From: Acidobacteriales bacterium 13_1_40CM_3_55_5 | GTDB taxonomy: Bacteria > Acidobacteriota > Terriglobia > Terriglobales > Acidobacteriaceae | NCBI GenBank assembly: GCA_001918935.1 | Contig: MNGW01000069.1 | Location: 1 to 49,932 of the forward strand | Direction of reading: 5' to 3' | Length of the DNA: 49,932 nucleotides | Shown: positions 1 to 49,932 of the stretch, in pieces | How the letters are laid out: every line of letters starts with the position of its first letter | Position numbering within the stretch: the first letter of the stretch is position 1 | Notes under the pieces: generated by a model | The model's database searches: none | What the model saw: the letters and a program-made list of their open reading frames with translations, nothing else | What the model was told of the DNA's origin: nothing | Program-made: the position numbers and the translations under genes

Positions 1-17
1 GACCGGTTCTGGCAGAC

Positions 18-965
18 ATGTTGAACGAGGTTCTAAAGCAGATCGAGCAGCGCAAGCGGTTTGTCCTTACCTCCCACGCGCGCCCGGATGGAGATGCTGT
101 GGGATCGACGCTGGCTTGCTGCCAGATCTTGCGCGCCATGGACAAAAACGCCGAAGTTATTCTGCACGATGGTGTTCCCCGCATCTACCAGCCGCTGCCC
201 TTTGCCAACACAGTGGTGAAAGCGGATAGGGTGAACGGAAATTACGATGCTGCCATCATCCTGGAATGTGACAGCATCCAGCGCACCCGGCTGCAAGGGC
301 TGGAGCAGCAGTTTCTCATCAACATTGATCATCACCTGAGTGGGCGACAGTTTGCTCACATCAATTGGATTGACCCGAAGGCGGTTGCCACTGCGGAAAT
401 GGTCTACCGCCTGGCTCGGGAAGCAGGAGTCACAATTTCCCCAATGATCGCCACTTGCCTCTACACCGCGGTGCTCACGGATACAGGTTCGTTCATGTTT
501 CAAGGCACTAGCGAGCACACTTTCGCGCTGGCGCGGGAACTTGTACTTGCCGGCGCTGATCCGGCGCAGTGCGCGCGCAGTGTTTACTTCGGGCATTCTG
601 CCGCGAAGATGCGTCTGCTGGGCGCAGCGCTTTCCAATCTGCATTGCGATGGGAAGTTGGCGTGGATTTCGGTATCCCAAGGGCAGATGGAGCAGTGCCA
701 GGCAAAAGACGAAGACTGCGAAGGCCTGGTAAATTACGCGCTCTCTATTCAGGATGTTGAAGTCGCAGCATTTTTCCGTGAACTATCCGACGGACGATTT
801 CGAGTGAGCATGCGCAGCAAGGGGTTGTTGAACGTGGCCGCTGTCGCCGAGCGTTTTGGTGGGGGCGGTCATGAATGCGCCAGCGGCTTCTCGGTCGAAG
901 GTCCTCTGTCCGATGCGGTGGCGCGCGTGCTCGGGCAATTGAGAATCGGTCCCTCAGCAGAATAG
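18..965 (+). CDS. nrnA: DHH/DHHA1 family phosphoesterase (NrnA-like nanoRNase/pAp phosphatase)
   Basis: ORF with SHARPDGDAVGS, INIDHH, TDTGSF and C-terminal GGGGHECASGF motifs typical of DHH/DHHA1 proteins. Confidence 0.9.
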   Translation: MLNEVLKQIEQRKRFVLTSHARPDGDAVGSTLACCQILRAMDKNAEVILHDGVPRIYQPLPFANTVVKADRVNGNYDAAIILECDSIQRTRLQGLEQQFLINIDHHLSGRQFAHINWIDPKAVATAEMVYRLAREAGVTISPMIATCLYTAVLTDTGSFMFQGTSEHTFALARELVLAGADPAQCARSVYFGHSAAKMRLLGAALSNLHCDGKLAWISVSQGQMEQCQAKDEDCEGLVNYALSIQDVEVAAFFRELSDGRFRVSMRSKGLLNVAAVAERFGGGGHECASGFSVEGPLSDAVARVLGQLRIGPSAE

Positions 966-971
966 ACATTT

Positions 972-1220
972 ATGGATATATCCCTGGCAAGGCAGATTGT
1001 TTCGTTCGCCGGTGCACTGCTTATTCTGGTCGCCTATACCGGCCAACAAATGAACTGGATGAATGCTCGCAAGCCGGCATACAACATGTTGAATGCCCTC
1101 GGCTCCGCGATTCTCGCCTATATCGCTTTCCGTCCATTCCAGATCGGGTTTGTGGTGCTGGAAGTTGCCTGGGCGCTTATCAGTGTCTACGGGCTGATTC
1201 GCCCGAGGCAGCAGGAATGA
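972..1220 (+). CDS. small integral membrane protein, unknown function
   Basis: 82-aa hydrophobic ORF starting 6 nt after the upstream stop codon. Confidence 0.7.
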   Translation: MDISLARQIVSFAGALLILVAYTGQQMNWMNARKPAYNMLNALGSAILAYIAFRPFQIGFVVLEVAWALISVYGLIRPRQQE

Positions 1221-1223
1221 AGG

Positions 1224-1308
1224 GATTTACGATTTACGATTTACGATTGACGAATTCACCACTACCCGCCCTTGATCCGAAATTGAAAATCGTAAATCGA
1301 CAATCGTG
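1224..1308. repeat. inverted heptad repeat, GATTTAC family
   Basis: GATTTAC GATTTAC GATTTAC GATTGAC, about 25-nt spacer, then AAAATCGTAAATCGACAATCG; CGATTTACGATT / AATCGTAAATCG pairs perfectly. Confidence 0.85.
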
Positions 1309-2940
1309 CTTGCCGGTGCTGCGTTGAACCAGCGCTCTCGTTCTTACACAGATTGGCTGCTGCTGGCCGGTTTTTGTGGTTTTTTGTTTTTCTGGGGTCT
1401 CGGATATTTCGGCCTGATTGGCGCCGATGAACCGCGCTATGCCCAGGTAGCGCGCGAAATGCTCGAACGCCGTAATTGGATTACCCCCTTCCTGGATGGC
1501 AAGCCGTGGCTGGAAAAACCTGTCCTCTATTACTGGGAAGCAATGTTGGTCTACAGCGTTGCCGGGGTGAGCGATTGGGCTGCGCGTGTTCCCTCGGCTT
1601 TGAATGCCACCTTGATGTCGATTGCGGTCTATTTATTTCTGCGACGTTTTCGTCCGGCGTTTCAACTCGATGGCGCCCTGATGACAGCCTCGGCAGCGGG
1701 AGTGATTGGCTTTGCCCGCGCCGCGTCCATGGATATGCCACTTGCGGCGATGTTCACGATCGCATTGCTCGGCTGGTATGGTTGGTATGAGAGTGGAGCG
1801 AAGCGTTACCTCGCGCTGTTCTACGTTTCTCTGGGATTGGCAACCCTGGCGAAGGGGCCCGTGGCACCGTTTTTGGCAGCCGCAATCATTATTATTTTTG
1901 CCGTAACCGCCACACACCTGATACTGGTTGTACGCACCTTTTGGATTCCGGGAATTGTTCTCTTTTGTGCGATCACCCTGCCCTGGTACATAGCGGTTCA
2001 AATTAAAAATCCAGAGTTTTTCAGGGTCTTCGTTCTGCAGCACAACTTGGCACGCTTCGGGACTGACCTCTATCAACATAAAGAATCGTTCTGGTATTAC
2101 GTGCCGGTCCTTTTGTTGGGATTGATCCCTTGGACCGTCTTTGTCGCCGCGGCTCTGCTCGACAGCATTCGGGCCTGGTGGTCCGAACGAAAGCAATCGT
2201 TTCAGCCTGAGAATGCATTGAACGTTTTTTTGGTGACCTGGCTGATCGTGCCCGGCGTTTTCTTTTCCTTCTCACAATCGAAACTTCCAGGCTATATGCT
2301 GCCGGCGCTGCCTGCCGGGACATTACTGCTGGCAGAGTACATTCGACGGCGTGTCCTGATGGCGGATCCGCGCCCAGATTATCTCCTAGTAATTTGTCAT
2401 TCGATTGTGGCGGCATTTCCACTGATTCCAGCGCTCATGCTGAACTACATTCCTCTTCAGCATCGACTGCCATGGGGCAGTGCACTTGCGATTTCCAGCG
2501 CACTCGCTGCCGCGCTGGCGATCGCGATGGTGGTGACGTTGCGTACCCAGTTAGGTCTGGGCATGCTCAGGTTTGTGACCCTGATTCCGGTGGTGCTATC
2601 TCTGGCTGCCGTATTGCGCAATGCAGCTCCCACGCTGGATGCAACTCTGTCCGCGCGTCCGCTGGTCAATCAGATCGATCGGATGGAGAACAAGCGATTG
2701 CCCATCGCGGGCTTTCGTCTGTCGCGAGAGACGGAATACGGTCTCGAGTTTTACCGCAATCAGATCATCGCGAGATACAACTGGGGACAGATACCGTTTG
2801 GAGAACATCTAGTTGTTGCCCCAAGCGGACTGCAGAGTGCAATTGCTGAAAAAGTAGCGGACCGGCGCGTGCTGTATCTGGGAACCTTTGCGCCGCAGGG
2901 ATTAGATTATTACTGGGTAGGGGCGAAGGGCAGCCATTAG
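1306..2940 (+). CDS. glycosyltransferase family 39 / ArnT-like membrane protein
   Basis: Multi-TM ORF with GLIGADEPRYAQVAREM and PWLEKPVLYYW motifs; GTG start lies at the edge of the repeat. Confidence 0.87.
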   Translation: MLAGAALNQRSRSYTDWLLLAGFCGFLFFWGLGYFGLIGADEPRYAQVAREMLERRNWITPFLDGKPWLEKPVLYYWEAMLVYSVAGVSDWAARVPSALNATLMSIAVYLFLRRFRPAFQLDGALMTASAAGVIGFARAASMDMPLAAMFTIALLGWYGWYESGAKRYLALFYVSLGLATLAKGPVAPFLAAAIIIIFAVTATHLILVVRTFWIPGIVLFCAITLPWYIAVQIKNPEFFRVFVLQHNLARFGTDLYQHKESFWYYVPVLLLGLIPWTVFVAAALLDSIRAWWSERKQSFQPENALNVFLVTWLIVPGVFFSFSQSKLPGYMLPALPAGTLLLAEYIRRRVLMADPRPDYLLVICHSIVAAFPLIPALMLNYIPLQHRLPWGSALAISSALAAALAIAMVVTLRTQLGLGMLRFVTLIPVVLSLAAVLRNAAPTLDATLSARPLVNQIDRMENKRLPIAGFRLSRETEYGLEFYRNQIIARYNWGQIPFGEHLVVAPSGLQSAIAEKVADRRVLYLGTFAPQGLDYYWVGAKGSH

Positions 2941-3079
2941 CAGCTAAGCGTCGAACCGTAATCCGCGCGCATCCGATATTGCTTGTTCATGTTCCCGCGT
3001 TTGCCTGCTGCTCGCTAAAGCACTACACTCCATTTTCGCGACACCAACGCTTGCCGCTATAGCCTCTCAGGAGCCACGG

Positions 3080-4024
3080 TTGGAAATTCTCGATCTTAGA
3101 CACTTTTCCTCCGTGGACCTGCGTGCCTTGCTGAATGACGAAATCCAGCTGTGGGGCCGGCTTCTTTCGTGGGACTATAGTGGCTCCGCCGATATGATTC
3201 TGCGCTATGTAGACGCGAAAATCCTGCCCGGCTATGCTGCGATTGATCGGGGGCGCATTTTCGGGTACGCATTTTTTGTGTACGAAGGCAGTAAGGGCGT
3301 CATCGGCGATTTGTTTGTGGCTAATGGCGATCGCCTTCCTGACCCTCACGAGGTGGAATCACGCCTGCTGATGCATGTGATTGAAACTCTGCAACAGTCT
3401 CCGGGTATTCATCGCGTCGAAGCGCAATTGCTGGCTCACGAAGCCGGATTGGTTGCGCGTCCCTTCGTGGATCAAGGTTTTCAGCGTCACGCCCGGCTCT
3501 TCATGGTTCTTCCGCTGGTGAAAGCGAGCAAACCGGCAGCCAAGGCTCAATCAGAGATTGAAATCCGGCGTTGGTCGGAGCCCGATTACCAGTCTGCGGC
3601 GGCCGTGATCACTACCGCTTATCGCGGCCACGTGGATTCTCAGATCAACGATCAATACCGCACGCTGAGCGGCTCGTTACGTTTCCTGAATAACATCGTG
3701 CGCTTTCCAGGATGCGGAACCTTTGATCCTGATTCGTCTTTTGTTGCGGTGCACAAGCAGACGCGAAGTTTGGCTGGGCTTATTTTATGTTCTCGAGTGC
3801 GGCATGACGTGGGCCACGTCACGCAATTGTGCGTGCTGCCCGAGTACCGCTCGCATGGAATCGGGCAGTCGTTGCTGGCAGCCACAGCAGTGAATCTTCA
3901 GCAGCGTAATTTCTCAACGCTGTCGCTTACCGTCACTGAGGCCAATACGCACGCCATAGATCTCTATCGCTACTTGGGATTCGATATCAAACGCGTTTTC
4001 GATGCTTTCGTTTGGGAAGGTTAG
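3080..4024 (+). CDS. GNAT family N-acetyltransferase
   Basis: C-terminal QLCVLPEYRSHGIGQSLL...VTEANTHAIDLYRYLGF acetyl-CoA binding signature; TTG start. Confidence 0.87.
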   Translation: MEILDLRHFSSVDLRALLNDEIQLWGRLLSWDYSGSADMILRYVDAKILPGYAAIDRGRIFGYAFFVYEGSKGVIGDLFVANGDRLPDPHEVESRLLMHVIETLQQSPGIHRVEAQLLAHEAGLVARPFVDQGFQRHARLFMVLPLVKASKPAAKAQSEIEIRRWSEPDYQSAAAVITTAYRGHVDSQINDQYRTLSGSLRFLNNIVRFPGCGTFDPDSSFVAVHKQTRSLAGLILCSRVRHDVGHVTQLCVLPEYRSHGIGQSLLAATAVNLQQRNFSTLSLTVTEANTHAIDLYRYLGFDIKRVFDAFVWEG

Positions 4025-4035
4025 ATTTTCGGGAA

Positions 4036-4248
4036 TCAGCGTCTCAGTAACCACATCACCCATCCCGCCACGAAGACTCCGCCCACGAACATTGCGAAGC
4101 AGTAAAGACCGTAACGGATCTGCTCGCGCGCGTCGTTCCGCTGCGTGATGCCGAAAACGATAGAAGCGAATACGGAGAACAGCAATGCGGCGGTGAAATG
4201 GGATAGTTCCAGAGTCATTTGGGCCAGGATCATTTGTGCCATGATCAT
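4036..4248 (-). CDS. small membrane protein
   Basis: 70-aa hydrophobic ORF; start overlaps stop of 4245..4679. Confidence 0.6.
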   Translation of the reverse strand: MIMAQMILAQMTLELSHFTAALLFSVFASIVFGITQRNDAREQIRYGLYCFAMFVGGVFVAGWVMWLLRR

Positions 4249-4679
4249 GGTTTCTTTCCGATAGCGATATGATAAGCGTCTGCCACGCTGATGAAATTCA
4301 GCAGTCCGGCGACAATGATGAATTTCGTGCCATAGTCGGCGGTGGCGTGCGCAATGGCTCCCTGTCCCCAGTCCATAACACGAGTCACGATATAGAGCCC
4401 GCCTGCTCCTAAATCACCGACAAACCCCAGGATGTCGAGAATATCTCCACCATTCGGACGGTAGACACGCCCTTGCATCGCGAGCCCAAGGAAAAACATG
4501 GTAGTGATGGAGAACATGAGCAGCAGGCCACGAATCCAGCGTTTCTGGATGAGGTGACCCGCGCCGGGAATCAGCCAACCCAAGGCGGGCGCGAGCACCG
4601 ACATGGTGGTCATTGGCTGCGTTGTCGTGGAGTTTCTTACTTCCACAGTTTTCGGTTTGCTTACCGACGAATTTGCCAT
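4245..4679 (-). CDS. membrane protein, DUF6677-like
   Basis: LGWLIPGAGHLIQKRWIRGLLL motif and several TM segments. Confidence 0.65.
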   Translation of the reverse strand: MANSSVSKPKTVEVRNSTTTQPMTTMSVLAPALGWLIPGAGHLIQKRWIRGLLLMFSITTMFFLGLAMQGRVYRPNGGDILDILGFVGDLGAGGLYIVTRVMDWGQGAIAHATADYGTKFIIVAGLLNFISVADAYHIAIGKKP

Positions 4680-5852
4680 TCAGATGGTCACGATCTCGTT
4701 TTGAATTTTACCGGTTACTTCCGCCGCCTTAGGCCGGACCAGCACGTTGACTTCGCTGCGGACGCCGAATTCGGGCAGATAAATTCCGGGTTCGATGGAG
4801 AAGCAGGAGTTGGCCAGAATGCGTCGATCATCGTGAACCTCGAGATCGTCCATGTTGGCGCCGTTGGCATGGACATCGGTGCCGATGGAATGCCCGGTGC
4901 GATGAATGAAATATTCTCCGAAGCCGGCCTTTTTTATATGTCCGCGGACCGCTCGATCGACTTCCCATCCAGCGATCTGACGTTCCGCGGCGACAGCTTC
5001 CTTCACGGTCTTCACTCCGGCGTCGCGCGCTTGAGAGACGATCTGGAATATCTCGCGCATACGATCCGATGGGGCCTTGCCCACGGATCCCGTCCACGTA
5101 ATATCGTAGTACACAGCGTCGGGCGTATTCTTCTTGGCCCAGACATCCAGCAGGACGAAATCGCCTTGACGGATGGGGGCAGAAGTCTTTTCCTGCGGCT
5201 CGTAATGCGGGTTGCCGCTGTTGGCATTCACGGCAACGATGGGCGGGTCGTCCGTAATCAGATTTTCACGGGCGAAAGCCTCCATGAACCAGTGTTGAAT
5301 GTCACTCTCGGTTGTGCCGCCATTGCGGACGCGGCGACCGATCTCCTTGAAGGCGGCGGCGGTGATGGAGTCAATCGCATCGCGCGCAGCAAAGTGAGTC
5401 TTGATCTGCTCCTCGGTCCAGGTAGCTTCGAATTGCGCCACCAAGTCACCGGAACTGACCACGTTCTTGCCCAGCCCGCGGATCATTTCCAGCGTGCCGC
5501 CGTCCACCAACGAAACGTAGAAGACCAGGTTGTTCGGCGAATATTGCATGGCGATGTCGCGAAAATTCGATAACATCGCCTTCACCTGGTCGAACAGCTC
5601 TTGCCAGCCCGCATACTGGAGCTTGCTGCCGGGCAGAGTGTCCAGGTGGCCGGATTCAATTTTGTGGACAAGTTTAACCGGCTCTCCCTTGGCAGGGATG
5701 ACATAAAACCACCGTCGCGTGACCATCAGGCCAGCGGGAATTCCAAGAACGCGATATGCAATGGGATCGCGATGGTGATGATCATAGAAGAGCCACGCGT
5801 CCATATTGCGTTCACGCAGGACAGCTTGTATGGCTGGAAGGTTCATCGGCAA
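4680..5852 (-). CDS. M24 family metallopeptidase (Xaa-Pro aminopeptidase-like)
   Basis: FVLLDVWAKK, HRTGHSIGTDVHANGANMDD and SIEPGIYLPEFGVRSEVNV motifs. Confidence 0.92.
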   Translation of the reverse strand: MPMNLPAIQAVLRERNMDAWLFYDHHHRDPIAYRVLGIPAGLMVTRRWFYVIPAKGEPVKLVHKIESGHLDTLPGSKLQYAGWQELFDQVKAMLSNFRDIAMQYSPNNLVFYVSLVDGGTLEMIRGLGKNVVSSGDLVAQFEATWTEEQIKTHFAARDAIDSITAAAFKEIGRRVRNGGTTESDIQHWFMEAFARENLITDDPPIVAVNANSGNPHYEPQEKTSAPIRQGDFVLLDVWAKKNTPDAVYYDITWTGSVGKAPSDRMREIFQIVSQARDAGVKTVKEAVAAERQIAGWEVDRAVRGHIKKAGFGEYFIHRTGHSIGTDVHANGANMDDLEVHDDRRILANSCFSIEPGIYLPEFGVRSEVNVLVRPKAAEVTGKIQNEIVTI

Positions 5853-5936
5853 ACAACCATTCTAAACAACTGCGCGGTTTTGAGCGAATCGTGCTGAGTT
5901 CTATGCGCGCAGCTAGGAAAGAATTTGCTGCTCCAT

Positions 5937-7208
5937 CTAGCTTGCCGGAATGTTGCTGGTACGTACTTTTTTGTCATAAATCCAGAGCAGTGCCGCGGTA
6001 GCCACGCCCACCGCAGTGACAGCCCACCAGATCCGGCCGGGCTGGTGCTTGACCTCTCCGAAATGATGAATCAGCAGTCCACCGAACCAGCCCCCGATAA
6101 GAGATCCGATTCCAATGGGTAAAAAGGCAAATCCCATATATGTCCCCTGTTGACCCGGAGGCGCGAGGCGGGAAATGTATTCGTAGTAACGAGGCGATTG
6201 GGTGATCTCGCCGAGAGAAACCGCGAACAGTGTCACTACCACCATCAGCACTGAGGGATGCACGATCAGAATTACCCACGCGAGGGCTGAAATCAACGTG
6301 CCCAGCGTGATGGCGCGGAGAGCCGGTATCCGTTGCGTGAGAAAACTTACAACCATCTGTAGTGCTATCACGGTCAGTGGCCCGGTGACGAGCAGCAGTT
6401 CGGTGTTCGCGTTTGGATCGATGTAATCATGAACGTACAGAGGCAGGATGATGAATTCTTGCCAGTAGACAATCCAATATCCAGAAAAAATCAAAAGAAA
6501 AAGCATGAAGCGCGGGTTGGAGAGGACAGTTACGAAATTTTTTGCTGCCTGGCCCAGGCTGACGGTCTGCGTCTCACCCGAGCGCTGCGGCTCTTTAAAG
6601 AACAGCAACACGGCGAAGAACATTAAAAACACGCTCAATGCCGCCACACGAAATACATTTTCCACACTCATGTGCTGGTGGACCCAGGATGCGACGTACG
6701 GTCCAGCAGCTCCGCCGATGTTCACTAACGTGTAATAAATGGAATAACCGATGGAACGAACGTTCTCCTTGGACGCGCGCGCTGTTGTCCCGACGACGCA
6801 AGGCTTGACCAGCGCGATGCCCAGAGCAGGGAGCATCAACACCAGAGCTACCAGCACGCCCAGCGGCATGGCATTGCGGATAGGAGCGAGCCAAGATGCC
6901 CCCAGGGATCCGAGTAAGAAGTACGAGCAACTGAGGATCAGGTAGGCTAGCGACAGTGACCGTCGAAAGCCGAGCCGGTCGGCGAGAGTTCCGCCGAATG
7001 CAGCTAGAAACCATACCAGTCCGCCGAATAATCCAGTCAGGCTGCTGGCTTGCTTGACGTCAAAATTCAAACTCTCGTGAAGATACCGCGCAAGAGAAGC
7101 GAAGGCAGCGTAGTAAGACAGCCGTTCGAACAGTTCGCTGATGTTCGCGACCCAGAAGGGACGCTCGAAGCCGGTGCGAATCTCATGCAGGCGTTCGGCA
7201 AAGGTCAT
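5937..7208 (-). CDS. MFS transporter (POT/peptide-like)
   Basis: 12-TM-like ORF; SIYYTLVNIGGAAGP and Lx3ADRLGFRRSL motifs. Confidence 0.85.
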   Translation of the reverse strand: MTFAERLHEIRTGFERPFWVANISELFERLSYYAAFASLARYLHESLNFDVKQASSLTGLFGGLVWFLAAFGGTLADRLGFRRSLSLAYLILSCSYFLLGSLGASWLAPIRNAMPLGVLVALVLMLPALGIALVKPCVVGTTARASKENVRSIGYSIYYTLVNIGGAAGPYVASWVHQHMSVENVFRVAALSVFLMFFAVLLFFKEPQRSGETQTVSLGQAAKNFVTVLSNPRFMLFLLIFSGYWIVYWQEFIILPLYVHDYIDPNANTELLLVTGPLTVIALQMVVSFLTQRIPALRAITLGTLISALAWVILIVHPSVLMVVVTLFAVSLGEITQSPRYYEYISRLAPPGQQGTYMGFAFLPIGIGSLIGGWFGGLLIHHFGEVKHQPGRIWWAVTAVGVATAALLWIYDKKVRTSNIPAS

Positions 7209-7224
7209 TGAGTTCTCTCTGAGC

Positions 7225-7251
7225 GTGTGGCGCGGGCGCCCTCGCCCGCGT
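7225..7251. repeat. GC-rich hairpin repeat, copy 1
   Basis: gtgtggcgcgggcgccctcgcccgcgt; internal stem CGCGGGCG-ccct-CGCCCGCG; matches reverse complement of 8329..8355 at 26/27. Confidence 0.9.
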
Positions 7252-7573
7252 CATTGCGACGCGAATAAAGCCTTCCTGACTTCCTCGGCAGCCAGTCCTG
7301 TCACACGGATGATCTTCCTGCGGCTGCTTTGGCCGGACGCTATGGTAACGGAGGAACGCGGAACCTTCAAAAGATTTGCCAGGAATTCGATACAGGCCTG
7401 GTTGGCGCGCGGCCGTCCGATGCAGGGGCCGCGACCGACAGCTTGAGCGCGTCGCCGAGTTCGCCGGCGATAGCATTTTTCTTGGCGTGCGGATGCACGT
7501 TGACGGCAAAGAGTATGGATGCCGCTAAGGCATTTTTCTGTCGCCAAAGATCGCTGTGCCTAGCCGCACACAC
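7251..7573 (-). pseudogene. yggU: DUF167/YggU family protein, frameshifted
   Basis: N-terminal half ILFAVNVHPHAKKNAIAGELGDALKLSVAAPASDGRA in one frame; C-terminal half NQACIEFLANLLKVPRSSVTIASGQSSRRKIIRV in another; junction at GC run about 7404-7412. Confidence 0.8.
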
Positions 7574-8229
7574 GTCGAGCCTTCCTCAATGGCGATTTCA
7601 AAGTCGTAAGACATCCCCATGGAGAGCATGTTCATGTTCACTCCGGGCAACTGACGCGTGCCGATCTCCTCTTGCAGTTCACGCAGTTTCCGAAAATACG
7701 GCCGCGCTTCTTGCGGATTGTCCGTGAGCGGAGGAATCGTCATCAAGCCGCGAATTTCCAGATGCTCCAACAAATGTGAAGCCTGAAGAATTTTTTCCAG
7801 CTCCTGCGAGCCAGGCGCTACACCAGTCTTGGCAGCCTCGCCTCCTACGTTGATTTCGACCAACACTCCTAGCTTCTTGCCGACTTGTTGTGCGGCGGAG
7901 TTGAGCTTCTGGGCAAGCCGCAGTGAGTCAATCGAGTCCACGGCGCCGAATAACTCAGCCGCCTTGGCAGCTTTGTTGGTCTGCAGATGACCGATCATGT
8001 GCCACTCGGCATCTGATAAATCCCGCAAAGCGTCGACTTTCCCGGCAAATTCCTGGACGCGGTTTTCGCCGAACACTCGCATTCCCGCCAAGTGAGCTGC
8101 ACGAATGAGCTCTGGCGGAACGGTCTTGCTCACTGCCATCAGCGTGACCGCATCCGGATCGCGTCCAGTTCGTTTGGCCGCAGCATTCATTCGTTCGCGG
8201 ACCATGGCAATGTTGTCTGCGACCGGCAT
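7525..8229 (-). CDS. yggS: YggS family PLP-binding protein
   Basis: VTLMAVSKTVPPELIRAA, GENRVQEF, WHMIGHLQTNKAAKA, LSMGMSYDFEIAIEEGSTCVRLGTAIFG; start set at MPVADNIAMVRERM. Confidence 0.93.
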   Translation of the reverse strand: MPVADNIAMVRERMNAAAKRTGRDPDAVTLMAVSKTVPPELIRAAHLAGMRVFGENRVQEFAGKVDALRDLSDAEWHMIGHLQTNKAAKAAELFGAVDSIDSLRLAQKLNSAAQQVGKKLGVLVEINVGGEAAKTGVAPGSQELEKILQASHLLEHLEIRGLMTIPPLTDNPQEARPYFRKLRELQEEIGTRQLPGVNMNMLSMGMSYDFEIAIEEGSTCVRLGTAIFGDRKMP

Positions 8230-8243
8230 GGATAAAACAATAA

Positions 8244-8273
8244 ACCACGAAGGACACGAAGTTACACGAAGGA
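8244..8273. repeat. nonamer tandem repeat (ACACGAAGG-like, 3 copies)
   Basis: CCACGAAGG ACACGAAGT T ACACGAAGG just upstream of yggS start. Confidence 0.75.
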
Positions 8274-8328
8274 AGGCTAAGAAACGTTTTTTGGTACGGC
8301 TAACTTCGGGTTGGAGCCTTGCCTGGGG

Positions 8329-8355
8329 ACGCGGGCGAGGGCGCCCGTGCCACAC
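8329..8355. repeat. GC-rich hairpin repeat, copy 2 (inverted relative to 7225..7251)
   Basis: acgcgggcgagggcgcccgtgccacac. Confidence 0.9.
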
Positions 8356-8362
8356 GTTTCGA

Positions 8363-10408
8363 TCACATCATGGCTACCGGCGGCGCCGGTTCGTTGGGGT
8401 CGCCGGCACTCGATAGCGGAAGTCGGATCATCAGAACGGCCAGAGCAATCATCACGGCGATTCCGGCAACATATGACTGATTGCTAAACACCTGAGGTCG
8501 GGCCCAGGCGGGTGCGAATTGCAATCCGGCCCACACCAGTCCAAGGATAGCTTCGCCGGCGATGAGGCCGGAAGCGGTGAGCACGCCGGCATTCTCAACG
8601 CGTGCTTTCTGCGCCTGATTGAATCCGCGGCGTTGGGCCACCCAATCTCCGAGGGAGCGGAAAACTCCACCGAGGAATATTGCGAATGTGGTCTCAAACG
8701 GCAGATACATACCGACTGCCACCAGCATGGGGCTGCGCACCTGCATCATGATTAACCCAATGCCCATAAATATGCCGACCACCACCAGCGGCCATGGCAT
8801 CTCGCCGCCCACGATTCCCATGGCTAGCGTGGCCATTAGTCCAGCTTGGGGAGCGGAGAGTTGGCGGTCTCCAAATCCGACTCCGCCGGCTTTGATGTTG
8901 GCTTCGTGCAGCAACATGAGGGGAAAGTACATCACCAGACTTGCCACTACGACCGCGATTAATTCCGCCATCTGGATCTTGCGAGGCGTGCCTCCCAGGA
9001 TGTATCCGACTTTAAAGTCCTGAAGCAGTTCTCCTGCTACTGCCGAGGAAACGCAAACCACAGTAGCAACGCCGAGCACCGCGGCCACGCCGGCGTTTCC
9101 AGAAACTCCCAGCGCAACCATGAGCAAAGCCGCAACCAGCAAAGTCGAGAGAGTTAATCCTGAAATCGGATTGTTGGACGATCCGATGAATCCGACTAGA
9201 TTGCCGGAAACAGTCGCGAAGAAGAAACCGACAAAAATCATCACCACGGCTGCCAAAATGGCCGGCCAAACCAAACCGGTAATATGAATATAAAGAAAGC
9301 ACATGAGCACGAACATGAGGGCAATCAATCCGAAAACAACCTTCGAGCTCATATATTGTTCAGTGCGCGAAAGTTGGGCTCGCTGCGCGGCAGTCTGTCG
9401 CAGGTCAGCGAATGCTTTGCCCAGGCCGGCAGTCAGGCTCTTGCGCATTTTGAATAACGTATACGCGGCCCCTACAAGCATTCCGCCTACGGCGATGGGA
9501 CGCACGATGAACCTCCATACCGCAGCCGCGATGGCTGCCCAGTTATCGGGCGTGTCGGATGGCAGGTATTGTTTGAGTTGAGGGCCGAGAAAGAAGATGA
9601 GCAGAGGAACCATCAGTCCCCAGGCCAGCACACCGCCGGCAAATTGGAGGGCGGCAAGACGCAGCCCGATAATGTATCCAACTCCTAAGTAAGCGGGACT
9701 CACGCTCGGCGCCGCGAACATGCTGGTTCCTCCTGCGGCCACCAGGTTCGTGCTTCCTGCCGTACCCAAACGAACTTGGCTATGACCGAGACTGCCTACC
9801 ACAGGATGGAAATCTTTATCGGCGGCGAATAAACCGAAGCGTCCGAGCATATACACCACACCGCCGATGCCGATATTCCAGAAAAGATATTTCGCAGCTT
9901 GTGCGCCTCGCTGGCCGGCTTTATGAATTTCTGCGGCGGCCACGGATTCTGGGAACGGGAGTTCCGGGTCCTCCACCATCACCCGCCGCACTAGAGAAAT
10001 GAAAAGCACCCCCAGTATGCTGCCCACCATAATCAACGCCGTGGATTTCCAGTAGGCGTCGGCGGGACGAAAAGAAGTCCAGGCCCGAGAAAGCAAGAAA
10101 GCAGGAATGGTGAAAATCGCGCCAGCGGCAACGGACTCTCCGATGGAGCCGGCGGTACGGGCAATGTTTTCTTCCAGCAGCGATCCCTTCCACGCCCGCA
10201 GGACGGCCATGGCAATTACCGCGGCAGGATAGGTTGCCGCAATCGTGATTCCCGCGCGCAAACCCAGATAAGCATTGGCCGAGCCCAGAACCACCGTCAT
10301 AACCAGTCCCAGCAAAACCGCCCGGAGGGTAAATTCCTTCATTTCCACGGTTTCGGGCACAAATGGTTGGTGCTTCCTGGGGCTGTTCACCGTAATTTCG
10401 GTGCTCAT
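8363..10408 (-). CDS. OPT family oligopeptide transporter
   Basis: 681-aa multi-TM ORF; FTLRAVLLGLVMTVVLGSANAYLGLRAGITIAATYPAAVIAMA is characteristic of the OPT family. Confidence 0.92.
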   Translation of the reverse strand: MSTEITVNSPRKHQPFVPETVEMKEFTLRAVLLGLVMTVVLGSANAYLGLRAGITIAATYPAAVIAMAVLRAWKGSLLEENIARTAGSIGESVAAGAIFTIPAFLLSRAWTSFRPADAYWKSTALIMVGSILGVLFISLVRRVMVEDPELPFPESVAAAEIHKAGQRGAQAAKYLFWNIGIGGVVYMLGRFGLFAADKDFHPVVGSLGHSQVRLGTAGSTNLVAAGGTSMFAAPSVSPAYLGVGYIIGLRLAALQFAGGVLAWGLMVPLLIFFLGPQLKQYLPSDTPDNWAAIAAAVWRFIVRPIAVGGMLVGAAYTLFKMRKSLTAGLGKAFADLRQTAAQRAQLSRTEQYMSSKVVFGLIALMFVLMCFLYIHITGLVWPAILAAVVMIFVGFFFATVSGNLVGFIGSSNNPISGLTLSTLLVAALLMVALGVSGNAGVAAVLGVATVVCVSSAVAGELLQDFKVGYILGGTPRKIQMAELIAVVVASLVMYFPLMLLHEANIKAGGVGFGDRQLSAPQAGLMATLAMGIVGGEMPWPLVVVGIFMGIGLIMMQVRSPMLVAVGMYLPFETTFAIFLGGVFRSLGDWVAQRRGFNQAQKARVENAGVLTASGLIAGEAILGLVWAGLQFAPAWARPQVFSNQSYVAGIAVMIALAVLMIRLPLSSAGDPNEPAPPVAMM

Positions 10409-10625
10409 GGGTAAGATCCTCGCAAGTATTTAAATCTGCTCCACATAGGGCAAGACCGCGCACGTTAGCACGCGTGCTGGCTCCATTACAAGTGCGTGGC
10501 CAAAGCCCCACTCCGAGGGGCTCCGGACATCCTTTGTGAGATGCATAACTTCTAATCAGGTGCTCTGCTTTGGTATGATTTTAGGACTGCATTGTCTTCT
10601 GGCCCCGTTTTGAGGAGGACAAGCC

Positions 10626-10835
10626 ATGCTGTCAAAAGAATTTCAGTGTTCTGATTGTGGAAGTCTTGATGGTTTCCGCTCGCATCCCAGAAGTTTCACG
10701 GAAAAGTACATTCTGCCCGTGCTGTTCTTGCGTCCAGTGCGTTGTGCGGATTGCTACCGTCGCGATTACCACACCGTTTTTACGAACGTGCGAGAGCGCC
10801 AGGAATCCGAAGTAACTCATAAAGCTGCGGCGTGA
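10626..10835 (+). CDS. small protein with paired CxxC motifs (possible zinc ribbon)
   Basis: 69 aa; CSDCGS ... RCADCYRRDY; gaggaggacaagcc upstream of ATG. Confidence 0.6.
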   Translation: MLSKEFQCSDCGSLDGFRSHPRSFTEKYILPVLFLRPVRCADCYRRDYHTVFTNVRERQESEVTHKAAA

Positions 10836-10981
10836 CTTCGGTGCGTTGCGTGCGGGATGTCTGCCCGTTATACTGAAGAATATCCGTCCCTGAAAGGCCT
10901 TGGCGGGACAGGAGGTTCGTCTTCAGCAGTAGCGGTGACCCAATTCGTACCGGGACCCAAGTTATAGCGAAGGATAATTCG

Positions 10982-11817
10982 CTGGTTTCTTTCCTGGTCT
11001 CTTCGGCGAGCGGTATCGCCGAAAGCCTGTTCGCTACCCTGTTTCCCTCCGATTGCCGCCTCTGTGGTACCCCTCTGGTCAATATTTCAAGATTGCCTGT
11101 ATGTGATGAATGCCTCTCGGCCATGCGGCCAATCGCGGGTGGGACCTGTTCGATTTGTGGCGAGCGCCTGCTGAGCCCATACGCGTTCCTGGCAGAGGCT
11201 GAGGCTCGATGCGGACTATGTCGCAGGCTCGAACCCCCGTTCGTCAAGGCGGTAGCCTATGGCAGTTATGAAGGCGGATTACGCGAACTCATCCACATTC
11301 TGAAATATGGGCAGGTACGGCCTGCAGCCAACGTGCTGGGACGCATGCTGTCGGAAGTAATGGCCGGGCTGGAGTCCGCCTTTGGACCTGGCACAGTCGT
11401 GGTCGTGCCCTTGCAGGTCCGGAGATCGCGTCAAAGAGGCTTCAATCATTCGGAATTGATCGCCCGAGCTGCGCTTAAGCTGGGACCAACCGGAGATCGA
11501 CTGGTGCTCAACGCCAAGATATTGGAACGCCATCGCGACACTCAATCCCAAACCGACCTGACCCGGCATCAACGTCGGGAAAACATTCGCGGTGCTTTTG
11601 TGGTGGCAAATCCTGAAGCACTAAGCGGGCGAGAAGTACTCGTTGTGGACGACGTATTCACGACCGGCACGACAGTCTCGAGTGTGCCAGGGTATTGCTT
11701 CGGGCCGGCGCATCTAAAGTTTGGATAGCAACTCTGGCACGTACGTTGAAAGGCGATGCCCAGCATGCCGACGCGGAATTGGATGAGATCGGCATGACGA
11801 TGGCGGCCCACGGATAA
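10982..11817 (+). pseudogene. comF: ComF family amidophosphoribosyltransferase-like protein, frameshifted near 3' end; start uncertain
   Basis: CRLCGTPL...CDECLSAM zinc region, VVVPLQVRRSRQRGFNHSELIA, EVLVVDDVFTTGTTVS PRPP motif; reading resumes +1 as CARVLLRAGASKVWIATLARTLKGDA to TAA at 11817. Confidence 0.8.
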
Positions 11818-11826
11818 AAAACTCGT

Positions 11827-12435
11827 ATGTCAGGGAAGTGGAACAATTCGATGAGTGGGTTGGGCAGGCCTCATACCCCTTCGCCCGCAGTCGTCGGAAT
11901 GCAACCGGAGAGTAACGGCCATGTCCTGCACGCTCCAGTGCTGGTCCTGAACGCGTCGTACGAGCCGATTAATGTGTGCGCCGCGAGGCGAGCCATTGTG
12001 CTGGTGCTGAAAGGTGTAGCCATGACGGAAGAAGAGAACGGGCACTTCCTGCACGCTGCACGCTTGGCGCTTCGTGTACCTTCCGTAATCCGCTTACTGG
12101 AGTACCGGCGAATCCCCCATCAGAGCCGGGCGCTGTCCCGTAAGAATATTCTGCTGCGCGATCGCAATACTTGCCAATACTGTAGCGAAGTCCTGCCCTC
12201 GAGCGAATTGACGCTTGATCACGTGGTGCCGCGCTCGCGCGGTGGTGCTTCCACCTGGGAAAATCTTGTGGCCTGCTGCCATCTCTGCAATCGCCAGAAA
12301 GGAAATCAACTTCCTGTCGAGGCGGGCATGAGGCTAATGCGGGAGCCACGCGCATTCAATCTCCACACCAGCCGTCACATCATGCGCCTGATGGGTCGCT
12401 CGGACGATAAGTGGCGTAAATATCTTTTCTATTGA
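11827..12435 (+). CDS. HNH endonuclease
   Basis: [45 protein letters not shown]. Confidence 0.93.
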
Positions 12436-12438
12436 GCC

Positions 12439-13236
12439 CTACGGTTTTGGCGATTTTTCCTGCGCCTGAGTTGTAGCGGGTGTTCGGTGGTAATTCGTAA
12501 ACTTCAGGGTTTGCTTGATTCGCACATCACTTCGATTGAAGTGCAAAGTGTCGTCCGCTGAAGAAAAGGTTGGAAACCAATACTTCCCGTCAATCAATTC
12601 CCGCCACGTGGTAAAGCGTGGGAATAAGTTCTCTTCGAGACGCTTTTTCTTCATGATCTTGATATCAGGTTCTGATTTCCCGCTGTTCTTCACGATCTGA
12701 AAGTCTTGATCGTCCAGCCAGATTCGTCCCTTAAAGTAGCGTTTGCCGGGCTCGATCCGTTTGGGTGCAACATCAAACACGTAGCAATGCAATTCATCCA
12801 TCTTCTGCTGGCCGATGTAAAGCACATCGTATTCCGGGAGTTCATCCTGACTGATGGTGAAAGATGAGCGCGTTTCGAGATCGTCCAGGTCCTCTTTCGA
12901 CATGGGTGTGCTGGCCTGCGGCGAAAACACGACTTGCTTTACGCGCTTGCCGTTCTGGTAACTGATGTCCGCTACTTGACGATATTCGCCGATTTCGCTT
13001 TCACCGTCGAGCGCCTGTGCTCTTATCGTTTGCCGGAAGGTGTACTGCTCGCGTGCCTTTTTCCATTCCTTTTCCTTGGCGGAGAAACGTTGGATAACTT
13101 GCTCCGGGGTCACACCTTTGGGCGGGGATTTATCGAGTTCTCCCTCCTGTGCGCGCGACCTGGGATGCAACCAAAGGAGCGCAAGTAGAAGAGCAAGGCT
13201 AGCTCGCTGAGCTTTGAGAGGCAGCTGGACGCTCAT
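12439..13236 (-). CDS. exported protein, lipoprotein-sorting-like fold (paralogue of 13349..14170)
   Basis: N-terminal hydrophobic signal-like segment; extended similarity to neighbouring ORF. Confidence 0.75.
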   Translation of the reverse strand: MSVQLPLKAQRASLALLLALLWLHPRSRAQEGELDKSPPKGVTPEQVIQRFSAKEKEWKKAREQYTFRQTIRAQALDGESEIGEYRQVADISYQNGKRVKQVVFSPQASTPMSKEDLDDLETRSSFTISQDELPEYDVLYIGQQKMDELHCYVFDVAPKRIEPGKRYFKGRIWLDDQDFQIVKNSGKSEPDIKIMKKKRLEENLFPRFTTWRELIDGKYWFPTFSSADDTLHFNRSDVRIKQTLKFTNYHRTPATTQAQEKSPKP

Positions 13237-13301
13237 GACGGCCTAGTCTAATCAAACAGAGCCTCAATGTCAGCGGAAGATAATTTTCGGTTTCTGAAGG
13301 A

Positions 13302-13331
13302 AAGCCCGCCAGATCGTCTGGCGGGCTTTGG
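13302..13331 (-). terminator. intrinsic terminator-like hairpin
   Basis: AAAGCCCGCCAGA-tcg-TCTGGCGGGCTTT near-perfect stem, just downstream of the 13349..14170 gene. Confidence 0.75.
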
Positions 13332-13348
13332 ATTGTTGAGACGGACGG

Positions 13349-14170
13349 CTACTTCTGTGGTTTCGTTTCCTTGGGGATTTCCTTACCCTCATAGGTGATT
13401 TTCGACTTGGATCCGAAGCGCTGGTAGTTCTCATACTTCACAACTTCGCGAATGTGAACGTCGCCCGCCATGCCCGAGAAGTGAAGCACGTCATCAGCCT
13501 TCGTGTAGGTGGGAAACCAGTATTTGCCATCAATCTGCTCGCGCCAGGTAGTGAATTTGGGGAAGAGATTTTCATTATTCTTGGTGCGGATATCGGGTAC
13601 AGTTTTGCCAAAAGTCTTAACAATCTGAAAGTCGCGGTCGTCGACCCATATGCGTCCCTGGAAATATCGTTTGCCCTTTTCTATCTGTTTGGGAGCAATG
13701 TCGAAGACATACGTATGCAGTTCATCTTCCTTCTGCTGGCCAACATATAGGATCTGGTACTCAGGAACTTCCTCGCTGGTCAGCACGAAGGGCAGCCGGT
13801 GCCGGATATCGCTAACGTCTTCCGGCGACATCGAGATTTTTTCCAAAGTAGACTGCGGCGCAAAAGTGACATTCTCCAGACGTCTTCCTTTGTCGTCGAA
13901 AACTACGTTGAAGACCTCCAGATATTCCCCGGTGACGGTATCGCCGTCAACGGTTTGCACCTTCACCGTCTGTTTGTAAGTGTACTGGTCACGGGCTTCT
14001 TTGAATTCCGTCTCCTTGGCTGCGAACCGTTGAATGATCTCTTCTGGAGTGGTCCCTTTGGGCTGACTGGGATCGAGTGGGCCTTCCTGCGCCGCTAGCC
14101 CGGGCAAGATGGATGCAAATAGGCAAACCGTGAGTGCTGGAAGTAAGAGAGAACGATTGATAAAGTTCAT
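13349..14170 (-). CDS. exported protein, lipoprotein-sorting-like fold (paralogue of 12439..13236)
   Basis: Signal peptide; PKGTTPEEIIQRFAAKETEFKEARDQYTYKQTV aligns with neighbour. Confidence 0.77.
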   Translation of the reverse strand: MNFINRSLLLPALTVCLFASILPGLAAQEGPLDPSQPKGTTPEEIIQRFAAKETEFKEARDQYTYKQTVKVQTVDGDTVTGEYLEVFNVVFDDKGRRLENVTFAPQSTLEKISMSPEDVSDIRHRLPFVLTSEEVPEYQILYVGQQKEDELHTYVFDIAPKQIEKGKRYFQGRIWVDDRDFQIVKTFGKTVPDIRTKNNENLFPKFTTWREQIDGKYWFPTYTKADDVLHFSGMAGDVHIREVVKYENYQRFGSKSKITYEGKEIPKETKPQK

Positions 14171-14412
14171 AGACGTAAATGAAGAACCTGAAGGAACGAT
14201 TTGTTTGAAATGTCTGCTCCACCCGCTGCCCGCTTAGCCTGCCGAATGCTTTTCGGTCGGCGGCCCCGCGACACAGAGATTTGCAGCCCTACTTGTTTAT
14301 TAGAGTCATTAAATGGAGGTAAAGTTGCCGCAAAAAGCACTCGTCAGCCTGCGATCCCGACCTGATGGCACACAGGTTGGTTTAAACTACCGATTCCCTG
14401 GGAGGATAGATC

Positions 14413-16485
14413 ATGCGTCGTCTCGTAGTTATCGCAGCGGTACTGATGTGGGTTCTCCCGGTTTTAGGACAGACCAAGCGTCCATTCACTTTCCAAGACA
14501 TGATGTCACTCAAGCGCGTGGCTGAGCCTGTCCCCTCGCCTGACGGAAAGTGGGTGTTATTCAGCGCCGTGGATGTGAGCCTGGAGGCGAACACTAAGAC
14601 ACCGCATGTGTGGGCAGTGCCGGCAGCGGGGGGAGAGGAGCGCGAGATCATCACTGCTCAGAATGCAGATCGTCCGCGCTGGGCGCCGGACGGCAAACGC
14701 TTTCTATTTCTCTCAACGAAGGAAGGCGGTTCGCAAATCTGGATCGCCGACTTTGATAGCTCTTCTGGTACCGTCACTGGGGTCCACAAGTTAACCTCGA
14801 TTGCCACCGAAGCCGACGGCCCAATCTGGTCTCCGGACGGAAGGAATATTCTGTTTGCCTCCAATGTGTATCCCGAATGTACGGATGCAGCCTGCAATCA
14901 GAAGAAGCTTGCCGAATCCGCGCAGACAAAGATCAAGGCTCTCATCTTCACCCATTTGCTCTACCGCCATTGGAATGGCTACAAAGAGAGCAAGCGCAGT
15001 CATTTGCTGGTAATTCCCACCGCGGGTGGCGCGAGCCGCGATCTCACCCCTGGCGATCACGATGTTCCGCCATTTAGTTTAGGCGGGCAAGACGATTACG
15101 CCTTTTCTCCCGATGGCCAGGAAGTCTGTTATACGGCGAACCTCGATGAGGAAGAAGCCACCAGCACGAACAACGATCTTTTTATCGTTTCGGTAAATGG
15201 CGGCTTGGCAAAGAAGATCACAGATAATCCTGCCAGTGATTCCACGCCGCTCTATTCCTCGGATGGGAAGTACATCGCGTATCGCGCGCAATTCAGGCCA
15301 GGGTATGAGAGCGATCGCTTCCGGCTGATGCTCTACGAACGCAAGACAGGCGAGAAGAAGAACCTGACGGAGAACTTCGATCGTTGGGTGGGGACGTTCA
15401 CTTGGGCACCGGACTCGAAAGCGATCTACTTCAGCTCTGAAGATAAAGGCGAAGCGCCTGTCTACCGTTTGAATTTGCCCAGCGGCGTTCCTGCAGAGCT
15501 CACTCGTGGTTACAATGATGACCTTGCCATCACCCGCGACGGAAAGACTCTACTGTTTACGCGGATGTCATTGCTGCATCCTAACGAGATATACGGTCAA
15601 GCAATCCAGGAGGCCGGTGTGGAGCGTAGCGCCAATGGTATGGGTTGGACAGCCGTTACCCATTTGAATGACTCCATTCTTTCCCACGCTTCCATGTCTC
15701 CAGCCGAACCTTTCTGGTTCACCGGCGCGGAGAACGTCAAAGTAGAAGGCTTCATCGTCAAACCGCCGAACTTTGATCCCAACAGAAAATATCCAGTCAA
15801 ATTTCTCATCCACGGCGGGCCGCAAGGGGCCTGGGGCGATGATTGGAGCTATCGTTGGAACGTGGAACTTTTCGCGGCAAACGGTTACGTCGTCGTCATG
15901 ATCAATCCCCGAGGATCAACCGGCTACGGACAGAAGTTCGTTGACGACATCAATGGCGATTGGGGTGGCCGTGCCTTCGAGGATCTGATGAAAGGGCTTG
16001 ACTACGCCGAAAGCACTTACCCATTTATTGACAAAGACCGGGAATGCGCGCTGGGCGCCAGCTATGGCGGCTACATGGCGAACTGGATTCTCGGCCATAC
16101 CAACCGCTTCAAGTGCATCGTGTCGCACGATGGCATGTTCAACACGGAATCTGCCTGGGGCACGACGGAAGAGTTATGGTTCAACGAATGGGAGTTCAAG
16201 GGTACGCCATACAACAATCGCGAACTCTATCGCAAGTGGTCACCACATCTCTCGGCGACAAGCTTCAAGACGCCCACCCTTGTAATTCACGGCCAGCTCG
16301 ATTACCGGCTGGATGTTTCAGAAGGATTTCAGCTTTTTACCACGGTGCAGCGGCTGAAAATTCCGTCGAAAATGCTTTATTTCCCCGATGAAGGCCACTG
16401 GATACTCAAACCGCAAAACAGCCAGCTCTGGTACAAGACAGTGAACGATTGGGTAGACCAGTGGGTTGGGCAGAGTCACCGATAG
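14413..16485 (+). CDS. S9 family peptidase (prolyl oligopeptidase / acylaminoacyl-peptidase-like)
   Basis: Signal peptide, PD40-like repeats, catalytic GASYGGYMANW, C-terminal HGQLDYRLDV and DEGHWILKP. Confidence 0.95.
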   Translation: MRRLVVIAAVLMWVLPVLGQTKRPFTFQDMMSLKRVAEPVPSPDGKWVLFSAVDVSLEANTKTPHVWAVPAAGGEEREIITAQNADRPRWAPDGKRFLFLSTKEGGSQIWIADFDSSSGTVTGVHKLTSIATEADGPIWSPDGRNILFASNVYPECTDAACNQKKLAESAQTKIKALIFTHLLYRHWNGYKESKRSHLLVIPTAGGASRDLTPGDHDVPPFSLGGQDDYAFSPDGQEVCYTANLDEEEATSTNNDLFIVSVNGGLAKKITDNPASDSTPLYSSDGKYIAYRAQFRPGYESDRFRLMLYERKTGEKKNLTENFDRWVGTFTWAPDSKAIYFSSEDKGEAPVYRLNLPSGVPAELTRGYNDDLAITRDGKTLLFTRMSLLHPNEIYGQAIQEAGVERSANGMGWTAVTHLNDSILSHASMSPAEPFWFTGAENVKVEGFIVKPPNFDPNRKYPVKFLIHGGPQGAWGDDWSYRWNVELFAANGYVVVMINPRGSTGYGQKFVDDINGDWGGRAFEDLMKGLDYAESTYPFIDKDRECALGASYGGYMANWILGHTNRFKCIVSHDGMFNTESAWGTTEELWFNEWEFKGTPYNNRELYRKWSPHLSATSFKTPTLVIHGQLDYRLDVSEGFQLFTTVQRLKIPSKMLYFPDEGHWILKPQNSQLWYKTVNDWVDQWVGQSHR

Positions 16486-16642
16486 CGCTCGAGTGTTCCA
16501 AATTTTGGCTGTCGCACGGATCGGAGTCTTCCTTTTCCAATCCCATCTCCTCGACGTGCACTGCCGATCGCAGGGTTAACCGGTCCCAGCGATTGCAATG
16601 CAAATTGGAGAGTACTAGTTCCTGCCTTTGACGTTCCCAATA

Positions 16643-18804
16643 TCAAAGTAGATCCCTGAAGCCTTCCGGTCGCCTGCTCCCGCCCCCACAGGCCGCAAAA
16701 GATGCTGGTGGCGTGGCCGTGAAAAATACACTGGCGCCAGCCACCGGCGTAAGGCCGCCGGCTGTGAGCACCCGCACTCGTATCGGATTCGGCGCCTCTC
16801 CCCCGACGGACGTTGCTGGATTCGAACCTGCGACCAGGCGAATAATGTCGTCAGAGGCGGCGCCGTAGGTCAGAGCTCCTGTCATTATGGAGGCCGCGCC
16901 AGTAGCAGGATCACTGAGCGTGACGTTCTGCAACCCATCCGCCATGGCAGGCGCAGTCGCAGTAACTTGATTCGCGGACACCGCCAAAAGCGGCGCATTC
17001 ATGGCTGCGATTTTTACGGCCCTGTTCCCGCGCAAGCCCAGGCCTTGAATGGCGAGGGCTGTTCCACCGCCGACACTGGCGCGCGGGGGAATTACTCTGT
17101 CGCCATAGAAAACGCGGGCGCGATAGCGAAAATCAGGACGTCCGTCGCCGCGATAGTCGGAGATGCCAAGACGGAAATTGGCAGTCGCCAATAGAACAGC
17201 ATCCAACCGGGTCATGCCGAAATTAAACGTGTTGAACGCCATCGGCGTGGCTGCTGGCAGAATTCCCTCCCGGATTAGAAAGCGCCCACATGCCTATCAC
17301 GGGAAGGGATTTGCTCTGCGAGGCGACTCCTGACTCGTCGAGCGCAGTCACTTCCACGGAGAGCGTTCGGTTGTTCTGCCCAGAGAACCAGAAGTAGTCG
17401 GTGTTACCGTACCCGCTGAGCCCTGCCAGCCACTCTCCTAGAGTCGGAAGCGGCGCAGGTGACGTGTAATCGACCGGTTCGAACCAGTCCGGGGGATGAA
17501 CCGCACTGCCCTGCATGAGGATGTCTTGCTGGAGATTGCCACCTTTGCTCACGGTGACTACGATCGGCGGAGTCGAGCCTGAAGGCTGCACCTGCCACGG
17601 TCCGTATGGTCCCACGGTTTGCGACCATAACGGATCAATTGCCTCCACGGTGAGTTCGCATTGCGCGCTACCGCCGCTACCTGGGATCTCCAGCCCCGCA
17701 AGATCGAACGTTCCCTCGACGGCGGCATCGTCGGAGCCAAACCGGTCGAAGGGTTGTCCACTGCCATCATTAGGGCCGTTCACCGGATTTCCGGCATATC
17801 CGCGAAACATGAATCCAGAAACAGACGCTGCCGCATACGCCCGCGAGGCCAGACCAGTCGTAGGATCGACCCAGCGAGCCATGACGTTGACGCCCTGCAT
17901 GGGTTGTGCCGGCTGGCCATTTGCATCCACGAAGTGCACCGTGCTATGAATACGAATTGTGTTTTCGAAAGCTGTTTGCCGGGAAAGTTGGACTGGTTTT
18001 GCAGAGTGACGGGATACAGCCTGGAAAGCGATGCTCGGTCGTCCATTTTCGGCTGATCAGGATTGGTGTAGCAGATGGAAATCGGGACGCAACTTATGCT
18101 GTCCGTGGCATGCATGATCGTGAACCCAGCATAATCAGCTGCAGTAGGAACGGGATTGCGCGTGATGACATTGAGGTTTACCTGCGACCAATCCAGTCCC
18201 AGGACGCGGCCAAAAGTCCGAACCATGCGATACTTCAGATCAGGCAATTGGGAGGATGTCTGGGCGCAATTGCCGTTCCCGAGTTGGTAAAACAGTACAA
18301 AGTATTGCCGGCGCCAGAGCCAAGCAAAGCGCTGGTTACTGCCCCATCGCTGTCGTATACGATCGCCACAGGCTTATTTACCGCGGTCGGCAGGATATCG
18401 GAGGGCATGGTAAAGGTTCCATTACCGTTCGCGATCACATTCGTCCCGTTGACGTCCTCACCCAGCTGTCCCGCAAGCGTTGTGGCAACGGCCGCCGCAG
18501 GAATGGACGTCCAATCGCTGAAAGCATCGGCGACAAAGAGGTCTGCAGCAGCGTGCACTAGCAGGGGACTGAGGTCGCCCTGGTCTGTGTAATAGCTGAT
18601 CGAGCCTTGCGCCCAGGTTAAGGGAGTGCCCTTTGTGCCAGCGTCAAAGTAGTTGACGCCCGCGATGTAGCGCGGTCCACCTGCACTTCCCATTTGCGGC
18701 AGAAGCAGCATTAGAAATATCGCTAAGAGCGTGCAGAGGAGTAGCCACAGAAGCCGGCGCAATCTCGTGGGCTGTTCTCTGATGCGGGTGACGACAGCGG
18801 CCAT
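16643..18804 (-). pseudogene. secreted multi-domain protein (Ig/TIG-like C-terminal region), broken by several frameshifts
   Basis: Successive ORFs 18235..18804, 17780..18247, 17223..17939 and 16643..17242 read through as one protein after 1-nt corrections near 17968-17970 and 17267-17272; further lesion near 18250-18290. Confidence 0.75.
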
Positions 18805-18806
18805 CG

Positions 18807-19346
18807 CTACTCCTCGACCAATCGCCGAATGGCACGGGCAAAGTCGCGACGGGTCACACGCGTTTTACCCCGAAGCTGGACCTCGGCTGGATTGGAAGCC
18901 AAGGACGCTATCCGATCGGGTTGCAAGTCGATTTTCCCGTTCCTATCAACTGTAAAACGACCCAAGGGGCCCGCGACCGGGCTGGTCAATCCCAATTGGC
19001 TAGGACGATAAAGGAAAAGCAACACGCGCTCGCCGAGCCGATAGCGTTCGCCCTGCTCCCACAAACCAACCCATTCGCGTATCACCAGTGTCTGCCCAGT
19101 GCGGACTCCTCGAATGCCCTGTTCTACCTGGAATGTGATTCGCACCGTGGACACGTCGGCAGTTAGACTGTCGGCCACCCGCTCAATCCCCGTGACTTTG
19201 CCCGCGAAAATATAGCCGGAGTCGCGTGTCATCTGACGCAGGCTGGGCATGTGCCCAAAGCTCTGTGCAAACGCCGGCAGTGAGAACATGTACAGAAAAA
19301 AAAGGCAGAGTCGGGATTGGTAGCTTTTGAAAGTCAAAGAAGACAT
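18807..19346 (-). CDS. exported hypothetical protein
   Basis: 179 aa with signal peptide (LFFLYMFSLPAFAQS); adjacent to the broken secreted protein. Confidence 0.7.
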   Translation of the reverse strand: MSSLTFKSYQSRLCLFFLYMFSLPAFAQSFGHMPSLRQMTRDSGYIFAGKVTGIERVADSLTADVSTVRITFQVEQGIRGVRTGQTLVIREWVGLWEQGERYRLGERVLLFLYRPSQLGLTSPVAGPLGRFTVDRNGKIDLQPDRIASLASNPAEVQLRGKTRVTRRDFARAIRRLVEE

Positions 19347-19392
19347 GGAAGGCCCCAGTTAAAACTTGAGGCCAGTCCATAGCGGGGAATAT

Positions 19393-19822
19393 TCATTCTA
19401 GACAATCATTGCGGAATCGAATGTGCTCGTAGTCACTCGGGTGTGTGACAGTGTGGGAGATGATGAAAAACTTTCCATGAACCGCTTTTTCTCCCGTCAT
19501 TTCAAAGACTTGCACTTTCTCAACTCCGGCTGGACGCTCCAGTTCCATAATGGTCACGGGAGGAAATCCGGGGCAGCGTGCTAAAACGTTTCAGTTGCCG
19601 CTTTTCTTCTCTTGCCAGATAGAGAGTTCCTGAATATTATCTTCTGCTCGCTGAGGCAGTTCGACCGGTGAGCATCAATTTCAGGTTGATGTTTCGTGAT
19701 TGGCAGTCGAAACTCGCGCCACGCAGAAAGGCTCCGGAGCTCTGCCCGTATTCTTTGCAGGCGGCGCAGAACTCAGGAGCCTTTCTCGTCGATACCGGGT
19801 CGGCGGTGCACGGAATTTTCAC
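19393..19822 (-). pseudogene. decayed hypothetical gene
   Basis: ORF 19637..19822 in one frame; MELERPAGVEKVQVFEMTGEKAVHGKFFIISHTVTHPSDYEHIRFRNDCLE (19393..19548) in another; coding-like composition across a broken junction. Confidence 0.5.
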
Positions 19823-19921
19823 CTGATACGCTTCCGCGTCCTTTGAGGAGAAGGGTAAGTTGTGGGCTTCGCAAAGGGTGGGGAAGAATTTAAATCACAG
19901 CAGAGGCGAAAGGAGTTCTTT

Positions 19922-20125
19922 GTGAGAGAGAAGGGTACAGTAAAGTGGTTCAATGGGGCGAAGGGCTATGGTTTCATCCAGCGCTCCACGGGGGAGGATG
20001 TCTTCGTCCATTTCTCCGCAATCCAGGAAAACGGTTACCGCACTCTCAATGAGGGCGAAACAGTGGAATTCGATCTGCTGAAGGGACCCAAAGGCTTCCA
20101 GGCGGGTAATGTGGTCCGCGTATAA
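19922..20125 (+). CDS. cspA: cold-shock protein (CspA family)
   Basis: [34 protein letters not shown] start preceded by aaaggag. Confidence 0.95.
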
Positions 20126-20148
20126 AAAACTCCCACCCCGATTCCTTA

Positions 20149-20180
20149 CCCTCTTGGCTCGGGCTGAGAGGGTTTGTTGT
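20149..20180 (+). terminator. intrinsic terminator downstream of cspA
   Basis: ACCCTCTtggctcgggctgAGAGGGTttgttgtttat. Confidence 0.65.
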
Positions 20181-20189
20181 TTATGGGTT

Positions 20190-22226
20190 CTACTGGATCT
20201 CGAGTGACACTAAATCTCCGTCGACTTTGCCGCCCGCCTTATAATTCGCCGACACTGGAAGATTTTTCCATTCGCACGAAAACTGATCGGCGCCAATAAC
20301 CGTCATCGATTTGTAATTTTCGGTGCGCAACTTCATCATCTTTGTTCCGATCGCGACCGTTAGGACTGCGGCCGGCGGTGAGGTGCAATCCACACGAACC
20401 AATTTCCCCTTCAGGAATTTGACCGCGCGCTTGTCCGGGGCAGGTGGTTGGACCGGAACTGTTTGCTTTTCCGTGGCAGGTGCATCTTCTTCCTCTTGCG
20501 CGTCTTTACTGACCGGGGCGGATTTCGAAGGCGTGCCTGGCTTCGTTACAGCGGAGGGTGAGCTCTCCGCTTTGGCCGCAGTTACTGTCTGCTGTGGCAT
20601 CAGGCCGTATTTCTTCAGAGTAGGAAGATCTTCCAGGTTCTTTCTGGCTGCGCGGGCAATTTGCGGATCTTGACTGGCTTTGAGGCGATCGAGCAACGCC
20701 GTAGCCGCGTCCCAGTTTTTGCCCGCCAGGTAAATCTGCGCCATATTCAGCAAGTAGCCTTCGTTGCGGGGACTGAGTTGGATCGCCGCCCGCATGGCCT
20801 CCATCGCGGAGTTCACGCCTCCTCCTTCCACACGAGCCATAGCCAGCATGCTGTAAGCCTCAGCCAATTCCGGATTCCAATCGAGCACTGCCCGCAGATC
20901 CTGCATCATGTTCGAAAGGCCTTGAAATGGATGTCCGCTAGATTCGGCCGCATGATACTTCACCAACGCCAGGTAGTATCGTACCCAGGGATCCGCGCCA
21001 TCGAGTTCGAGCGCGCTGGAAAGTTCTTCGTTAGCCGCATCGTATTCTTTGCTTTGCAGATGCATCCAGGCCAGAGCGCGATGTGCGATCGCGTTTTCGG
21101 TCTTCGGCTGACCGATTATCGTATTCAGTTCCTGCAAGGCTCGTTGCCGGTGTTCGGGAAGGCGTACCATCAGTTCCGCAATGAGAGATCGCGCATCTGT
21201 GTCTGGAACCTGCTTCGTACTGGTCCCAATGTTGTCCACCGGAAGTGGGAATTGGGATACGACCGAATTAGCCGCTGTGGACGATGACGGGGCAGCCTGA
21301 TTTTGGAAAGATGCTTCGAGAGAATGAGAGTAGTCTTTCAATGCCTGGTCAAACTCTGCCGGAGTCATGCCGTAAGCCTGCTGGATCGCCCGTTCCACGG
21401 GGACTTTTTGGTTTTCCACGAGATCAAAATAGGTCCCGGTTTCCGAGAGCTTGTTTTTGTTGAGCAGGTAGTGCAGTGCAATCCAGGCTTGTGCGTAAAA
21501 CAACGTGTGATGCGAGCCTTCCCCATAGTTCGACCTGCTATGTTTCGCGGTAAAGAGGTCCGAAGTGGAAAGCCAGACGGGCGTGTCCAGCAATTCGCTG
21601 AGCGGCTTTGGTGGGTTGCGAACCTGCACCTGATTTCCCAGCAGGTTTTGCTGCCGCGCCACGCTGATTTCAGGATCGCCGCCAATCTGTGCTTGCTTGT
21701 TGTCCAGTCGAAGACTAGAAAAGTATTCCGCAAAACCCTCGTCGAACCAAGGCTGAGTTGGTGGATAGTTGTGGTCTAACAACAGATGAGCGAATTCGTG
21801 AGTAACACCGCGCCAGGAATCGTCCTCGAAAAGATTAAGAACGATATAGTTGCGGTCCTCGCCAGGAAGAAAAAATGCAGGGTCGGATATAGGCTGTCCG
21901 TCGTGGAGGGGAGCGATCTGCGCGTACTCTTTGTCCGTCTTGAAAGCGATAACGTCCAGAGGTTCGGGCAGGTTAACCCGGGTTTTCATTAACAATTGAG
22001 CGAATACCGTGCGCATCTGCTCCAGGCGCACAGCCACCTCGCGCCCTTTATTTTCGCCACCATCGGTGAGGACGGAAAAATGCGAGGAGCTCACCCGAAT
22101 CCAATGCGGCTCCGCGTCACGAGAGGCTGCAACGCACCACAAAGCACAACCGTATACAAAAACAGGGACAACTCCGCGTAGAAGTCGAAATACTCGAGAC
22201 ATGGCGAGCGACATTTTCAAAGCCAT
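20190..22226 (-). CDS. TPR protein with gluzincin (peptidase MA-like) domain
   Basis: GVTHEFAHLLLDHNYPPTQPWFDEGFAEYFSS (HExxH...E) and TPR-like repeats. Confidence 0.82.
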   Translation of the reverse strand: MALKMSLAMSRVFRLLRGVVPVFVYGCALWCVAASRDAEPHWIRVSSSHFSVLTDGGENKGREVAVRLEQMRTVFAQLLMKTRVNLPEPLDVIAFKTDKEYAQIAPLHDGQPISDPAFFLPGEDRNYIVLNLFEDDSWRGVTHEFAHLLLDHNYPPTQPWFDEGFAEYFSSLRLDNKQAQIGGDPEISVARQQNLLGNQVQVRNPPKPLSELLDTPVWLSTSDLFTAKHSRSNYGEGSHHTLFYAQAWIALHYLLNKNKLSETGTYFDLVENQKVPVERAIQQAYGMTPAEFDQALKDYSHSLEASFQNQAAPSSSTAANSVVSQFPLPVDNIGTSTKQVPDTDARSLIAELMVRLPEHRQRALQELNTIIGQPKTENAIAHRALAWMHLQSKEYDAANEELSSALELDGADPWVRYYLALVKYHAAESSGHPFQGLSNMMQDLRAVLDWNPELAEAYSMLAMARVEGGGVNSAMEAMRAAIQLSPRNEGYLLNMAQIYLAGKNWDAATALLDRLKASQDPQIARAARKNLEDLPTLKKYGLMPQQTVTAAKAESSPSAVTKPGTPSKSAPVSKDAQEEEDAPATEKQTVPVQPPAPDKRAVKFLKGKLVRVDCTSPPAAVLTVAIGTKMMKLRTENYKSMTVIGADQFSCEWKNLPVSANYKAGGKVDGDLVSLEIQ

Positions 22227-22293
22227 GAAATGCTACCACGCACTTTCGCCAATCACAGGCATCAAGGTCCTGGACGAAAGAGCTTGTGGAATA

Positions 22294-22330
22294 AAAAAGG
22301 CCTCCAGGCTCGACTCCTGGAGGCCACCTT
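22294..22330 (-). terminator. Rho-independent terminator, minus strand
   Basis: Minus strand GGCCTCCAGgagtcgagCCTGGAGGCC followed by TTTTTTATT; downstream of queG. Confidence 0.85.
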
Positions 22331-22446
22331 GCCCTCTACCGCCACTAGATTATGGCGAGGCAATCACAGCGTTCACCCCACGCAGAATTGCTCATGCATG
22401 ACTTCTATTCAGGTTAGAACTAGAGCAAGGCGGGTTGGTTGCCTGC

Positions 22447-23565
22447 CTAGCCGAGGGAAAGTTTCTGCTCCGCCCAGCGCGCATGTTCTGCGACGATCGG
22501 GTCTTCATCTTCGGTTAAGCGATCGAGCACCGGTTTAAAGCGCGGATCTCCACTATTTCCCATTGCAATCGCCGCGTTGCGCCGCAGCCCGCCTCTTTTC
22601 GCCCGCCGCACTGGAGATCCGCGGAATGTCTGTTGAAATTCCTCGCCGCTCATTTCCGCCAACCAGTCGAGCGCAGGATTCACCAATCCTTCTCGCGGTT
22701 TAAATTCTGCTGCAGTCGTAGCGGGCGCCTTGCGATTCCAGGGACACACATCCTGACAGATGTCGCATCCAAAGACATGCCGACCCATTGCGCCCCGAAT
22801 TTCTTCCGGAATCATGCCTCGCTTTTCAATGGTCAGATAAGAAATACATTTGTTGGAATCGAGTTGATACGGTGCAATCAGAGCGTCCGTAGGACAAGCA
22901 TCAATGCAACGTGTGCAGCTTCCGCAGCGATCCGGCGCCGGGAGATCAGCTCCCAGTTCGAGCGAAGTCAGGATGACACCGAGGAACAACCACGATCCGA
23001 TCTTCTGATTCAGAATGCACGTGTTCTTGCCGATCCAGCCAACTCCCGCGTATTTTGCATACACGCGTTCCACCACTGGGCCGGTATCCACATAGCAGCG
23101 GGTTTGAGGTTGACCCGCCGAGAGTGGGTCGCGGACGGCGGAATCCTTCGCGGTAGTCTGCCCGCGGGGATCGCTGCAATGTTGGTTCAGGGCGGCCTCG
23201 ACCAGACGTAGTCGCTTCATCACTGCGTTGTGATAATCCTCTTGGCCCCAGGCATATCTTGAAATCCATCCTCGTCTCGAGTCGTTTACCTGGGTAGAGA
23301 GTGGCTGTGCCGTGTTGTAGTTGATTGCGCACACGATCACACTGCGGGCCCAGGGAATCGTGGAGCGAAGGGAAGCGCGTTTCAGTTGCCCGGCCTCGTG
23401 CCGCGCTTTCAGGTATTCCATGTCACCCGCATGGCCGGCGTCGATCCAGTCCGCAAAACGATCCAGTTCAGGGAAATCCCGGACCGAGGCGATCCCGGCG
23501 AGCCCAAATCCCGCATCGCGAGCAGCCTGTTTGACGAACGCAGTGATGTCGGAGAGGGGAGGCAT
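22447..23565 (-). CDS. queG: epoxyqueuosine reductase
   Basis: CGSCTRCIDACPTDALI and CDICQDVCPWNRKAP 4Fe-4S motifs; YVDTGPVVERVYAKYAGVGWIGKN. Confidence 0.95.
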   Translation of the reverse strand: MPPLSDITAFVKQAARDAGFGLAGIASVRDFPELDRFADWIDAGHAGDMEYLKARHEAGQLKRASLRSTIPWARSVIVCAINYNTAQPLSTQVNDSRRGWISRYAWGQEDYHNAVMKRLRLVEAALNQHCSDPRGQTTAKDSAVRDPLSAGQPQTRCYVDTGPVVERVYAKYAGVGWIGKNTCILNQKIGSWLFLGVILTSLELGADLPAPDRCGSCTRCIDACPTDALIAPYQLDSNKCISYLTIEKRGMIPEEIRGAMGRHVFGCDICQDVCPWNRKAPATTAAEFKPREGLVNPALDWLAEMSGEEFQQTFRGSPVRRAKRGGLRRNAAIAMGNSGDPRFKPVLDRLTEDEDPIVAEHARWAEQKLSLG

Positions 23566-23580
23566 GGTTGAAAGAAGACT

Positions 23581-23705
23581 CTGAGGTCTCAGGTCCCAGG
23601 TCTTAGGTCGCAGGGTCAGCTCTTGATCGAAGTCCGATATCGACGCGGGGAGTTAGGCCTGAGACATTCTGGCACTTGACACCCGAGACCTGACACCTGA
23701 GGCCT
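23581..23705. repeat. inverted heptad repeat, AGGTCTC family
   Basis: AGGTCTC AGGTCCC AGGTCTT AGGTCGC ... spacer ... GACACCCGAGACCTGACACCTGAGGCCT. Confidence 0.85.
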
Positions 23706-23711
23706 ACGGCG

Positions 23712-23987
23712 CTACACACCCAGTTTCTTCACTTCCTCGTTGTAATACTTGCGGTAGAGGATGTCCCATTCCTGGCTGCCTTCTAGAATTGTACGCTTCT
23801 GATTTTCGATCTTGTGTCTTGCCGCCTGGTCGATTTTCTCTTCCTGATTGAGCAGGTCTTCCAAAATCTTTCGCACTTCCAGCCGGAGAGTGTTTCGGTC
23901 TTCAAGAAACTCAACCTCGCCCATCTCTGCCAGAGCGTCGGTGACCACGTGCGCCACCTTATTTACTTTGTCGCGGCTAACTCTCAC
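23712..23987 (-). CDS. DUF507 family protein
   Basis: 91 aa; MRVSRDKVNKVAHVVTDAL...ILEGSQEWDILYRKYYNEEVKKLG. Confidence 0.82.
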   Translation of the reverse strand: MRVSRDKVNKVAHVVTDALAEMGEVEFLEDRNTLRLEVRKILEDLLNQEEKIDQAARHKIENQKRTILEGSQEWDILYRKYYNEEVKKLGV

Positions 23988-24262
23988 AGCACGGCCTTGT
24001 ATTTACGTACTAATTCATTCTTCACTTTGCGAAACATCTCCTGATAATTTGCGCCGCTCTTGCGCATTTCTTCCGAATAGGCTTCCAGGATCACTCGCAC
24101 TTCGTCATTGATTCGGTCCTCCAATGTTAATTCCTCAAGCATGGAGGCGTGCACTTTTTGGGTTAACGCGGAAGCGTCCTTGGTCTCAATGAACTCGCCA
24201 GCAAGCAATTTTTTGGTGAGTTCGCGGGCCAGATAGCCCACATATTCTTTCGAAAGAAGCAT
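23984..24262 (-). CDS. DUF507 family protein
   Basis: MLLSKEYVGYLARELTKKLL...GANYQEMFRKVKNELVRKY; overlaps start of second DUF507 gene by 4 nt. Confidence 0.82.
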   Translation of the reverse strand: MLLSKEYVGYLARELTKKLLAGEFIETKDASALTQKVHASMLEELTLEDRINDEVRVILEAYSEEMRKSGANYQEMFRKVKNELVRKYKAVL

Positions 24263-24308
24263 GATGCGGATCGAAGGTGTGTTGTGAAACAGGTAGTGTA
24301 GCACAGGG

Positions 24309-24482
24309 AGCAGTCAGCACTCAGCATTCAGCATTCAGCCGTTAGGGCATGGCTGAGGTTGCATACAAAAGCCAAAGCTAGGTGGGGGTTTTTGTCTATC
24401 TCCTATTACCGAGAAGGGCTGAATGCTGACTGCTGACTGCTGAGTGCTGAATGCTAAGTCCTGAATGCCGACTGCCGAATCG
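24309..24482. repeat. inverted heptad repeat, GCATTCA family
   Basis: GCAGTCA GCACTCA GCATTCA GCATTCA ... spacer ... TGAATGC TGACTGC TGACTGC TGAGTGC TGAATGC TAAGTCC TGAATGC CGACTGC. Confidence 0.88.
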
Positions 24483-24542
24483 CTCACTCCCCTAGTACCC
24501 ATCCATCAAAAGTCATACAATGCTGACTTACCCAGAGTCTTT

Positions 24543-25019
24543 ATGTCTCCCGCGCCTGACGATCTGTGCAGCCTCAAAGACGATATGATCGCCTTCATCG
24601 AAGGGCATGGTATGCGCCGCTTCCACGGCTATGTGGATTATGAAGAAGTACCCAGCGTGATGTGGAAATCGGAGGACAACCCTGATAGCTGGAAAGACTT
24701 TGTGGAACTCGCCAAGGCGGCGAGCGCGCCTTTCCTCATCACCGATTCCTGGACATTGCGAAAGGAAGAACTGGAACAGCTTCTTCAGCGCCTGGCGAAC
24801 ACCGAATTTACTAACGACGAAGATATGGAAGATGCGCGCTGGCTGCGCACCTATGTAGGCAAGACCGGATTCGTGCAGTTGGCATTCGCTCATGAAGGCA
24901 TCATGCTGGTTTATGAGTCTTCCACTCCCTGGTACGATCACTATCAACGCTTGCTCGAGGTCGCCGAAGACTTCGGTGGCATTCCCATCGACGAACCTGA
25001 TCAGGATGACGAAAGCTAG
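24543..25019 (+). CDS. conserved hypothetical protein
   Basis: Acidic soluble ORF (MSPAPDDLCSLKDDMIAFIEGHGMRRFHGYVDYEEVPS...); 2 nt upstream of recJ. Confidence 0.75.
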   Translation: MSPAPDDLCSLKDDMIAFIEGHGMRRFHGYVDYEEVPSVMWKSEDNPDSWKDFVELAKAASAPFLITDSWTLRKEELEQLLQRLANTEFTNDEDMEDARWLRTYVGKTGFVQLAFAHEGIMLVYESSTPWYDHYQRLLEVAEDFGGIPIDEPDQDDES

Positions 25020-25021
25020 CC

Positions 25022-26854
25022 GTGCGCTGGGTTCTTCGAACCGCCGAGCTGGCCCGAGTCCAGGATCTTGCTGAAAATCTACGTTCAGATTCCGCGCTTC
25101 GTCTGAATAATTCCACCCTCGCCTCAACTCTGGCTCGGTTGCTGGTACTGCGTGGTATCACGGACATTGAATCCGCCCAACGTTATCTCGCACCGTCGCT
25201 TGTACATTTGCACTCACCTTACCTCATGACCGGCATGAAGGCCGCACTCGATCGATTGGAAGCGGCCATCGAACGCGAGGAAGGCATCCTGATTTACGGC
25301 GACTACGATGTTGACGGCACCACCGCGATTGTCATTCTCAAGACCGCCATCGAACTCTGTGGAGGCGCTGCTGACTTCCATGTTCCACACCGTATTCGCG
25401 AAGGCTACGGCATGAAAGATGATGTCATCGAGCGCGCCGCCGCTGCTGACATTCGCCTGATCATCAGTGTTGATACTGGAATCCGGGCTCTCGATGCGGC
25501 GCGAACAGCTCAGCGACTCGGCATTGACTTGATCGTCACCGACCACCACTTGGCGGGAAAAGATGGTGTGCCCAGTGCGCTTGCCGTGCTTAATCCCAAT
25601 CGGCCGGGCTGCGATTATCCATGCAAAGACCTCTGCGGGGCGGGAGTTGCATTCAAGCTGGCGCAAGGATTGATGGAACGGCGGCTGGCACAGAATGATC
25701 AGTCACGCCTCTTGACGTCGTTCATGAAGATGGTAGCGATCGCGACCATCGCCGATGCTGTTCCTCTCACCGGAGAAAACCGCGTGTTTGCCAAACTTGG
25801 ACTTGAAGCGCTGCGCTCTCCAGTAAACCTCGGCCTGCGCGCACTATTCGAAGTCGCGCAAGTCGGCGGACGGGCGCTCACTTCAGGAGAAGTGGCATTT
25901 CGCATTGCGCCCCGACTGAACGCGGCAGGACGCATGGACGTGGCTCGCGACGTTATCGAGCTTTTCAGTGTAAAAGATTCCGCGCGGGCGAAAGAGATCG
26001 CGAACCGGCTGGATCAGCTCAATGCTGAGCGTCAGCAAGAAGAGCGTCGCATTCTGGATGCGATCGACGCCCGCTTCATTGACGACCCGGCGCTGCACGA
26101 TGCTTTCTGCATCGTAATTGACGGAGACGGCTGGCATCGCGGCGTGATTGGAATCACCGCCACGCGGATCGTCGAGCGTTATGGCCGGCCCGCACTGGTA
26201 ATTTCGCGAGAAGGTGACGAATGCCACGGTTCTGGACGTTCCATCTCTGCATTCCACCTGCTCAATGCACTCGAATCATGCGCCGATATTTTTACCCGAT
26301 ATGGCGGACATGCCCACGCTGTCGGTTTTTCTCTCTCCAGCTCCCGCTTGGTCGAGTTGCGCACGCATTTGGACGAATATGCCCATGCGCGTCTGACTAT
26401 GGCTGACTTCGAGCCGGTCCTTAATCTCGATGCTCCCCTTCCACTCGAGCACATCACGCCTGAGCTGTTTCAGGCTCTCTGCCGCCTTGAACCATTCGGC
26501 ATGGGAAATCCGGAACCCGTCTTCAGCGCGTGTGCTGTTCGCACGACGGCTCCGCCGCGACTCATCAAAGATAAGCACGTGAAGCTGAAGCTGGCGCCAT
26601 CACTGGACAATCAAGAAGCAGGTTCCTCTGAACCGAACTGGAGACGATCGCTTCAATTCGACGCATTAGGGTGGCACATGGCCGCGGCGGTGCAGAAGGC
26701 CCAACTCTTACCGGGCGATACTCTCGATATCGCCTTCAGCATCGATCAAAACGACCATCCTGAATTCGGCGGCTTAGAACTCTCGCTGCGGGACATCAAA
26801 GCCAAAACCGCGGATGTAGCGGAAAACAAGTTGATGCGCGCCATAGGGAACTGA
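25022..26854 (+). CDS. recJ: single-stranded-DNA-specific exonuclease RecJ
   Basis: ILIYGDYDVDGTTA, ISVDTGI, VTDHHLAG, GGHAHAVGFS motifs; GTG start. Confidence 0.95.
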   Translation: MRWVLRTAELARVQDLAENLRSDSALRLNNSTLASTLARLLVLRGITDIESAQRYLAPSLVHLHSPYLMTGMKAALDRLEAAIEREEGILIYGDYDVDGTTAIVILKTAIELCGGAADFHVPHRIREGYGMKDDVIERAAAADIRLIISVDTGIRALDAARTAQRLGIDLIVTDHHLAGKDGVPSALAVLNPNRPGCDYPCKDLCGAGVAFKLAQGLMERRLAQNDQSRLLTSFMKMVAIATIADAVPLTGENRVFAKLGLEALRSPVNLGLRALFEVAQVGGRALTSGEVAFRIAPRLNAAGRMDVARDVIELFSVKDSARAKEIANRLDQLNAERQQEERRILDAIDARFIDDPALHDAFCIVIDGDGWHRGVIGITATRIVERYGRPALVISREGDECHGSGRSISAFHLLNALESCADIFTRYGGHAHAVGFSLSSSRLVELRTHLDEYAHARLTMADFEPVLNLDAPLPLEHITPELFQALCRLEPFGMGNPEPVFSACAVRTTAPPRLIKDKHVKLKLAPSLDNQEAGSSEPNWRRSLQFDALGWHMAAAVQKAQLLPGDTLDIAFSIDQNDHPEFGGLELSLRDIKAKTADVAENKLMRAIGN

Positions 26855-26935
26855 TTGTTCGCTGAATTTCGTGTCTGTTCATTTTCAAATCCTTGCTTTA
26901 CACAAAACCCTTGCGAAGCTAATATTCACCCCTGC

Positions 26936-27514
26936 ATGCCAGACCAAATCGTTTTCTGTAATCAATGCGGGAGTCAGAATACGGCGGGAGCAACCTTCTG
27001 CTCGAAATGTGGCGGTTCCCTTGGCGGCGTTGCTCAACCTCTCGCAGCTACTTCCGCTCATCCGTTGGCTGTGCCAGTCCGCTACGGCGGTTTTTGGATT
27101 CGGTTCGTGGCAGCTATCATCGATGGCATTCTCGTGCAAGTCGTTGTCGTTCCGGTTGGCGCCCTCTTGGGCGGGATGATTGGCGTCGCCGGTGTGGCTG
27201 CACGCATGCCTGGAGAGGGAACGCGACTGGTTGCTGTCATTGTTGGGGCCGCACTCGGCTTACTTGCTTCGTGGATCTACGAAGCCGCTATGGAAAGTTC
27301 ATCTCTTCAAGCGACACTGGGCAAGATGATATTCGGGATGAAGGTCACAGACCTGAACCGCAACCGCATATCCTTCGCGCGCGCCACCGGGCGTCACTTT
27401 GCGAAATATCTTTCCAGCATGATTCTGTTCATCGGTTACATCATGGCTGGCTTTACCGAGCGCAAGCAGGCGCTGCACGACATAATCGCCAGTACAGTGG
27501 TGGTTCGCCGCTGA
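26936..27514 (+). CDS. RDD family membrane protein with N-terminal zinc ribbon
   Basis: FCNQCGSQNTAGATFCSKCGGSL; YGGFWIRFVAAIIDGI and TLGKMIFGMKVTDLN. Confidence 0.9.
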   Translation: MPDQIVFCNQCGSQNTAGATFCSKCGGSLGGVAQPLAATSAHPLAVPVRYGGFWIRFVAAIIDGILVQVVVVPVGALLGGMIGVAGVAARMPGEGTRLVAVIVGAALGLLASWIYEAAMESSSLQATLGKMIFGMKVTDLNRNRISFARATGRHFAKYLSSMILFIGYIMAGFTERKQALHDIIASTVVVRR

Positions 27515-27530
27515 GGCCGCTGCCTGTGGG

Positions 27531-27628
27531 ATTGCCGGCGGGACGCCGGCGCTACTCTTCTCTTCGACCTGATTCTCCACACGTGATCGCGACGGTAAGC
27601 TCGAGACCTGATACCGGGCACCTGACGC
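27531..27628. repeat. GCCGGC palindrome plus partial ACCTGA heptads
   Basis: GCCGGCgggacGCCGGCGCTAC; then CGAGACCTGATACCGGGCACCTGACGCC, resembling CGAGACCTGACACCTGAGGCC at 23684-23705. Confidence 0.6.
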
Positions 27629-27652
27629 CACCCTGCATTACACTATTTCCAC

Positions 27653-29908
27653 ATGCCTCTTCGAATTCCTCGTCTTCGTCGATGGTTTGCTGGCGGCGCC
27701 ATCCTCGTGGTCTTACTCGTTGCCGGCGCTTATTTCTATGCTAAGTGGCGGGTGAGTAATGCACTCCAGGAGGTACCGGAAAAAATCGGGATCAATATCG
27801 AACAGACTGCACAAGGATTTACGGTATCGCGCTCCGCGGCAGGCCGCACGATTTTCAAAGTTCAAGCCAATCGAGCGGTGAAATTCAAGGAGGGTGCTCG
27901 CGCGGAGTTACACGATGTGATGATCACCCTCTACGGACATGATTCCACCCGCTTCGATCAGATATATGGCGCCGATTTTGAATACGATAGCCAATCCGGG
28001 GATATTACCGCCAAGGGTGAAGTCAATATCGATCTCGAAGCCAATCCGGAAGGTTTGATCAAACCCGATCAGGCGCCTCCCAAGGAATTGAAGAATCCCA
28101 TTCACTTGAAGACCACCGGCCTGATCTTCAATCAGAAGACCGGGAACGCTTATACAAAAGAACTAGTCCAGTTCAGCATTCCGCAGGCCAATGGGTCAGC
28201 GGTGGGGGTGAACTATGTGGGCAAGGACAACGTGCTTACGCTGCAATCGCAGGTGAACGTGATTTTCAACGGCCCAACCCCTTCAAAGTTGACAGCCGAT
28301 CATGGAACTATCATCAAAAACCCAAAACAGGTTCTGCTCCAACACCTGCATCTGCAAAGCAGGGATAAACAACTGGATGCAGACAAGGCGACACTCTTTC
28401 TCCGTCCAGATAATGTGCTGGATCGTGTTCTCGCCAGCGGCAATGTCCTCGTGCAATCGGAGACCGATCCAATCACACGGATTCGCGCTGCCCAACTGGA
28501 CGCCCTCATGGGTGCGAAGGGCGATACATTCCGCCAAGCTGTGCTTTCTGGCAACGTTCAACTGGATAGGGCAGGACCTCAGGCCATGCAGGGGACTGCA
28601 GGGCGTGTGGTCATGAATTTTTTGGCTAAGAACCTGTTAAACACTGTGCACACCGAAGGAAGTGTCAAGTTAGTGCAGCATCAAAAATCGACTACCCCGT
28701 CATCGCCCGCACAAGATCTCGAAGTCACAGCCTCGGCCATCGATTTTTTTCTGGCGGGCGGAAATCGTTTGGACCACGCTCACACTTCCGGCCCTGCACA
28801 AATAGCCTTGCGAACTACGGAGGGCGGTGCGCGACCGCAGACCGTAGTCACTGCGGGAAAATTTCAAGCACGCTTCAGCAAGCTGGGTCGCCTGGCATCG
28901 GTTCACGGCGCCCCGAATGCGCGCATCACCACCAGCAATCCTGGCCAACCTGATCGGATCAGCAGCAGCAATACGGTTGACGCAAGCTTTGGCGCCAGCG
29001 GCGCTCTTGATTCAATCGTGCAGCAAGGTGCCGTCGCTTATGTGGACGGCGGCCGCAAAGCTTGGGCTGAACGTGCTCGCTACACGCCTGCCGACCAGAT
29101 GCTCGTACTTGTCGGAGCTCCGCGTGTGGTCGAACAAGGGATGACCACCACGGCCAACACCATGCGACTGAACCGATCCACAGGAGAGGCTCTTGCCGAT
29201 GGCAACGTCAAGAGTACTTACAGCGAACTTAAGGCACAACCGAATGGAGCGCTGCTGGCCTCTTCATCTCCGATTCATGTGACTTCGCAATCCATGAGGG
29301 CTCAGCGCTCTCCGGCAATCGCGGTGTACACCGACAATGCTCGTCTTTGGCAGGACGCCAATGTGGTGCAAGCGCCCACCATTGAGTTTGATCGCGATAA
29401 GCGATCCGTTATCGCTCGCGGAACTGGTGCGCAAAAAGTCTCCACCGCGCTGGTGCGGACCGACAAGAACGGCAAGACGACTCCGGTGGCGATCACTTCA
29501 GCTCGCCTCACTTATGCCGATAATGAACGTAAGGCTCATTTCGATGGAGGAGTGCTTGCCAAAGGCGCCGACCTGACGATTAGCGCGAACCAGATGGATG
29601 TTTTCTTGCAAGCCAGAGGGCAAGCAACAGCCAATCAGTCGGTTACGACAGTGGGCAAAGTAGAACGGATCGTGGCCCAGGGCCAGATTGTGGTGACTCA
29701 GCCAGCTCGCCGGGCGACAGGGCAGCAGCTGATTTATACGGCTGCGGAGGATAAGGTCGTGTTGACCGGCGGACCGCCTAGCATTTTTGATGCCGAACAT
29801 GGCAAGATTACCGGGGTTTCGTTGACTTTCTACATACACGATGATAGGGTTTTGGTGGAAGGAAGCAATTCATCCCCCACCGTCACGCAGACGCGAGTGG
29901 CACGATAA
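27653..29908 (+). CDS. LptC-LptA/OstA-like fusion, LPS transport
   Basis: 751 aa; N-terminal TM then LptC-like region, followed by OstA-like repeats; directly upstream of lptB. Confidence 0.85.
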   Translation: MPLRIPRLRRWFAGGAILVVLLVAGAYFYAKWRVSNALQEVPEKIGINIEQTAQGFTVSRSAAGRTIFKVQANRAVKFKEGARAELHDVMITLYGHDSTRFDQIYGADFEYDSQSGDITAKGEVNIDLEANPEGLIKPDQAPPKELKNPIHLKTTGLIFNQKTGNAYTKELVQFSIPQANGSAVGVNYVGKDNVLTLQSQVNVIFNGPTPSKLTADHGTIIKNPKQVLLQHLHLQSRDKQLDADKATLFLRPDNVLDRVLASGNVLVQSETDPITRIRAAQLDALMGAKGDTFRQAVLSGNVQLDRAGPQAMQGTAGRVVMNFLAKNLLNTVHTEGSVKLVQHQKSTTPSSPAQDLEVTASAIDFFLAGGNRLDHAHTSGPAQIALRTTEGGARPQTVVTAGKFQARFSKLGRLASVHGAPNARITTSNPGQPDRISSSNTVDASFGASGALDSIVQQGAVAYVDGGRKAWAERARYTPADQMLVLVGAPRVVEQGMTTTANTMRLNRSTGEALADGNVKSTYSELKAQPNGALLASSSPIHVTSQSMRAQRSPAIAVYTDNARLWQDANVVQAPTIEFDRDKRSVIARGTGAQKVSTALVRTDKNGKTTPVAITSARLTYADNERKAHFDGGVLAKGADLTISANQMDVFLQARGQATANQSVTTVGKVERIVAQGQIVVTQPARRATGQQLIYTAAEDKVVLTGGPPSIFDAEHGKITGVSLTFYIHDDRVLVEGSNSSPTVTQTRVAR

Positions 29909-30637
29909 ATGCGTACTCTGGCCACGGACGAAATCGGCAAGTCTTATCGTGGTCGCCGGGTTGTAAATGGAGTCAGCCTCCGCGTCGAGCAGGGCGAAGT
30001 CGTTGGTTTACTTGGACCTAACGGCGCTGGCAAAACCACTACCTTCTACACCATAGTGGGCCTGATCCCCCCTGACACAGGCCGGGTGTTAATCGACGAC
30101 GAAGATATCACGGACGTACCCATGTACTTGCGGGCGCGTCAGTTTGGAATCAGCTATCTCCCCCAAGAAGCTTCTGTGTTTCGCAAGCTGACCGTTGAGG
30201 AAAATATCCTCGCGGTGCTGGAAGCGCAGCCTATCTCCTGGCATGAGCGCCGGGAGAGGATGGAGAAGTTGATCGATCAGTTAGGACTGGAGCATATCCG
30301 GCTAAATCGCGGGTACGCGCTCTCCGGGGGCGAGCGGCGACGGGTGGAAATCGCGCGCGCCTTGTGCATCAATCCGACATTTATTTTGCTGGATGAGCCG
30401 TTTTCCGGGATCGACCCGATCGCTGTGCTCGATTTGCAGAAGATTATCAGTGACTTAAAGGCGAGCGGGATTGGAGTGTTGATCACCGATCACAATGTGC
30501 GGGAGACGCTTTCGGTCACCGATCGCGCCTACATTATTAATGTAGGACGAATCTTCCGCCAGGGAACGCCAGAGCAGTTGGGCGGCGATCCCGAAGTGCG
30601 GCGCGTATATCTGGGCGAGAGTTTCTCGCTAGTGTGA
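29909..30637 (+). CDS. lptB: LPS export ABC transporter ATP-binding protein
   Basis: [68 protein letters not shown]. Confidence 0.96.
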
Positions 30638-30642
30638 AAGCC

Positions 30643-30747
30643 GTCGTTAGCGCTTGGTCGTTGGTCGTTCGCACAATCAAGAACGACCCGCAATCAACAG
30701 CCAAGGGCGAATGACCAACTACGAAGACCAAGGACCAACGACCAGCC
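30643..30747. repeat. inverted heptad repeat, TTGGTCG family
   Basis: TTGGTCG TTGGTCG TTCGC ... GCGAATGACCAAC ... GACCAAGGACCAACGACCAGCC; GGTCGTTGGTC / GACCAACGACC pairs over 11 bp. Confidence 0.88.
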
Positions 30748-32565
30748 ATGGTGTTGTTGCAGCCAAAGTTGCATCTGAAAGTCTCGCAGAGACAGATACT
30801 GACCCCTGGTCTGGTCCAGATGGTCAGCGTTCTCGCGCTCAACAAACTCGAGCTGCGAGACATGATTACCGCCGAAATGGTGGAGAATCCGGTGTTAGAG
30901 GAACTGGAAGATTCGGTTCCTCTGATTGACGAACTGGGACGCCGCCAGGAGGATCGCGATCGTCCAACTCCTGAAGAAAACACAGTAACTGCCGTCGAGA
31001 AAAAGGATCCTTTCGAAGAGATCGATTTCGGTTCGTTTTTCCAGGAGTACCTGGATCCTGGCTACCGCAGTCCCGGCGAGATGGAAGAAATCGAACGGCC
31101 ATCATTCGAAAACTTTCTATCCAAGCCAGGAAATCTAACCGACCACCTCACATGGCAATTGGGCGCGATCCCGACTCGGCCTGCGGTCCGCGAGGCTGCT
31201 GAGCTGATAATTGGCAATCTCAGCGAGGATGGATACCTCATTGCCAGCGACGACGAGTTGATGGGGGTTGCCCCGCCGGCTCCGCCCGAAGTGGACGCCA
31301 CCATTGCCGAGAACGTTGTCAAAGAAGCTGCAGCGTTGGGATTGGCCACGGCAATCGAGGAACCGGATAGTGACGCACATATCCCGTCGGAGTGGAACGA
31401 GAATGAGGCCCTGGATTTAGGACCCCAGGACTTAGAACCGCCGGATTCAAGAAACCAGACTCTAAATAAGCAGGAGTTCGAGAATGCCGGCAGCACTGCG
31501 GCAACTGGCATTGCGCCAGCTTTAGACACTACTCCTAAGGTCTCTGTTGCACAGGTGCCCGAAGCGAATCCGGTTCCGAAACCAGTTTACCGTCCCAACT
31601 TCAGCCTTAGCGATCTGCATGAAGCGCTCGAACTGGTGCGCCAAATGGATCCTCCCGGAGTGGCTTGCCGAGGTTTGCGCGAGTGCCTGCTCTGTCAGTT
31701 GCATTACCACCAGCACCAGCTTGCGGTAAGTAAGAACGGCAACGGGGAAGCGACGGCCCAGGTGCTCTCGGATGCGATTCCGATTGTGGACCAGCATCTT
31801 CGCGCGTTGCAGAATAAGCAATACAAGGAAATAGCCAAGGCAATTGCCCGCCCCATCGAAGCCGTACAGCAAGCGCTGGAATACATCAGGACGCTCGATC
31901 CGCGACCGGGCCTGCGCTACAACAAGGTTCAACCTCGACTGATCGAGCCTGACGTAGCATTCGTGAAGCATGGGGACGAGTGGCTGGTGATGATGAATGA
32001 CGATGACGTTCCCCAACTACGTCTGAATCCGGCTTACAAACGACTGCTGAGTCGCGACACCCAGGACAAAGACACGCGCAATTATGTGAAGGAGCGCTAC
32101 AAGAGCGCCATCCAGCTCATAAAGAACATCGAGCAACGCAAGCAGACGATTTTGAAAGTGTGCTACGCGATCGTAACCCGTCAGCCCGACTTTCTGGAAA
32201 AAGGCATTGACCAGTTAAAACCCATGATGATCAAAGAGGTCGCCGAAGAAATTGGCGTACACCCTTCCACCGTCAGCCGGGCGGTGGCTAATAAATATGC
32301 TCACACTCCCCAAGGTGTATTTGAATTACGGTACTTCTTCAGCGAAAGCGTGAACGGTCCCCAGGGCGGCAACACTTCGTTGCTTATCCTGAAACGCCGG
32401 GTCAAAAAGCTCATTGAGGAAGAAGATCCCACCCGCCCGTTGACCGACGAGCAGATCACCCGCATCCTTCAGTCCCAGGGTATCCAGGTCACTCGCCGCA
32501 CGGTTGCGAAATACCGGGAAGACATGCGCATCCCCAGCACTCACCAGCGCAGAGTGAAGAAATAA
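30748..32565 (+). CDS. rpoN: RNA polymerase sigma-54 factor
   Basis: LRQ-type N-terminus, MDPPGVACRGLRECLLCQL, HPSTVSRAVANKYAHTPQGVFELRYFF, RRTVAKYREDMRIPSTHQRR (RpoN box). Confidence 0.96.
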   Translation: MVLLQPKLHLKVSQRQILTPGLVQMVSVLALNKLELRDMITAEMVENPVLEELEDSVPLIDELGRRQEDRDRPTPEENTVTAVEKKDPFEEIDFGSFFQEYLDPGYRSPGEMEEIERPSFENFLSKPGNLTDHLTWQLGAIPTRPAVREAAELIIGNLSEDGYLIASDDELMGVAPPAPPEVDATIAENVVKEAAALGLATAIEEPDSDAHIPSEWNENEALDLGPQDLEPPDSRNQTLNKQEFENAGSTAATGIAPALDTTPKVSVAQVPEANPVPKPVYRPNFSLSDLHEALELVRQMDPPGVACRGLRECLLCQLHYHQHQLAVSKNGNGEATAQVLSDAIPIVDQHLRALQNKQYKEIAKAIARPIEAVQQALEYIRTLDPRPGLRYNKVQPRLIEPDVAFVKHGDEWLVMMNDDDVPQLRLNPAYKRLLSRDTQDKDTRNYVKERYKSAIQLIKNIEQRKQTILKVCYAIVTRQPDFLEKGIDQLKPMMIKEVAEEIGVHPSTVSRAVANKYAHTPQGVFELRYFFSESVNGPQGGNTSLLILKRRVKKLIEEEDPTRPLTDEQITRILQSQGIQVTRRTVAKYREDMRIPSTHQRRVKK

Positions 32566-32604
32566 GGGAATGCAGGAGTTGGAAGTCAGCCTTCTGACTC
32601 AGTT

Positions 32605-32667
32605 ATGACTTGTTCCAAATGTGGTGCCCAGCTATACGACGCAAGATTTCAGGAGGGGCGCTCATGA
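32605..32667 (+). CDS. possible 20-aa micro-ORF with CxxC, overlapping hpf start
   Basis: ATG...MTCSKCGAQLYDARFQEGRS-TGA; the stop overlaps the hpf ATG as ATGA. Confidence 0.35.
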   Translation: MTCSKCGAQLYDARFQEGRS

Positions 32668-33269
32668 ATGTGGAATACACCGGCAGGCACTATGAAATCA
32701 CTCCCATCATCCGCAAGTCAGTCGAAACCGGCCTGGCAAAAATCCGCAAGATTCTAGGTGACCAATTCGAGACCAAGGTGGTTCTTGCCGTGGAGAAGCA
32801 TCGCCACAAGGCGGAGATCACGATTAGTCCGCGAAATGGACCGTTGGTTGGCCTTGCTCAAGCCAGGGATATGATCGCCGCGGTGAACGAAGCGCTCGAC
32901 CACCTGGAGAAACAAGCGGTCAAGTACAAGACGCGCTGGCGCACCCGGAAACGTCATAACCACAAGAACAGTAATCAAAAATGGAACGGCAACTCGACGC
33001 AGGAGAACGTGCAGGTGGCGGTTGGACTTTCCGAAACCACAGCGTTGCCAATGGTGGTGCACAAGTTTCCGTCTGTGGCCAAAAGTACGGAAGTACACCT
33101 TTCGCGCTCGAATGATGCTGTCGCCATGCATCCCATGACACTGGAAGAAGCGATTAAGGAAGCGCATTTCCGCGACCGCGATGTATTTGTCTTTCGCGAT
33201 CCCAAAGGTAAGCTGATGATTTTGCATCGCACCAGGGACGGAAAAATAGAATTGATCGAAGCGCCCTAG
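32664..33269 (+). CDS. hpf: long-form ribosome hibernation promoting factor
   Basis: MNVEYTGRHYEITPIIRKSVETGLAKIRKIL; C-terminal FRDRDVFVFRDPKGKLMILHRTRDGKIELIE; aggaggggcg SD. Confidence 0.93.
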   Translation: MNVEYTGRHYEITPIIRKSVETGLAKIRKILGDQFETKVVLAVEKHRHKAEITISPRNGPLVGLAQARDMIAAVNEALDHLEKQAVKYKTRWRTRKRHNHKNSNQKWNGNSTQENVQVAVGLSETTALPMVVHKFPSVAKSTEVHLSRSNDAVAMHPMTLEEAIKEAHFRDRDVFVFRDPKGKLMILHRTRDGKIELIEAP

Positions 33270-33295
33270 CCTCTCTAATCATCTCTCCGAGAGAC

Positions 33296-34228
33296 CTAAA
33301 CTGACATGACACGGGCTTTTTCCGCGCGTGCTGAGGCTAGCGCCTCAAGCGACGGAAAAGATGCCGGAACAGTTAACGTGCGCTCAGGCGGCATGGTTCC
33401 GGTGTTCACTGCATGCACCAGCATTTCCATGGCGCGTCCGACGTTCGGCGGAACGAAAACGCTGGCGGCTAGAAGGCCTCTTTTTACCCAGGCTTGTCCG
33501 GTCTTAGGCAGGCCGTCGCACCCGATGTAAGGAATGCTTAACCAGCGCTCCCGGGCGGCATTGTCAGGCAAATCTTGGAAAGCTTTTCGCGCACCCAATG
33601 CCATGGCGTCGTCCTGGGCCGCAATCAGATCAATACGAGTTTGCTGCGACGTAGACAGGCGCAGCCAGGAACTGACGGCACGATAGGAGCTATCCTCAGT
33701 CCACTGTCCCTTCATGATTTTGACTTGTACCTCGGCGGGTTTTGTCTCGTACATTCCGGTAGTCCGTTGTTTGGCAGCGAGGCTTTCTGACGGACCTTGA
33801 ATGTACAAAACCGATCCGCCCTTGGGCAGCAATGCGGCAAATTGACGGCCCTGGATGCGGCCGATCTCTTCGTGATCCGAAGTGACACCAAAGATGGGGA
33901 CGCGATGTGTCCGGCGTAGTTCCGAAATGTATTCGACATCGCGGTTCAAAATTACCCATCCGATGCCCCCTGCGACAGCGGCACGGGCTACCTGAGGCAG
34001 CGCAGTCCCACCGACTGGTTCAAAAATGATGGCGTCAGGGTGTGAATCCGAACGCGACTGAATGACCTTTAGCAGTTGCTGACTTTGCGTGATGGCGTCG
34101 TTATCTGCGTAAATGATTTGCACGTCCACACCCAAGCGGCGAGCGGCGGCTTCGGTGTCCACTGCCTGTTCCATCTGGTAATCGTTGTCGTTGGTGGTTA
34201 GTGAAACCAGAAAATTCAGTTTTTTCAT
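33296..34228 (-). CDS. periplasmic-binding-protein-like sugar-binding protein without evident signal peptide
   Basis: DAIIFEPVGGTALPQVARAAVAGGIGWVILNRD; Peripla_BP_4-like pattern. Confidence 0.82.
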   Translation of the reverse strand: MKKLNFLVSLTTNDNDYQMEQAVDTEAAARRLGVDVQIIYADNDAITQSQQLLKVIQSRSDSHPDAIIFEPVGGTALPQVARAAVAGGIGWVILNRDVEYISELRRTHRVPIFGVTSDHEEIGRIQGRQFAALLPKGGSVLYIQGPSESLAAKQRTTGMYETKPAEVQVKIMKGQWTEDSSYRAVSSWLRLSTSQQTRIDLIAAQDDAMALGARKAFQDLPDNAARERWLSIPYIGCDGLPKTGQAWVKRGLLAASVFVPPNVGRAMEMLVHAVNTGTMPPERTLTVPASFPSLEALASARAEKARVMSV

Positions 34229-34375
34229 ATCTGCCCCGTTTGCGCGATCATACCCTCACATTGGTGACAAAGCATGATGACGGGAGTAACTTACTCGTCC
34301 CCACGTTCTGATTGCTGGTCAGATTCTACGGCGCCTGGGCAGAGTGCTAGAATGCGCCCCTCGGGAGAATATTTC

Positions 34376-35242
34376 ATGCGCAAAGCATTGATCCTGCTTC
34401 AAATGCTGCTCTTATGCTCGGTCTGTTGGTCCCAGGCAAAGCTGTCCGTGCACTGGGAGGAATTGACCGCAGGCGACTTCCACAACGCCATCCAGCAATC
34501 CCAGGGGACTTGCTTGTTGCCCTTCGGAATTCTGGAAAAGCACGGACCACACCTGCCATTGGGCACCGATCTGCTGAATGTACGATATGTAACACTGCAG
34601 GCTGCCCAGCAGGAATACGCCATAGTCTTTCCTCAATATTATTTTGGCCAGATCTTTGAGGCGCAGCATGAGCCCGGGACCGTGGCCTACAGCTCGCAAT
34701 TGCAGTTGGCGCTATTGCAGGAAACCACGGATGAGATGGCGCGCAACGGCTGCAAAAGAGTCATCATTGTCAACGGCCATGGCGGCAACGAGCACCTGCT
34801 ACCTTTTTTTGCTCAGAGTCAATTGCAGAAGCCTCATGACTATGTGGTCTACATCCTAGGATTCGTGGAGTCGCCGCCGGGAGGGCCCGCCAAGAAAAGT
34901 TCGATCGACATGCACGCGGGCGAGCAAGAAACAGCCAATACCATGGTGTCTTATCCCCACCTCGTACACATGGACCGCGCCAAGAGCGAGTCCGGATCTG
35001 ACCAGGCGCGGGTGAAGCTTCCTCCTTACCTCTACACCGGAATCTGGTGGTATGCGCGTTTCCCAAATCACTATGCTGGAGACGGGTCCGTAGCAACGCA
35101 CGAATTAGGCGAGTTCAAAATGAAAGTGTGGCAGGACGCAATTGTGAATTCCATCCGTGCGGTCAAAGCTGATCAAGAGAGCCTGAAGATTCAGAATGAG
35201 TTTTTCGAGAGAGTTAAGCATCCGCTGGATACACGACCTTAA
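34376..35242 (+). CDS. creatininase family protein with N-terminal signal peptide
   Basis: LPFGILEKHGPHLPLGTDLL, IIVNGHGGNEHLLPFF, DMHAGEQETA; MRKALILLQMLLLCSVCWSQ. Confidence 0.87.
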   Translation: MRKALILLQMLLLCSVCWSQAKLSVHWEELTAGDFHNAIQQSQGTCLLPFGILEKHGPHLPLGTDLLNVRYVTLQAAQQEYAIVFPQYYFGQIFEAQHEPGTVAYSSQLQLALLQETTDEMARNGCKRVIIVNGHGGNEHLLPFFAQSQLQKPHDYVVYILGFVESPPGGPAKKSSIDMHAGEQETANTMVSYPHLVHMDRAKSESGSDQARVKLPPYLYTGIWWYARFPNHYAGDGSVATHELGEFKMKVWQDAIVNSIRAVKADQESLKIQNEFFERVKHPLDTRP

Positions 35243-35503
35243 GAAGATTTCACCCGAATCCTATACGACAAAAGTATTTCTGAAAATCTGACAATCGAAT
35301 CTAGGGAACCCGTTTATCATCCAATAAGACCGGCACAATCAATAGTTTGCGGCGTAACTTGCGTAACGTTGGCGAGTCGCATACCCCGTGTTAGGCTGCG
35401 CACAAGTGGGGAATCGGCCTCTATCGGGGCTGCTCACCCGAATGGTTCGACCCTGATTCCACGATCGAGACCCTGGCAACCTAGCGCGGAGAAACGCCCG
35501 TCA

Positions 35504-37729
35504 ATGCCACGCATTCCCGTCTTCAAGCTCGGACAAACTTCCCATGAAACGGGGCGTCCCCGTTTAGCTCGCTATACACCCTCTCTTTCGCTCGAGGGAC
35601 TTCAACTCGGCATCGACAATCTCCGCCATGATGTTCACTTGAGCCCCCGCTTTGTGGAGCAGGCCAGATTACACATTGCGCGTTTGATCATACGTTTTGG
35701 CAACGTCGAAGGATTCCTTGCGGTCGAAGCGCCTGATATCCCACAGCTGAATCGATTTATAGGATCGCTGCGAGCTCAGAACACACGGCCGAAGACTGGA
35801 CCCTCAGAACTCAAACCGCTGCTCGCCGAAATCCACGTAGCGGCCCTAAACCGCGCCAAAGCCGCCCAGAACCTCGCATTAGACATGTTGGCTCGAGTGG
35901 CCATTATCAAGTTTCTCCGAATTGAACTGAACGGACAGTTTGCACAAGTGCTCGAGCGATGTCGCATGATGCTCAAGAACTCTGAAGGCGGGCGGCATGG
36001 CAAGGGCCTGGAATACAGGGAGCGGGTTGCCACATTCCAGGTGGCAAAAAAAATTGTCTTGCGCAAGACCGGCCAGGAATTATTCCGCACCATGCGCGAG
36101 ATCGACAAAGAAACGCTGGCGAAAATGCGGCGCTCTCTTTTTGGAAATCGCGGCGAAACGGGCTACAAACTGTTACTGAATCCGTTAATGTTCACCGAAG
36201 ACGGCCGCGATATCTACCTCAACGCCGAGCATTACGTTCTTCTGGGAACCTTTGATCGTGACCGCGATCGCTTTTCCAATGTGCGCCGAATTGCCAGTCA
36301 GTTTCTGCAATCCTGCGCTACCGTTCCCAATACTGACCAGGAAGCCGTATTGGATAGCTGGCTTAACGTTCCCGAAAACGCGGAAGAACTGGTTGGGGCA
36401 GGCAGTCCCGAGGATTCCACGCAAAATATTCGTTCTCAGAAAGCACGATTGGGGATGTGGGTGGAACTGCTGCAGCACGAAAATATTATGGATGATGTCA
36501 TAGCCGCCTATGAAGTCGTGCCGCTGCTTGCTGAATACTCGCCTCGTATCAATGCGCAACAACTAAAAAATAGCCTGATCTCCCGGGAGGAGCGTGAGCG
36601 CGTAGAAAAGTTGATTCAGGAACACGGAAAACTTTCAACCGACAGCCTGAATACTGCGATGGCTCGGGTATCCAATTGTCGAGGCGCCGAACGTGCCAAG
36701 GTAGCAGGACGTTTCCTGCGAGACTTCATGCGCTATCATCGCGACCTGAGGCGTCTTGAAGCCCTCAATGGAGCATTGGACAGCGTCAATCTGATTGGCA
36801 ACGACAAATTGCGGGAACTTTCCGCGATGAACGGCACGCTATACGAGTTTTTCCTGCCGGAAGAACAGAAACAAGCCGAGGAAAAGGTTCTCCGCCACGT
36901 GGTGCTCAAAGCCGACGTGCGAGATTCATCACGTCTGACGCGCTCTCTGCTCGAGCGTGGAATGAATCCAGCTTCCTATTTCAGCCTCAATTTTTACGAT
37001 CCGGTAAACAAGTTGTTGGCCAAATATGGCGCCCGCAAAGTTTTCCTGGAAGGCGACGCAATCATTCTCGCATTGCTTGAGCGCGAAGGTGAAGCGGGTC
37101 TGAGTGTGAGCCGGGCGTGCGTGTTGGCGCGAGAAATTATTGAAATCGTGCGCGGCTATAACCAGCTGTTGAGCCGGGCCGGCCTTCCAACTCTGGAATT
37201 GGGATTAGGAATTTCATTCCAGGATTCTGCGCCTATGTACCTTATGGATGGCGAGCAGCGCATCATGATCTCCGACGCGCTGAATGAAAGTGACCGGCTC
37301 TCCTCCTGCAAGAAACGGGTCCGGATACCGATCGAGCGCATGGAAAGCCCATTCAACGTCTATGCCTTTCAAACCGTCAGCGATGCCGAGGCCGCAGAGA
37401 ACGTCGATGACTTCATTCTTCCCTACAACGTGAACGGTATTCGCATCAGTGAAGCCGCATTCCGCAGGCTTCAGCAGGAGATTTCTATCGAACCCTGCCG
37501 GCTCGATTTCCCCCAACTCTGGGGTACTGAAGATTATCTTCTCTCCAGCGCCCTGGTGCCGGTGGGCAATGATATTTTTCGCAAAATTGTGGTGCGCGGA
37601 AGCCGAATCGCGGAGATAGATCTCACCAACTTCTCTTTGCAGCGATGGACCGATCGCTGGTATTACGAAGTCTGCGCCAATCCCGCGATTTACGCCGCCA
37701 TCGAAGGAAAAGCGGCAGCCGGCAAGTAA
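35504..37729 (+). CDS. large protein with C-terminal class III cyclase-like domain
   Basis: VVLKADVRDSSRLTRSL...KYGARKVFLEGDAIILALLERE...ISDALNESDRLSSC resembles the cyclase homology domain layout; start placed at MPRIPVFKLGQ. Confidence 0.65.
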   Translation: MPRIPVFKLGQTSHETGRPRLARYTPSLSLEGLQLGIDNLRHDVHLSPRFVEQARLHIARLIIRFGNVEGFLAVEAPDIPQLNRFIGSLRAQNTRPKTGPSELKPLLAEIHVAALNRAKAAQNLALDMLARVAIIKFLRIELNGQFAQVLERCRMMLKNSEGGRHGKGLEYRERVATFQVAKKIVLRKTGQELFRTMREIDKETLAKMRRSLFGNRGETGYKLLLNPLMFTEDGRDIYLNAEHYVLLGTFDRDRDRFSNVRRIASQFLQSCATVPNTDQEAVLDSWLNVPENAEELVGAGSPEDSTQNIRSQKARLGMWVELLQHENIMDDVIAAYEVVPLLAEYSPRINAQQLKNSLISREERERVEKLIQEHGKLSTDSLNTAMARVSNCRGAERAKVAGRFLRDFMRYHRDLRRLEALNGALDSVNLIGNDKLRELSAMNGTLYEFFLPEEQKQAEEKVLRHVVLKADVRDSSRLTRSLLERGMNPASYFSLNFYDPVNKLLAKYGARKVFLEGDAIILALLEREGEAGLSVSRACVLAREIIEIVRGYNQLLSRAGLPTLELGLGISFQDSAPMYLMDGEQRIMISDALNESDRLSSCKKRVRIPIERMESPFNVYAFQTVSDAEAAENVDDFILPYNVNGIRISEAAFRRLQQEISIEPCRLDFPQLWGTEDYLLSSALVPVGNDIFRKIVVRGSRIAEIDLTNFSLQRWTDRWYYEVCANPAIYAAIEGKAAAGK

Positions 37730-37737
37730 GCTTCACC

Positions 37738-39483
37738 TCAATCCAGGTCCACCGCGTACCCATTCTTCATCGCGGGATGGAAGTGCCAGTGGGAAAGCGC
37801 GATTCGGGCGTATTCGTCGAGACGCTCGTCTACACCGCGCAGTACCCGTACCTCACCCACAGATCCGTCGCTGCGGATCACAGCGTAAAGAGTCACTGTG
37901 CCCTGCACGTTGCGCCGCATGAGTTCCGCAGGATATCCAGGATCCACTTTCCGGGTCGCCAGTGGTGCAACCAGATCGCCATGGTCGCTACCTTCTTTCA
38001 GTTCGGCAAAACGGATGATCCAGCTCCCCCCGCCCGAGTTTAGGTTGGGCATATTGAGAGTCATGGAATAGAACTTGCGACCTCCAAAAACTTTTTTTTC
38101 CAGCTCGGTGGGGTAGTGGTCAGAAGTTCCCGAACCCACCGACTGTGGAACAGCGGAGACTCTCGGCGGCGTAGCTTTCGCCATTAACCGGGAGTCGTCA
38201 GACAATGTATGCGACGCCCCGCTCTTCGTAGTGCCACTCTGATCACGAGTGGGCATGGGAGAGTTCTTTGCTGAGTTTGGCGAGGGGCCGACCAATAATC
38301 CTGGGGGAATGTTGTTAGCGTCGACGCCGACCGTACCTCCAGTTCCAGTGGAGGAGGCACGGTCATTACTTGCAGGAATGTCCGGGGTTCCGGCCGCACC
38401 ACTCTTTCCCTGAGGGGTCGCGGCGAAAATGCCAGTTCGATTGCCGGGCGGTACGGCTGACGGCGCGGTGGGAGTGGATGGATGAATCCCGAGGGCGATG
38501 AGACGTCCACCGTTTGTCGTCCCAGTTGCCTCAAGAGATGGTGGCGGCGGCACGACCGCTGGTCCAGAGGCACCGAGGGCGTCTGTATTCATTGCCGATG
38601 GCGTGCGTTGCTCCGTGAGGGGCAATCCCGGGGCGGGCGAGACTACTTGTGCTCGACCTATATTGATATCGCCCAATCTCTGGATCAACGCGGCTTGCAC
38701 GACCGGCGGCGGGGCAATGACGTCCCGCGGTAATGCAGGGGACTGAGTCACGGTCGCGGTCATACCTGGCGCAGGAGCAACCACAGATGGGGGCAGAGCG
38801 GGCAGCCTCACTTCAGACGCGGAAGTTGCAGTCGCTGCCAGTGGTACTGTCGGTTGATTCTGTGGCCACGCCACGATATTGGGCATGGCTACTTCGCGCT
38901 CTAGTCTGAGCCCGGGAGGAACCACGATAGTCTGTCTACGATTGTCCGGTTCTGATGGGACGGAAATAATTGCTTGCGGCGCATGTTCGGGCACCCCACG
39001 TTCAGGAGGTGAAAGGCGGGCTCTGCCCGTGTTCAACGGTGGCAGATATTCGGAAGCCGAGTAATAAATCACATCCTGTCTGTTGAAGCTGGAGTGATCC
39101 TTGATCTGTGGTTGAGGCCAAAACTGTGTGGCTCCGGACAACGCTGCAATGATCGCAACATGATAGATAGCAGATTCCAGGAACCTGCGCCAAGGCAAGT
39201 GAGGCGCAACGAAGACGTCTTCCCAAAAAGCTGCTGGCAGCGATGAGAGTTTTAATCCTGGCTCCGGTGCACGAAACGAATCTCCAAGATTGCGAAAGAA
39301 CACTTCCGCCCAGGGCTCCAAATCGACCACAAACCGTGGTTCAGGCGGAACATTTACTGTCCTATCCACCACGGGTTCCACCAGCCCTGAGCCCTGTTTC
39401 ATGCCACAACCAGCAACAAAGAACTTATTATAGCTGCGTCGTGCCGCGACAGGTTCATGAGTTCGTGGCAGGTGATCTTCCAT
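37738..39483 (-). CDS. TonB family energy transducer-like protein
   Basis: One TM, long Pro/Ser/Thr/Ala-rich linker, C-terminal VDPGYPAELMRRNVQGTVTLYAVIRSDGSVGEVRVLRG. Confidence 0.85.
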   Translation of the reverse strand: MEDHLPRTHEPVAARRSYNKFFVAGCGMKQGSGLVEPVVDRTVNVPPEPRFVVDLEPWAEVFFRNLGDSFRAPEPGLKLSSLPAAFWEDVFVAPHLPWRRFLESAIYHVAIIAALSGATQFWPQPQIKDHSSFNRQDVIYYSASEYLPPLNTGRARLSPPERGVPEHAPQAIISVPSEPDNRRQTIVVPPGLRLEREVAMPNIVAWPQNQPTVPLAATATSASEVRLPALPPSVVAPAPGMTATVTQSPALPRDVIAPPPVVQAALIQRLGDINIGRAQVVSPAPGLPLTEQRTPSAMNTDALGASGPAVVPPPPSLEATGTTNGGRLIALGIHPSTPTAPSAVPPGNRTGIFAATPQGKSGAAGTPDIPASNDRASSTGTGGTVGVDANNIPPGLLVGPSPNSAKNSPMPTRDQSGTTKSGASHTLSDDSRLMAKATPPRVSAVPQSVGSGTSDHYPTELEKKVFGGRKFYSMTLNMPNLNSGGGSWIIRFAELKEGSDHGDLVAPLATRKVDPGYPAELMRRNVQGTVTLYAVIRSDGSVGEVRVLRGVDERLDEYARIALSHWHFHPAMKNGYAVDLD

Positions 39484-39549
39484 GCTCTAATAGATTTCGA
39501 GAATTGCCCACATGATTCGGAGCCGGGAAAATCTATGAGCGGGAACGTA

Positions 39550-40047
39550 ATGAAGTATCTCGTCAGAGTGTCTGTAATGCTTTTGCTGATAAGTTCGTGC
39601 TTGACTGGTCAGGACAGCGCGCAGCAGCCTCCATCTCCTAAGAATCCCGTCGAAGATTACTCCGGCGTGTACGCCTTCCTGCAGGATGGTGAATTCGTCC
39701 AGGTCACGGTTGAAGACGCGGGACGGGTGACCGGATTCGTGTCTCGCTATGGCGACTTGGAGAGCGATCGCGGAGCCTTCCTGGACCAGTTCTTCAAAAC
39801 AGGCAAACTCGATGGCAAGAAACTCAGCTTCACAACTGACACTGTCCATGGCGTTTGGTATGACTTCAAGGGCGCGGTCGAGAGGGGAGAAGGAAAGAAC
39901 GTGGGCGACGAAGCTTACTACGTCCTGAAAGGGACGCTCGTGCAATACAGCACCGACGCGAACAAGAAGACTCTGGCGAAGTCCCGTGAGGTGTCGTTCA
40001 AGTCGTTTCCGCAGGATTTCGGGACTGGTCCCGAGAAGCGAGATTAG
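39550..40047 (+). CDS. exported hypothetical protein
   Basis: Signal peptide MKYLVRVSVMLLLISSCLTGQ; start could be 39535. Confidence 0.7.
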   Translation: MKYLVRVSVMLLLISSCLTGQDSAQQPPSPKNPVEDYSGVYAFLQDGEFVQVTVEDAGRVTGFVSRYGDLESDRGAFLDQFFKTGKLDGKKLSFTTDTVHGVWYDFKGAVERGEGKNVGDEAYYVLKGTLVQYSTDANKKTLAKSREVSFKSFPQDFGTGPEKRD

Positions 40048-40133
40048 ATCGTAAATAGCCCGGCATTCAGATTGCATCCGCAAAGCGAAAGCACAATCGT
40101 TCTCCGAATCGTTGTCGCCAGAACTATGCAGCG

Positions 40134-42770
40134 TTAGGGAAGCTGCAGGTCGAAGCCATAAATCTCCTGCGTGCTGATGTCGCGGGGAAACAGGGGAACG
40201 TCGCCGGGGCCGAGCCCGGTCCAGGAACCAGGGCCGAACTGGCCGCGGAACAGGCGGGCGTTCTTCAGGTCGGCTATCTTCTCCATTTTCGAGTCGCTGA
40301 CTCGCAGACGAAAATATCCGCTGTCTTTACTCAGGAAGGTGTCGAAGTACACATAGGCGCTGTCGCGCGACCATGCGAGGTAACCGAACGGCGGCTTGGT
40401 ATCCAATGGTCGCCACTTTTCGGTCTTCACGTCATAGAGCATCAACTTGTCAAAGTCGGCAGAAATCGCAACGATAGAGCGGCCATCGGGAGACCACCGG
40501 GGAGCGAAGATTCTCTGGGAACCCGCGAGTTGCGAAGTCTGGCGGGTCTTCAGATCGAACATCTCGAGATAGGTCTTCGCCGGATCCTCCGGGTCGTGAT
40601 GTCCGAAGGCGAGCAAATTTCCGTCGGACGACCACGTGGGATCAGTTTCCATTGCTTCGTCGGAAGTCAGCGGTTGGGGAACGCCTCCGTCCGCTGAAAT
40701 CAGAAATACTTTCCACGGCTTTCCGGGTACAGTGCCAGAGAACGCGATCTGCTTCCCATCGGGGGACCAGTGGGCCAAGGCCGTCTGCATGGGAGGGTAT
40801 GTGAGCTGTAAGCGAGCGCTACCGTCTAGCTTGCTGCGCCATAGGGCGCCATCCGGATAGCTGACATACGTAACCCACTGGCCGTCGCGGGAGAAGTCCA
40901 CGTCGCCGGCGGAGATGCCGCCGAGATAGGGAATCAGTTCACCGGATCTGGCGTCGTAGCGGACCAATTCCGCGCGCGGCTGGATGCCAATCACGAACAA
41001 CTTCCTACCGTCCTTGCTGGGAAGCGGTTGGTCAAACTGCAAGGGACCGGTGGTAAGCTGAACAGGCTGGGGAGATGCCTTCTGCCACCAATCGGACCGG
41101 TCGGGCATGATCCAGACATTGCTGGCGCCGTCGCGCACACTCGCAAAAACGTAATATTTGCCGTCGGGGGTCCACCTGCCGCAGCATTCGGCCGGAGAAG
41201 TATTCCAGCCGGGTAGCAGCGGATGTATGCCCGTGCCATCGGCGCGCACTTCCCAGAGAGAACTCGTGTTGTTGACCTGGTTTGAAACCGCAAATCGAAT
41301 GCGGCTTCCGTCAGGTGAGAAACTCAGCGAGGACGGACGATCCGGAGCGGTAAGGAGCTTGTGCGGATTGGAGCCATCGTGATCGGCGAGATAAAGATCG
41401 TTCCCTTTTGCAAAGAGCAACGTACCGTCGGGCGCCCAGATGGCATAGTGCGCAAACACGTCGCCCAGTCGGCGTGGCGAGCCGGCTGGCATGGGCATCG
41501 ACCAGTAGAAGGCGTTGTCTGGCGATCCTTGTGTAACCAGCAGTTCTGACCGTTCCGGCGAAACGTCAGCCACGACGGGACCGTCGAATGCCAAATTAAT
41601 AGGAGCAGTTTCGCCTCCGCCTACCGACACCTGGGCGATGCCCTCACGGGTAGTGGTCACCTCGGTAAAGTAGAGTCGATTGCCATCAGTCACCAGGGTG
41701 ATCTTGGGCAGTCCATCGTTGGTGATCTGCTTTGATCCCATGATTCGCGGCGGCGGCAGCGGGGAACGCCAGAATGCGATCCCGGCCGCCAGCGCGACAA
41801 GCGCCGGGATCGCACTCCACTTCAGCAAACGCATCGTGGGCTTCGAGGCTGCCGTGGCAACCGCTACTACGCTGCTGGCCGCTGCCCTTCCCGATTCCGT
41901 CTCGCGCCGCAAGCGTTTGAGGTCGGTTTCAATATCGGCGGCCGAGCGGTAGCGGAGATCGCGATCTTTCTCCAGCGCCTTGTTGATGATTCGTTCAAGT
42001 TCGGCAGGCAGATCGGGATTCAGGCGCACTGGGGCAACGGGAGCGCGGTTCACGATCGCTTCGCAGATCATTGCCGAAGTTTCACCGCGGAACGGCAACG
42101 TGCCGGTTGCCATTTCGTACAACACGGCTCCGAAGGAATACAGATCCGTGCGGGCGTCCAAATCCCTGCCGCGTACCTGTTCGGGCGACATGTAGGCGAC
42201 GGTTCCCACCATCGTTCCTGGGCTGGTCAAATACTCCTGCTTTACAGAACGGGTTTGGGTGTTGAGAGCAGCGACTTGGCTGGACGGGCTGTCGGGCGCG
42301 ACCTTAGCCAGACCGAAGTCGAGGATCTTGGCGTGGCCGCGCTCGGTGACGAAAATGTTGGCGGGTTTAATGTCGCGGTGGACGATGCCTTTGCCATGCG
42401 CGGCATCCAGGCCATCGGCGATCTCGATGGCGAGTGAGATCAGGATCTCAAGATCGAGCGATTGGCCTGCGATGCGGTGCTTCAGTGTCACACCTTCCAG
42501 ATATTCCATGGCGATGAACGCAAGGCCGTTCTCCTCGCTAATGTCGTAAATGGTGCAGATGTTGGGATGATTCAAAGCAGAAGCGGCCTGTGCCTCACGC
42601 TGAAAGCGGCTCAGAGCTTGGGGATCTCTAGCAACGTTATCGGGCAGGAATTTCAGAGCGACAAAGCGGTGTAGCCGTGTGTCCTCAGCCTTGTAAACCA
42701 CACCCATCCCGCCACCGCCCAGTTTTTCGATGATGCGATAGTGCGAAATGGTCTGGCCGATCATGCGCAA
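40134..42770 (-). CDS. serine/threonine protein kinase with extracytoplasmic PD40/TolB-like propeller
   Basis: [49 protein letters not shown] then repeated WSPDGK motifs. Confidence 0.95.
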
Positions 42771-42934
42771 GCATGCTATGGCGGAAGTGCAGGCAAGTCA
42801 ATGAAAGCCGCGGAGTTGGCGTTGTCTCAAAAAGGTTGCAGGCGAAAAATGGTCAACAAGAGGCGGCTAGTCTTTGAGAAGTAGAAGCGAGCGCGAACAC
42901 GGCGCGCACTGCCGGACTTTGTGGAATTGCCCGT

Positions 42935-43498
42935 TCAGGCCAGCTTGGTGCCGCCCGAGGTTCGCCGGGCGTCAGCGAGTTTCTTCTCCAATCCGTCGCT
43001 GTGGCTGGCTTCGAAGGTCATCAACTCGCGGTAAAGTTCGCGCATCTCCGGCTCTTTTGTGGTTTCACTGAGCCGGGTGTAGTAGCGGGCCGCGTTTTGC
43101 TCGGCCGCAATCGCAATTTCAAGCGCCATTTCGCGCGGCGAGCGGCCAACCTTCAGTCGGCTGAAAGTAAATAGCTCTCCATTTTCCAGCCGCGGCAGTT
43201 CGATGAAATCATTCACGTCTTCTTCCGTCACGGTGCAAGGACGTGTGCCATAGCGATCGAAATATCGCTTTTGGAGCAGCGTGCCGTGTTGACGCTCCTC
43301 CGCCGCCATGTCCCAAAACGTGGCCGCGATCTCGAGCGATTCGGCTTCGCCGAATCCGGCGAACATTTCCGCAAACTGATAATAGATTTCCGCGTTACGT
43401 TCCTCGATGAAGATCGCGACATGCAAAGCCTCTTGTGATGTCAGCGAGGCAAAGTCACGCTTCATGTGTTTTTCGTCGCGTCTCACAACAGCAAGCAT
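42935..43498 (-). CDS. ferritin-like / rubrerythrin-like protein
   Basis: EERNAEIYYQFAEMF, AAEERQHGTLLQK, AIAAEQNAARYYTRLSE; repeated E...EExxH helices. Confidence 0.8.
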   Translation of the reverse strand: MLAVVRRDEKHMKRDFASLTSQEALHVAIFIEERNAEIYYQFAEMFAGFGEAESLEIAATFWDMAAEERQHGTLLQKRYFDRYGTRPCTVTEEDVNDFIELPRLENGELFTFSRLKVGRSPREMALEIAIAAEQNAARYYTRLSETTKEPEMRELYRELMTFEASHSDGLEKKLADARRTSGGTKLA

Positions 43499-43500
43499 AA

Positions 43501-44955
43501 ATGGTGAGAGCTGATTTGAATACAGTAAAGGACAGGGTTTCAGGCGATGCGAAGCGCAATCAGGGCCAGGAGTGGTTGGAACTTAAGCCCCTTGCATTGT
43601 ATGCTCGGGGCGTGTTGCGCTCGCTTGCGCCGGGTCGGTCTCCAACTCCAGGTCTGATCCTGGGGCTGATTATCACGCTCGCCGCCGTGGTCGCCTATTC
43701 CGGCTACATCGCCTTCCAGATCTCAGGCTTGCGAGAGCTGCAGAACAATCTGGTGGATCGCAATCGTAAAGACTCTCTCCAGCTGCTGCGTATCCAGAAT
43801 GATCTTAATTCGGTGGGACTTGCGATGCGCGACATGCTGGACGCGGACGAGCCGTATCCCCTCACGGCCTGGTCGGCGCAATTCCAACGGGTTCGAGCTG
43901 ACTTGAATGACGCGCTGCGTCTTGAGGAACAAGTCGCAGTCGCCACCCGAACGCCCGAGCAGAGACAATATCTGACCGACTCCGTAGCGCAGTTTTGGGA
44001 TGCAGCCGATCGCACTTTTGCGCTCGCTCGTGACGGCAAGGACAAAGAAGCACGGTCTCAGATACGTCTTTCGTTGCAAGCCCGGCAGGCGGCATTGAGC
44101 ACAGCGGTGGCGCGACTGCTTGTCCAGAACAACGAAAGCGAAGAGCAGGCGGCGCAGCGGGTCAGGCAGATTTATGATCGTGTCGGACGCCAGGTCTATT
44201 TATTTCTTGGCGTCACTCTGATCGCGATCGTGCTCACCAGCCTCTATCTGATTCGTTCCAACCGCCATTTGTTTGCGCAACTCGCCGCGCTATCCGAACA
44301 ACGCAGCGAACTGGCTCAGAAGTTAATTTCCACGCAGGAATCTACCTTGCGTTACATTTCTCGGGAACTACACGATGAGTTCGGACAAATCCTGACCGCG
44401 GTGGGCGCAATGCTGGGCCGGGCGGGCAATCAAGCACCTGAGGGCTCGCCACTCCGCGCCGAATTGCGCGAAGTCTGCGAAATTGCCCAGACAACGCTGG
44501 ATAATGTCCGCAGTCTCTCGCAGGCGTTGCATCCCGTAATGCTCGATGAGTCCGGGCTGGAGAGTACTCTTGACTGGTATATCCCCACGGTGGAAAGGCA
44601 AGCCGGTATTGACATATCCTATGAGAAATCGGGAACACCTTTTTTGGTGGATGGTCACGCTGCCATTCATATCTATCGTGTTTTGCAGGAAGCTCTGAAT
44701 AATGTCACGCGGCATTCGGGAGCGCGCGAGGCCTGGGTTCGCCTGCAATTCTTGCCGGAGCGCCTGCAGCTCGAAGTGGAAGATCACGGTTCGGGATTCG
44801 AACCTCACGCGGTCAAGCAGGGAATAGGCCTGGTTGCAATGCGCGAGCGCGCAGAATTGCTGGGCGGTACCATCGAGTTTTTGAAATCGAACTCAGGTGG
44901 TTCGCTGGTGCGTCTAAAGGTTCCAAGAGAGAAATCGGACACACATGCCGAATAA
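43501..44955 (+). CDS. NarL-type sensor histidine kinase
   Basis: TM, YISRELHDEFGQILTAVGAMLG (HisKA_3), VLQEALNNVTRHSGA, HATPase region. Confidence 0.93.
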   Translation: MVRADLNTVKDRVSGDAKRNQGQEWLELKPLALYARGVLRSLAPGRSPTPGLILGLIITLAAVVAYSGYIAFQISGLRELQNNLVDRNRKDSLQLLRIQNDLNSVGLAMRDMLDADEPYPLTAWSAQFQRVRADLNDALRLEEQVAVATRTPEQRQYLTDSVAQFWDAADRTFALARDGKDKEARSQIRLSLQARQAALSTAVARLLVQNNESEEQAAQRVRQIYDRVGRQVYLFLGVTLIAIVLTSLYLIRSNRHLFAQLAALSEQRSELAQKLISTQESTLRYISRELHDEFGQILTAVGAMLGRAGNQAPEGSPLRAELREVCEIAQTTLDNVRSLSQALHPVMLDESGLESTLDWYIPTVERQAGIDISYEKSGTPFLVDGHAAIHIYRVLQEALNNVTRHSGAREAWVRLQFLPERLQLEVEDHGSGFEPHAVKQGIGLVAMRERAELLGGTIEFLKSNSGGSLVRLKVPREKSDTHAE

Positions 44956-45574
44956 AATTTCCGTGCTCTTAGTGGACGATCACAGCCTAGTGAGGCGGGG
45001 GTTTCGTCGCATGCTGGAAGATGAGCCCGACATCTCGGTCGCCGGAGAGGCAGGCGATGGCGAAGAGGCCATTCGTCTATCCGAGAAGCTGCGACCGCGT
45101 GTCATCTTGATGGATTGTGCGCTGCCTGGCATGAGTGGTCTCGACACCACGCGCCGGATTCTCGAGAAATTACCGGACACCATTGTTCTAATGCTCAGCA
45201 TGCATACGGAAGAAACCTTGGTACGGCAGGCGCTCGAGTCCGGCGCACGTGGATACATGCTGAAAAATGCCATTGACTTGGAGTTGGGAACAGCGATCCG
45301 CAAAGTTGTGGCCGGGGAGATTGTGCTCGATCCTCAGCTCTCGCACCCCACTGCGTTGAAAGGTGAGCGCGATTACGGACTCACCACCCGCGAACTGGAA
45401 ATCCTGCAACTAATCGTAGACGGAAAATCTAATAAAGAAATTGCCGCACAGCTCAAACTCAGCGCCAATACCGTTGCGGTCCATCGCGCCAACATGATGG
45501 ACGCTCTCGGAATTCACAAGACCGCAGAACTGGTAGTTTATGCGATCCGCAACGGGCTGGTAAACCTTCCGTGA
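44945..45574 (+). CDS. LuxR/NarL family response regulator
   Basis: VLLVDDHSLVRRGFRRML, ILMDCALPGMSG, LTTRELEILQLIVDGKSNKEIAAQLKLSANTVAVHR. Confidence 0.96.
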   Translation: MPNKISVLLVDDHSLVRRGFRRMLEDEPDISVAGEAGDGEEAIRLSEKLRPRVILMDCALPGMSGLDTTRRILEKLPDTIVLMLSMHTEETLVRQALESGARGYMLKNAIDLELGTAIRKVVAGEIVLDPQLSHPTALKGERDYGLTTRELEILQLIVDGKSNKEIAAQLKLSANTVAVHRANMMDALGIHKTAELVVYAIRNGLVNLP

Positions 45575-47262
45575 ACCGCCGGTCTTTTCTCCAGGGAGTT
45601 GCAGGACTAGCGGGGGCCTGCAGTCTGGGTTCCCTCAATGCTTTTTCACAAACTTCCAATGCCGGGTTCAAGCTGGTAGACGTCACTGCTCGTGCCGGTT
45701 TGCAATTCCGTCACAACAGCGGCGCCTACGGCGGCAAGCTTCTGCCCGAGACGCTGGGCGCAGGCTGTGCCTTCCTTGACTATGACCGTGACGGCTGGCA
45801 GGACATTCTGTTGCTCAACGGAATGGACTGGCCCGGACGCAAGCGGCAGCGCAGCACACTCCGCCTGTACCGCAACAATCGCAATGGCACATTCTCGGAT
45901 GTAACCCGCAGCGCCGGTCTCGATATCGAGATGTACGGAATGGGTATTGCGGTTGGGGACTACAACAATGATGGTTATACCGACATTCTGATTACATGTG
46001 TCGGACAGAACCGATTGTTTAGAAATACGGGCAAGGGGACTTTTGTGGACGTCACCAAAGCCACTGGCCTGGGCGGACGGTCCGGCTTCAGTACTTCAGC
46101 GCTGTGGTTCGATTTCGATCGCGATGGACTGCTCGATCTTTTCATCTGCAACTATGTTAAGTGGTCTGCGGAACACGACGTGTTCTGTAGTCTCGATGGG
46201 AAGCATAAATCCTATTGCACGCCCGAGGCCTACCGCGGCGAAACCTGCTGGCTTTTTCACAATCGCGGAAATGGGACATTCGAAGACGTCACCGCGACCA
46301 GCGGAATTTTTGACAGCAGTTCAAAGTCGCTGGGCGTGGCAATGCTTGACTACGATCAGGACGGCTGGCCTGACCTACTGGTCGCCAATGACACGCAGCC
46401 GAACAAGCTCTATCGGAACCTGCGTAACGGAACGTTTAAAGATGTTGCCGTCGATGCCGGCATCGCCTTCAGCGCCGAGGGAAAAGCGCGAGCCGGAATG
46501 GGTGTAGATGTAGCCGACTTCGATAACTCGGGCGCGGCAGGTGTGGCAATCACCAATTTTGATAACGAAATGATCGGCCTCTATCGACGTTCTGCGAACG
46601 GAACTTATGCAGATGTGGCGGCGCAGAGCGGAGTGGGACTACCGTCAAAAGATAAGTTAGGTTTCGGCTGCATATTTCTGGATGCCGATCTGGACGGCTC
46701 GCCTGACTTGGTCTCGGTGAACGGACACATCGATGACACCGTGCGGAATGTCCGTAACGTCGGTTACGCACAGCCCCCGCAGCTGTTTCTAAACAACGGT
46801 AAGGGAGTGTTTCGTGACATTGCTTCAGAAATCGGCCCTGAATTCGTCCAGCCCAAGGTGGGACGCGGTCTGGCTTATGGCGATTTCGACGGCGACGGAG
46901 ATCTCGATATCCTGATGACCACTAACAACGGCCCTGCATTCCTGTTTCGCAATGACCAGCTTGCTGGCAACCGCAGCATAAGAGTTCGTTTAGTGGGGAC
47001 AAAGTCAAATCGCGATGCAATCGGCGCTTCAGTGCGAATCTTTCATGGAGGCACGAGTCAATTACGTCTGGTCAAAGGTGGATCCAGTTACTTGTCACAA
47101 TCGGAACTTCCCGTTACTTTCGGTGTGGGTAAACGCGATCGCGTCGATCGCCTGGTGATTCAGTGGCCCAATGGTCGGACTGAGGAATACAAAGATCTCG
47201 CAACTGGCCGGGGCTATGAATGCGTCGAAGAAAAAGGAATTGAGCCGCTCACTACCTTCTAG
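45571..47262 (+). CDS. CRTAC1/ASPIC-UnbV FG-GAP repeat protein with Tat-like signal
   Basis: MNRRSFLQGVAGLAGACSLGS; repeated FLDYDRDGWQDILLLNG-type motifs; C-terminal ASPIC-like domain. Confidence 0.92.
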   Translation: MNRRSFLQGVAGLAGACSLGSLNAFSQTSNAGFKLVDVTARAGLQFRHNSGAYGGKLLPETLGAGCAFLDYDRDGWQDILLLNGMDWPGRKRQRSTLRLYRNNRNGTFSDVTRSAGLDIEMYGMGIAVGDYNNDGYTDILITCVGQNRLFRNTGKGTFVDVTKATGLGGRSGFSTSALWFDFDRDGLLDLFICNYVKWSAEHDVFCSLDGKHKSYCTPEAYRGETCWLFHNRGNGTFEDVTATSGIFDSSSKSLGVAMLDYDQDGWPDLLVANDTQPNKLYRNLRNGTFKDVAVDAGIAFSAEGKARAGMGVDVADFDNSGAAGVAITNFDNEMIGLYRRSANGTYADVAAQSGVGLPSKDKLGFGCIFLDADLDGSPDLVSVNGHIDDTVRNVRNVGYAQPPQLFLNNGKGVFRDIASEIGPEFVQPKVGRGLAYGDFDGDGDLDILMTTNNGPAFLFRNDQLAGNRSIRVRLVGTKSNRDAIGASVRIFHGGTSQLRLVKGGSSYLSQSELPVTFGVGKRDRVDRLVIQWPNGRTEEYKDLATGRGYECVEEKGIEPLTTF

Positions 47263-47379
47263 TATTTTTCTAGTATTGCGCCCCTCGAGTAGCCGGACTA
47301 AGGTGTGGACAATTTTCATGTCCTCATCCGCGGCGCCCTCCGGCCCGCAGCCTTGAGGCGTTAAACCCACAACTAAGTT

Positions 47380-47408
47380 AGGCCGCCAAAATGGCGGCCT
47401 CTCTTATA
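47380..47408 (+). terminator. terminator-like hairpin
   Basis: AGGCCGCCAaaaTGGCGGCCT followed by ctcttatatct. Confidence 0.65.
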
Positions 47409-47469
47409 TCTAAATGTTGTAGAAGCTTTTTTCGACTCTATCTCGACCAAGATTGTCTGGAGGCTTCAC

Positions 47470-47856
47470 ATGAAATCTCGCACTGCGATCATCAGACTCA
47501 CATTGCCGTGCCTATTGCTTGTTGCTGTTCTGGCGCTCGCTAAGAGCGACGGCAAACCATTAACGGTGAAAGGCTATGTTCTCGACTCGGCCTGTGCATT
47601 TACCAAGGGTCTCAGCAAACCGATAAGCAAAGACTGCGCGGAGGCATGCGCGAAAGCAGGCTCTCCGTTGGTGATTCTGTCGGATGACGGAATCATCTAT
47701 TGGCCCATTGCCGAGACCACGCCTTCCAGTGGGCAGAATGAAAAACTGCTGCCATACGCCGGTCAGAAAGTTACAGCTAGCGGGAAGGTGTTTCAACGAG
47801 GCGGTTCGAGCGCCATGGTTATCGAAAAACTGGAACCGCTTTCCAACGGCAAATAA
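47470..47856 (+). CDS. exported hypothetical protein
   Basis: Signal peptide; VKGYVLDSACAFTKGLSKPISKDCAEACAKAGSPLVIL. Confidence 0.75.
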   Translation: MKSRTAIIRLTLPCLLLVAVLALAKSDGKPLTVKGYVLDSACAFTKGLSKPISKDCAEACAKAGSPLVILSDDGIIYWPIAETTPSSGQNEKLLPYAGQKVTASGKVFQRGGSSAMVIEKLEPLSNGK

Positions 47857-47910
47857 TTACCCACTGTTCGATCCGGGCCCTGATTCATATCTCGGTTAAG
47901 GAGTATTCCC

Positions 47911-49932
47911 GTGCATGTGTCGTCGATCCGTTGCTCGGTGTTGATAACAGTCACGATTCTATCCAGCTTGTTGCCGCTTAGTGTTGTCAGCGGTGCGCAG
48001 GAATTGGGAACTGCAGTGCTGAACGGCGACGTCACGGACCCACAAGGCGCGGTCGTGATTGGCGCTCACGTGATTGCGCGAAGCCTGGCCACGGGCGTTC
48101 AGCGTACCAGCGTGACCAACCACGTCGGGCTCTTCGCGTTTAACAACCTTGCGCCTGGCCCGTATGAAGTACGAGTAGAGGCCGCAGGATTCGCTCCGGC
48201 GACGGCAACCGTCCGTTTGGAAGTTGGACAGCAGGCCAGCTTGAAGTTTCCGTTAACCATCGAGCAAGAGAAGACCACGATTGTGATCGACGACCGCGAC
48301 TCAATCCCACTCATCAATACTGTGACCTCTGTGGTGGATGGCGTGATAAACGCACAGCAGATCGACAATCTGCCACTGAATGGCCGCAATTTCCTGGAAC
48401 TGGCGCTGCTCATTCCGGGTAATACGATTGCGCCCAATTTCGATCCCACCAAGTCGAGCACTGTCGTCATTTCTTCGGCCGGGCAGTTGGGACGCGGCGG
48501 CAACGTAAGCATCGACGGCATGGACAACAACGACGATGTCGTGGGCGGCATGCTCGTCAATATTCCGCAAGATGGAGTGCAGGAATTTCAGATTGCCACC
48601 AACCGTTTTTCCGCCGAGGTCGGGCGTTCGGGATCCTCCGTAGTAAATGTGGTGACCAAGTCCGGGAGCAATATATTGCACGGTTCGGCGTCATTCTATG
48701 AGCGGGACAAGGTTCTCCAAGCTCTTCCCGTTCCGCCGGCAGCAGTATGCCGGAACCCTGGGAGGCCCGCTGGTCAAAGACAAAGCCTGGTGGTTCGGAG
48801 CCTTTGAGTATCGCGACGAATTGGGCGGAGTCCTGGTGGGAAGGCGCGACCCCGCGAGCCAAACCATCACGAATAGTTTTGCTTTCACTCCTTTGACCGA
48901 TCCCATGGGAACTGTTCGTGGAGATTGGCAGATCACGAGCAACGATCTGCTTGCAATGCACTATTCGATTGAACGCCAGAGCGTCACGGGTGGGGCGAGT
49001 TTCCTGTCAGGCGCTCCCATCGGTTCAGCCTCCGAACGGCAGGATGCGCGCAACAATTTCCAAACCTTTCAAACTTCGTGGACGCGCGTGCTGAGTCCCA
49101 CGTTACTCAACCGGGCCAGCTTCAGTTTCAACAACTTTATCAATAGCACCAATCCAGTCGCGCCCGGAATTGAGCTCGACTTTCCTAGCATCGCAGATGG
49201 AGCTTCCTACCGCGTCCCACAGCAGACACGCCAGAAGCGGCTGCAGTGGGACGACGGCGTGGATTGGACTCATGGTCAGCATAACCTTCGCTTCGGAGGA
49301 CAGGTGCAGCACATTGGCGCTGATTTCAACCTGGGAGTATTTCAGGGCGGCGCGATTGAGTTCATTCAGGACTTCGCAGACTTCGATCACAACAATGACG
49401 GGGTCACCAACGACCAGGATTTGCTCTTTGCGGTGACTATCCGCAGCGGCAAGCCTTCAGTGCCGCTGCTTATCCCGGACGCCAACAATAATCATTTCGC
49501 CACATACGTGCAGGACGACTGGCGCGTGCATCCGCAGTTCACTTTAAATCTGGGGTTACGGTACGAGCTCGACACCGACGTAAATAATGTTGGGCACTAC
49601 AATCAGATCAATCCCATCCTGCTCCCGCTCCTCCACGGCAACCGTCACAAGGACACCAACAATTTCGGTCCGCGCGTGGGCTTCAACTGGGCCACTCGGG
49701 GTGGCCAGCTCAGTCTGCATGGCGGCTATGGCATTTATTACGATCGAGTCACCCTGGAGATCGTCTCACTGGAGCGTGGACTCGACGGCCGAGCCCTGCC
49801 CATCGACGTACGCCTGGGCAGCGCCAACTATTTGGACTCGAATGGGCATTTCGTTCCCGGCGCCCCAACTTTTTCTGATCCCTTCACTGGTTTCATCATT
49901 CCGGGAGCAGGAGGCGCGTCCGAGGGCATCAA
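47911..49932 (+). pseudogene. TonB-dependent receptor (Oar-like, carboxypeptidase regulatory domain), frameshifted near 48710-48740 and running off the window
   Basis: DVTDPQGAVVIGAHVIARSLATGVQRTSVTN plug/CarboxypepD region in frame 1; RRQQYAGTLGGPLVKDKAWWFGAFEYRDELGG continues open in another frame to the window end. Confidence 0.85.

Follow-up and report, generated by a model that had tools for sequence, protein, structure and literature searches.

The window analyzed here is a 49,932-nt stretch of contig MNGW01000069.1 from Acidobacteriales bacterium 13_1_40CM_3_55_5. Four elements within it (A to D) share a layout that can be read directly from the sequence, in which tandem heptads are followed by a spacer and then by the same heptads inverted. 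All four lie between protein genes rather than inside a 23S rRNA gene, and none carries a gene. Their parts are as follows.

1224..1257, + strand: Element A 5' arm, GATTTAC three times, GATTGAC and GAATTC (lag analysis and comparison of the arms)
1258..1278, no strand: Element A spacer
1279..1307, - strand: Element A 3' arm, AAATCGT in the sense orientation
23581..23613, + strand: Element B 5' arm, AGGTCTC AGGTCCC AGGTCTT AGGTCGC
23614..23668, no strand: Element B spacer
23669..23706, - strand: Element B 3' arm, CTGACAC and CTGAGAC units
24309..24345, + strand: Element C 5' arm, AGCANTC four times
24346..24413, no strand: Element C spacer, unrelated to the spacers of other AGCATTC elements
24414..24480, - strand: Element C 3' arm, about nine TGANTGC units
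30643..30672, + strand: Element D 5' arm, TTGGTCG units, 5 nt past the lptB stop
30673..30706, no strand: Element D spacer
30707..30744, - strand: Element D 3' arm, CGACCAA units, ending 3 nt ahead of the rpoN ATG (30748)

Element A starts 3 nt past the stop codon of an ORF (972-1220), and its 3' arm runs up to the GTG start of a PMT_2 glycosyltransferase ORF (1306-2940). Element B has the DUF507 gene and queG as neighbors, both on the minus strand, and its 3' arm comes to within about 6 nt of the DUF507 stop codon. Element D (30643-30747) is the weakest tandem array among the four. At the three co-directional junctions the element starts 3-6 nt past the stop codon, which bears out the filling of junctions described in an earlier note on this DNA; Element C (24309) sits between divergent genes. 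An Rfam search of the window gave no match, so no known RNA family was found and this identity was rejected.

The inverted heptad arrays are real at all four loci, with a repeat period of 7, sometimes 8, nt. When the window was analyzed by lag, lag-7 arrays scored at least 12 at three places; this score was also reached at lag 14 (a multiple of 7) and by one array at lag 15, and by none at lags 2-6 or 8-13. When an array must have the same word in inverted orientation no more than 180 nt away, a pair detector picks out precisely these four elements, in agreement with the single architecture first proposed for them. At lags 5, 6 or 8-13 the window gives none, and neither local shuffles of it nor 50 kb of E. 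coli sequence yield any. The genome-wide enrichment of period 7 that had been put forward as a check was also observed: 217 kb of systematically chosen contigs from the same genome contain 13 lag-7 arrays (score at least 11), against 0-3 for each other lag from 4 to 13. In the companion check on folding, all four loci beat dinucleotide shuffles on the plus strand (z -3.3 to -4.9, although any inverted repeat folds better than such shuffles), but on the minus strand one element falls short of significance (z -1.6).

Period and layout are conserved rather than sequence, as the earlier note had it: lag 7 is specific and the words are many. A survey of the rpoN regions of 80 relatives (1.33 Mb; records named Acidobacteriales or Terriglobales, the nearest being MNDG01000149 of the same genus) and the own-genome sample gave 141 lag-7 arrays and 45 distinct seven-letter words. 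An inverted same-word partner lies within 200 bp in 82/141 arrays, a direct partner in 6 and a partner to a swapped word in 5. Lag-8 arrays behave alike (24/32 with an inverted same-word partner), other lags scarcely so. When a word recurs its polarity is fixed, with 125 same-word pairs in agreement and 0 in disagreement. The heptads do differ among the four window elements, as originally stated, but a given word is not confined to one locus: GCATTCA, from locus 24309, has dozens of further matches in its genome, and other species contain identical words. Because same-word elements have unrelated spacers, a copy-paste process that takes along the entire element with its spacer was rejected.

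Variant units retain a core and vary at one position. In the 3' arm CTGA-type cores are enriched but not universal, and a universal YGA core was rejected as mere enrichment (56% of words vs. 27% expected). From one arm to the other, variant units do not follow a mirrored order (P=0.95 vs. permuted order), and mirror-image arms were therefore rejected as proof of paired RNA. Exact pairing between the arms is thus not maintained. As the arms are not unit-by-unit mirror copies, the word is kept by something other than sequence-exact pairing, more likely by recognition or homogenization.

Comparison of the window genome with its same-genus relative reveals that elements A, C, and D persist with independently changed arm lengths. 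The 3' arm of Element A is kept at the orthologous junction of a same-genus genome, the 3' arm of Element C differs in length from that in relative G001 independently of the 5' arm, and the G001 ortholog of Element B has lost its 5' arm. At the lptB-rpoN junction, relatives carry the words GTCGTTG, GTTTCAAA (an octad), AGTTCTC, CAGTGGT, AGAGGTC and others, and in some the junction holds unrelated hairpins or is empty. An RpoN tree of 79 species requires no fewer than 40 changes of the word label at this junction, with sisters often differing, a count that is approximate because it uses a FastTree tree and labels assigned by hand. Alignments of sisters show wholesale exchange of the element between conserved flanks.

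The window elements carry no gene, so which gene accompanies their relatives? Three array pairs have spacers of 328-407 nt; two of these pairs belong to the own genome, and each of the two surrounds a gene of the four-helix-bundle family PF05635 (23S_rRNA_IVP; hereafter IVP or IVP/S23). This gene family lies outside the window and was invisible to the earlier note. Among the best-scoring IVP loci returned by searches, same-word inverted arrays of 7 or 8 nt bracket the gene at 64/76 overall: 29/34 in close Acidobacteriota relatives, 22/28 across the wider phylum Acidobacteriota, and 13/14 on plasmids of Cyanobacteriota, Azospirillum and Riemerella. ORFs of similar size are bracketed in 4/316 cases (Fisher p 4e-57, computed with a control count of 3/316), and mismatched pairs of IVP flanks score as bracketed in 38/380. 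The IVP gene and its upstream neighbor share a strand at 51/67 loci.

Five IVP genes were found in the genome that contains the window, all of them bracketed (GGTCTCA, AGCATTC, AGTGGCC, CAGTTTC, TTACGAT), and most of the gene-less words sampled there match these. The word of Element A also brackets a decayed IVP gene (L181), while the word of Element B brackets IVP gene L177 as GGTCTCA and that of Element C brackets IVP gene L178 as AGCATTC. Nine of 11 sampled distinct gene-less words, including those of A, B, and C, are within one mismatch, in the same polarity, of the genome's own IVP-gene words. Five words drawn from other genomes give a mean of 1.8 matches, and 0/5000 draws reach 9. No IVP partner was found for TTGGTCG of Element D in this 74%-complete genome. 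Across IVP pairs, word sharing (at most one mismatch) falls from 75% at 80% or more protein identity to 31% at 60-80% and 0.6% at 35-45%, and the words therefore drift faster than the protein.

The association also holds between genomes, on the basis of MAG genomes, sampled stretches and mechanical gene calls. In 36 IVP-bearing genomes (own genome excluded), 641 kb contain 18 elements and 44 arrays, whereas 601 kb sampled from 29 genomes without PF05635, a set dominated by a few families, contain 0 elements and only three arrays, all low-complexity. Three IVP-bearing genomes of family f2 gave 0 elements in 60 kb.

The IVP sequence resembles the solved proteins 2gsc and 2rld, the former a pentamer of four-helix bundles (PMC4990558; PMC10053308). 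It also matches weakly the Avd model of diversity-generating retroelements, a kinship stated in PMC10053308 as well. A resident reverse transcriptase was nevertheless rejected as a requirement, as many IVP-bearing genomes, some of them incomplete, have no RVT_1 match (e.g., G002, G005, G008, G009, G011, G024, G037, G051). A RAYT/Y1 transposase was rejected as the partner, three Y1_Tnp genes having no arrays nearby.

Plasmid sites show that the element inserts as a unit, one of them occurring in empty, gene-less and IVP-bearing states. This Nostocales site is empty in Nostoc linckia and Tolypothrix; in Trichormus variabilis it is filled by 428 nt that contain no gene but IVP, Scytonema has an IVP element with two heptads fewer, Nostoc C052 a truncated IVP and Brasilonema a gene-less hairpin. 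The filled copy of this site is flanked by a GTAAT repeat that takes in the upstream stop codon, and two further plasmid sites have the flanking direct repeats TTCTA and GTCA. A general target-site duplication was rejected: across decayed elements the flanking repeats were no better than permuted pairs.

The earlier statement that this layout has no described counterpart was too strong. Geobacter metallireducens classes 1-3 are "predicted global regulator binding sites" made up of tandem heptanucleotides (class 3, MTYCTGA) or octanucleotides in opposite-strand pairs at variable distance (PMC2700814). Measured against that published description, the window-type elements are likewise opposite-strand heptad pairs, and the Geobacter words MTYCTGA and TCTCCGTS are also found in Acidobacteriota. 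The same part of that report reads the arrays as protein-binding sites and mentions neither IVP nor mobility (PMC2700814). The P6b stem of the Nostoc trnL intron also forms a hairpin from inverted degenerate heptads (class I TDNGATT, class II NNTGAGT), with repeated wholesale replacement of the word at one site, but it lies within a group I intron, has only two words and, in the available text, is not linked to IVP (PMC4476775). PF05635 is otherwise known from intervening sequences (IVSs) in 23S rRNA. The Coxiella burnetii 23S IVS is 428 nt long, as is the Trichormus insertion, and comprises an S23p ORF preceded by tandem heptamers (GACAGAT) whose number varies between strains; it is excised by RNase III and has been termed a selfish element (PMC4990558). 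Like the gene-bearing heptad elements it holds a lone PF05635 gene within inverted ends, whereas the window elements are intergenic and mostly gene-less, and elements of their type occur in many copies per genome with dozens of interchangeable words.

Other repeat classes are more distant. REP, BIME and REPIN sequences with their RAYTs are also intergenic hairpins with gene-less copies and a rare gene-bearing partner, but they have GTAG/CGTC tags, a Y1 transposase and no heptad periodicity (PMC3733652); in place of a tagged 20-40 bp palindrome and a RAYT partner, the present arms are 7/8-nt arrays of many sequences. Cyanobacterial STRRs and the Beggiatoaceae TAACTGA repeats are intergenic heptanucleotide tandems too, yet direct and mostly of one word, with an inverted partner in 1/170 TAACTGA sets (PMC4679880), against 82/141 arrays and many words here. 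A MITE of a DDE transposon was rejected, as the ends vary (45 seven-letter words) and give no fixed-length target duplication signal. For the link of heptad arrays to IVP outside rRNA, a search confined to literature open without subscription found no earlier paper; the layout itself has published counterparts.

We consider it likely that the four loci belong to a family of selfish elements inserted into the genome, some of which encode IVP/S23 (PF05635); the four would be non-autonomous forms that lack the gene. The earlier note's interpretation is partly supported overall, a mobile repeat class having been among its options. Both arms of such an element would be arrays of a single word of 7 nt (sometimes 8 nt), inverted relative to each other, and the gene-bearing form would have IVP/S23 as the one gene between them. 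It would insert between genes, mostly directly past a stop codon, and the hairpin it forms there would be tolerated for lying outside coding sequence. Slippage would alter the number of heptads, and at a given junction an old element would be displaced by a new one with another word. Copies without the gene have the word and the polarity of their genome's IVP elements and would probably depend on IVP in trans. The protein may recognize the word arrays and drive mobility or maintenance of the hairpin, and the transcribed hairpin may be processed by RNase III as the 23S rRNA IVS is. Against this explanation, IVP has, to our knowledge, no recombinase or nuclease activity, and a third factor could lie behind both the gene-less elements and the IVP genes. 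The failure to detect a general target duplication, the unmirrored arms, the unpartnered word of Element D, the few families that dominate the IVP-less set and the element-free f2 genomes also weigh against it.

Placement bears on a different reading. With genes called by a simple ORF caller and junctions of 60 nt or more counted, elements occupy 79/664 co-directional or convergent junctions vs. 11/195 divergent ones (p=0.011); density per bp is equal at the former two and lower at the last, and at co-directional junctions the element starts a median 4.5 nt past the upstream stop. This preference matches the REP distribution (PMC3733652). Together with the repeated refilling of the lptB-rpoN junction by hairpins, it would suit selected REP-like RNA hairpins that stabilize or terminate transcripts at 3' ends, or couple translation, independently of sequence. 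Insertion without gene damage predicts the same placement, however; mirrored pairing is not kept, and many orthologous junctions are empty or hold unrelated hairpins, so we regard selection of this kind as an unlikely origin, although an RNA-hairpin role may be a secondary function of the elements.

Could the arrays instead bind a regulatory or nucleoid protein that oligomerizes in steps of 7 or 8 bp (IHF/HU, or a ribbon-helix-helix, RHH, protein, for instance omega or MetJ), their position at junctions serving gene regulation? RHH arrays are compatible with 7- and 8-bp steps, and a core with one varying position is what the variant units display. The paired Geobacter arrays were so interpreted, with IHF/HU proposed (PMC2700814). 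Yet the strict convergent polarity, the preference for gene 3' ends over divergent promoters, dozens of words per clade with swaps at one junction, insertion as a unit and the IVP link all make binding sites quite improbable. Neutral by-products of replication slippage and hairpin template switching at each junction, without mobility, would explain why arm lengths vary independently between sister genomes, and among long simple repeats heptads rank first in abundance in many bacterial genomes, for which polymerase slippage has been blamed (Mrazek, as cited in PMC4679880). Slippage alone, an option of the earlier note, leaves the filled and empty sites and the bracketing of one gene family unexplained; many unrelated loci share word and polarity, and elements are far rarer in IVP-less genomes (0 in 601 kb vs. 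18 in 641 kb). An origin by slippage without mobility is accordingly very improbable.

The selfish-element reading may extend further, though we hold the extension to be rather doubtful. IVP/S23, kin to Avd, would then by itself provide the mobility of a widespread class of transposons with neither a known recombinase nor a required reverse transcriptase. Recognition of the transposon ends would rely on repeat period and self-consistency of the word instead of a fixed sequence, which would let words swap freely, and intergenic heptad repeats across phyla, trnL P6b stems and 23S IVSs would all be its products. 

The likely reading, for its part, would tie the intergenic heptads, the Geobacter pairs, the Nostoc trnL stems and the 23S IVSs to one element family and one small protein. 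IVP/S23, which is found in several phyla, gains a candidate substrate in its own flanking word array, and the question is raised of how the 7-nt period and polarity stay while the sequence of the element changes.

In several sampled stretches of relatives, the lptB-rpoN junction holds other repeat hairpins where heptad elements (two inverted arrays of one 7-nt word around a spacer) would stand. These are GTCATTCCGA...GAGGAATCT hairpins in L074, L116, L121, L123 and L125, and CACGAAGG-type hairpins in L062, L065, L091, L101, L108 and L113. One clade has a 66-nt motif of constant length at this junction, with the pattern GTTACCAAGGCGT...CCTTTCGTG...CATGAGAAG; it had no match in Rfam, and covariation support was absent in RNAalifold.

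L110:9859-9924, 66-nt motif, lptB-rpoN junction
L080, L097, L105-L107, L112, L118-L120, L124 and L125, equivalents of the motif, lptB-rpoN junction

Within the single genome represented by L097, several arms are nearly identical and the spacers between them are unrelated. The arm words are AGAGGTC or AGAAGTC, plus a fixed AGATTGC unit, and most units of both arms show concerted G/A changes.

L097:120-260, near-identical-arm element
L097:2780-2900, near-identical-arm element
L097:9860-9980, near-identical-arm element
L097:11750-11880, near-identical-arm element
L097:16390-16540, near-identical-arm element

In the window, DUF507 (PF04368) is split over two overlapping ORFs (23712-24304, minus strand), one corresponding to the first half of the 182-position model and the other to the second half.

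One IVP/S23 gene of genome G043 (L195:1834-2034) is flanked on one side only by approximately 28 AGAGCGC heptads, an array without an inverted partner. IVP elements are also harboured by CRISPR-cas operons of cyanobacterial plasmids (L260, L267, L270), where they occupy the cas6/cas4 gap and the cas10/cmr3 gap, the latter junction being empty in Picosynechococcus PCC 7002.
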